Source of the DNA: Oscillospiraceae bacterium
GTDB lineage: Bacteria; Bacillota; Clostridia; Oscillospirales; Oscillospiraceae
Length of the DNA: 38,387 nt
Reading direction: 5' to 3'
NCBI GenBank assembly: GCA_017429325.1
Contig: JAFRPC010000018.1
Location: 1 to 38,387 of the forward strand
Part shown: positions 1 to 38,387 of the stretch, in pieces
Position numbering within the stretch: position 1 is the stretch's first letter
Layout of the letters: the number at the start of each line of letters is the position of its first letter
Made by a program: the position numbers and the translations under genes
Notes under the pieces: generated by a model
Database searches by the model: none
What the model saw: the letters and a program-made list of their open reading frames with translations, nothing else
What the model was told of the DNA's origin: nothing

Positions 1-17
1 CCCAGATCCCGGCCGCC

Positions 18-70
18 CGCGGAATGAAACCTCCGGTCGGGCTACGCCCTCCCTCCGGTTTCATTCCGCG
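18..70. repeat. 14-bp inverted repeat near left edge
   Basis: Positions 18-31 and 57-70 are perfect inverted repeats (arm CGCGGAATGAAACC) around a 25-nt GC-rich loop. There is no T-tract on either side, so a terminator is not supported. It belongs to the repeat-rich stretch 1-265, in which I see no gene. Confidence 0.6.
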
Positions 71-88
71 CCTGCCGAGGACGCAAAG

Positions 89-125
89 TTGTAAACCATG
101 TCCTCGAACAACTTGTAAACCATGT
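89..125. repeat. Two direct repeats TTGTAAACCATGT, possible IS-end remnant
   Basis: The 13-mer TTGTAAACCATGT occurs at 89-101 and again at 113-125, a 24-nt period. Multiple short terminal direct repeats are typical of IS21-type element ends, so this may be a remnant of one. No transposase is present, so the assignment is weak. Confidence 0.3.
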
Positions 126-166
126 GCCCCTTGACACAATGGCCGCCCCTACATCACCCCTCCCCT

Positions 167-187
167 GGTGACTGGTGACTGGTCACT
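167..187. repeat. Heptanucleotide tandem array, unit GGTGACT
   Basis: Three consecutive 7-nt units: GGTGACT, GGTGACT, GGTCACT. This is one of about ten period-7 arrays in the window. The unit contains a stop codon when read through (TGA), and this copy is intergenic. Confidence 0.75.
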
Positions 188-207
188 CGACAAAACGGGG
201 AGCGGGC

Positions 208-231
208 GGACAAGCAATGCTTGTCCCTACA
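208..231 (-). repeat. YGTAGGG-hairpin repeat (stem ACAAGCA)
   Basis: On the minus strand this reads TGTAGGG followed by a hairpin whose arms are GGACAAGCA and TGCTTGTCC. It is one of about eleven short elements here that share the YGTAGGG lead and have different but self-complementary stems. Confidence 0.7.
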
Positions 232-232
232 T

Positions 233-274
233 ACTTATTACTTATTACTTCTTACTTATTACTTCCTACTTGTT
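233..274. repeat. Heptanucleotide tandem array, unit ACTTATT, overlapping mnmG stop
   Basis: Six units in a row: ACTTATT, ACTTATT, ACTTCTT, ACTTATT, ACTTCCT, ACTTGTT. The last two units encode, on the minus strand, the final Asn-Lys and the TAG stop of mnmG. The same unit family recurs inverted at 38213-38246. Confidence 0.8.
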
Positions 275-2257
275 CCGGTGCTGCTCCAGCCAGACCAGGA
301 GGACGGCCACGTCGGCGGGGCTGACGCCGGAGATGCGGCTTGCCTGGCCGATGCTCACGGGGCGGATGCGGGCCAGCTTCTCCCGGGCCTCCGCCTTGAG
401 GGCCGGGATGGCGGCGTAGTCGATGTCCTCCGGGATGCGCCGGTTCTCTGCCCGGCGGAACTCCTCCACCTGGCGCTCCTGCCGGGCGATGTAGCCCGCA
501 TATTTGAGCTGGATCTCCACCTGCTCCCGGACGGGCCGGGGCAGGGCCGGGCGCTGGGTATCGAAGGGGGCTGTGTCGTCATAGCTCAGCTCCGGGCGGC
601 GCACCAGGTCCGCCAGCCGGGCCGAAGTGTCCACCGGGGAGGAGGCCCGGGCCTCCAAAAAGGCGTTCAGCTCCTCGGAGGCGGCGACGCCCGTGTGCTC
701 CAGGCGCTTGATCTCCCGCTCCACGGCGGCGTATTTCTCCTCCACGGCGGCCAGCCGCTGGTCGGAGATCAGGCCGACGCGGTGGCCGATGGCGCTCAGC
801 CGCCGGTCCGCGTTGTCCTGGCGGTGGAGCAGCCGGTATTCGCTGCGGGAGGTCATGACCCGGTAGGGCTCCTCGGTGCCCTTCGTCACCAGGTCGTCAA
901 TCAGGGCGCCGATGTAGCCGTCGGAGCGCCGGAGGATCAGGGGCGCCTCCCCCTTCAGCTTCAGGGCGGCGTTGACCCCCGCCACGAAGCCCTGGACCGC
1001 GGCCTCCTCGTAGCCGGAGGAGCCGTTGAACTGGCCCGCGCCGTAGAGGCCCGGGACCTTTTTGCACTCTAAGGTGGGCAGCAGCTCCGTGGGGTCCACG
1101 CAGTCGTACTCGATGGCGTAGGCGGGCCGCATCATCTCGGCGTGCTCCAGGCCGGGGACGGAGTGGAGCATTTCCAGCTGCACGTCCTCGGGCAGGGAGG
1201 AGGAGAAGCCCTGGAGGTAGAGCTCCTCGGTGTTCAGCCCCGTGGGCTCCACAAAGAGCTGGTGCCGGGTCTTGTCGGCGAAGCGGACGATCTTGGTCTC
1301 GATGGAGGGGCAGTAGCGGGGCCCGACGCCGGTGACGGTGCCGTCGTAGAGAGGACTGCGGTGGAGGTTTTGTCTTATAATTTCGTGCGTTTTTTCGTTG
1401 GTATAGGTGAGGTAGCAGACAGCTTGGTTCCGTGGCGCTTGTCGATCCGTCCCCTCATCCGTCATCGGGCTTGCGGGGGACGCCCGATGACACCTTCCCC
1501 CCGGGGGGAAGGCTTTGGATGCGTCTCCTGTTGCCTGTTGCCCGTTGCCTGTTGCCTGTGTGGTAAACGAAAACGGCTCGATCTCCTCGTCTCCGGGCTG
1601 GAGCTCCATTTGGGTGAAGTCCACGCTGCGGGCGTTGATGCGGGGCGGGGTGCCGGTCTTGAAGCGGCGCAGGCGCAGGCCCAGGCGCCGCAGGCAGTCG
1701 GAGAGGCCCAGGGCGGCGTGCATCCCGTCGGGGCCGGAGGAGAGGACCGTCTCGCCGATGATGACGCGGCTGTCCAGGAAGGTGCCCGTCGCCAGGACGA
1801 CGGCCCGGGCCCGGTAGAAGGCCCCAAGCCGGGTGCTGAGGCCGCAGACGGCCCCGTCCTCTGTCTCGACGGAGACCACCTCGGCCTGCTTGAGGTCCAG
1901 GTTCTCCTGGAGCTCCAGGACGTGCTTCATGTATTCCTGGTAGCGCCGCCGGTCCGCCTGGGCCCGGAGGGAGTGGACCGCGGGGCCCTTGCCCCGGTTC
2001 AGCATCCGGTACTGGATGCAGCAGCGGTCCGCGGCGACGGCCATCTCCCCGCCCAGGGCGTCCAGCTCCCGGACCAGGTGGCCCTTGCCGGTGCCGCCGA
2101 TAGCGGGGTTGCAGGGCATGTTGCCCACGGCGTCTAAGTTGATAGTGAACACCGCCGTCCGCAGCCCCAGCCGCGCCGCGGCCAGCCCGGCCTCGATCCC
2201 GGCGTGCCCCGCGCCGACTACGGCAACTTCATATTCCCCAGCTTCATACTGTTTCAT
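266..2257 (-). CDS. mnmG: tRNA uridine-5-carboxymethylaminomethyl(34) synthesis enzyme MnmG, with in-frame repeat insertion
   Basis: FAD-dependent partner of MnmE that installs the carboxymethylaminomethyl group on wobble U34 of tRNAs in the cytoplasm. The 663-residue product begins with a dinucleotide-binding motif ([12 protein letters not shown], about residues 13-24), then the family block [11 protein letters not shown] (about 50-60). It carries [20 protein letters not shown] near 205-224 and the C-terminal family region ([18 protein letters not shown]). MnmG is usually about 620-630 residues. The surplus is a roughly 41-residue low-complexity segment at 233-273, between EPFSFTT and [18 protein letters not shown], encoded by repeats at 1437-1561. 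The flanking conserved blocks remain in register, so the frame is intact. The last codons and stop lie in a heptamer array. The ATG at 2257 has only a weak SD, and the gene has its own promoter. Confidence 0.95.
1437..1561 (-). repeat. Repeat-derived in-frame insertion inside mnmG
   Basis: Two modules lie in the coding direction. First is a CAACAGG heptamer array (1527-1558, about 4.5 units). Second is a palindromic module (about 1451-1516) with a perfect GGAAGG/CCTTCC-type stem and a second stem formed by 1463-1470 and 1482-1489. The same pair of modules, in the same order, orientation and reading frame, occurs in moaA (31064-31175). The encoded peptide contains KAFPPGGR and [11 protein letters not shown]. 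Confidence 0.85.
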
Positions 2258-2292
2258 AATTTCGCTGAACTCCCAAAAACTTTATCTATAGT

Positions 2293-2321
2293 ATTATAAC
2301 GGATAATCCCGGAATTGGCAA
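2293..2321 (-). promoter_or_regulatory. Sigma-A promoter of mnmG
   Basis: On the minus strand TTGCCA (2316-2321) is followed after 17 nt by TATAAT (2293-2298). Only one base differs from the consensus. The predicted transcript starts near 2286, about 30 nt ahead of the mnmG ATG. Confidence 0.75.
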
Positions 2322-2364
2322 GTATTTGAACATTTTTTCCGGGCAAGGAAACGCCGGGCAAATA

Positions 2365-2427
2365 AGATAATCCGAAAAAGAGGCAGAAAGTATCCTGCGA
2401 TACCCCTGCCTCTTCCTCGGCTTATCT
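2365..2427. repeat. Long imperfect hairpin between divergent promoters
   Basis: Positions 2365-2386 pair with 2406-2427 over 22 nt with three mismatches. An inner hairpin GTATC/GATAC sits in the loop. The rest of 2258-2609 holds the mnmG and pyrophosphatase promoters and no credible gene. It could be a small mobile repeat or a structured RNA; no T-tract follows it on either strand. Confidence 0.5.
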
Positions 2428-2528
2428 CTGTTTCATTTTTGACAGCTTTTCCCCCATAAACGAGGCGCTTTCTGCAGCGTTTTCTGTCCTGTGATCGTTC
2501 ATTTGCGGAAACTCAAGAAGTAAAAGGA

Positions 2529-2557
2529 TTGACAAACAGAGAAAAATCCGGCATAAT
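2529..2557 (+). promoter_or_regulatory. Sigma-A promoter of the pyrophosphatase gene
   Basis: TTGACA (2529-2534), a 17-nt spacer and CATAAT (2552-2557) form a near-consensus promoter. The start site is predicted near 2564, leaving a leader of about 46 nt before the ATG at 2610. Confidence 0.8.
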
Positions 2558-2609
2558 AAATAGGATAGAGCATTGATATTCACCTTTGCCGACTACAAAG
2601 GAGGTTTCT

Positions 2610-4226
2610 ATGGAACAGGTTTTTGTTACCGGTCACAGAAATCCGGATACGGACTCCATCGTCTCCGCTATGAGCTACGCGGGCCTGCGCAATGCGCTGG
2701 GGGAGCGGGGCTACACCGCCGCCCGGCTGGGCCACCTCAACGACGAATCCAAGCGCATTCTGGAGCGCTTCGGCTTTGAGCCGCCGGTCTACGTCAAGGA
2801 CATGCGCACCCAGGTCCTGGACCTGGACTATGACACGCCCCCCGCCCTGAGCGCCGGGCTCACCGTGGGCCGGGGCTGGAACATCCTTCGCAACGACGCC
2901 ACCATCACCGCTATCCCCGTCACCAACGAGGACGGGAGCCTCTTCGGGATGCTCTCCTCCGGCGACGTTGCAGACTACGACATGCAGACCATCGAGGACC
3001 CCATGGTGCGGGAGGTCCCCCTGTTCAACCTGCTCTCCATTTTGGAGGGCCGGGTCCTGAACGAGGCGGGCTCCTGCGTGGACACCATCTCCGGCGAGGT
3101 GGTGATGGCCGTGCCCAAGGGCGCGGAGCAGCAGCTCTTTCCCCATGAAAATTACATCGCGGTCTGCGGCGACCAGCCGGAGGTCATTCGCTGGGCGCTG
3201 GAGTCCAACATCCACTGCCTGATCCTCTGCGAGGCGGAGCTCAGCCCGGAGCTGCGGGCTCTGGAGACCCGGACCTGCATTATCTCCACCCCCTTCACCG
3301 CCTATCGGGCGGCCCGGCTGATCTTCCAGTCCATTCCCATCGCCCGCATCTGCCAGTCCACGAACCTCGTCACCTTCCACCTGACGGACTATCTGGACGA
3401 CGTGCGGGAGGTGGTCTCCAAGACCCGCTACCGCTGCTATCCCATCCTCGACGAATCGGACAAGGTCGTGGGCACCCTCTCCCGCTACCATCTGCTGAAG
3501 CCCCGCCGCAAGAAGGTGGTCTTAGTGGACCACAACGAGGCGGCCCAGTCCGTACCGGGTTTGGACCAGGTGGAGCTTCTGGGCATCATCGACCACCACC
3601 GGCTGGCGGATATCCAGTCCGGCAACCCCATCTTTTTCCGCAACGAGATCGTGGGCAGCACCACCACCATCGTGGCGGAGATGTACCAGGAAAAGGGCCT
3701 CATGCCCTCCAAAAAGATGGCAGGCCTCATGTGCGCCGCCATCATCTCCGATACGGTCATCTTCAAATCCCCCACCTCGACACCCCGGGACAGGGCCATT
3801 GCTGAGCGGCTGGCCCGCATTGCAGGCCTGGACCTGGACGAGCTGGGCCAGTTCATCTTTGCGGCCTCTCTGGGGGCCGGGAAGACCGCCCGGGACCTGA
3901 TGTACACCGATTTCAAGGACTTCCACATCGCGGGCCACTACCTGGGCGTGAGCCAGATCACCTGCGTGGATTCGGTGTCCATGCTGGCCCGGAAGGAGGA
4001 ATTCCTGGCCGAGATGGAGAAGGCCCAGGCCGAGAAGGGCTACAACTTCATGATCCTCATGCTCACCGACGTGCTGCTGGAGGGCACCCAGATCATCTTC
4101 CTGGGCAACGCCGACGACATCGCCCAGGCCTTCGGGGTGGAGCCCAAGGACGGGACCCTCTTCCTGCCCGGCGTCATGAGCCGCAAGAAGCAGGTCATCC
4201 CCATGTTGTCCGCTCTGTGGGGTTGA
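2610..4226 (+). CDS. Putative manganese-dependent inorganic pyrophosphatase with CBS and DRTGG domains
   Basis: Family II (DHH) pyrophosphatase: hydrolyses PPi to phosphate in the cytoplasm using Mn. The 538-residue protein has the metal-binding GHRNPDTD at 8-15, two CBS segments (about 70-125 and 245-300) with a DRTGG-type region between them, then the DHH signature IIDHHR (326-331). The C-terminal substrate-binding SRKKQ is at 524-528. Family enzymes without the insert are about 310 residues; the extra length is the CBS/DRTGG regulatory block, which in characterised relatives binds adenine nucleotides. The ATG at 2610 is chosen because AAAGGAGG lies at 2597-2604; an in-frame ATG at 2586 lacks an SD. 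It has its own promoter. Confidence 0.9.
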   Translation: MEQVFVTGHRNPDTDSIVSAMSYAGLRNALGERGYTAARLGHLNDESKRILERFGFEPPVYVKDMRTQVLDLDYDTPPALSAGLTVGRGWNILRNDATITAIPVTNEDGSLFGMLSSGDVADYDMQTIEDPMVREVPLFNLLSILEGRVLNEAGSCVDTISGEVVMAVPKGAEQQLFPHENYIAVCGDQPEVIRWALESNIHCLILCEAELSPELRALETRTCIISTPFTAYRAARLIFQSIPIARICQSTNLVTFHLTDYLDDVREVVSKTRYRCYPILDESDKVVGTLSRYHLLKPRRKKVVLVDHNEAAQSVPGLDQVELLGIIDHHRLADIQSGNPIFFRNEIVGSTTTIVAEMYQEKGLMPSKKMAGLMCAAIISDTVIFKSPTSTPRDRAIAERLARIAGLDLDELGQFIFAASLGAGKTARDLMYTDFKDFHIAGHYLGVSQITCVDSVSMLARKEEFLAEMEKAQAEKGYNFMILMLTDVLLEGTQIIFLGNADDIAQAFGVEPKDGTLFLPGVMSRKKQVIPMLSALWG

Positions 4227-4231
4227 TCCAC

Positions 4232-4321
4232 ATTGAAAGTTGAAAATTGCAAATGAATGTGTTTCTCAAATTGCAATTTGAGAAACTCCGAAACTTTCAA
4301 CTTTTCACTTTCAACTTTTCA
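4232..4321. repeat. Composite palindromic element: 26-bp perfect palindrome flanked by heptamer arrays
   Basis: A perfect 26-bp palindrome at 4261-4286 (core CAAATTGCAATTTG) is flanked on the left by three units of RTTGAAA (4232-4252) and on the right by four units of CTTTCAA/CTTTTCA (4294-4321), so the whole element is an inverted repeat. A second copy at 29215-29312 is inverted relative to this one and has compensatory stem changes. It fills the gap between the pyrophosphatase and the flavoprotein and ends just before the SD of the latter. Confidence 0.85.
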
Positions 4322-4335
4322 CTCAGGAGGAACTT

Positions 4336-5241
4336 ATGCGATACGACATCGTGATCATAGGCGCCGGGCCTGCGGGGCTCACTGCCGCCATTTACGCACG
4401 GCGGGCGGGGAAATCCGTCCTCGTGCTGGAAAAGGACAGCTTCGGCGGGCAGATCACCTTCTCCCCCAAGCTGGAGAACTACCCCGGCTTTGAGTCCGTC
4501 TCCGGCAATGAGCTGGCCCAGCGGATGCTGGAGCAGGCCCTGGGCCTGGGGGCTGACGTGGAGATGGACACCGTCACCGGCCTCGAAAACGGCCCTGTGA
4601 AGACCGTCATCGGGGAGATGGCCCGCTATGAGGGCCGGGCGGTCATCATCGCCGCCGGAGCCCGGCACCGCCGCTTAGGCCTGCCCCGGGAGGAGGAGTT
4701 CATCGGCAACGGTCTCTCCTTCTGCGCGGTCTGCGACGGCGCCTTCTACCAGGACGGCCACGCCGCCGTCATCGGCGGCGGCAACACCGCCCTCCAGGAG
4801 ATCGTCCTGCTCTCCGAGACCTGCCGGAAGGTGACGGTGGTCCAGAATCTGGCCTTCCTCACCGGGGAGCAGAAGATGGTGGACCTGGTGCTCTCTCGGC
4901 CCAACGTGGAGATCCTCTACTCCACCGTCTGCGTGGGCTATCTGGGCGAGGCCGCCTTGACGGGCCTGCGGCTGCAAAACACCCTGAGCGGCGCCGAGAC
5001 GGAGCTCGCCGTGGACGGGGCCTTCCTGGCCATCGGCACCGAGCCGGAGAATCTGGCCTACGCGGCCCTGGCCCCCCTGAACGAAGCGGGCTACATTAAG
5101 GCCGACGAGAGCTGCACGACGCCCACCCCCGGCATTTTTGCCGCGGGAGACTGCCGCACCAAGGCCTGGCGGCAGGTGGCGACTGCCGTGGCCGACGGCG
5201 CCGCGGCGGCCCTGAACGCCTGCCGGTATCTGGACCGGTAA
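4336..5241 (+). CDS. Thioredoxin reductase-like FAD/NAD(P)-dependent oxidoreductase
   Basis: Low-molecular-weight thioredoxin-reductase family flavoprotein, 301 residues, about the usual length (about 305-320). It has an N-terminal FAD motif IIGAGPAGLTAAIYARRAG (7-25), FGGQI (36-40), the redox-active CAVC at 130-133 followed by DGAFY, an NAD(P)-binding VIGGGNTALQE near 140-150, and a C-terminal FAD block GIFAAGDCRTKAWRQVATAVADGAAAA. It transfers electrons from NAD(P)H to thioredoxin or a related dithiol partner in the cytoplasm. AGGAGG lies 5 nt before the ATG. The gene stands about 40 nt ahead of the first CotH protein and may be transcribed with it. No thioredoxin gene is adjacent, so the partner is unknown. 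Confidence 0.9.
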   Translation: MRYDIVIIGAGPAGLTAAIYARRAGKSVLVLEKDSFGGQITFSPKLENYPGFESVSGNELAQRMLEQALGLGADVEMDTVTGLENGPVKTVIGEMARYEGRAVIIAAGARHRRLGLPREEEFIGNGLSFCAVCDGAFYQDGHAAVIGGGNTALQEIVLLSETCRKVTVVQNLAFLTGEQKMVDLVLSRPNVEILYSTVCVGYLGEAALTGLRLQNTLSGAETELAVDGAFLAIGTEPENLAYAALAPLNEAGYIKADESCTTPTPGIFAAGDCRTKAWRQVATAVADGAAAALNACRYLDR

Positions 5242-5280
5242 GGATTTCCGAACGAATCGTCTTTGGGGGAGGTGACGACC

Positions 5281-7890
5281 CTGAATTTCATCTGGATTTT
5301 AGCTGCGACAGCCCTGCTGGGCGGCGGGCTCGGGGCCGCCCTGTCCCACATCCCCGGCAGGCGCGGCGGGACGCTGCTGAGCGGCCTGCTGCTGGCGCCT
5401 GTGAGCGCGGCCCTCTTCGCCGGGGGCCTCTGCCTGCTGAGCAGAAGCACAGAGCCCGCCGTGGTTCTGGACAAAGTGTTCCCGGATCGGCTCTCCAGGC
5501 TGGCAGGCTGCGGCCTGCTGCTGCTTTTGGCCTGCGGCCTGGGCCTTTTCTTCGGCGCGATCCGGGCCAAGGGCCTGCGGCGCTATTTCCGGGCCGTGCA
5601 GGACAGCCGCCTGCACAAGGGCTTGGGCCTGGCCTTGCTGGGCGGCGGCGCCGCGCTGGCTCTGGGCTGTGCCCTGCTGGCCGGGGACCCGCCTCCCGCG
5701 CCGATCCGGCTGACGGAGGTCTGCTGCGCCAACTACCAGCGGGCCGATCCCGATACCGGGAAATACAGCGACTACGTGGAGCTCTGCAACACCTCTGACG
5801 AGACCGTAAACATCGGCGGGTACTTCCTCTCCGACAACGGCAAGAAGCGGGGCCGCTTCCGCCTGCCCGAGCTGAGCCTGGAGCCCGGCGCCTGTGTGCT
5901 GCTTTGGGCCGACGGCACCGGGACCTCGGGCCAGTGGGGCGGCGAGGCCATTCACCTGAACTTCTCCCTGAAGGAAGGGGAAACGCTCTGGTTCAGTTCT
6001 CCCTTTGGGGTCCTGCTGGAGCGGGTGACGATCCCGGCGCCCCACAAGGACGTTTCCATGAGCCTGGTGGACGGGGAGTGGATCCTGGCCTGGGGAACAC
6101 CGGGCCGGTCCAATGAAACTGCCAAGCCCTATACGCCGCCCAGCCTGGACCCTCCGGTCTTCAGCCTGGCGGGAGGCTTCTATGACGAACCCCAGACCCT
6201 GACCCTCACCGCGGCCCCCGGCTGCGAGATCCACTATACCCTGAACGCCACGCTCCCCTCGGAGAGCAGCCCCCTCTATGAGGGCCCGCTGACCCTGATC
6301 GACTGCTCGGACCAGCCAAACCGGGTCTGGAACCAGGTCAACACGACGCCGGACCGCTCAGCCGTCGTCACCGAGCCCGTGGACAAGGGCATGGTGGTCC
6401 GGGCGGCCGCCTACGGGCCGGATGGCGCCTACAGCGAGACCGTGACAGCGGTCTACTTCATCGGCGAAACCTTTGCCAAATACCGGGACCGCTCGGTGCT
6501 GAGCCTGGTGGTGAACCCGGGCGACCTCTTCGGCAAATACGGCATCATGGTGACGGGTCCGGCGTATGACGAATGGCTGGAGGGGGGCAAGGTGGGCGAC
6601 ACGCCCGACATGAACCTCTACCGCCACGGTCGTGGCTGGGAGCGGGACACACAGATGAGCCTGTGGGACGAGGACGGCACGCTGGTGCTGGACACTGCCT
6701 GCGGGATCCGGCTTCAGGGAAATGCCGCCCGAGCCCAGCGCTACAAGCGCTTTGCCCTCTATTCCCGCCCCCTCTACAGCGGGAGCAGCGTCTTTTCCGT
6801 CCAGCTCTTCTCCGGGGTTGACAGTCACTCGGTCTCCACCCGGGAGGACGCCTACGATTTCGTGGTGCATCAGCTCCTCGAGGACCGGGACCTGGGGACC
6901 CTGGACGCCCTGCCGACGCAGCTCTTCCTGAATGGGGAATTCTACTACAGCTCCTACCTCCGGGAGCGCTATGACAAGCAGTGGTTCCAGTCCCATTACG
7001 GGGTGAAGGAAAAAGAACTCGTGCTCATCAGCGACAACGAGCTGGACTACGGCACCGAGGCGGACTATGCGGACTACGAGGCGCTGATGGACTATATCCA
7101 GACCCACGACTGCGCCAACCCCGCCGTCTGGGCGGAGATCCAGCGGCAAATCGACGTGCAGAGCCTGCTGGATTACCTGGCCGCGAATTTCTACTGCAAC
7201 AACATCGACTGGCGCTTCCAGAAGAACTACAAACTCTGGCGGGTCCGTTCCGCCCGGGGCGACGGTGTGCTGGACGGCCGCTGGCGCTGGCTGGCCTACG
7301 ACATGGACGCTGTGGGCTGGGCCTCCATGCGGATTGAGGAGCCTCTGGCCTCCATCGACCCCTTCCACGCCCTGCTGCCCTGGCTCTCCGGCCTGGACAA
7401 CCAGACCATCTATTTAGACATGCCCCTCTTCAGCGATTTGCTGAAAAACCCGGAGTTCAAGACCCGCTTCATCCAGACCTATCTGGACCTGATGAACGTC
7501 AACTTCGACCTCGACTACGCCATGCCGGTGCTGGAGGAATTCGGGCTGACGGAGCACTGGCTCTGGACCGATTTTCTGACGGAGCGGCCGCCTTATGCCC
7601 TGGAGAATCTGCGGCAGGCTATGGAGCTGGAGGGCGAGGCCTGTACCCTCACGCTGCGCCTCTCCGACGCGGCGGGCGGCAGCGTCCGCCTGAATACCAC
7701 GCAGCCCGACTGCTCCGGCGAGGCCTGGAGCGGGACCTGGCTCACGGGCGTACCGCTGACCCTGAGCGCGGAAGCGGCTCCCGGCTGGCGCTTTGTGGGC
7801 TGGCGCGGCGACGCGGAAGGCGCGGAGAACGAGCTTCTCCTCACCCCTACGGGCGATCTGGCTGTGACGGCTGTCTTTGAGAAACGATGA
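5281..7890 (+). CDS. Membrane protein with lamin-tail and CotH kinase domains, copy 1
   Basis: About 869 residues. Four hydrophobic helices occupy roughly residues 1-140. They are followed by a lamin-tail domain (LTEVCCANYQR, SDYVELCNTSDE, YFLSDNGKKRGRF), a chitobiase C-terminal-like beta domain (GGFYDEPQTLTLT, EIHYTLN) and a CotH-type kinase region (SVLSLVV, IRLQGNAAR, FLNGEFYYSSYLRERYDKQW, RWRWLAYDMD). At the C-terminus is an InlB/Listeria-type repeat (GWRFVGWRGDAEG). CotH proteins are atypical kinases, first known as spore-coat protein kinases; the extracytoplasmic domains suggest action at the envelope. The strong SD GGGGAGGTGA is placed for a CTG start at 5281, and the next copy has the same arrangement. 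In-frame TTG 5263 and GTG 5272 are alternatives without a well-spaced SD. It is a close paralogue of the next gene. Confidence 0.85.
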   Translation: MNFIWILAATALLGGGLGAALSHIPGRRGGTLLSGLLLAPVSAALFAGGLCLLSRSTEPAVVLDKVFPDRLSRLAGCGLLLLLACGLGLFFGAIRAKGLRRYFRAVQDSRLHKGLGLALLGGGAALALGCALLAGDPPPAPIRLTEVCCANYQRADPDTGKYSDYVELCNTSDETVNIGGYFLSDNGKKRGRFRLPELSLEPGACVLLWADGTGTSGQWGGEAIHLNFSLKEGETLWFSSPFGVLLERVTIPAPHKDVSMSLVDGEWILAWGTPGRSNETAKPYTPPSLDPPVFSLAGGFYDEPQTLTLTAAPGCEIHYTLNATLPSESSPLYEGPLTLIDCSDQPNRVWNQVNTTPDRSAVVTEPVDKGMVVRAAAYGPDGAYSETVTAVYFIGETFAKYRDRSVLSLVVNPGDLFGKYGIMVTGPAYDEWLEGGKVGDTPDMNLYRHGRGWERDTQMSLWDEDGTLVLDTACGIRLQGNAARAQRYKRFALYSRPLYSGSSVFSVQLFSGVDSHSVSTREDAYDFVVHQLLEDRDLGTLDALPTQLFLNGEFYYSSYLRERYDKQWFQSHYGVKEKELVLISDNELDYGTEADYADYEALMDYIQTHDCANPAVWAEIQRQIDVQSLLDYLAANFYCNNIDWRFQKNYKLWRVRSARGDGVLDGRWRWLAYDMDAVGWASMRIEEPLASIDPFHALLPWLSGLDNQTIYLDMPLFSDLLKNPEFKTRFIQTYLDLMNVNFDLDYAMPVLEEFGLTEHWLWTDFLTERPPYALENLRQAMELEGEACTLTLRLSDAAGGSVRLNTTQPDCSGEAWSGTWLTGVPLTLSAEAAPGWRFVGWRGDAEGAENELLLTPTGDLAVTAVFEKR

Positions 7891-7906
7891 AGGGGAGGTG
7901 GGGACG

Positions 7907-10513
7907 CTGAACTACCTCTGTCTTCTGGCCGCTGCGGCATTGCTGGCCGGCGGGATGGGGGCCGCCCTGTCCCACATCCCCGGCAAGGGCGGCAGGACCC
8001 TGCTGTGGGGCCTGCTGCTGGCGCCCCTCAGCGCGGCCCTCTTCGCCGGAGCGCTCTGCCTCCGGGCGGGGACCGCAGAGCCCGCCGCGGTGCTGGACCG
8101 CTTCTTTCCGGACCGGCTCTCCAAGCTGACGGGCTGCGGTCTGCTGCTGCTTTTGGGCTGCGGCCTGGGCCTTCTCTTCGGTGCGCTTCGGGCCAAGGGC
8201 CTGCGGCGCTGGTTCCGCGCCGCACAGCAAAGCCGCCTGCACAAGGTCCTGGTCCCGGTCCTGCTGGCGGTCGGCGCCGCCCTGGTCGCAGGCTGCGTCC
8301 TGCTGGCGGGGGAACCGGCTCCCACCCCGGTCCGGCTCACGGAGCTTGGCTGTGCCAACTTTCAGCGGGCCGACCCCGACACCGGGGAATTCAGCGACTA
8401 CATTGAGCTTTGCAATACCTCTGACGAGACGGTAGACCTTGCGGGCTACTTTCTCTCCGACAACGGCAAAAAACGAGGCCGCTTCCGCCTGCCGGAATGG
8501 AAGCTGGAGCCCGGCGCCTGTGTGCTGCTCTGGGCTGACGGGACCGGGACCTCGGGCCAGCGGGGCGGCAGCGAGGCCATCCATCTGAACTTCTCGCTCA
8601 AAGCCGGAGAAACGCTCTGGTTCAGCTCTCCCCACGGGGTCCTGCTGGACAAGGTGACAGTCCCGGAGCCTCGGAAGAACGTCTCCATGAGCCTGGTGGA
8701 TGGGGAGTGGACCCTGACCATGGGCACACCGGGCCGCTCCAACGAGGACGCCGTTCTCTATACGCCGCCCAGCCTGGAGCCTCCCACCCTCAGCCTGGCG
8801 GCGGGCTTCTACGACGAGCCCCAGACCCTGACCCTCACCGCGGCCTCCGGCTGCGAGATCCGCTATACCCTGGACGGCTCCGCCCCCATGGAAAAGAGCC
8901 CTCTCTACGAAGGACCTCTGACGCTGACGGACTGCTCAGACCAGCCCAACCGGGTCTGGAGCCAGCCCAACACCATGCCGGACCGCTCCGCCGTCCTTCT
9001 CGAGCCGGTGGACAAGGGGACGGTGCTGCGGGCCGCGGCCTTCGGCCCGGACGGAGCCTACAGCGACCCCGTTACCGCGGTCTACTTCATCGGCCCCGAA
9101 TTTGCCCAATACCGGGACCGGGCTGTCCTGAGCCTGGTGGTGAGCCCGGCGGACCTCTTTGGCAAGTACGGCATCATGGTCACGGGACCGGCCTATGACG
9201 AGTGGCTGGCCCAGGGGGGCGTGGGACAGGCTCCCACCATGAACCTCTATCGCCGTGGGCGGAGCTGGGAGCGGGACGCGGTGCTGACCCTCTGGGACGA
9301 GGACGGCGCTCTGGTGCTGGACGCCCCCTGCGGCGCCCGCCTCCAGGGCGACAGCAGCCGGGTCCGGGTGATGAAGCGCTTTTCCCTCTATGCCCGCCCG
9401 GTGTACGGCGGCAGCAGCCTCTTCCCTGTCCCGGTCTTCGGGGATCAGCTCTCCCACAGCCTCTACACCCGGGCCAACTACAACGACGTGATGGCCCAGT
9501 CCCTCTGCGCGGACCTGGGTCTGGGCGGCCAGGCGGCCCGCTCCGTGGTGATGTTCCTCAACGCGGAGCTCTACGGTGAGACCTTCCTCCGGGAGCGCTA
9601 TGACAAGCGCTGGTTCCTTGACCGCTTCGGCGCGGAGGAGGACGAGCTTGTGGTCATCGCGGACAGCGAGCTGGACTGCGGGACCGCGGAGGACTACGCG
9701 GCCTTCCAGGCGCTGATGGACTATATCCAAAGCCACGACTGCGCCGACCCCGCCGTCTGGGCGGAGATCCGGCGGCAGGTGGACGTGGAGAACTACGCCG
9801 CCTATATCGCCGCCAACCTCTATCTGAACAACACCGACTGGAGCGTCACCAAGAACTATCGCCTCTGGCGGGTCCGCACGCCCCAGAACGAGGGCGTGCT
9901 GGACGGGCGCTGGCGCTGGCTGCTCTTCGATATGGACGCCTGCTACTGGACCCGTCCGGCCTTCGGGGACGCGCCCCGGGCCTCCTATGACCTCTTCCAT
10001 TATCAGGCCCCCGAGACGGAGGGGAGCTTTTTGGAGCTGCCCATGTTCCGGGAGCTGCTGCAAAATCCGGAGTTCCGGATGCTCTTCGCCCGGACCTGGC
10101 TCCGGCTGATGAACGTGGAGTTCTCCTACGAGCGGGCCCTGCCCCTGTTAGAGGCGCTGGGACTGACAGAGGACCCCTTCTGGCCGGAGTTCCTGCGCAC
10201 GCGACCGGACTACGCCGTGGACCAGCTTATCGAAGCGCTGGACCTGCCCGGCGAAGCCTGCGGCCTGCGCCTGGGTGTCCCCGACCCGGCGGGGGGCAGC
10301 CTCCGCCTCTGCGGCGGCACGCCGGAGCTCACCGGCGGGACCTGGACCGGGACCTGGGTGACGGGCGTTCCCCTGACCCTGAGCGCCGAAGCGGCCCCCG
10401 GCTGGCGCTTCGCGGGCTGGCGCGGCAGCGCGGAGGGCGAAAAAGCCACCCTCACGCTGACGCCCACGGGCGATACGGAGCTGACCGCCGTATTTGAAAA
10501 AATCGGTTCCTGA
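7907..10513 (+). CDS. Membrane protein with lamin-tail and CotH kinase domains, copy 2
   Basis: About 868 residues, collinear with and highly similar to the preceding protein: four N-terminal membrane helices, lamin-tail domain, chitobiase C-terminal-like domain, CotH kinase region (VLSLVVSPADLFGKYGIMVTG, ARLQGDSSR, RWRWLLFDMD) and a C-terminal GWRFAGWRGSAEG repeat. The two share architecture throughout but differ in the region after ARLQG/IRLQG and in the helical C-terminal third, as expected for a diverged tandem duplication. The SD AAGGGGAGGTG overlaps the stop of copy 1 and points to CTG at 7907. The in-frame TTG at 7877 would overlap copy 1 and has no SD. VTC and DUF4956 genes follow directly, an arrangement commonly seen with CotH genes in Clostridia. 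Confidence 0.85.
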   Translation: MNYLCLLAAAALLAGGMGAALSHIPGKGGRTLLWGLLLAPLSAALFAGALCLRAGTAEPAAVLDRFFPDRLSKLTGCGLLLLLGCGLGLLFGALRAKGLRRWFRAAQQSRLHKVLVPVLLAVGAALVAGCVLLAGEPAPTPVRLTELGCANFQRADPDTGEFSDYIELCNTSDETVDLAGYFLSDNGKKRGRFRLPEWKLEPGACVLLWADGTGTSGQRGGSEAIHLNFSLKAGETLWFSSPHGVLLDKVTVPEPRKNVSMSLVDGEWTLTMGTPGRSNEDAVLYTPPSLEPPTLSLAAGFYDEPQTLTLTAASGCEIRYTLDGSAPMEKSPLYEGPLTLTDCSDQPNRVWSQPNTMPDRSAVLLEPVDKGTVLRAAAFGPDGAYSDPVTAVYFIGPEFAQYRDRAVLSLVVSPADLFGKYGIMVTGPAYDEWLAQGGVGQAPTMNLYRRGRSWERDAVLTLWDEDGALVLDAPCGARLQGDSSRVRVMKRFSLYARPVYGGSSLFPVPVFGDQLSHSLYTRANYNDVMAQSLCADLGLGGQAARSVVMFLNAELYGETFLRERYDKRWFLDRFGAEEDELVVIADSELDCGTAEDYAAFQALMDYIQSHDCADPAVWAEIRRQVDVENYAAYIAANLYLNNTDWSVTKNYRLWRVRTPQNEGVLDGRWRWLLFDMDACYWTRPAFGDAPRASYDLFHYQAPETEGSFLELPMFRELLQNPEFRMLFARTWLRLMNVEFSYERALPLLEALGLTEDPFWPEFLRTRPDYAVDQLIEALDLPGEACGLRLGVPDPAGGSLRLCGGTPELTGGTWTGTWVTGVPLTLSAEAAPGWRFAGWRGSAEGEKATLTLTPTGDTELTAVFEKIGS

Positions 10514-10529
10514 ACCGGGAGGTGATGAT

Positions 10530-11234
10530 TTGTCCACAGATTTTCGTCACGAATACAAGTACCTGTGCACCTACGACCAACTCCTGCTGGAGCGGAAGCG
10601 GCTGGAGTCCCTGCTGACGCCGGACCCCCACGCAGGGGCGGACGGGACCTATCAGATCCGCAGCGTCTACTTTGACGACCCCTGGGATACCTGCCTGCAA
10701 GAGAACGAAGCGGGAACGGACCCCCGGGCCAAGTACCGCCTGCGCATCTACAACGGCTCCGATGCACGCATCAGCCTGGAGCGGAAGGCCAAGCTCCGGG
10801 GCATGACCCACAAGGACGCGGCCCTGGTCAGCCGCGCCGCGGCGGAGCGGCTCCTGGCCGGACAGATCCCCTTCCCCGGACCGGCGGACAGCCCCATGCT
10901 CCGACGAATGCTGGCGGATATGCGGCTGCGGACCCTGCGGCCCAAGGTCATCGTCCAATACCGCCGCACCCCCTTTGTGCTGGGGACGGGCAACGTCCGC
11001 GTCACCCTGGACGAGCAGATCTCCTCCTCCCAGGCGGTGGACCGCTTCTTTGCGGCGGAGCTGCCCCTGCGGCAGGTCCTGCCCTCGCAGATGGGCGTGC
11101 TGGAGGTCAAATGGGACCAGCTTTTGCCCGATTACGTCTATCGGTCTCTCCAGCTGGAGGGGCTTCAATGGTCCGGTTTTTCCAAATACTATTTTTGCAG
11201 AATCTACAATACTATGGGAGGCGTCAATTTATGA
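10530..11234 (+). CDS. VTC domain (polyphosphate polymerase-type) protein
   Basis: 234 residues forming a single VTC/triphosphate-tunnel domain, the fold of the yeast vacuolar polyphosphate polymerase Vtc4. Typical elements are the N-terminal RHEYKYL, IRSVYFDD, KYRLRIYNG, ISLERKAK, VRVTLDEQI, LEVKWDQLLPDYV and the terminal FSKYYFCR. The many basic residues are those expected to line the tunnel. The start is TTG at 10530 because GGAGG at 10519-10523 is 7 nt upstream; the gene follows CotH copy 2 by 16 nt. Its stop overlaps the next ATG (ATGA), so translation is probably coupled to the DUF4956 protein, the likely membrane partner. Whether it makes polyphosphate or another phosphorylated product is unknown. 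Confidence 0.85.
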   Translation: MSTDFRHEYKYLCTYDQLLLERKRLESLLTPDPHAGADGTYQIRSVYFDDPWDTCLQENEAGTDPRAKYRLRIYNGSDARISLERKAKLRGMTHKDAALVSRAAAERLLAGQIPFPGPADSPMLRRMLADMRLRTLRPKVIVQYRRTPFVLGTGNVRVTLDEQISSSQAVDRFFAAELPLRQVLPSQMGVLEVKWDQLLPDYVYRSLQLEGLQWSGFSKYYFCRIYNTMGGVNL

Positions 11235-11905
11235 GCACCGGCGACATTTTCAAGAAATCCTTTCTGGAGGGCTACGCCTCCGGCGAGATCACCGCAACCA
11301 CCATCGCAGCCTGCCTGCTGATCGCGGGCCTGCTGGGCATCTATGTGTTCTTTGCCTATCGGTTCCTCTGCCGCAAGGCCTTCTTCAACAAGAACTTCAG
11401 CATTGCCCTCATCGGCATCGCGGAGATCACCGCGGCCATCATCCTCACCGTCCAGTCCAACGTGGTCATCTCCCTGGGCATGGTGGGCGCTCTGTCCATC
11501 GTCCGCTTCCGCACCGCCATCAAGGACCCCCTGGACCTGGTCTTCCTGTTCTGGTCCATCTCCATCGGCATCATCTGCGGCGCGGGCCTGGCCATGGTGG
11601 CCGTGGCGCTGAGCGTGGTGGTGTCGCTGCTGCTCTGGATCTTCAACGCCCTGCCCATTGCCAAGGCGCCGGTCCTGCTCCTGGTGAGCTCCGGAGACCT
11701 GAAGGGCGAGGCGGACATCGTCAAGACGGCGGAGGCCCACTGCAAGGCAGTCACCATGAAGTCCCGGAACCTCACCACGGCGCAGCTGGACCTCATCATG
11801 GAGGTCCGCACCGAGGACGAAGCCGCCCTCACCGCAGCCATTATGGCCCTGTCGGGCGTCACCGCCTGCTCCGTGGTAGCCCATGACGGAGAGGTCACGT
11901 TCTGA
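11231..11905 (+). CDS. DUF4956 membrane protein
   Basis: 224-residue integral membrane protein. Hydrophobic segments at about 22-45, 56-75, 80-95 and 105-140 are followed by a soluble C-terminal domain of about 75 residues. Between helices lies the family block VGALSIVRFRTAIKDPLDLVFLFW. The family's function is not established; it is typically found beside VTC and CotH genes and probably forms the membrane part of that system (inference). The ATG at 11231 overlaps the stop of the VTC gene by 4 nt, with GGGAGG just upstream. A strong terminator follows at 11931, making this the last gene of the operon. Confidence 0.85.
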   Translation: MSTGDIFKKSFLEGYASGEITATTIAACLLIAGLLGIYVFFAYRFLCRKAFFNKNFSIALIGIAEITAAIILTVQSNVVISLGMVGALSIVRFRTAIKDPLDLVFLFWSISIGIICGAGLAMVAVALSVVVSLLLWIFNALPIAKAPVLLLVSSGDLKGEADIVKTAEAHCKAVTMKSRNLTTAQLDLIMEVRTEDEAALTAAIMALSGVTACSVVAHDGEVTF

Positions 11906-11930
11906 CCGAGCGCTACGAACGGAACGCACA

Positions 11931-11976
11931 AAGCAAGAAGGAAAAGGCCGCGGGACCTTTTCCTTCTTGCTTTTTT
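11931..11976 (+). terminator. Rho-independent terminator of the CotH-VTC-DUF4956 operon
   Basis: A perfect 17-bp stem (11931-11947 with 11956-11972), an 8-nt loop and a run of six T ending at 11976, 25 nt after the DUF4956 stop codon. Confidence 0.88.
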
Positions 11977-12031
11977 ATCGGTCTGCGCCGGAGCCCTCGC
12001 GCATAGACTGTCCCGAGGGGAGGCGCTGCCG

Positions 12032-12619
12032 ATGGTGATGTCCTGGATCTGGGTGTGTCTGCTGGCTCTGTCCCTGTTCTGCGGCCTGCTGCGAGGCGGG
12101 ACGGACCTGGGCCGGGCGGCGATGGAGGGCGCGGGGCGGGCGGTGGAGCTGGCCCTGGGCCTGACCGGGAGCCTGGTGCTCTGGAGCGGCTTCGGGACCC
12201 TGCTGGAGCGCTCCGGCCTGCAGCGGGGCCTGGCCTGGCTGCTGTCTCCCCTGCTGGGACGGCTCTTTCCCACGGCCCGGCGGGACCCGGAGACCATGGG
12301 CCCTCTCTGCGGCAACGTGACGGCCAACCTCTTGGGCCTTGGCAGCGCGGCCACTCCCCTGGGCGTGGCCGCGGCCCGGCGGATGCAGCGCAGCTCTGCC
12401 GACGGCGCGGCCACGGACGAGCTCTGCCGCCTGGTGGTCCTGAATACGGCCTCCATCCAGCTCCTGCCCACCACAGTGGCCGCCCTGCGGGGGAGCTTAG
12501 GGGCCGCGGTCCCCTTCGACATCCTCCCGGCGGTCTGGCTGAGCTCCGCCCTCTCGGTGACGGCGGGGCTGGGGGCCGCGGCCCTGCTGGGGCGGCTGTG
12601 GCGGAGCGGGGAAACGTGA
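12032..12619 (+). CDS. spmA: Spore maturation protein A
   Basis: 195-residue membrane protein of the SpmA/nucleoside-recognition (Gate) family. SpmA and SpmB act in the developing spore, where they promote dehydration of the core; the molecular mechanism is not settled. Recognisable parts are the N-terminal helix, SLVLWSGFGTLLERSGL, the conserved block PETMGPLCGNVTANLLGLGSAATPLGVAAARRM (about 88-120) and LVVLNTASIQLLPTTVAALR. The ATG at 12032 has GAGGGGAGG 8 nt upstream. The usual partner spmB lies downstream in the same orientation but is separated by a 160-nt palindromic repeat cluster instead of being adjacent. Confidence 0.88.
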   Translation: MVMSWIWVCLLALSLFCGLLRGGTDLGRAAMEGAGRAVELALGLTGSLVLWSGFGTLLERSGLQRGLAWLLSPLLGRLFPTARRDPETMGPLCGNVTANLLGLGSAATPLGVAAARRMQRSSADGAATDELCRLVVLNTASIQLLPTTVAALRGSLGAAVPFDILPAVWLSSALSVTAGLGAAALLGRLWRSGET

Positions 12620-12641
12620 GAAGCAAATCGTAAGGTAATTG

Positions 12642-12750
12642 TTCAGTCGCCCGTAGGGGCCGATGCCTACATCGGCCCTACCTACCGATTTTTGCCTGCA
12701 AACGAGGGCGGATGTGGGCATCCGCCCCTACGAAGAAGGGGGCGACTGAA
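12642..12750. repeat. Composite palindrome with two opposed YGTAGGG hairpins between spmA and spmB
   Basis: Outer 11-bp inverted repeats (12642-12652 TTCAGTCGCCC and 12740-12750) enclose two YGTAGGG elements in opposite orientation. The one at 12652-12680 has stem GGCCGATG/CATCGGCC, and the one at 12706-12732 has stem GGGCGGATG/CATCCGCCC. The cluster separates a gene pair that is normally contiguous. Confidence 0.75.
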
Positions 12751-12780
12751 TAGATACATCGTAAGAAGGAGAAGGTGCCT

Positions 12781-13287
12781 GTGCGCTTGTTGGTTCCGAC
12801 CCTGCTTTTGGGGGTCTCAGCTCTGGCCCTGGGGCGGCGGGTGGATGTCTACGCCGCCCTGCTGGAGGGCGGACGCGCCGGGCTGGAGCTGGTGAAGACC
12901 ATCCTCCCGGCCCTGGTGATGCTGCTGACGGCGGCGGAGCTGCTGCGGGCCTCCGGGGTCATGGAGGCCCTGACCCGGCTGCTGGCCCCAGGTGCAAAGC
13001 TGCTGGGCATCCCCCCGGAGACCCTGCCCCTGGTGCTGATCCGTCCCCTCTCCGGCAGCGCGGCCCTGGCGGTGGGGGCAGACCTCCTGGCGGCCTACGG
13101 CCCCGACTCCCAGGTGGGCCGCACCGTGGCCGTCATGCTGGGCAGCTCCGAGACCACCTTCTATACCATCTCCGTCTACTTTGCCGCCGCCGGGGTCCGG
13201 CGGACCCGCTGGGCCATCCCGGCGGCTCTGGCCGCGGACCTGACGGGCTTCGCCGCCGCGGCCCTGGCCGTCCGGCTTTTCTTCTGA
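12781..13287 (+). CDS. spmB: Spore maturation protein B
   Basis: 168-residue membrane protein of the SpmB family, partner of SpmA in spore core dehydration. Hydrophobic helices cover most of the length. Family blocks include GGRAGLELVKTILPALVMLL, LRASGVMEALTRLLAP, PLVLIRPLSGSAALAV and the C-terminal VAVMLGSSETTFYTISVYFAAAGVRRTR. The GTG at 12781 is preferred because AAGGAG at 12766-12771 lies 9 nt upstream; GTG 12775 would be only 3 nt from it. The last four codons and the stop are repeated in a 23-nt tandem duplication that runs past the gene. Confidence 0.88.
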   Translation: MRLLVPTLLLGVSALALGRRVDVYAALLEGGRAGLELVKTILPALVMLLTAAELLRASGVMEALTRLLAPGAKLLGIPPETLPLVLIRPLSGSAALAVGADLLAAYGPDSQVGRTVAVMLGSSETTFYTISVYFAAAGVRRTRWAIPAALAADLTGFAAAALAVRLFF

Positions 13288-13321
13288 ACCGCGCAGAGCT
13301 TTTCTTCTGAACTGCACAGAG
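13276..13321. repeat. 23-nt tandem duplication at the spmB stop codon
   Basis: Positions 13276-13298 and 13299-13321 agree at 21 of 23 positions. The first copy holds the final Leu-Phe-Phe and TGA of spmB; the second repeats them after the stop. Confidence 0.8.
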
Positions 13322-13329
13322 GTTTTTCC

Positions 13330-13358
13330 TTTACATTTTCCCCCCGTTCTGCTATAAT
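13330..13358 (+). promoter_or_regulatory. Sigma-A promoter of argS
   Basis: TTTACA (13330-13335), a 17-nt spacer and TATAAT (13353-13358). Transcription would start near 13365, leaving a leader of about 26 nt before the ATG at 13391, too short for a T-box. Confidence 0.75.
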
Positions 13359-13390
13359 GCTCTTATCCTGAACGAAATTGGGTGAATACC

Positions 13391-15145
13391 ATGGAAAAAT
13401 TACTGAATCTGATCTCCGGCAAGGTCTCCGCGGCCTTTGCGGCCGCGGGCTATGAGCCTGCCTACGGCAAGGTCACGGTGTCCAACCGGCCCGACCTGTG
13501 CGAATATCAGTGCAACGGCGCCCTGCCCGCCGCCAAGCTCTACCGCAAGGCCCCCATCCAGATCGCCTCCGACGCGGCGGCGAAGTTAGAGGGCGACGCG
13601 GCCTTCTCCGAGGTCAAGGCCGTGGCGCCGGGCTTCCTGAACCTGCGGCTGGCCCCCGCCTTCCTGGCGGAGTACCTGGAACAGACCCGGACCGCCCCCC
13701 GCTTCGGCCTGGAGCCGGACCCGAAAGCCGGGACCGTGGTGGTGGACTACGGCGGCGCCAACGTGGCAAAGCCCCTGCACATCGGCCACCTGCGGGCGGC
13801 CATCATCGGCGAGAGCGTCAAGCGCATCCAGCGCTTCTTCGGCGCGGAGACCATCGGCGACGTGCATCTGGGGGACTGGGGCCTGCAAATGGGCCTGGTC
13901 ATCGCCGCGGTGCAGGAGCGGCAGCCGGAGCTCTGTTACTTCGACGAGGGCTTCACCGGCCCCTACCCGGAGGAGGCCCCCTTTACCATCTCCGATTTGG
14001 AGGAGATCTATCCCGCCGCCTCGGCCCGTTCCAAGGTGGACGAGGAATTCGCCCGCCGGGCCCACGACGCCACCTTTGAGCTCCAGCAGGGCCGTCCGGG
14101 CTACTACGCCCTCTGGCGGCACATCATGGAGGTCTCCAAGGCGGACCTGAAGAAGAACTACGACAAGTTAGGCGTCCACTTTGAGAGCTGGCTGGGGGAG
14201 AGCGACGCCCAGCCCTACATCCCGGACATGCTGCGGGACATGGACGCCAAGGGCATTTTGGTGGAGAGCGAGGGCGCCAAGGTCATCGAGGTCCAGGAGC
14301 CCAGCGACACCAAGGAGGTCCCCCCCTGCATCATCGTGAAGTCCGACGGCGCCACCCTCTACGCCACCACGGACCTGGCGACCATCCGGCAGCGGATGGA
14401 GACCTGGGCTCCCAACAAGATCCTCTACGTGGTGGACAAGCGCCAGAGCCTCCACTTCGAGCAGGTCTTCCGCTCCGCCCGGAAGGCGGGGCTGGTGAAG
14501 CCCGAGACGGAGCTGCGGCACATCGGCTTCGGCACCATGAACGGCAAGGACGGCAAGCCCTTCAAAACCCGCTCCGGCGGCGTCATGCGGCTGGAGACCC
14601 TGATCAGCGACATCACGGATTTCGTGCGGGCCAAGGTGCAGGAGAACAACCTGGTCACAGGAGAGGACGTGGAGGACACCACGGCGAAAATCGCCCTGGC
14701 GGCCCTGAAATACGGCGATTTGATGAACGCCCCCACCAAGGACTATATCTTCGATTTGGACCGCTTCGCGGCCTTCGAGGGCAACACCGGCCCCTACATC
14801 CTCTATACCATCGTGCGGATCAAGTCCATCCTGGCCCGGTACGGGGCCTGGGAGGCGCTGCCCATGCAGGCCCCGGAGACCCCCGAGGCCAAGGATCTGA
14901 TGCTGGCCCTGACCCGGCTGCCCGAGGCCCTGGAGCTGGCCTGCCGGGACTGCGCCCCCAACCTCATCTGCGCCTATATCTATGAGCTGGCGGGCTTCGC
15001 CAACAAGTTCTACCACGAGACCCGCATCCTCACCGAGGAGGACCCGGAGAAGCAGAGGGGCTACATCGCCCTGATCGGGCTGACGAAGCGGGTCCTGGAG
15101 ACCTGCATCGACCTGCTGGGCTTCGAGGCCCCGGAGAAGATGTGA
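13391..15145 (+). CDS. argS: Arginine--tRNA ligase
   Basis: Class I aminoacyl-tRNA synthetase that charges tRNA-Arg in the cytoplasm. 584 residues, within the usual range (about 550-590). An N-terminal additional domain (1-105) precedes the Rossmann catalytic core with GGANVAKPLHIGHLRA (HIGH at 130-133), DWGLQMGL and the SDGATLYATTDLA block. The KMSKS region is replaced by the degenerate GTMNGKDGKPFKTRSGG, as is normal for many ArgRS. The C-terminal anticodon-binding domain contains GNTGPYILYTIVRIKSI. The ATG at 13391 is chosen over the in-frame GTG at 13382 because the promoter puts the start site near 13365 and a weak GGTGA lies 6 nt upstream. The stop overlaps the GTG of the next gene. Confidence 0.94.
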   Translation: MEKLLNLISGKVSAAFAAAGYEPAYGKVTVSNRPDLCEYQCNGALPAAKLYRKAPIQIASDAAAKLEGDAAFSEVKAVAPGFLNLRLAPAFLAEYLEQTRTAPRFGLEPDPKAGTVVVDYGGANVAKPLHIGHLRAAIIGESVKRIQRFFGAETIGDVHLGDWGLQMGLVIAAVQERQPELCYFDEGFTGPYPEEAPFTISDLEEIYPAASARSKVDEEFARRAHDATFELQQGRPGYYALWRHIMEVSKADLKKNYDKLGVHFESWLGESDAQPYIPDMLRDMDAKGILVESEGAKVIEVQEPSDTKEVPPCIIVKSDGATLYATTDLATIRQRMETWAPNKILYVVDKRQSLHFEQVFRSARKAGLVKPETELRHIGFGTMNGKDGKPFKTRSGGVMRLETLISDITDFVRAKVQENNLVTGEDVEDTTAKIALAALKYGDLMNAPTKDYIFDLDRFAAFEGNTGPYILYTIVRIKSILARYGAWEALPMQAPETPEAKDLMLALTRLPEALELACRDCAPNLICAYIYELAGFANKFYHETRILTEEDPEKQRGYIALIGLTKRVLETCIDLLGFEAPEKM

Positions 15146-15822
15146 GCCCCGTGGAGGCAAGACACTATTCCGAGGCCTACGACGAGCGCTACCGGACCGT
15201 CCACGCCCTGGGTCTGTCCTGGACTCGGGACGTGCCCACGCCCATTGTGGGGGAGGTCCTGGCCCGCTATGCCGTCCCCCAGGACGCGCCGATGCTGGAG
15301 CTGGGCTGCGGCGAGGGGCGGGACGCCCGGCCTCTGCTGGCCCAGGGACGGCTGCTGACCGCCACGGACCTCTCCCCGGAGGTCGTGGCCTGGTGCCGGG
15401 CGAAGGACCCGGCCCACGCCGACCAATACCGGACCCTGGACTGCCTGCGGGAGCCCTGCGGGGAGCGCTTCGCCTTTCTCTACGCCGTGGCCCTGCTCCA
15501 TATGCTGGTGGAGGACGCGGACCGGCAGCGCTTCCTGCGCTTCGTCCGGGACCACCTGGAGCCCGAAGGCCTCGCCCTGCTCTGCACCATGGGCGACGGC
15601 ACGAGGGAGCTTCAAAGCGACCCCGCAGAGGCCTTCTCCCTGCGGATGCGGGAGCACCCCTCCGGCCCGGTCCGGGTGGCGGCCACCAGCTGCCGCATCG
15701 TCAGCTTCCAGACCCTGGAGGGGGAGCTGGAGCAGGCGGGCCTGCGCCTGCTGGAGCGCGGCCTCACCGCCGCCCTGCCGGAGTTCGACAGCCTCCTGTA
15801 TGCGGTGGTCCAACCGAAATAA
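15142..15822 (+). CDS. Class I SAM-dependent methyltransferase
   Basis: 226 residues with a Rossmann-type methyltransferase domain. Motif I MLELGCGEGRDARPLL (about 52-67), an acidic motif II region in TATDLSPEVVAWCRAK, and a post-motif FAFLYAVALLHMLVEDADRQRFLRF are visible. It uses S-adenosylmethionine; the methyl acceptor cannot be told from sequence. The GTG start at 15142 overlaps the argS stop (GTGA), so the two are probably translationally coupled, though argS-methyltransferase linkage suggests no specific substrate. A 14-bp hairpin follows the stop. Confidence 0.85.
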   Translation: MSPVEARHYSEAYDERYRTVHALGLSWTRDVPTPIVGEVLARYAVPQDAPMLELGCGEGRDARPLLAQGRLLTATDLSPEVVAWCRAKDPAHADQYRTLDCLREPCGERFAFLYAVALLHMLVEDADRQRFLRFVRDHLEPEGLALLCTMGDGTRELQSDPAEAFSLRMREHPSGPVRVAATSCRIVSFQTLEGELEQAGLRLLERGLTAALPEFDSLLYAVVQPK

Positions 15823-15827
15823 CGACC

Positions 15828-15859
15828 GAGGCCTGCGGAGCTTTTGCTCCGCAGGCCTC
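15828..15859. terminator. Hairpin between convergent methyltransferase and lgt
   Basis: A perfect 14-bp stem GAGGCCTGCGGAGC with a TTTT loop lies 5 nt after the methyltransferase stop and 18 nt beyond the lgt stop. It lacks a T-tract on either side, so termination is likely but not certain. Confidence 0.5.
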
Positions 15860-15863
15860 TCAA

Positions 15864-15887
15864 TGTAAGGACGGCTCTCAGCCGTCC
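15864..15887 (+). repeat. YGTAGGG-type hairpin containing the lgt stop codon
   Basis: Reads TGTAAGG then arms GGACGGC and GCCGTCC. Its loop supplies TGA (15878-15880, minus strand), the stop of lgt, and the arm encodes the final Ala-Asp-Gly. Confidence 0.7.
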
Positions 15888-16822
15888 GCCTTTTCGGCTT
15901 CTGCTTCCGGCTCCGATGCGGGCTCCGGTGCGGGCTCCGGCGCTTCCTCCGCTGCGGGCTCCGCTGCCGTCTCGGGCTTCCGGTTCACCCACATGCCGCT
16001 GCCGTCGGGGTTTTTGAAGAGCCGGACGTAGAGCATGACGCCCACGGCGATCACGAAGCTGACCCCGGCCAGGGCCTGGCTCACCCGGATGTCGGTGTTG
16101 GGGATGTAGAGAGAATCCGTCCGCAGACCCTCGATCCAGACCCGGCCCAGGCCGTACCAGGCCACGTACTGCAAAAAGGTCTGGCCGTCGTACTTCCGCT
16201 TTTTGGACAGGAAGTGCAGCAGCACGAAGCCGACCAGATTCCACAGGGATTCATACAGGAAGGTGGGGTGCCAGTATCGGACGACGCCGCCCGCCTCCTC
16301 GATGCCCATGCGGAGGAAGAAGCCGTTCAGGATCTCCGCGCCGTAGGCCTCCCGGTTGAAGAAATTGCCCCAGCGGCCAATGAGCTGCCCAATCAGCAGG
16401 CCCAGGGCCATCAGGTCCAGATAGACCGTCAGCCGCTGCTTTTTGATCTTGGCAAAGAGCAGGAGCCCCAAGATCGCGCCGATGATGCCGCCGTAGATGG
16501 CGATGCCGCCCTGCCAGATGTAGAGGGCCGAGACGGGGTTGTCCTTGTAGATGTCCCATTGGAAGGCCACGTAGTAGATGCGGGCGCAGATGATGGCAAT
16601 GGGGACCGCGAAGAGGATCGCGTCCGTCACCAGGTCAAAGTTGGTGCCGAAGTCCTTTGCCCGCAGCCGCAGATAGAGAATGCCCAGCAGGAAGCCGAAG
16701 GCGATGATGAGCCCATAGAAATAGATCTCCTTGCCGAAGACGGTAAAGGGCAAAGCCCTGGGCGGGTTGATCCCGTCGATGCCCAGCCCCGGGAAGGAAA
16801 TGGTACCGGCGTCAAAAAACAT
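15878..16822 (-). CDS. lgt: Prolipoprotein diacylglyceryl transferase
   Basis: Integral membrane enzyme that transfers diacylglycerol from phosphatidylglycerol to the lipobox cysteine of prolipoproteins, the first step of lipoprotein maturation. 314 residues with about seven membrane helices. Diagnostic blocks are IYFYGLIIAFGFLLG (34-48), WQGGIAIYGGIIGAILG (103-119), the Lgt signature GRWGNFFNREAYG (149-161) and HPTFLYESLWNL (185-196). The C-terminal tail of about 30 residues is rich in Glu, Ala and Pro, unusual for the family, and ends inside a repeat hairpin that provides the stop. The ATG at 16822 follows AAAGGAGG; ModA in this window is a likely client. Confidence 0.93.
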   Translation of the reverse strand: MFFDAGTISFPGLGIDGINPPRALPFTVFGKEIYFYGLIIAFGFLLGILYLRLRAKDFGTNFDLVTDAILFAVPIAIICARIYYVAFQWDIYKDNPVSALYIWQGGIAIYGGIIGAILGLLLFAKIKKQRLTVYLDLMALGLLIGQLIGRWGNFFNREAYGAEILNGFFLRMGIEEAGGVVRYWHPTFLYESLWNLVGFVLLHFLSKKRKYDGQTFLQYVAWYGLGRVWIEGLRTDSLYIPNTDIRVSQALAGVSFVIAVGVMLYVRLFKNPDGSGMWVNRKPETAAEPAAEEAPEPAPEPASEPEAEAEKADG

Positions 16823-16906
16823 GGAGCCGCCTCCTTTCAAAATTCCATATTATTATAACACAGTTTCCGCGGAAAAGCTATCCCCTGCCGAAGGATTTTC
16901 GCGGAC

Positions 16907-16935
16907 TTGACAGATTTTTAAGAAAATAGTATAAT
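16907..16935 (+). promoter_or_regulatory. Consensus sigma-A promoter of the LRR protein gene
   Basis: TTGACA (16907-16912), 17-nt spacer, TATAAT (16930-16935): a perfect consensus match. The start site near 16942 rules out the ATG at 16947 as a normally initiated start and supports 16983. Confidence 0.85.
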
Positions 16936-16982
16936 AATAAGAACGAATGAAACCAAACAAGATCACGGAACGGAGCGAAGCC

Positions 16983-18707
16983 ATGAAAAAGACCATCAAA
17001 ATTGTTCTGCCGATCCTGCTGATTTTCGCCCTGCTGGTGGCGGGCTACTGGTTCTTCTTCCAGTATCGGATAGACGTCACCACTGGCCTGCTGCGGGACG
17101 CCGCGGACAGCCTTTTTGCCCACGAGCATTATTCCCTGGCCATCCGCTGCTATCGCTGGGCCAACAGCCTGGACCCCAAGGACGCGGACCTGGCGATGCA
17201 GCTGGCGGAGGCCTACCGGCAGAGCGGAAACTATACCAAGACCGAGAACGTCCTGGTCCACGCCATCTATGACATCCCGGAGGACAGCCGCCTCTACGTG
17301 AAGCTGTCCAAGGTCTACGTGGAGCAGGACAAGCTGCTGGACGCCCAGCAGATGCTGGACACCATTGCCAACGAGGCCGTCCGCACGGAGCTGGCGCAGC
17401 AGCGCCCCGCCGCGCCGGAGTTCTCCCCGGAGGGCGGCTATTACAGCGAGTACATCACCGTCACCGTTTCCGAGCCGACGCCGGAAGCGGTCTGCTACTG
17501 CACGGCGGACGGGCGCTATCCCTCCACCCAGACCGACGCCTCCGCCGGGACCCTCACCCTGCCCGGCGGCGAGACCGTCCTGCGGGCCGTGGCGGTGAGC
17601 CCGGAGGGGCTGGCGAGCCCGCTGGCGGTCCAGAGCTACACCGTGGCCGGGGTCGTTGAGGACGTGGAGTTCCACGACGAGGCCCTCCGCACCGCCACCC
17701 AGGAGCTGCTGCACCGGGGGAACCGGACCCTCCGGACCGACGAGCTCTGGGGCATCGAGGAGCTGACCCTGCCCGAGGGCCTGCACGACACCCAGGACCT
17801 CCGCCACTACACCGGCCTGACCGAGCTGAAGGCCAGGGGGCTGGGGGACCTGGACTACAGCTTCCTGGCCTATATGCCGGAGCTGCGCTATCTGGATCTG
17901 GAGGGCTGCGCCCTGACCACCGAGGCGCTGGAGCAGATCGGCGCCTGCCCGAAGTTAGAGGTCCTGATCCTGGCGGACTGCGGCATTTCCAACGTCGGCC
18001 CCCTGGGCTCTTTGGAGAGCCTGCGGATCCTGGACCTGACCAACAACTCCGTCAACACCATCACCCCCATCTCCAATCTCGCAGCCCTGGACGAGCTCTA
18101 TCTGGGCCACAACGCCCTGACCATTCTGCCGGTGCTGCGGGGCTTCAAATCCCTGCGGGTCCTGGACCTGTCCTACAACGCCCTGGACTACGTGGGCGCC
18201 CTGTCCTCCTGCCCGACCCTGGAGCGGCTGAACCTCGCCCACAACCGGCTGACTTCCGTGAAATCGGTGGGGGACCTGAAAAAGCTGGTCTGGTTCAACG
18301 GCTCCAACAACTTAGTGACGGACGTCAATCCCCTGAAGAACTGCACGCTGCTGGAGGGCTTTTTGATGACCGACAACAAGCTCACCGACATCGACTTTCT
18401 CTCCGCCTGCCCCGCCATCCGGGAGGTCAACATCGACTATAACGACGTGGAGGCCGTTCCCGCCTTCCAGGAGGACTGCCCCCTGGAGACCTTCAGCGCG
18501 GCCCACAACTTCTTGGAGGACCTGAGCGGCCTGGCAGGCCTGGAGCACCTGACCATCGTCAACGCGGACTACAACAACATCCGGGACATCTCCGTGCTGA
18601 AGTCCTGCCCGGCCCTGGCCCAGGTCAACGTCTACGGCACCTACATCCGCTCCGGCGGCGTCCTGGCCGACAACGGCGTCGTGGTAAACTTCACGCCGGT
18701 GTATTGA
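16983..18707 (+). CDS. Membrane-anchored TPR and leucine-rich-repeat protein
   Basis: 574 residues. One N-terminal membrane helix (about 4-28, VLPILLIFALLVAGYWFFF) anchors the protein with its bulk outside. A TPR-like region (about 45-125, YSLAIRCYRWANSLDP) is followed by a chitobiase C-terminal-like domain (about 145-220, EFSPEGGYYSEYITVTV) and about ten leucine-rich repeats (about 255-560) with spacing LRYLDLEGCALT, LRILDLTNNSVNT, LRVLDLSYNALDY. LRR arrays usually bind protein partners; no catalytic domain is seen. The ATG at 16983 is preferred over 16947 because of the promoter position; GGAGCG gives a weak SD. A hairpin ends the transcript, and the next gene is convergent. Confidence 0.82.
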   Translation: MKKTIKIVLPILLIFALLVAGYWFFFQYRIDVTTGLLRDAADSLFAHEHYSLAIRCYRWANSLDPKDADLAMQLAEAYRQSGNYTKTENVLVHAIYDIPEDSRLYVKLSKVYVEQDKLLDAQQMLDTIANEAVRTELAQQRPAAPEFSPEGGYYSEYITVTVSEPTPEAVCYCTADGRYPSTQTDASAGTLTLPGGETVLRAVAVSPEGLASPLAVQSYTVAGVVEDVEFHDEALRTATQELLHRGNRTLRTDELWGIEELTLPEGLHDTQDLRHYTGLTELKARGLGDLDYSFLAYMPELRYLDLEGCALTTEALEQIGACPKLEVLILADCGISNVGPLGSLESLRILDLTNNSVNTITPISNLAALDELYLGHNALTILPVLRGFKSLRVLDLSYNALDYVGALSSCPTLERLNLAHNRLTSVKSVGDLKKLVWFNGSNNLVTDVNPLKNCTLLEGFLMTDNKLTDIDFLSACPAIREVNIDYNDVEAVPAFQEDCPLETFSAAHNFLEDLSGLAGLEHLTIVNADYNNIRDISVLKSCPALAQVNVYGTYIRSGGVLADNGVVVNFTPVY

Positions 18708-18723
18708 GCCTTCGGGTCAAAGA

Positions 18724-18762
18724 GACCCCGAGACTGCCTCTCCGGGAGGCAGCCTCGGGGTC
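18724..18762. terminator. Hairpin between convergent LRR and SLH protein genes
   Basis: Arms GACCCCGAG and CTCGGGGTC plus an inner 7-bp stem CTGCCTC/GAGGCAG, one mismatch, 5-nt loop. It lies 16 nt after the LRR stop and could serve both convergent genes. T-tracts are poor. Confidence 0.6.
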
Positions 18763-18780
18763 CATTCTGTATGTGCTGCG

Positions 18781-21700
18781 CTATTCCTCGTTCACAAAGG
18801 TGTAGTAGAGGAAGGTCACAACTTGACCTCGGGTGCAGGTTTCGTTAGGACCGAAGCGGGACGCGTCGATGCCGGAGGTGATGCCGTTTTCCAAGGCCCA
18901 GAGCATGGCGTCGAAGTAATATTTCCCGGGTTTTACATCCACGAAGGGGCACTCTGTACTGACAGGCTCCGGCTGTCCTATGGCATTCCAGAGGAAGCGC
19001 ACCACCTGGCCCCGGGTACATGTTTCATTGGGAGCAAAGTGGGTTTCGTCCTTACCGGAGGTCACGCCGGTCTCCAAGGCCCAGAGAACTGCGTCATAGT
19101 AATATTTCCCGGGTTTTACGTCTACAAAGGGACACTCGGTGATCGTCGGCTCCGGTTGCCCTACAGCATTCCAGAGGAAACGCACGACTTGGCCTCGGGT
19201 ACAGGTATTCTTGGGGCCAAAGTGGGTGTCATCGATTCCGGAAGTGATCGGGAATGGATTGTGGTAGTATGCCCAAAGCACTGGTTCATAGTAGAATTTT
19301 CCTTCCAGTACATCCTCAAAGGGATTATAGTTCTTTGCCTGGAAGTAGGAAAAACCTGCTGTATAGCTATCCTTCAGGCCTTCTTTCACAGCATAAGCAA
19401 TGATGAACGTATCCGCGGTAATTTGGATCGGTCCGGTGTACAGGATCCTTGAGGGACTTTCAAGGATACATGGACATGTCCCGTCCAGCGTGTAATAGAT
19501 CTCGGCGCCTTCCGTGGAGGTCGTCAATTCGACCATGGTCCCGGCCACTACCGTAGAGCCGGAAGGAATGCTTGCCGTGACTTTTTCACATCTGTCATTG
19601 GTGTTCTCAACGCCGGAGATGGTCACAGTCACCAGTTTTTTCAGATCGGTACCTTTTACAGAGACTGCGATCTCTCCCTGTCCCGGGAGCAGGCCGAGAA
19701 CCATGATGTTTGCGTGTCCGTTTTCGTCCGTAGTTACGCCTTCATTTGCGATCCCGACAATGCTCGGGGAATACGAAACGATTTCCAGCTCTGCATTTTT
19801 ACAGGACCCTTCCGGCGTTGCTGTGATCTCCAGCAGAGCGCCGGAACGATAGGTCACATGGATGTCGTCTGCAGCGATCAGAGCCTCCGGCTTGACCTCC
19901 GCAGTTCCGAACTGTGTGACTGAACGAGTCATCGCAGTCCCAGCGTAGTTTACAGCGCCGTTGACCGTGACGCTGATCGAGCCGCTCAGCTCTGTTGAAG
20001 GCAAAAACAGAAACACAGACGCATATTGATTGACATGCTCATAGTCGTATTCCGCGTTCGCCGGTATCAAAGTTCCGCTGACGGTGCTTCCACCGGCCTT
20101 GACTGTGACGGTGTCCGGAGCAACTGTGTCGATCTGCATATACTGACTGAATTCGATTCGTATTTCATTACTGAAGGTACTGATCCCTGCAACGGTCGGA
20201 GTAGCCTTCGAGATGATCCCGACGTTGACCTCGGTCTGCGGCGGTGGTACCGGGAGATATCCATCCTCGTCGTTGAACGGCAGTCCTCTGCTGTCCGTGT
20301 CGTAATACCCATCTTTGGAAAATCTGACCAGCCATTGCCCGATCGGAACATCCCAGGCATACATGCCGTTCACGTCTGTGTAAAGCGGATTGACTTGATC
20401 GTAGGCCTCGGCATTCCAGAAGATCTCCGACTTCGTCTCTGAGGGCATTCCGAACTCGTCGTAGTCATAGTCGTAGACATAGGCCTCCGCTTTGACGCCT
20501 TCGACCCGATTGGAGGGGACAGCTTCATAGACATAGCCGGACGGGTCTATGTGGACGGTCGCAGTCAAACCCGAAGAGTGCCCCATTTTGCTGCCTGGAG
20601 TTTCAAACAATGCCGGATTGCGTTCTAAAGGACATCTGTATGCCTGGAGGATCTCATTGTACAGCGCAGAGAGTTTTTTCAACATGTTTCGGTGGAGGTT
20701 GACCGTGTCGACTCTGATTCCCGCATATCCAAAGGCACCGCCTTTGCTTAGGAGATACGCTTCGACCATTGATTCGACTTTATGTGTTTCCCATGGCAAG
20801 GCCAGGTAGATCCCGGCTGATAATGTCATGGTACCATGCACTAAGTTGAGACCAAACTGAATTTCGTTGTGCTTTTCTTTGTATTCGTCTGTTAGGTCTG
20901 TCAAGCGGCTCCTGAAATCAGTCATTTGCTCCGGCGTCAGAGCATAACCGCCGTCCGTGCATTTTCGATAAAGCAAGCCATAGCTATTCCCAACAAGATC
21001 GACGTAATCTGAATAAAGCCGTGAGATGTATTTATGCAGCAATGAATATTTACGACTGTTTACCGCATATCCATATATATTCCCGATAAGCCCAAAATAT
21101 TTCGTAAAATCTCTAGGCGTTGTCATATAATTATCAAGAATCGTAGTGTTATTATCCAGCCAGTAGATCAGGGCGTTGCTTGCAGGGACGACATCTCCGC
21201 CTCCAAACATGTCCCAAGCGCTGATAATGTTTGCGCCTGAAGCAGGGTCTAAATCAATTTGATAATCGATCCGCTCATGCGTGGTCGTAACAGGCGTTGA
21301 AAGATCCGGCGGGTCGGGAACGGTTCTGATATCCAAAGAACCATCCTCTGTCGTTCTTGTAAAGATGCTTCCGCTGTTTGGATCCGAAAATTCTGCATAT
21401 CCTTCATTTCTTAACTGATCCCGAATTTCAGGAATCTCTTCCGGCGGGACCTGAGTGGGAGGCAGTGTGGTTATCTTATATTTTGCAGAAGGTCCATCGG
21501 AATCTTTTGATGTCACCTCGACGGTCGTCTCATTATCCCGGGAAACGGATGTGACAGAATACAGAGTTGTGAGATCCACTTCCGCCTCGAGGAAGCCTTC
21601 ATATAACGCCTCGATCTCCTGAGAAAGCATCGCCTCATTGAGGCTGACCTCATCTTCATAATCCAGCGAGATCGTGAAATGTACATTCACTTTAACGGGA

Positions 21701-24700
21701 ACATCAGTGGAGGAGGTGTAGTCATGTGTGCCGAGCCACAGACCCGTGGAGGCGTCGTATGTACAAGGCACATAGGTATTATCCTCTCTGGAATTTTGTG
21801 TTATAACATACACTTCAGTGATTATCGTATCGTCGATCACAGCGTTCGTACCGCCGATAAACTCGACCAGGAAGGTAAAGGTTGGACAACTTGGGTTATA
21901 AACATAATACGGCGAAACATTTTGAGGGTTCAGAAAATCAAAGACAGTCTGATACTCGCTGGATGTTGAAGATGCGGTACTTGTTGAATTGATCATCGTG
22001 ACCTTCGACACTTCAATACAGTCGCCAACGTATAACAGAGACTGCGTATCAGTCACGATCACGCCGTCGATCTTATCATTCTCGATCTTTGCGTTCACTT
22101 CATGGAGCGAGTAGTTATACGGATCCACGAGGTCAAACAGCAAGCCCCAGCTTCCGACGGCGTTGGACCGCGTCGTCCCGACCTCCATGCCGTTGTCATA
22201 CACTGTGATCGTACTGTTTGCGAGCGTCGTACCTGTGGCGGTGATACGGAACCGGCTTGTCTCTTCGGGAATGACGAGCTTTCCTGCTTCAGCGGTGAAG
22301 ATCGCCGAGCCAATGGGCTGAATAATGTCGGTTTCATCATTCCGGAACGACAAATAAGCATTGAACTCCTTCCGCCCGACTGTCGCTGCAACGGCATAAA
22401 AACGAATGATACCGGTGCGGTTGTTTGTGAAAACGGACAACAGATTGCCGTCCAGGGAATAGGATAAGCCCGCTCCGTCCAGTGTCAGGCTTCCGTTCGC
22501 GATCAATACGCCGTCCGGCAGCTCGATCGTCACGCGTTCGTTTTTTGCGGAGTATTTGTCATCGATCTGATAAGCACAGCGCATCATGACGTATTTGCCG
22601 ATGCTGGCAGCAGATGCATTTGAAGTAAAGGAGGTCGAATCGGATACCGTATAATACAGGCGGCTTTCATCAAGATCCGGAACAGTCAGATCGCCGATGT
22701 CCGTAATGACCCCGTTTGTGATCGTCACATACTTCACAAGATAGTCAGTGCCGGCGTCAAGCCCGAATGCCGCAAGCTTATCCATGCTGACAGCACTGCG
22801 CAGCAGATCTGTTTTTTCAATGAAAACCAGAGAGTAAGATCCGGAACGAAGGGGAGCGCTCTGGTAATTGGATGCAGCAGTTGCGGAGCGGACAAACAGA
22901 TCGTTTTCATCAAAGATCATGACCGTACACGGTGCGCTCCCGCTCATGGCGCCGACGGAGAACCAGCCGTTCTCAAGAAACTCGATGTCGCATTCTCCCA
23001 TTTTCTGTTCATCCAGGACGACAGTTGCCGGCGCGGCAGTCATTTGTCCATCCTCGTCCGCCGCGTGGATCAACAGGACGTCATTCGCTGAAACCGCATC
23101 ATCTTCGAGGATCAAATATGGATACTGCACGGTAAAACCGGTGATCGTTGTGTCTCGCGTTTGATCGTAAACGCTGAACGAAATGCCGTTTGCAGACTGG
23201 AGCTGGCTGCGCAAGCCATCCTGCCCGGCAGTTGTCGCGCCGGTCTTGTACAGATTCAGCGTGATCTTGTTCTCGGGAAGCTTGGTCAGAGTCAGGTCTC
23301 CGAGCTGGATTGAGCTTTCCGTGCCCTCTCCTAAGATCACTGTCTTTGTGCGGGTGTAGTAACCGTTTGCGGATATCTCCGCGACGGTCGGAACGAAAGA
23401 GATGGTTTCGAAAAACGTGCCGTCTTCCCGGACCTCCGCCGTAATATCTCGTTCGTACTTCCCATTAAAGCATTGCTTCAGCGTAACGCTTGCGTTGCTG
23501 AGCGGGACGCCATCCAAATCAACGACTCGACCGGAGATCTCAACGGAACCGAGCGGTTCCAGCCTGACGGTGATCTGATCGCTGTCGTTTGTGCATACGG
23601 CGTCCGCCCGGTAGGGCTGCCTGTATTGATAGCTTAGCGCTTCTCCAAGCAGGATCTCATATTCGTACAGGCTATCCTCTTGATAACCGATCAGGACGTT
23701 CCCGTGACCGATCACGGTATCTGAACCATTTTCATACCAGTTGACGGTAAATCCGCTTGTCAGAGTGAGGTCAAACTCATTCGTGACAATGAGAGTAAGA
23801 CAATTGCCGACTGGAGCATACGACTCGATCAGAGAGATCAGTATGGGATACGGATAATCATATCCGATCTCACCCATCATCCAAACGGACTCGAAATCAA
23901 ACCCGGTATAGGTCTCCTGAACTTTGAGTTCATCCTCTGTTTTTGATTCTGCACGCTGGACCAATACCTCACCTTTGTGTATGCTGATGCTTCCAATTGC
24001 TTCCGGCGCAGTGGTGTCCAGGAAATAGCAATCTTCTACGAGCACATCAACATAATTATACACACTGGAGTATGTGATGATGCCTCCAATAAGTCCACCG
24101 GTATTAGCGCTGCTGCTGAGAACGTGACCGACATTGTAGCATGAGGCCATTGCAAACATCAGATCTCTGTCCTCAAAGTGTAATAAGGAGTCGTTGTGAC
24201 AAGTATAGGAATAGCCAAGGATACCTCCGACCATATCCGATCCAATGACCAGGCCGTTGTTGTAGGAATTCGTTACCAGGCCGCTGTTCGTATGGCCCGC
24301 GATCCCGCCAATGTATTCTGTTCCGCTGATTGTACCGGAATTATAGCAATTATCGATTATCCCTCCATCGCCTGCAATCCCGCCAACGTAGGAATTGCCG
24401 CTTACACGTCCCAGATTGTAGCAATTGATGACCGTGCCACTGGATTCGGATAAACAGATAATTCCACCGGCGGCCTCACCTTTGACAAATCCTAGATTAT
24501 AGCAGTTCTCAATGAGAAGCGCGTCATTTGCAACGATACCACCGGCTGTTTCGCCAATGATTGTACAGGAATTAAAACAATTCTGTATTTTACTGTCGTA
24601 TCCGTAAGCGATTAATCCTGCAGTATAAGTAGAAGGAGAAACAACATAGCCGTCAGCTACACCAAGATTCTTCAATGTTCCACCCCATAAACATGTAAAG

Positions 24701-25137
24701 AAAGCTGCGCCTCCATTGACCCATTGTGAAATATACATTCCGCTTATAATATGTCCGTTTCCGTCAAAGCACAGACCGTAGTTGGATATGTTATTATTGA
24801 TCGGCGTCCATTCATAAGGCGTCTGACCTGCTGCAACTCCGGAGATATACCCATCTTCATCATACTCGAAGACATCGGGCCCATTCATCACAATGTCATT
24901 CATCAGTTTGACATAGGAGTTCTGAAAGATGGGACTGGCTGTGTTGATCGTGTCGCGAAACGCCTCAAGTTCTGCGAGCGTGTAGATCAAATACGGATCC
25001 TCCTCTGTACCGGACCCGCTAAGCTGGATGCCGTCGGCGAGCGTCGTTTCGTGATGGGCAGAGAACACCGGCTGGGGAAGGAGCGAGAAAAGCATTAACA
25101 GGGCCAAAAGTTTCGCGATTGTTCGTTTCGTTTTCAT
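18781..25137 (-). CDS. Giant secreted surface protein with GLUG-type repeats and three SLH domains
   Basis: 2118 residues. An N-terminal signal peptide (KRTIAKLLALLMLFSLLPQPVFSA) leads to a region of GLUG-type repeats (about 120-340; NCYNLGRVSGNSYVGGIAG and relatives), predicted as a beta-helix. A carboxypeptidase-regulatory-like module follows (VEISGRVVDLDGVPLSNASVTL). Long stretches match no family I recognise, including a helical part near 1300-1500. Towards the end are a bacterial Ig-like domain and a chitobiase C-terminal-like domain (GAEIYYTLDGTCPC). Three SLH repeats (about 1938-2118) each contain a TCTRGQVV block and FVDVKPGKYY-type motifs, which bind pyruvylated secondary cell-wall polymer. 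GC is visibly lower than in neighbouring genes, suggesting transfer or different selection. AAAAGGAG precedes the ATG at 25137. A role in adhesion or the S-layer is inferred. Confidence 0.88.
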   Translation of the reverse strand: MKTKRTIAKLLALLMLFSLLPQPVFSAHHETTLADGIQLSGSGTEEDPYLIYTLAELEAFRDTINTASPIFQNSYVKLMNDIVMNGPDVFEYDEDGYISGVAAGQTPYEWTPINNNISNYGLCFDGNGHIISGMYISQWVNGGAAFFTCLWGGTLKNLGVADGYVVSPSTYTAGLIAYGYDSKIQNCFNSCTIIGETAGGIVANDALLIENCYNLGFVKGEAAGGIICLSESSGTVINCYNLGRVSGNSYVGGIAGDGGIIDNCYNSGTISGTEYIGGIAGHTNSGLVTNSYNNGLVIGSDMVGGILGYSYTCHNDSLLHFEDRDLMFAMASCYNVGHVLSSSANTGGLIGGIITYSSVYNYVDVLVEDCYFLDTTAPEAIGSISIHKGEVLVQRAESKTEDELKVQETYTGFDFESVWMMGEIGYDYPYPILISLIESYAPVGNCLTLIVTNEFDLTLTSGFTVNWYENGSDTVIGHGNVLIGYQEDSLYEYEILLGEALSYQYRQPYRADAVCTNDSDQITVRLEPLGSVEISGRVVDLDGVPLSNASVTLKQCFNGKYERDITAEVREDGTFFETISFVPTVAEISANGYYTRTKTVILGEGTESSIQLGDLTLTKLPENKITLNLYKTGATTAGQDGLRSQLQSANGISFSVYDQTRDTTITGFTVQYPYLILEDDAVSANDVLLIHAADEDGQMTAAPATVVLDEQKMGECDIEFLENGWFSVGAMSGSAPCTVMIFDENDLFVRSATAASNYQSAPLRSGSYSLVFIEKTDLLRSAVSMDKLAAFGLDAGTDYLVKYVTITNGVITDIGDLTVPDLDESRLYYTVSDSTSFTSNASAASIGKYVMMRCAYQIDDKYSAKNERVTIELPDGVLIANGSLTLDGAGLSYSLDGNLLSVFTNNRTGIIRFYAVAATVGRKEFNAYLSFRNDETDIIQPIGSAIFTAEAGKLVIPEETSRFRITATGTTLANSTITVYDNGMEVGTTRSNAVGSWGLLFDLVDPYNYSLHEVNAKIENDKIDGVIVTDTQSLLYVGDCIEVSKVTMINSTSTASSTSSEYQTVFDFLNPQNVSPYYVYNPSCPTFTFLVEFIGGTNAVIDDTIITEVYVITQNSREDNTYVPCTYDASTGLWLGTHDYTSSTDVPVKVNVHFTISLDYEDEVSLNEAMLSQEIEALYEGFLEAEVDLTTLYSVTSVSRDNETTVEVTSKDSDGPSAKYKITTLPPTQVPPEEIPEIRDQLRNEGYAEFSDPNSGSIFTRTTEDGSLDIRTVPDPPDLSTPVTTTHERIDYQIDLDPASGANIISAWDMFGGGDVVPASNALIYWLDNNTTILDNYMTTPRDFTKYFGLIGNIYGYAVNSRKYSLLHKYISRLYSDYVDLVGNSYGLLYRKCTDGGYALTPEQMTDFRSRLTDLTDEYKEKHNEIQFGLNLVHGTMTLSAGIYLALPWETHKVESMVEAYLLSKGGAFGYAGIRVDTVNLHRNMLKKLSALYNEILQAYRCPLERNPALFETPGSKMGHSSGLTATVHIDPSGYVYEAVPSNRVEGVKAEAYVYDYDYDEFGMPSETKSEIFWNAEAYDQVNPLYTDVNGMYAWDVPIGQWLVRFSKDGYYDTDSRGLPFNDEDGYLPVPPPQTEVNVGIISKATPTVAGISTFSNEIRIEFSQYMQIDTVAPDTVTVKAGGSTVSGTLIPANAEYDYEHVNQYASVFLFLPSTELSGSISVTVNGAVNYAGTAMTRSVTQFGTAEVKPEALIAADDIHVTYRSGALLEITATPEGSCKNAELEIVSYSPSIVGIANEGVTTDENGHANIMVLGLLPGQGEIAVSVKGTDLKKLVTVTISGVENTNDRCEKVTASIPSGSTVVAGTMVELTTSTEGAEIYYTLDGTCPCILESPSRILYTGPIQITADTFIIAYAVKEGLKDSYTAGFSYFQAKNYNPFEDVLEGKFYYEPVLWAYYHNPFPITSGIDDTHFGPKNTCTRGQVVRFLWNAVGQPEPTITECPFVDVKPGKYYYDAVLWALETGVTSGKDETHFAPNETCTRGQVVRFLWNAIGQPEPVSTECPFVDVKPGKYYFDAMLWALENGITSGIDASRFGPNETCTRGQVVTFLYYTFVNEE

Positions 25138-25438
25138 GTTGAAGGACTCCTTTTCTGTCAGATTTGTGATCTATGATCGGAAAGAAACGAGCGTGAGCGA
25201 ATGGGGCCAATGGAAAACGCAGAGCTTCTTTTGCTGAGAACTGGAACAGAAATTCACGGGATGCAATGCGGAGATCGCATTTTGAAGCAAGAACTATCGG
25301 GTATACGACTTAATTACAATACGATATTACCATATACGGCTTGTTATTACAAGAGGGAATCGGGGTCAAGAGAGGCGGTTCCGCGTGTCTTTGGCACGCG
25401 GAACCGCCCACTAGGTCGTCGTTTTTATTCCAACGGGA
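25138..25438. other. Intergenic region upstream of the SLH protein gene
   Basis: About 300 nt without a credible gene. It contains the hairpin 25374-25408, an AT-rich part (about 25300-25350) and the leader of the SLH gene. I found no convincing sigma-A promoter on the minus strand, so the SLH gene may use a non-consensus or alternative-sigma promoter. Confidence 0.5.
25374..25408 (-). terminator. Hairpin downstream of the HtrA-like protease gene
   Basis: A perfect 14-bp stem GGCGGTTCCGCGTG with a 7-nt loop lies 31 nt beyond the protease stop. The downstream T content is modest, so termination is probable only. Confidence 0.55.
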
Positions 25439-26665
25439 TCATTCCATTGTTTTCGCGCCGTTGCTCCTGGCGGCGCTCAGCCAGGCGTTTACGGTGTCCA
25501 GCAGCTCGTCGATGGGCAGGGCGAAGCCCAGGCCTTCCACGGAGGAATCGGCGCTCTCCGAGCCGGAGAGCTTCGCCGTCACTACGCCCACGACCTTCCC
25601 CTGGGTGTCGAAGAGGGGGCCGCCGGAGTTGCCCTGGTTGAAGGCGGCGTTGGTCTGGAGCATGGTAAGAGTGCGGCCTCCGGCGGAGACCTGCCGGGGC
25701 CCGGCGCTGAGGAAGCCCGCCGTCAGGGAGAAGCTCAGCTCTCCCAGAGGATTGCCGATGGTGTAGACCTGGTCCCCCACCCGCAGCCCCGCGGAGCTGC
25801 CCAGGGTGACGGGCTGGAGGCCCGTGGCGTCGATTTTCAGCAGAGCCAGGTCGCTTTGCAGGTCCTCCACCTGCACGATCTGCGCCGCGTACTGCTGGCC
25901 GCCGTGGAGCGTCACCTGGACTGAGGCGGCCTTCTCCACCACATGGGCGTTGGTGAGCAGATAGCCGTCCTCGGTGATCAGAAAGCCCGTCCCCGCGCTG
26001 GCGGTGGGCGCGGCGCCTCCGGAGGCCGGGTCCGCCACGTGATTCGCCAGGATGTGGACCACCGCGTCCACGTTCTCCCGGTAGATGCGGGCGGCCTCGT
26101 TCTCACTGCTGGGAGCGGCGGTCTCCGTGGGCTTGGTGTTGGTACTGCCGCCCAGCATGGGGGCCAGGACCAGACCGCCCAGCAGACCCAGCAGCAGGGC
26201 GCCAACGACCAGCAGGGGCACCCACCAGAGGCTCCGTTTCTTCGGCGCCTCCCGCCGGGGCGCGGAGGGAAGCTGGATCGTATAGATTTGGGGTCCGTAG
26301 GGCGGAAGACCCTGGACCGGCACCGCATAGGCCCGGCTCTCCCCGTCGTGGCTCAGCACCACGGGAGCGCCTTGGACTGCCTGCTGCTGCACCGCCGCCT
26401 GGGCAGGCCGGACCGCTTCGGGCCGGGGGGCAGTCTGCGGAGGGCTCTGTGTGCCGACGTTCTGCGTCACGGCCTCTCGGGCAAAGGGAGAGACGGAGGC
26501 CGTCCGGGCTTCGGGCCGGGGCGTCTCGGCGTTTCGAGCCTCCGGCGCCCGGGTGAAGGAATAGGTTTTCCCACCCCTGCCGGTGGGATAGGACACGGAG
26601 CCGCCGGGGGTGGTGAAGCTCTCCTTCCCGGTGACGGTCCAGTCTCGGACTTCTTCTCTTTCCAT
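25439..26665 (-). CDS. Membrane-anchored trypsin-like (HtrA/DegP-type) serine protease without PDZ domain
   Basis: 408 residues. A Pro/Ala-rich cytoplasmic N-terminal part (1-140) and one membrane helix (about 146-171) precede an extracytoplasmic S1C protease domain (about 190-400). Catalytic residues are His241 (LLTNAHVV), Asp272 (SDLALLKID) and Ser347 (QGNSGGPL). Family members act in envelope protein quality control. Most HtrA proteins have a C-terminal PDZ domain; this one stops right after the protease fold. The ATG at 26665 follows GGGAGGA. It lies 21 nt after the iclR stop and so is probably co-transcribed with it. Confidence 0.88.
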   Translation of the reverse strand: MEREEVRDWTVTGKESFTTPGGSVSYPTGRGGKTYSFTRAPEARNAETPRPEARTASVSPFAREAVTQNVGTQSPPQTAPRPEAVRPAQAAVQQQAVQGAPVVLSHDGESRAYAVPVQGLPPYGPQIYTIQLPSAPRREAPKKRSLWWVPLLVVGALLLGLLGGLVLAPMLGGSTNTKPTETAAPSSENEAARIYRENVDAVVHILANHVADPASGGAAPTASAGTGFLITEDGYLLTNAHVVEKAASVQVTLHGGQQYAAQIVQVEDLQSDLALLKIDATGLQPVTLGSSAGLRVGDQVYTIGNPLGELSFSLTAGFLSAGPRQVSAGGRTLTMLQTNAAFNQGNSGGPLFDTQGKVVGVVTAKLSGSESADSSVEGLGFALPIDELLDTVNAWLSAARSNGAKTME

Positions 26666-26686
26666 GGGCAATTCCTCCCAGTAATC

Positions 26687-27475
26687 TCAGGTTTTCGGCA
26701 TCTCGCCCCGCCAGCCCAGGGCCGCGGAGAGCCGGGCCGCCGTGTCCCGGGTCTGGGCCACGGCCTGCTGGAACTCCTCGGACTGGACCCGGGGGAAGAG
26801 CCCCACCGCGCCCAAGGCGCAGGAGAGGGTCCCGTCCGCGTCGTAGACCGGGGCGGCCACGGCCCGCAGACCCACCTTGTACTCCCCGTCCTCGATGGCG
26901 CAGCCCTGCTGCCGAACCAGGGTCAGGGCCTCGGCCAGGGCCTCGGGACTGCTGAGACTGTGGCGGGTATAGGGCTGTAAGCCCGCGAGTCTGCAATAGC
27001 GCCGGACCTCCTGCTCGGAGGCCGCCGCCAGAAAGAGCTTTCCCTGGGCCGTGGCGTGGAGGGGCAGGGGCGTCCCGGTCTCCACGCTGACCTGGAGGCC
27101 GGAGCCGGAGCTGGCGGCGCAGGCGTCCACGGAGACGGCGTGGTCCCCGCTGCGAACGGCCAAAAACACGCCGGTCCCCAGGGCCTGGGCCAACTGCTCC
27201 AGGAAGGGATGGGCCACCCGCCGCACGTCCCAGAGGGCGGAGACCGCGCAGCCGCACTCGTAGAGACGGATGCCCAGCCGGTAGCGCCCGTCCGTGTCCT
27301 GCTCGATCATCCGGTACTCCCGCAGGGTGGTCAGCAGGGCGTGGGCAGTGCTTTTCGGGTAGCCGCTGCGGGCGCAGAGCTCCTGTAGGCTCAGAGGCCG
27401 CCGCTCCCGGAGCAGCAGCTCCAGCAGCTCCATGGCCTTTCCCAAGGCCTTCACCGGCCCCTTCGGCTCCCGCAT
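26687..27475 (-). CDS. IclR-family transcriptional regulator
   Basis: 262-residue DNA-binding regulator. The N-terminal winged helix-turn-helix (about 8-65, MELLELLLRERRPLSLQELCARSGYPKSTAHALLTTL) is followed by the IclR effector-binding domain (about 75-255) with LPLHATAQGKLFLAA and the C-terminal VAAPVYDADGTLSCALGAVGL. IclR domains bind small organic ligands; the ligand here is unknown. The ATG at 27475 follows GGAGGCG. It is divergent from modA, and a 32-bp palindrome lies between the two promoters, suggesting control of itself and of the molybdenum operon (inference). The protease gene follows in the same orientation. Confidence 0.88.
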   Translation of the reverse strand: MREPKGPVKALGKAMELLELLLRERRPLSLQELCARSGYPKSTAHALLTTLREYRMIEQDTDGRYRLGIRLYECGCAVSALWDVRRVAHPFLEQLAQALGTGVFLAVRSGDHAVSVDACAASSGSGLQVSVETGTPLPLHATAQGKLFLAAASEQEVRRYCRLAGLQPYTRHSLSSPEALAEALTLVRQQGCAIEDGEYKVGLRAVAAPVYDADGTLSCALGAVGLFPRVQSEEFQQAVAQTRDTAARLSAALGWRGEMPKT

Positions 27476-27503
27476 CGTCCCTCGCCTCCAAAGATTTTTA
27501 TTT

Positions 27504-27532
27504 ATCATAGCAGGTTTTCTCCGAAAATGCAA
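27504..27532 (-). promoter_or_regulatory. Promoter of the iclR-type gene
   Basis: On the minus strand TTGCAT (27527-27532), 17-nt spacer and TATGAT (27504-27509). The -10 is good and the -35 is weak. Transcription would start near 27497. Confidence 0.6.
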
Positions 27533-27540
27533 TAGGGATT

Positions 27541-27578
27541 CTGTATCGCCGGATAATTATTCGGCGATACAGTTTTTT
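27541..27578. promoter_or_regulatory. 32-bp palindrome between divergent iclR and modA promoters (candidate operator)
   Basis: CTGTATCGCCG (27541-27551) is exactly complementary to 27562-27572 across an AT-rich centre (ATAATTAT). Its centre (about 27556.5) is within two bases of the midpoint between the two -35 boxes (27532 and 27584). A run of six T follows, so it also looks like a plus-strand terminator, but no plus-strand gene lies upstream. An operator for the adjacent regulator is the better reading. Confidence 0.55.
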
Positions 27579-27583
27579 GAGCC

Positions 27584-27612
27584 TTGCGATTCGGGCCGTT
27601 TGCAGGTATAAT
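27584..27612 (+). promoter_or_regulatory. Promoter of the molybdenum operon
   Basis: TTGCGA (27584-27589), 17-nt spacer, TATAAT (27607-27612). The transcript would begin near 27619, giving a leader of about 100 nt before modA. Confidence 0.7.
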
Positions 27613-27617
27613 AGGAG

Positions 27618-27719
27618 CGTGATACTGCAAAAAACATCACGGACCCGGCTATGGAAGCAAGCGAGTTGGGCTTCCTGCCGGATGAATTCCGGACCAAGCT
27701 GCGATTGGAGAAACCTCCC
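27618..27719 (+). ncRNA. Structured modA leader, candidate molybdenum-cofactor riboswitch
   Basis: The leader can form four stems: CGTGAT/ATCACG (27618-27623 with 27636-27641), GGAAGC/GCTTCC (27653-27658 with 27670-27675), CCGGA/TCCGG (27678-27682 with 27688-27692) and GGAG/CTCC (27707-27710 with 27715-27718). The last one pairs the only plausible SD, GGAG 9 nt before the ATG, so folding would hide the ribosome site. Moco/tungsten-cofactor riboswitches are known ahead of molybdate transport and cofactor genes. The class is inferred from context and structure only. Confidence 0.5.
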
Positions 27720-28541
27720 ATGAAACGAATTTTTGCCCTTGTGCTTGCCGCCGTCCTGCTCTGCGCCTGCTTTGCAGGCTGCGGAAAGGCAGAACCCTCC
27801 GGGGAGATCGTCGTCTTCGCCGCCGCCTCTATGACCGAGACCCTGACGGAGCTGGGCGCCCGGTTTGAAAAAGCCAATCCCGGCGTCAAGCTCGTCTTCA
27901 ACTTCGAGTCCTCCGGCAAGCTGATGGACCAGATCGTGGCCGGCGCCGACTGCGACCTCTTCATCTCCGCCGCCCCGAAGCAGATGAACCTGCTGGACGT
28001 CACCCAGAACGAGGAGAAAAACCCGGACCGGCAGGATTTCATCGACCCGGAGACCCGGCTGGACCTGCTGGAGAACAAAGTCGCCCTGGCGGTCCCCGAC
28101 GGCAACCCCAAGGGCGTCAGCTCCTATGAGGACCTGGTGAAGGGCCTTCAGGACGGAAGCCTGCTGCTGTCCATGGGCGGCGAGGGCGTCCCCGTGGGTC
28201 AGTACACCCAGAAGCTCTTCGCCTACTTCGGCCTGGACGAGGCCGCCCTGGCGGGCTCCGGCGTGCTGACCTACGGTGAGAACGTCAAGGCCGTCACCAC
28301 CCAGGTCTCTGAGGGCCTGGTGGACTGCGGCATCATCTACCAGACCGACGCCTGCTCCGCGGGTCTGACCGTGGTGGACACCGCCACCGAGGCCATGTGC
28401 GGCCAGGTCATCTACCCCGCCGCCCTGCTGAAAAGCGCGAAGAACGCCGACGGCGCCAAGGCCTTTCTGGCCTTCCTCCAGACGGAGGAGGCGGGCGAGG
28501 TCTTCCGGGCCGTGGGCTTCACGCCCCTGACCGGCAAGTAA
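27720..28541 (+). CDS. modA: Molybdate ABC transporter substrate-binding lipoprotein
   Basis: 273 residues. A lipoprotein signal peptide (KRIFALVLAAVLLCACFAG) has its lipobox cysteine at 21, so the mature protein is held on the outer face of the membrane. The domain has the ModA pattern: IVVFAAASMTETLTELGARFEKANPGVKLVFNF, SSGKLMDQIVAGADCDLFISAA, and the hinge/ligand region GEGVPVGQYTQKLF and DCGIIYQTDA. It captures molybdate (or tungstate) for ModBC. The ATG at 27720 is the only start with a leader peptide directly behind it; an upstream in-frame ATG (27651) lies inside the structured leader. First gene of the molybdenum operon. Confidence 0.93.
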   Translation: MKRIFALVLAAVLLCACFAGCGKAEPSGEIVVFAAASMTETLTELGARFEKANPGVKLVFNFESSGKLMDQIVAGADCDLFISAAPKQMNLLDVTQNEEKNPDRQDFIDPETRLDLLENKVALAVPDGNPKGVSSYEDLVKGLQDGSLLLSMGGEGVPVGQYTQKLFAYFGLDEAALAGSGVLTYGENVKAVTTQVSEGLVDCGIIYQTDACSAGLTVVDTATEAMCGQVIYPAALLKSAKNADGAKAFLAFLQTEEAGEVFRAVGFTPLTGK

Positions 28542-28545
28542 GAAG

Positions 28546-29226
28546 ATGGACCTGTTTCCCCTCTGGAATTCCCTGCGGATCGCCTTTCTCTCGGCGGTGC
28601 TCGTCTTTTTCCTGGGCGTTGCCGCCGCCTACTACGCCTCCAGAGCCCCCCGGCTTGTGAAAGGGGGCCTGGACGTGGTGCTGACGCTTCCGCTGGTCCT
28701 GCCGCCCACGGTGGTGGGCTATCTGCTGATCCTGCTCCTGGGGCCCAACCGGGTCCTGGGCAGCTTTGCGCTGCGGGAATTTGGCCTGAAGCTGCTGATG
28801 CAGTGGTGGTCTGCGGTGTTTGCGGTGTCGGTGGTCATCTTTCCGCTGATGTACCGCACGGCCCGCGGGGCCTTTGAGGCCTTTGACGAGGACCTGGCGG
28901 CGGTGGGCCGCACCCTGGGCCTGTCCAACGCCTATATCTTCTGGCGCATCCGCCTTCCGGCCTGCCGCCAGGGCATTTTGGCGGGGGTGGTCCTGGCCTT
29001 TGCCCGGGCCCTGGGCGAGTACGGCGCCACCTCCATGATCGTGGGCTTCATCCCCGGCAAGACCGCCACCGTGGCGACCCAGGTGGCCTTTCTCTGGCAG
29101 AACCAGGGGAACACCGACGCCGGACGGCGGGCCCTGCTCTTTTGGATCTGTATCAATGTTGCGATCTCCGCCATCGTTTTGATTACAGTCAATTTGTTGG
29201 AGCGGCGCAGAAGAGTTGAAAGTTGA
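28546..29226 (+). CDS. modB: Molybdate ABC transporter permease
   Basis: 226-residue inner-membrane permease of ModABC with five to six helices. The coupling region for the ATPase is the EAA-type loop AVGRTLGLSNAYIFWRIRLPACRQGILAGVVLAFARALGEYGA (about 120-160). PLVLPPTVVGYLLI near the N-terminus is typical of ModB. It starts 4 nt after modA, an operon arrangement. The last three codons (Val-Glu-Ser) and the TGA stop are encoded by the first heptamer units (GTTGAAA) of the repeat that follows, so the native C-terminus has probably been replaced. Confidence 0.93.
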   Translation: MDLFPLWNSLRIAFLSAVLVFFLGVAAAYYASRAPRLVKGGLDVVLTLPLVLPPTVVGYLLILLLGPNRVLGSFALREFGLKLLMQWWSAVFAVSVVIFPLMYRTARGAFEAFDEDLAAVGRTLGLSNAYIFWRIRLPACRQGILAGVVLAFARALGEYGATSMIVGFIPGKTATVATQVAFLWQNQGNTDAGRRALLFWICINVAISAIVLITVNLLERRRRVES

Positions 29227-29312
29227 AAATTGAAAGTTGAAAGTTATCGGAGTTTTGCAAATTGCAATTTGCAAAACACATTCATTTTCAATTTTCAACT
29301 TTCAACTTTCAA
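29215..29312. repeat. Second copy of the composite palindromic element, with heptamer arrays
   Basis: Four units of RTTGAAA (29215-29242), a perfect 26-bp palindrome (29252-29277; half-site GTTTTGCAAATTG) and four units of YTTTCAA (29285-29312). Compared with 4261-4286, palindrome positions 5-6 change from CT to TG and positions 21-22 change from AG to CA, so pairing is kept. Flanking words show this copy is inverted relative to the first. It sits between modB and modC and supplies the modB stop. Confidence 0.85.
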
Positions 29313-29331
29313 TTCAGCGAAAGGAGGCCCC

Positions 29332-30378
29332 ATGTCGTTATCAGTAAATATAGAGAAACAGTTGGGGGACTTCCGTCTCCATGTTTCTTTTGAAACGTTT
29401 GGGGGCCTTCTTTCGCTGCTGGGCCCCTCGGGCAGCGGCAAGAGCCTGACCCTGCGCTGCATCGCGGGGCTGCTGCGCCCCGACCGGGGCCGCATCGTCC
29501 TGAACGGACGGGTCCTCTATGACAGCGCGGCGGGGATCGACCTGCCCCCGCAGAAGCGTCGGGTGGGTTATCTCTTCCAGAGCTATGCCCTGATCCCCCA
29601 CCTGACCGTGCTGGAAAACGTGGAGCTGGGCTGTCACGCCGCCCCGCGTCGGGGCCGCCAGGCCCTGGCCCTGGAGCAGCTTCGCCGCTTCCGGCTGGAG
29701 GCCCTGGCCGACTGCCGCCCCGCCACCCTCTCCGGCGGCGAGCAGCAGCGGGCCGCCCTGGCCCGGACCCTGGCGGCGGAACCCGAAGCCCTGCTGCTGG
29801 ACGAGCCCTTCTCCGCCCTGGACGAGCACCTGAAATGGGAGCTGGAGCTGGAGCTGGCCCGGACCCTGGAGGGCTACGGCGGCGACGTGCTTTTGGTCTC
29901 CCACAACCGGGGCGAGGTCTGCCGCCTGGCGAAGTCCGTCTGTGTACTGACGCAGGGCTGCTCTGAGCCGGTCCAGTCCGTGAAAGGGCTGATGACCGCC
30001 CCCGGCACCCTGGGAGCCGCCCGCATCTCCGGCTGCGAAAACTTGTCCCCCGCGGCGGTGCAGCCCGACGGGAGCCTGCTGTGCACCGCCTGGGGCTGGC
30101 GTCTGCCGCCCCTGCCCTGCCCCGAAGGGCTGAGCCACGTGGGCCTCCGGGCTGCCGGGCTGCGGCTCGGCCCCGGCCCGGTCAGCCTGCCCTGTACGGT
30201 GGAACGGGTCATCGACAACGTCTTCTCGGAGATCGTGCTGCTCCGCACGCCGGGGCCCGGCCTGCTGCGCATGGAATGCGATAAGAACACGCCTCTCCCC
30301 ACCGTTGGCGTCTCTGTGACCGTCCACGCCGCTCCGGAAGACTTTCTGCTGCTGACGAACACGGAGGGACCGCTATGA
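29332..30378 (+). CDS. modC: Molybdate ABC transporter ATP-binding protein
   Basis: 348-residue cytoplasmic ATPase that drives ModAB import. Walker A GPSGSGKS (31-38), Q-loop FQSYALIP (82-89), signature LSGGEQQR (133-140), Walker B LLLDEP (154-159) and the switch histidine in LVSHNR are all present. The C-terminal region (about 235-348) carries a TOBE-like regulatory domain, shorter and more diverged than in E. coli ModC. The ATG at 29332 follows AAAGGAGG at 29320-29327; the in-frame ATG at 29230 lies inside the repeat element and lacks an SD. The stop overlaps the moaA ATG (ATGA). Confidence 0.92.
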   Translation: MSLSVNIEKQLGDFRLHVSFETFGGLLSLLGPSGSGKSLTLRCIAGLLRPDRGRIVLNGRVLYDSAAGIDLPPQKRRVGYLFQSYALIPHLTVLENVELGCHAAPRRGRQALALEQLRRFRLEALADCRPATLSGGEQQRAALARTLAAEPEALLLDEPFSALDEHLKWELELELARTLEGYGGDVLLVSHNRGEVCRLAKSVCVLTQGCSEPVQSVKGLMTAPGTLGAARISGCENLSPAAVQPDGSLLCTAWGWRLPPLPCPEGLSHVGLRAAGLRLGPGPVSLPCTVERVIDNVFSEIVLLRTPGPGLLRMECDKNTPLPTVGVSVTVHAAPEDFLLLTNTEGPL

Positions 30379-31496
30379 GGGACAGCTTTAGCCGCAGCAT
30401 CGACTACCTCCGCCTGTCTGTGACGGAGCTCTGCGACCTGCGCTGCGCCTACTGTATGCCCCCGGAGGGGGTCTGCAAGCGGGAGCAACGGGACATCTGC
30501 TCTCTGGAGGAGCTGGAGGAGCTGGCCGCCGCCTGCGTGGCGCTGGGCGTCAAAAAAATCCGGCTCACCGGCGGCGAGCCTCTGGTCCGCCGGGGCATCC
30601 TCCGGCTGGTGGAGAGGCTGGCGGCCCTGAAGGCCCTGGGCCTGGAGGAGCTCACCATGACCACCAACGGCCAGCGCCTGGCCGAATTCGCCGTGCCTCT
30701 GCGGGAAGCCGGGCTGGACCGGCTGAACGTCAGTCTCGACACCCTGCGTCCGGACCGCTACCGGAGCCTCACCGGGGGCGGGGAGCTGGACCGGGTTTTG
30801 GCGGGTCTGGAGGCCGCCGAGGCGGCGGGCTTTGGTCGTACCAGCCTCAACGCCGTCCTTCTGAAGGGCGTCAACGACGACGAGCTGGCGGCCTTGGCCG
30901 ACCTGGCGAGGACGCGGCCCCTCAGCGTCCGCTTCATTGAGCTCATGCCCCTGGGACCCGCGGCGGAGCGCTATGCCGAGACCTTCCTCCCCGCCGCCGC
31001 GGTGCTGGAGGCCGTGCCAGAGTTAGTCAGAATGCAAAATACAAAATGCAGAATGCGAAATGAGGCAACAGGCAACAGGCAACAGGCAACAGTGGACGGA
31101 GGAACGGGAAAAGCCTTCCCCCTTGGGGGAAGGTGGCATCCGGCGTCCCCCGCAAGCCGGATGACGGATGAGGGGTCGTCCGATGATGGAACACGGAACC
31201 TGGATTCAAGCGGCGTCGCCTGCCTCTACAGCGCGCCGGGCTGGGCGGGGACCGTGGGGCTGATCCCCCCCATGAGCGCCTGCTTCTGCGCCGACTGCCG
31301 CCGCATCCGCATCACCGCCGACGGGAAGCTCAAGCCCTGCCTGCATTCGGCGGAGGAATTCCCCCTCCGGGGCCTCCACGGCGAGGAATTGAAAGCGGCT
31401 GTGAGCGCAGCGATCCAGAAAAAGCCGGAGCGCCATCATCTGACCGATTCCGCACTCAGCGAGAGCGCACGCCCCATGAGCGAGATCGGGGGATAA
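30375..31496 (+). CDS. moaA: GTP 3',8-cyclase MoaA with in-frame repeat insertion
   Basis: Radical-SAM enzyme that converts GTP to 3',8-cyclo-7,8-dihydro-GTP, the first step of molybdopterin synthesis. 373 residues against about 320-340 normally. The SAM-binding cluster motif CxxxCxxC is at Cys20, Cys24, Cys27 (CDLRCAYC), followed by LTGGEPLVRRG and NVSLDTL. The C-terminal substrate cluster uses Cys305, Cys308 and Cys322 (FCADCRRIRITADGKLKPC), and the catalytic Gly-Gly tail is kept (EIGG). Residues about 219-277 are an inserted segment made of two heptamer arrays and a palindromic module, placed between the barrel and the C-terminal cluster region without losing frame. Translation is probably coupled to modC through ATGA. 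Confidence 0.93.
   Translation: MRDSFSRSIDYLRLSVTELCDLRCAYCMPPEGVCKREQRDICSLEELEELAAACVALGVKKIRLTGGEPLVRRGILRLVERLAALKALGLEELTMTTNGQRLAEFAVPLREAGLDRLNVSLDTLRPDRYRSLTGGGELDRVLAGLEAAEAAGFGRTSLNAVLLKGVNDDELAALADLARTRPLSVRFIELMPLGPAAERYAETFLPAAAVLEAVPELVRMQNTKCRMRNEATGNRQQATVDGGTGKAFPLGGRWHPASPASRMTDEGSSDDGTRNLDSSGVACLYSAPGWAGTVGLIPPMSACFCADCRRIRITADGKLKPCLHSAEEFPLRGLHGEELKAAVSAAIQKKPERHHLTDSALSESARPMSEIGG
31029..31205 (+). repeat. Repeat-derived in-frame insertion inside moaA
   Basis: Consecutive modules: five RAATGCA heptamers (31030-31064), four CAACAGG heptamers (31064-31092) and a palindromic module (about 31111-31175) with stem 31137-31144/31156-31163. The latter two modules match those in mnmG in order, orientation and frame. 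One stem pair differs (C-G here, G-C in mnmG), keeping base pairing. Confidence 0.85.
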
Positions 31497-31520
31497 TCTT
31501 TTCATCCATTGGAGGTACTT

Positions 31521-31997
31521 ATGGACTTTACCCATCTCAACGACGAAGGCCGCGCCGTTATGGTGGACGTGACGGATAAGGCCGTCACGGACCGGACGGC
31601 CCGGGCGGAGGTCCGGGTGCGCTGCGCCCCGGAGACCCTCGAGGCTATCCGCTCCGGCGGCATCAAAAAGGGCGACGTGCTGGCCGTGGCCCAGGTGGCG
31701 GGCATCCAGGCCGCCAAGCGGACCTGGGAGCTGATCCCCCTCTGCCACCCCCTCCCGCTCACCGGGGTGGACCTGCGCTTCGCCCTGGAGGAGACCGCCG
31801 TCCATATCACCGCAGAAGTCCGCTGCACCGGGCAGACCGGGGTGGAGATGGAGGCCCTGACCGCCGCCTCCGTCGCCGCCCTGACGGTCTACGACATGTG
31901 CAAAGCCTTGCAGAAGGACATGGAGATTACCGGCCTGCGGCTGCTGGAAAAGACCGGCGGGAAATCCGGGAAGTGGTCAGTGCTCAGTGGTCAGTGA
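31521..31997 (+). CDS. moaC: Cyclic pyranopterin monophosphate synthase
   Basis: 158-residue enzyme that converts the MoaA product into cyclic pyranopterin monophosphate. Family blocks: [18 protein letters not shown] near the start, [16 protein letters not shown], the active-site [14 protein letters not shown] (about 70-83), [13 protein letters not shown] and [15 protein letters not shown], then [10 protein letters not shown]. It usually acts as a hexamer in the cytoplasm. The ATG at 31521 is preceded by GGAGG; ATG 31509 has no SD. The tail KWSVLSGQ and the stop are encoded by an AGTGGTC heptamer array, replacing the short natural C-terminus. Confidence 0.94.
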
Positions 31998-31999
31998 TT
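31972..31999. repeat. Heptanucleotide tandem array, unit AGTGGTC, at the moaC 3' end
   Basis: Four units: AGTGGTC, AGTGCTC, AGTGGTC, AGTGATT. The last, degenerate unit creates the TGA that ends moaC. Confidence 0.8.
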
Positions 32000-32012
32000 A
32001 GAGGAGGAAACC

Positions 32013-32447
32013 ATGGGAACCATCATTGCCGTCTGTATTTCAGACAGGAAAGGCATTCAAAAGAGCGAAGTGCCGGAGATCGAGCTTCGCGTCGGCCTGG
32101 GTATTCCCGGGGACGCCCACGCGGGGAACTGGCACCGGCAGCTGAGCCTGCTGGCCCGGGAATCCGTGGACACCATGCGGGGCCTGGGGGTGGAGCTGCC
32201 CCCCGGCATCTTTGCCGAAAACCTGCTGACGGAGGGCCTGGACCTGAAGGCTCTGCCCGTGGGGACCGTGCTCCGGGCGGGAACGTCCCTGTTGGCCGTC
32301 ACGCAGATCGGCAAGGAGTGCCACAGCGACTGCGCCATCAAACAGACGGTGGGCCGCTGCGTCATGCCGACGGAGGGAATCTTCGCCGTGGTGTTGAAGG
32401 ACGGTCTCGTAAAGCCAGGCGATCCAATCGAGATCACAGCGCTGTAA
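32013..32447 (+). CDS. MOSC domain protein
   Basis: 144 residues forming a single MOSC (Moco sulfurase C-terminal-like) domain, a beta-barrel thought to handle sulfurated molybdenum cofactor. Visible elements are LRVGLGIPGDAHAGNWHRQLSLLARES, GIFAENLLTEGLDL and the conserved Cys-containing GKECHSDCAIKQTVGRCVMPTEGIFAVVL. GAGGAGG precedes the ATG. It follows moaC by 15 nt in the molybdenum operon, consistent with a late cofactor step. The last codons (KPGDPIEITAL) are repeated as KPGDPIKIATL plus stop about 136 nt downstream, after a pair of repeat hairpins. Confidence 0.88.
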   Translation: MGTIIAVCISDRKGIQKSEVPEIELRVGLGIPGDAHAGNWHRQLSLLARESVDTMRGLGVELPPGIFAENLLTEGLDLKALPVGTVLRAGTSLLAVTQIGKECHSDCAIKQTVGRCVMPTEGIFAVVLKDGLVKPGDPIEITAL

Positions 32448-32571
32448 ACCGGGATTTATCCGTAGGGGCCGATGCCCACATCGGCCCTCACGTCGATACG
32501 GGATAGGGCCGATGTAGGCATCGGCCCCTACGGCGTTTTCGCTTGGAAAGCCAGGCGATCCAATCAAGATC
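32411..32571. repeat. 25-bp direct repeats of the MOSC gene 3' end around repeat hairpins
   Basis: Positions 32411-32435 and 32547-32571 agree at 24 of 25 bases. Between them lies the gene's stop and a pair of YGTAGGG hairpins (32461-32488 and 32505-32532, inverted to each other, stems GGCCGATG/CATCGGCC). The second copy stays open to a TAG that belongs to the next YGTAGGG element. Confidence 0.85.
32461..32532. repeat. Pair of inverted YGTAGGG hairpins
   Basis: Forward element 32461-32488 and reverse element 32505-32532, each CGTAGGG plus a GGCCGATG/CATCGGCC stem. Together they form one long palindrome between the MOSC and MPT-binding genes. Confidence 0.75.
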
Positions 32572-32578
32572 GCCACCC

Positions 32579-32602
32579 TGTAGGGACGGCTCTCAGCCGT
32601 CC
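32579..32602 (+). repeat. YGTAGGG hairpin (stem GGACGGC) upstream of the MPT-binding gene
   Basis: TGTAGGG followed by GGACGGC and GCCGTCC arms around a 4-nt loop, ending just before the SD of the next gene. It is near-identical to the elements at 15864, 36635 and 36795. Confidence 0.75.
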
Positions 32603-32619
32603 GCAAAGGAGGATTTGAA

Positions 32620-33639
32620 ATGAAACTGATTAAAACGGAAGAAGCCGTGGGCCACGTGCTCTGCCACGACCTGACCCAAATCATCCCCGGCCAATTCAAG
32701 GGCGCCCGCTTCCGCAAGGGCCACGTCGTCACGGAGGCCGACCTTCCCGTCCTGCTGTCCATGGGCAAGGAGAAGCTCTACGTCTGGGAGCTGGAGCCGG
32801 GGATGCTCCACGAGAACGACGCCGCCGCCCGGCTGGTGCGGCTCTGCAAAGGGCCCGGCATGGCAGAAAGCGAGGTCCGGGAGGGCAAGATCGAGCTGAA
32901 GGCCGAGTTTGACGGCCTCTTCCGGGTGGACACGGCGCGGCTGGGCGCCGTCAACGCCATCGACGAGCTGATGATCGCCACCCGCCGGGGCAACACCGCG
33001 GTCCGGGCCGGGGACAAGCTCTGCGGGACTCGGGTCATTCCTTTGGTGATCCGGGAGGAGAAGCTGCGGGCCGCCGAGGCCGCGGCGGGAGACCGGCCCC
33101 TGCTGGAGCTGCTGCCCTGGAAGCTGCGCAGCGCCGCCGTCGTCACCACCGGGGGCGAGGTGGCAAAGGGACTGGTACAGGACGCCTTCACGCCCGTCCT
33201 GGCGGAGAAGCTGAAGGCCTACGGCATCGAGATCATTTACCACAGCCTCCCCGGCGACGAGCCCGCCGCCGTCCGGGCCGCTATCGAGGCCGCCCGAGCC
33301 GTCAGGCCGGACCTGATCCTCTGCACCGGCGGCATGAGCGTGGACCCGGACGACAACACCCCCGGCGCCATCAAGGCCACGGGCCCCCGCATCGTCAGCT
33401 ACGGTGCGCCGGTGCTGCCGGGGGCTATGCTGCTGCTGGCCTACTACGAGGACGGCACCCCCATCCTGGGCCTGCCTGGCTGCGTCATGTACGCAAAGGC
33501 CACGGTCTTCGACCGCATCCTGCCCCGCGTCGCCGCCGGGGTGGAGCTGAGCAAGGCCGACCTGGTGGCCCTGGGCGAAGGCGGACTTTGCCTCGGCTGC
33601 GAGACCTGCCATTATCCAATTTGCCCCTTCGGGGGATAA
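32620..33639 (+). CDS. Molybdopterin-binding (MoeA/MogA-like domain) protein
   Basis: 339 residues. The N-terminal half (about 1-165) resembles the MoeA linker and barrel segments. The C-terminal half (about 170-320) is a molybdopterin-binding domain with AAVVTTGGEV, ILCTGGMSVDPDDNTPGAIK and the loop PILGLPGCVMY. It probably binds molybdopterin or its adenylated form and acts in metal insertion or delivery to an enzyme; it is shorter than MoeA (about 400). The C-terminus CLGCETCHYPICPFGG is rich in cysteine and could bind a metal. AAAGGAGG precedes the ATG at 32620. Last gene of the operon, ended by a bidirectional terminator. Confidence 0.87.
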   Translation: MKLIKTEEAVGHVLCHDLTQIIPGQFKGARFRKGHVVTEADLPVLLSMGKEKLYVWELEPGMLHENDAAARLVRLCKGPGMAESEVREGKIELKAEFDGLFRVDTARLGAVNAIDELMIATRRGNTAVRAGDKLCGTRVIPLVIREEKLRAAEAAAGDRPLLELLPWKLRSAAVVTTGGEVAKGLVQDAFTPVLAEKLKAYGIEIIYHSLPGDEPAAVRAAIEAARAVRPDLILCTGGMSVDPDDNTPGAIKATGPRIVSYGAPVLPGAMLLLAYYEDGTPILGLPGCVMYAKATVFDRILPRVAAGVELSKADLVALGEGGLCLGCETCHYPICPFGG

Positions 33640-33644
33640 AACAT

Positions 33645-33680
33645 AAAAAATCGTCCGTGCCGCGGCATGGACGATTTTTT
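33645..33680. terminator. Bidirectional terminator between the molybdenum operon and icd
   Basis: An A6-TCGTCC arm pairs with a GGACGA-T6 arm around a GC-rich, self-complementary centre, one G-T pair. T-runs on both strands suit the two convergent genes. Confidence 0.85.
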
Positions 33681-33692
33681 ATGATAATTATC

Positions 33693-34898
33693 TTACAGCA
33701 TCTTCTCCAGGCGCTCGCGGATGGCGCCGATGAAGTCCTCGCTGGTGACGGGGGTGGGCTTGGGGTCCATCAGGGCGGCCAGGTCGCCGGTGACGACGCC
33801 GTCGGTGATGGTCTGCATGGTGGCCTTCTCCAGGCACTCGCCGAAGCGGGTCAGCTCAGCGTTGCCGTCCAGCTCGCCGCGCTTCTTCAGGGCGCCGGAC
33901 CAGGCAAAGATGGTAGCCACGGGGTTGGTGGAGGTCTTCTCACCCTTCAGGTGCTTGTAGTAGTGACGGGTGACGGTGCCGTGGGCGGCCTCGAACTCGA
34001 AGTTGCCGTCGGCGGAGACCAGGACGGAGGTCATCATAGCCAGAGAACCGAAGGCGGTGGAGATCATGTCGGACATGACGTCGCCGTCGTAGTTCTTGAG
34101 GGCCCAGATCATGCCGCCGTGGGAGCGGATCACGCGGGCAACGGCGTCGTCGATCAGGGTGTAGAAGTACTCCAGGCCGGCAGCCTCGAAGCGCTCCTTG
34201 TACTCGGTGTCGTACAGACGCTGGAAGGTCTCTTTGAAGTCGCCGTCGTACTTCTTCATGATGGTATCCTTGGTGGAGAACCAGAGGTCCTTCTTCTCGG
34301 ACAGGGCATACTCAAAGCAGGAGCGGGCAAAGCTCTCAATGGAGCTGTCCTTGTTGTAGGCGCCCTGGAGCACGCCGGGGCACTCGAACTCGTAGATGGT
34401 CTCGCGCTGGACGCGGCCATCCACACCGGTGAAGATCAACTCGGCCTTGCCGGGCTCGTCAATGCGGAACTCGGTGTCCTTGTAGATGTCGCCGTAGCTG
34501 TGACGAGCCACAGTGATGGGCTGGGTCCAGCCGGGGATGTAGGTCTTGATGCCGGGGGTAACAATGGGGGTGCGGAACACGGTGCCGTCCAGGATGCCGC
34601 GGATGGTGCCGTTGGGGCTCTTGTACATCTTCTTCAGATTGTACTCAGTCATACGCTGGGCGTTGGGGGTGATGGTGGCGCACTTGACGCCCACGTGGTA
34701 CTTCTTGATGGCGTAGCCGGCGTCCCAGGTGATCTTGTCGTCGGTCGCGTCGCGGTTCACCAGGCCCAGGTCGTAGTACTCAGTGTTGAGCTCAATGAAG
34801 GGGGTCAGCAGCTGGTCCTTGATCATGGCCCAGAGGATTCTGGTCATTTCGTCGCCGTCCATTTCGACGATGGGGTTGAGCATTTTGATTTTTTCCAT
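33693..34898 (-). CDS. icd: NADP-dependent isocitrate dehydrogenase
   Basis: 401-residue dimeric-type isocitrate dehydrogenase (the eukaryote-like IDH1/IDH2 subfamily, about 400-415 residues), which oxidises isocitrate to 2-oxoglutarate with NADP in the cytoplasm. Blocks include NPIVEMDGDEMTRILW (about 7-22), the coenzyme and substrate loop KCATITPNAQRM, SPNGTIRGILDGTVFR, the metal-binding LKNYDGDVMSD and GTVTRHYYKHLKG near the nucleotide site. The ATG at 34898 is chosen because AAGGAG is 7 nt upstream; the adjacent ATG at 34901 would leave only 4 nt. Own promoter. It probably feeds glutamate synthesis. Confidence 0.94.
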   Translation of the reverse strand: MEKIKMLNPIVEMDGDEMTRILWAMIKDQLLTPFIELNTEYYDLGLVNRDATDDKITWDAGYAIKKYHVGVKCATITPNAQRMTEYNLKKMYKSPNGTIRGILDGTVFRTPIVTPGIKTYIPGWTQPITVARHSYGDIYKDTEFRIDEPGKAELIFTGVDGRVQRETIYEFECPGVLQGAYNKDSSIESFARSCFEYALSEKKDLWFSTKDTIMKKYDGDFKETFQRLYDTEYKERFEAAGLEYFYTLIDDAVARVIRSHGGMIWALKNYDGDVMSDMISTAFGSLAMMTSVLVSADGNFEFEAAHGTVTRHYYKHLKGEKTSTNPVATIFAWSGALKKRGELDGNAELTRFGECLEKATMQTITDGVVTGDLAALMDPKPTPVTSEDFIGAIRERLEKML

Positions 34899-34968
34899 CA
34901 TGTTTCTCCTTGATCGGGCCGGATCAAATTCGTATTTGCCCCTTGGGCAGAGGCCCGCATACACGGTC

Positions 34969-34997
34969 AGTATAACAAGTTTCCCGGCAAGTTTCAA
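34969..34997 (-). promoter_or_regulatory. Sigma-A promoter of icd
   Basis: On the minus strand TTGAAA (34992-34997), 17-nt spacer, TATACT (34969-34974). The leader is about 60 nt. Confidence 0.7.
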
Positions 34998-35073
34998 CCG
35001 GAAAAAATGACCAATTTTTCTGGCTATCTTTTGTGTATATTCATATATTCTGTATGGGTATGCGAAAATGAGC

Positions 35074-35097
35074 GGGCGCTTGATAAGCGCCCCTACG
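35074..35097 (-). repeat. YGTAGGG hairpin (stem GGGCGCTT) after the hydrogenase gene
   Basis: On the minus strand CGTAGGG leads a hairpin with arms GGGCGCTT and AAGCGCCC. It lies 16 nt after the hydrogenase stop and may also end its transcript. Confidence 0.7.
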
Positions 35098-35112
35098 GCG
35101 CTGATCGAAGGG

Positions 35113-36612
35113 TCATTCCCGGTCGAAAGGCGTATGCTCCGGCATGGACCCGTCCCGAAGCATGGAGAAGCGGTCCATGGGATAGCGCTTCAAATTCTCC
35201 AGGATCTCCCGCTTGTCGGCCTTTTTCAGCAGCTCGGCCCGGGCCTTGAGGACCTCGTTCTCGGTCCGGTGCTTGGAGGGGCCGCCGACGCAGCCGCCGG
35301 GGCAGATCATACCCTCCACGAAGTCCGCGTCCAGCTTCCCGGCCTTCAGCAGCAGCATAGCCTTCCTGCACTCGTCGCCCCCGGCGCAGCGCAGGAGCTT
35401 GATGCCCTCGGTGTCCTCCCCCAGCTCCTTCATCACCTCCAGCACGGCGTTGGCGACGCCGCCGCTGGCGGCGAAGCACTTTCCATAGATGGACGACTCC
35501 TGATAGTCCTCCTCCACCGGCTCGATGGCGACGCCCTTGGCGTCCAGCATCGCGACGATCTCGCCGTAGGTCAAGGCGTAGTCGGCGCTGTCCTTGACGG
35601 CCTCGCTGATGGTCTCGCGCTTCTTGGCGATGCAGGGGCCGATGAAGACGGTCACGCAGTCCGGGTCCTGGGATTTGAGATAGCGGGACACGGCCACCAT
35701 GGGCGAGACGGTGGCGGACTTGTTCTCCGCGTAGAGCTTGGGGTAGTGCCGCTTGAGCAGGGAGATAAAGGCGGGGCAGCAGGAGGTGGTCATGATTCGG
35801 CCCTCTTTGCGGGCCTCAATCCATTCCAGCGCCTCGTAGGCGGCGGTCATATCGCCGCCCAGGCCCACCTCCACCATATCGGCGAAGCCGACCTTCTTCA
35901 GGGCGGCCCGGACGGAGGCCATCCCCACGTCCTTGCCGAACTGGCCCTCGGTAGCGGGGGCGCACATAGCGACGACCCGCTTGCCGCTCCGGATGGCCTT
36001 GATGACGTCCACGGCAAAAATTTTGGAGCCGATGGCCCCGAAGGGACAGCTGTGGATGCAGTGGCCGCAGCGGATGCACTTGCTCTCGTCGATTTGGCAG
36101 ATCCCGGCCTCATCGTAGAAGATGGCGCCCACGGGGCAGGCCTTCTTGCAGGGCCGCCCCTGGTGGATGATGGCCCCGTAGGGGCAGGCCTTGGCGCACA
36201 TGCCGCAGGACTTGCACAGGGTCGGGTCGATCTTCATCTTGGCGTCGCCGGGCTTGATGGCGCCGAACTTGCAGGAGTTCAGGCAGGCCTTGCCCAGGCA
36301 GAAGCGGCAGATGTCCGTCACGAAGTAGTCCTGGATGGAGCAGTCGTCGCAGGCCGCGGGGATGACCGCGACGATATTCTTGCCGGGGTGCGCGGGATCG
36401 GGGTCGTTTCCCATGGCCAGCTGGATGCGCCCGCGGGTGATCTCCCGCTCCTTGTAGATGCAGCAGCGGTATTGAGCCTTGGGGCCCGGGCTGATCTCGT
36501 AGACGAGCTTTTCCGTCTCCTCAGGCAGCAGCCGGTCCTCCCAGGCCAGGCGGCAGAGCTCCCGCAGCACGAAGTGTTTCAGTTCGACGATGCCCTTGTC
36601 GTTGGTAATCAT
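35113..36612 (-). CDS. Divergent monomeric [FeFe] hydrogenase with ferredoxin-type clusters
   Basis: 499 residues. The N-terminal half carries several [4Fe-4S] motifs: CDDC and CRFCLGKACLNSC (about 88-114), CKSCGMCAKACPYGAI (133-148), CKKACPVGAI (155-164) and CIRCGHCIHSCPFGAI (179-194). The C-terminal half is an H-cluster domain: TTSCCPAF (Cys278, Cys279), PCIAKKRE (Cys327) and EGMICPGGCVGGP (Cys437, Cys441). All H-cluster cysteines are present, but loop residues differ from bifurcating and fermentative group A enzymes (TSCCPxW, MPCxxKxxE, GGCxxGGG), pointing to group B-D, some of which may be sensory. The ATG at 36612 follows GAGGAGG; the frame upstream is only an overlap with citX-citG repeats. 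Confidence 0.88.
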   Translation of the reverse strand: MITNDKGIVELKHFVLRELCRLAWEDRLLPEETEKLVYEISPGPKAQYRCCIYKEREITRGRIQLAMGNDPDPAHPGKNIVAVIPAACDDCSIQDYFVTDICRFCLGKACLNSCKFGAIKPGDAKMKIDPTLCKSCGMCAKACPYGAIIHQGRPCKKACPVGAIFYDEAGICQIDESKCIRCGHCIHSCPFGAIGSKIFAVDVIKAIRSGKRVVAMCAPATEGQFGKDVGMASVRAALKKVGFADMVEVGLGGDMTAAYEALEWIEARKEGRIMTTSCCPAFISLLKRHYPKLYAENKSATVSPMVAVSRYLKSQDPDCVTVFIGPCIAKKRETISEAVKDSADYALTYGEIVAMLDAKGVAIEPVEEDYQESSIYGKCFAASGGVANAVLEVMKELGEDTEGIKLLRCAGGDECRKAMLLLKAGKLDADFVEGMICPGGCVGGPSKHRTENEVLKARAELLKKADKREILENLKRYPMDRFSMLRDGSMPEHTPFDRE

Positions 36613-36634
36613 AGTGTGCCTCCTCTTTGTTTTC

Positions 36635-36684
36635 TGTAGGGACGGCACTCTGCCGTCCGCGGACGAGCAATGCTCGTCCCTACA
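36635..36684. repeat. Pair of opposed YGTAGGG hairpins between citXG and the hydrogenase gene
   Basis: Forward TGTAGGG element 36635-36658 (stem GGACGGC) and reverse element 36661-36684 (stem GGACGAGCA/TGCTCGTCC) meet tail to tail. The second overlaps the last codons of citXG. Confidence 0.75.
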
Positions 36685-38200
36685 TTGTGTCATGCGACAG
36701 AGATTCCAAAAACAGGGTGACAGCCAGCAGGTCCGCGCAGCCGCCGGGGGAGAGATTCCGCTCGATGAACTGCCGGTCCAGCTCCGCGATCTCCTGTAGG
36801 GACGGCACTCTGCCGTCCGTTCCTCTGTCATTGCGAGGCCCGGAGGGCCGTGGTAATCCGTTTCCCTCGTCCCCTGTTGCCTGTTGCCTGTTGCCTGTTG
36901 CCTCGGGCGGGCGGCACCCCTCCACCGGCCTTGAGGCCGGTCCCCCTCCCCTGCAAGCAGGGGAGGTTATGAGCGCCCCTGCTGCGGCTTTCGCCCAGGC
37001 CGCCCCCTCGGGGCCGCCCCGGTGGAGAAGGTTGGTGTCCTCCACGCGGGCGATCAGGTGCAGCAGGGTCACGGCGGCGGCGTGGTTTCGGTCCAGGCCC
37101 TCGGCCAGGAGCTTTTGGAAGACGGGCAGGGAGACTTCCCGCACAGCGGGCAGGCCGTCGGCCACCTCGCCCCGGATGCCCCGGGTCCCGTACTGCTTGT
37201 AAAGCCTCTCCCCTGCTGTGTTCCAGCGGGCGGCGGGCAACTCCTTCTCCAGGGTCTCCCGGGTCATGGCGGCAGCCTCGTTCAAAATGGCGTCGGCGTC
37301 GGGGAAGCCCTCCTCCGCCGTCCAGAGCCGCCCGATGGCCCCGCAGAGCACGCCCAGGGTGAAGATGGCCCCCTTGTGGGTATTGACACCCCCCGTGGCG
37401 GCCAGCATGTCCCGCTCGGCCTGCTTGCCGAGGGGGCGGAGCTTCGCAAAAGTCTCAGCGGGAGAAACGGGCCGCTGGACGGTGTTTGGGACCACGTTTC
37501 GGTCAAAGTGGCCGATCTCGACGCAGCCGCGCCAATAGTCTGATAGGGCGGCGGCGGAGGCCTGGAAGGTGAAGTAGTCCATATCCCGGTGGGAGCCGTT
37601 GTTGGCCCGGTCCACCAGACCGGGCTTCGGCGTCACAGCCACCTCGTCCAGTAAGGCCCTGGTCGCCAATGCGCTGCTCTGATCCTGTGCTGCGGACCAG
37701 AGCCCGGCTGTCAACAGATTGGCTGTGCATAATTTCAGCTCCGCCACGGAATGCAGCCGCCGGGAGGCGCAGTCCCGACCGGGCTTGCCGCAGACGAGAC
37801 ATGGCCGTTCCGCGCCGCGTTCCAGTTTTTTCCCGTCCAGGCCGATGACGTCCATGTCGAAGAGGCGACCCATTGGGTTCGATTCCTCGATCTCCACACA
37901 GAGGGCCTTGACGGCCTCCGCGGGGGCCTCCACTGCAAAATAGCCCTCGTCCCCGGTGGGGAGGGAGCGGGAATGCTCCTTCCGCACGGGCATCCGGTTC
38001 TGGACAAAGCCCAGCCGAAGCTGCTCCATCCCCCAGAGGAAGGCGCGGTGGGACAGGGCCGTGACCTTGACCGGCCCGGCCATATTCATGGTGAAGGACA
38101 CCACCGGGACCTTATAAACGTCCAGCAGAGCGTTCTGAATCTCCACCCGCTCCTCGCGGACGAGCAGGATTTCTGATAAGGTAATTTCTTGTTCGATCAT
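36680..38200 (-). CDS. CitX-CitG fusion: citrate lyase prosthetic-group transferase and triphosphoribosyl-dephospho-CoA synthase, with repeat insertion
   Basis: 506 residues in two domains. CitX-like (about 1-165): VYKVPVVSFTMNMAGPVK, RKEHSRSLPTGDEGYFAVE, GRLFDMDVIGLDG and the cysteine pair CLVCGKPGRDC. CitG-like (about 175-506): ALLDEVAVTPKPGLVDRANNGSHRDMD, GGVNTHKGAIFTLGVLCGAIG, RVEDTNLLHRGG, and the C-terminal ELDRQFIERNLSPGGCADLLA. The first attaches and the second makes the 2'-(5''-phosphoribosyl)-3'-dephospho-CoA group of the acyl carrier protein. Residues about 411-468 are an inserted repeat segment between AAAGAL and LQEIAELDRQF. Fused CitXG proteins are known. No citrate lyase subunits are in the window. 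GAGGAA lies ahead of the ATG at 38200. Confidence 0.9.
   Translation of the reverse strand: MIEQEITLSEILLVREERVEIQNALLDVYKVPVVSFTMNMAGPVKVTALSHRAFLWGMEQLRLGFVQNRMPVRKEHSRSLPTGDEGYFAVEAPAEAVKALCVEIEESNPMGRLFDMDVIGLDGKKLERGAERPCLVCGKPGRDCASRRLHSVAELKLCTANLLTAGLWSAAQDQSSALATRALLDEVAVTPKPGLVDRANNGSHRDMDYFTFQASAAALSDYWRGCVEIGHFDRNVVPNTVQRPVSPAETFAKLRPLGKQAERDMLAATGGVNTHKGAIFTLGVLCGAIGRLWTAEEGFPDADAILNEAAAMTRETLEKELPAARWNTAGERLYKQYGTRGIRGEVADGLPAVREVSLPVFQKLLAEGLDRNHAAAVTLLHLIARVEDTNLLHRGGPEGAAWAKAAAGALITSPACRGGGPASRPVEGCRPPEATGNRQQATGDEGNGLPRPSGPRNDRGTDGRVPSLQEIAELDRQFIERNLSPGGCADLLAVTLFLESLSHDTM
36795..36970 (-). repeat. Composite repeat insertion inside the citXG gene
   Basis: In gene order: a palindrome with CCTCCCCTGC and GCAGGGGAGG arms (about 36950-36968) plus an ACCGGCCT/AGGCCGGT hairpin; a CAACAGG heptamer array (36873-36903, about 4.4 units); a module GGATTACCACG...CGCAATGACA (about 36825-36860); and a YGTAGGG hairpin (36795-36818). 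About 176 nt are read in frame as about 58 residues. Confidence 0.85.
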
Positions 38201-38212
38201 AGGTTCCTCGCA

Positions 38213-38246
38213 AAGTAAGAAGTAAGCGGTAAGAAGTAATAAGTCA
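38213..38246. repeat. Heptanucleotide tandem array, unit AAGTAAG
   Basis: Units AAGTAAG, AAGTAAG, CGGTAAG, AAGTAAT and a partial AAGTCA: the inverted counterpart of the ACTTATT array at 233-274. It lies just upstream of the citXG start. Confidence 0.75.
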
Positions 38247-38252
38247 CTGTGG

Positions 38253-38387
38253 TGTACCCTTTGTCAAGGACAATTTAATTCGTAGGGATAGTATTTTTTG
38301 AGAAGCTGTGTTAAACTGGATTCTGCTTTACCATTCCGGAGGATAGTGCAACGCTGAGGAGCGACATGAGCGCCGGGGTGGGTTTGC
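38253..38387 (+). mobile_element. Possible IS3-type element end, cut by the window edge
   Basis: TGTACCCTTTGTCAAGGACA (38253-38272) has the TG start and GGACA finish typical of IS3-family terminal inverted repeats. About 90 nt later GAGGAG precedes an ATG at 38366 whose frame stays open to the edge (7 codons), too short to identify. No transposase is visible. Confidence 0.3.

Follow-up and report, generated by a model that had tools for sequence, protein, structure and literature searches.

The period-7 tandem arrays of the window, i.e. of the whole 38,387-nt stretch of an Oscillospiraceae genome that was analysed, probably belong to one family of drifting seven-base repeats, dispersed as components of a mosaic in which short, mobile, non-coding repeats are combined. 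Table 1 gives an overview of the arrays and of the hairpins and inserts associated with them. The window is contig 23 of an assembly of 2.03 Mb in 68 contigs with a completeness of 72.8%. Its named relatives, as retrieved with mnmG, are mostly uncultured Oscillospiraceae or Clostridia, and several of the nearest stem from ruminant guts according to their titles. Within the window, Rfam models gave no matches at gathering thresholds.

Table 1. Period-7 arrays, hairpins and composite inserts in the window (TRF, Tandem Repeats Finder)
Feature	Position	Strand	Context	Evidence
Array, unit GGTGACT, 3.3 copies	165..187	.	Intergenic, downstream of mnmG	TRF; below strict cut
GTAG-footed hairpin, stem GGACAAGC/GCTTGTCC	208..230	-	Adjoins the array at 232..271	Sequence, hairpin census
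Array, unit ACTTATT and variants	232..271	.	3' end of mnmG	TRF; lag score 21
In-frame insert: CAACAGG array and palindromic CCTTCCCCC module	1440..1560 (approximate limits)	-	mnmG	
CCTTCCCCC module match to other loci	1448-1516		Within the mnmG insert	
CAACAGG array	1527..1559	-	Inside mnmG, encodes 11 residues	TRF; strict cut passed
Palindromic element: GTTGAAA-type array, central hairpin, complementary array	4232..4323	.	Immediately before the start (4336) of a thioredoxin-reductase-like gene	Arrays 4232-4254 and 4292-4318 (TRF)
Palindromic element: GTTGAAA array, TTTTGCAAATTGCAATTTGCAAAA hairpin, complementary array	29214..29314	.	Between modB and modC; modB frame ends within	Arrays 29214-29245 and 29284-29314 (TRF); DNA fold -35.7 kcal/mol
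In-frame insert: AATGCAA-type array, CAACAGG array, CCTTCCCCC module	31026..31204 (approximate limits)	+	moaA	
AATGCAA-type array	31031..31062	+	moaA	TRF; below strict cut
CAACAGG array	31063..31092	+	moaA, directly after the AATGCAA-type array	TRF; strict cut passed
AGTGGTC array	31972..31996	+	Overlaps the 3' end of moaC (frame end 31997)	TRF; below strict cut
GTAG-footed hairpin, stem GGACGGCA/TGCCGTCC	36796..36819	+	Near the citXG array	Hairpin census
CAACAGG array	36873..36903	-	C-terminal part of the citXG frame	TRF; strict cut passed
AAGTAAG array	38213..38244	.	Just upstream of citXG	TRF; below strict cut

Arrays were counted at a strict cut (lag-7 score ≥14) and at a looser one (score ≥10) in three samples: the window's own genome (20 stretches plus the window, 366,965 bp, of which 5,749 are masked N), the genus (61 stretches from 20 genomes, 1,002,357 bp) and related Clostridia outside the genus (75 loci, 1.16 Mb). 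The stretches are not random. Many lie on contigs with known CAACAGG arrays, mnmG or Y1 matches, and 9 of the 20 own-genome stretches were taken from previously listed contigs, which favours contigs known for CAACAGG. Thus, array densities are biased; they ranged from zero in several small samples to at least 20 per 100 kb in genomes G005, G014, G002 and G008, the value for G008 resting on 7.5 kb only.

Every array named in the earlier note was recovered by Tandem Repeats Finder as a period-7 row, together with an unnamed one at 29255-29275. Six of the named arrays passed the strict cut (starting at 232, 1527, 29214, 29284, 31063 and 36873), while six short or imperfect ones stayed below it (165, 4232, 4292, 31031, 31972 and 38213). 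The sharp peak at period 7 with many different units, which the earlier note had proposed to look for, was indeed present. The own-genome sample holds 35 arrays of period 7 at the strict cut, four of period 6, two of period 9, one of period 10 and none of periods 5, 8, 11 or 13, and its third-order Markov control contained no period-7 array. In the genus sample 108 period-7 arrays, built from 34 units, stand against 0 to 5 at the neighbouring periods (period 5, 0; 6, 5; 8, 2; 9, 3; 10, 2; 11 and 13, 0), and the multiples 14, 21 and 28 are represented by 31, 22 and 12 arrays. The looser cut yielded 157 arrays of period 7, 53 of period 6, 28 of period 9 and six of period 8. This peak is not made by the sampling bias, since 69 of the 108 arrays consist of units other than CAACAGG, the commonest one. 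Outside the genus the peak is weak (period 7, 14; 10, 9; 11, 8; 16, 8). Runs of three exact CAACAGG units were detected in 10 of the 23 genomes of the genus; among 300 genomes sampled from the family 2 had them, the window's own being one. This unit is local to the genus.

After merging of rotations and strands, the 34 consensus units of the genus are connected by 33 single-base links, and 30 of them form one component. When bases were shuffled within units (300 shuffles), 12.9 ± 3.0 links (maximum 22) were obtained, and the largest component comprised about 6 units on average (maximum 13). Descent and a shared preference for certain sequences are not distinguished by the network test, as 27 of the 34 units are purine-rich (at least 5 purines of 7 on one strand; about 15 expected). 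Drift within a single array is seen in the 111 bp at 17578-17688 of locus L181, where the unit changes in phase from AATAGTG over AATAGGG, ATCAGGG, GTCAGGG, GCTAGGG, GGTAGGG and AATAGAG back to AATAGGG, some units standing in short runs of the same unit. Over 39 arrays, identical neighbouring units were found 86 times compared to 73.2 ± 4.5 after shuffling (highest of 500 shuffles, 87). Furthermore, a single unit accounts for 24 of the 35 own-genome arrays, a share to be read with the preference of this sample for contigs known to hold that unit. The earlier note had described the units as unrelated and sharing little sequence, a description which these links and the drift in L181 contradict. 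It had also suggested a machinery reading the 7-nt spacing; as the units form one mutational network, the need for it is unsupported. A constant period with changing units is explained if each unit is copied from its neighbour while the sequence drifts, and the constant period is therefore best read as inherited.

Besides their units, the arrays share larger blocks. The own-genome sample contains one imperfect 30-mer, with the variant unit in third position, at 12 places, in part as tandem neighbours (three copies in one local tandem in L033, two in L046); the corresponding 30-mer with the variant in second position does not occur in this sample, and that with the variant in fourth position occurs four times. 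Exact copies of an imperfect sequence at 12 places indicate that arrays were copied as blocks. Most CAACAGG arrays also start in the same phase, AGGCAAC. A hairpin module is frequently found next to arrays: 21 of 38 non-coding copies of GTAGGG(A/G)CGG lie within 90 nt of an array, with 3.9 expected from non-coding DNA (21 of 39 versus 0.8 if the copies are spread over all DNA), and for the CCTTCCCCC module 6 of 17 non-coding copies lie within this distance of an array (1.8 expected). A GTAG foot is a feature of REP and REPIN elements. GTAG is followed by a hairpin of at least 6 bp in 4.9% of its occurrences, compared to a tetranucleotide mean of 1.1%, and is exceeded only by TAGG, which overlaps it by three bases; the stems have many sequences with complementarity kept. 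The AT-rich GTTGAAA type represents a second class, in which an inverted pair of arrays flanks a central hairpin. In its copies at 4232-4323 and 29214-29314 and in L033, L035 and L040 the hairpin arms differ and yet still pair. Inverted array pairs were rejected as general element ends, since only 10 inverted versus 24 direct pairs were found within 250 bp. The arrays thus belong to a mosaic of short repeats scattered through the genome, with REP-like hairpins beside them. Their location is mostly intergenic: 87 of 100 evaluable arrays were not classed as intragenic by the coding-potential test, which may overlook genes in which inserts are long, or arrays that lie close to gene ends.

The main competing explanation, which we consider unlikely but not negligible, is an independent birth of mutually unrelated arrays by replication slippage, with a preference for 7 nt that would reflect how much DNA the polymerase holds. 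A polymerase-contact-length proposal for long simple repeats of bacteria is cited in the relevant passages of PMC4692102 and PMC4679880. The sharp peak in the own-genome and genus samples and the local duplication of units seen in the excess of identical neighbours fit slippage, as do viral contigs, in which unrelated heptamer units are arrayed and the two octamers are not. Four exact units in a row were found in 8 viral contigs for CAACAGG and in 7 for its reversed control, in 7 for AGGGATC and 3 for its control, in one for AATGCAA and none for its control, and in none for two octamer controls. These eight patterns are few, and the heptamer control CTAGGGA itself serves as an array unit in L033. 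The near equality of CAACAGG and its reversed control (8 versus 7) led us to reject a universal preference for these particular units. The occurrence of heptamers, controls included, and not of octamers rather suggests a preference independent of the unit, and there may be such a general preference for 7; common origin by itself does not say why the period is 7 and not 8. Nevertheless, slippage alone is at odds with the 34-unit network, in which the units are related and not random, with the dominance of one unit in the own genome (allowing for the favoured contigs), with the identical 30-mers at 12 places and the prevailing start phase, and with the recurrence of arrays together with hairpin modules at the same loops.

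Such recurrence is seen in mnmG. The MnmG protein of the window has 37 residues at a site that spans six residues in 2zxh, the best match among solved MnmG structures. Among the 23 genus genomes 19 could be scored for this site (L137 and L151-L153 lack one or both anchors): 11 are empty, with 84 nt between the anchors, and 8 are filled with 18 to 186 extra nucleotides. All eight inserts are multiples of three and stop-free. Six of them contain heptamer arrays, two of CAACAGG and four of AATGCAG or AATGCAA, one of the latter four also containing AGGGATC; the inserts of G013 and G020 measure 18 nt and hold no array. At this one site about one AGGGATC-type unit is present in G008 and four in G017, so that the difference in unit number between orthologous loci which the earlier note had proposed to look for was observed. 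The filled G017 and the empty G003 are sisters with 100% bootstrap support in trees of both mnmG parts. These trees are poorly resolved past a few forks; on each of them the well-supported branches require two changes or more, and parsimony three and four.

Three further genes show the same pattern. An HI0933-type flavoprotein gene is filled at a first site in 7 of 20 scorable loci and at a second site in others, a RluD-like pseudouridine synthase gene in 9 of 21, and moaA in at least 6 of 13. From these counts L208, L226-L228, L252, L275 and L276 (misaligned, paralogous, fragmentary or duplicate rows) and loci with a best match below 120 bits were left out. The inserts in these genes are mosaics aligning in one frame, some with heptamer arrays and some without. 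Since inserts at a shared loop may have no array, the arrays appear as passengers or neighbours as much as movers. From the alignments, the insert sites are predicted to be surface loops. Arrays were also located within or between the Pfam domains of metG, an nrdD-glutaredoxin frame, a Toprim-DUF4093 protein, a TerB_C protein with three different arrays, and mutL, as well as in genes for a phage terminase and a portal protein. A citXG gene and a DUF2344 protein gene probably contain an array, and Pfam gave no match for other long frames surrounding arrays. By the coding-potential test 13 of 100 evaluable arrays are intragenic, among them nine CAACAGG arrays, all in forward sense.

For the favoured reading, a common origin of the arrays within a mobile mosaic, we propose the following course. 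A new unit would be copied from its neighbour by slippage or unequal exchange in 7-nt steps, so that the period is inherited while the sequence drifts. The hairpin modules would serve for dispersal; a Y1/IS200-type transposase acting in trans, or template switching, may move them. Copies that break a protein would be removed, and others would survive neutrally where proteins and operon spacers tolerate inserts. A Y1_Tnp match was obtained for 12 of 23 genus genomes, in 11 of them above the cut-off, and the incomplete genome of the window has a match below the cut-off only. As a mover, the Y1 transposase was not supported, because its presence did not track array density; in small samples, G010 and G011 have matches and few arrays. 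A more far-reaching and rather doubtful idea is that active insertion repeatedly delivers and reshuffles hairpin and heptamer modules at the same turns of housekeeping proteins, as a natural system for loop diversification. If true, the loops would undergo constant rebuilding out of a shared reservoir of non-coding DNA, for which frame-independent 7-nt units would be ideal cargo.

Heptameric short tandemly repeated repetitive sequences (STRR) or long simple sequence repeats are described for Nostoc and Calothrix, Xanthomonas, Beggiatoaceae and Microcystis, and an excess of heptanucleotide repeats in many bacteria is cited, in the corresponding parts of PMC4692102 and PMC4679880. The comparison with cyanobacterial STRR drawn in the earlier note proved apt. 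Going by these descriptions, common to both are period 7 in excess over neighbouring periods, imperfect units, many loci and several heptamers per genome, intergenic arrays and some inverted pairs; moreover, the G005 unit GGGAATC is the same heptamer as in the Xanthomonas repeats. Unlike the STRR as described, the present arrays occur in a different phylum, their units form one network, GTAG hairpins adjoin them, blocks are copied, and conserved genes carry them in frame at sites that are empty in orthologues. The section consulted in PMC10969869 describes Rickettsia palindromic elements as repeats of about 150 bp that enter unrelated genes in frame; they resemble the 18- to 186-nt inserts, which lie in conserved genes and are absent from orthologues. 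As far as that section goes, they differ from our inserts: these combine exchangeable modules in a mosaic, frequently including heptamer arrays, lack a single conserved element or peptide, and vary in their modules between species at one and the same loop.

With REP and REPIN elements and their RAYT transposases (PMC3116915) in view, the mosaic shares the short dispersed hairpins; the excerpts of that source make no mention of heptamer arrays in REPINs. The GTAG foot followed by variable complementary stems, likewise a trait of REP elements, is present here in the hairpin modules only and not in the arrays. PARCELs are likewise palindromic, translated and sporadically spread, but the portion of PMC2996958 that describes them deals with tandem protein repeats of 25 residues, whereas a period of 7 nt applies here and most host proteins are housekeeping enzymes. 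The earlier note knew of no description from Clostridia, and in the open-licence literature, with most subscription journals outside its coverage, we likewise found no account of heptamer arrays or in-frame mosaics in this class. Other phyla are known to have heptamer arrays, and Rickettsia to have in-frame repeats; the present combination did not turn up in the open-licence papers searched. At several separate sites of conserved Clostridia enzymes, non-coding repeats were turned into protein-coding sequence. Related species share these sites filled and empty, and array units, hairpins and reading frame can all be scored, so that birth, drift, block copying and loss become distinguishable.

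The units CAACAGG and AATGCAA are stop-free in all frames of both strands. As 7 is coprime to 3, the translation of each strand of an array runs through one and the same cycle of seven residues whichever frame is read (QQATGNR for CAACAGG), and a stop-free unit with a frame-independent cycle makes such an array easy to tolerate. In all 14 cases of CAACAGG arrays in genes, 12 clear and two probable, the coding strand reads CAACAGG and never CCTGTTG. The clear cases, with the array within or between matched domains or at an aligned site, are mnmG of G000 and G021, moaA, metG, the nrdD-glutaredoxin frame and the genes for the Toprim-DUF4093 protein, RluD-like synthase, HI0933-type flavoprotein, TerB_C protein, terminase, portal protein and MutL; citXG and the DUF2344 protein are graded probable, a second matched stretch not being shown. 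Apart from these 14, arrays before the first domain are forward in cca and a GH53 gene and in opposite sense in coaE and a peptidase S11 gene. A coarse gene caller placed eight CAACAGG arrays in genes in the same sense and one in opposite sense, the latter at 18066 of L165, where the antisense of the RluD-like gene was called. Intergenic CAACAGG arrays between co-directional genes tend to the same orientation by 10 to 2. Selection on the peptide is thus unproven by the orientation, and tolerance at the transcript level and at the peptide level cannot be separated.

Considering all arrays between co-directional genes, the purine-rich strand matches the direction of the neighbours in 33 cases and not in 12. 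This match would agree with functional sites read at 7-nt spacing, e.g. by an RNA-binding protein on the mRNA, or with structured operon spacers; cold-shock proteins binding heptamer repeats are discussed in parts of PMC4679880. The position of 4232-4323, 29214-29314 and 38213-38244 directly before gene starts and the compensated arms of the GTTGAAA hairpins point in the same direction. We regard such a function as improbable, as the same sites are empty in close relatives in four genes, further arrays are located within enzymes and in genes for a phage terminase and a portal protein, and the purine bias can follow from ordinary tolerance of transcripts. An artefact of assembling or binning metagenomes is very improbable: repeats are hard to assemble and the five nearest named relatives (L051-L055) are labelled metagenome assemblies, but related inserts recur across separate assemblies, all eight mnmG inserts keep the frame free of stops, and those in the three further genes align in one frame.

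A bias of the replication strand was examined at convergent and divergent gene pairs and rejected, with five purine-rich strands with the majority strand, four against it and nine without a majority; transcription is therefore the better correlate of the purine-rich strand. As a separate observation, where neighbouring genes converge or diverge, the + strand of the stretch carries the CAACAGG array in 11 of 11 cases.

Heptamer arrays lie within reading frames of host and phage genes alike. One genome of the window's genus (G005) carries an in-frame CAACAGG array in each of two frames, a phage terminase and a P22-like portal, and therefore prophage genes are among the targets too. GGGAATC arrays lie in two frames of the same genome that have Pfam matches (RluD-like and TerB_C). 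In this gut Clostridia relative the unit is identical to the heptamer described as abundant in Xanthomonas (PMC4692102).

In the window itself, the modB and moaC frames each terminate in or at the edge of a heptamer array, and these protein ends are therefore made of array sequence. The linker of the mismatch repair gene mutL holds two CAACAGG arrays in G021, an array-rich genome. At convergent or divergent sites in the genus sample, CAACAGG arrays were on the plus strand of their own stretch in 11 of 11 cases, as judged by a coarse gene-call test.

Location of arrays, modules and larger repeats (L, sequence stretch; G, genome; C, contig)
Feature	Location	Context
CAACAGG array in each frame	L167 (G005:C119) 7437-9095 and 15946-17913	phage terminase, P22-like portal
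Two CAACAGG arrays	L171 7188-9482 (G021)	mutL
GGGAATC array	L165 18167-18197 (G005)	RluD-like
GGGAATC array	L168 12450-12490 (G005)	TerB_C
Frame end	window 29214-29226	modB
Frame end	window 31972-31997	moaC
GGATTCTTCGCTGYGCTCAGAATGAC-variant module	L052/L135	mnmG insert
GGATTCTTCGCTGYGCTCAGAATGAC-variant module	L172 after 2041	
GGATTCTTCGCTGYGCTCAGAATGAC-variant module	L165 after 19203	
Tandem repeats	L037 41-328	
Tandem repeats	L033 8601-8927	
Direct repeat	window 18872-19227	
2118-aa frame	window 18781-25137	

An additional module, consisting of variants of GGATTCTTCGCTGYGCTCAGAATGAC on either strand, was found in inserts and gaps of the relatives, while its core has 0 copies in the own-genome sample. 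The module is widespread among unrelated bacteria.

Larger repeats were also detected. Two stretches contain tandem repeats of about 120-144 bp with one heptamer array inside each, as if entire composite modules had been amplified. A direct repeat of 183 bp (about 81% matching) sits inside the 2118-aa frame of the window.
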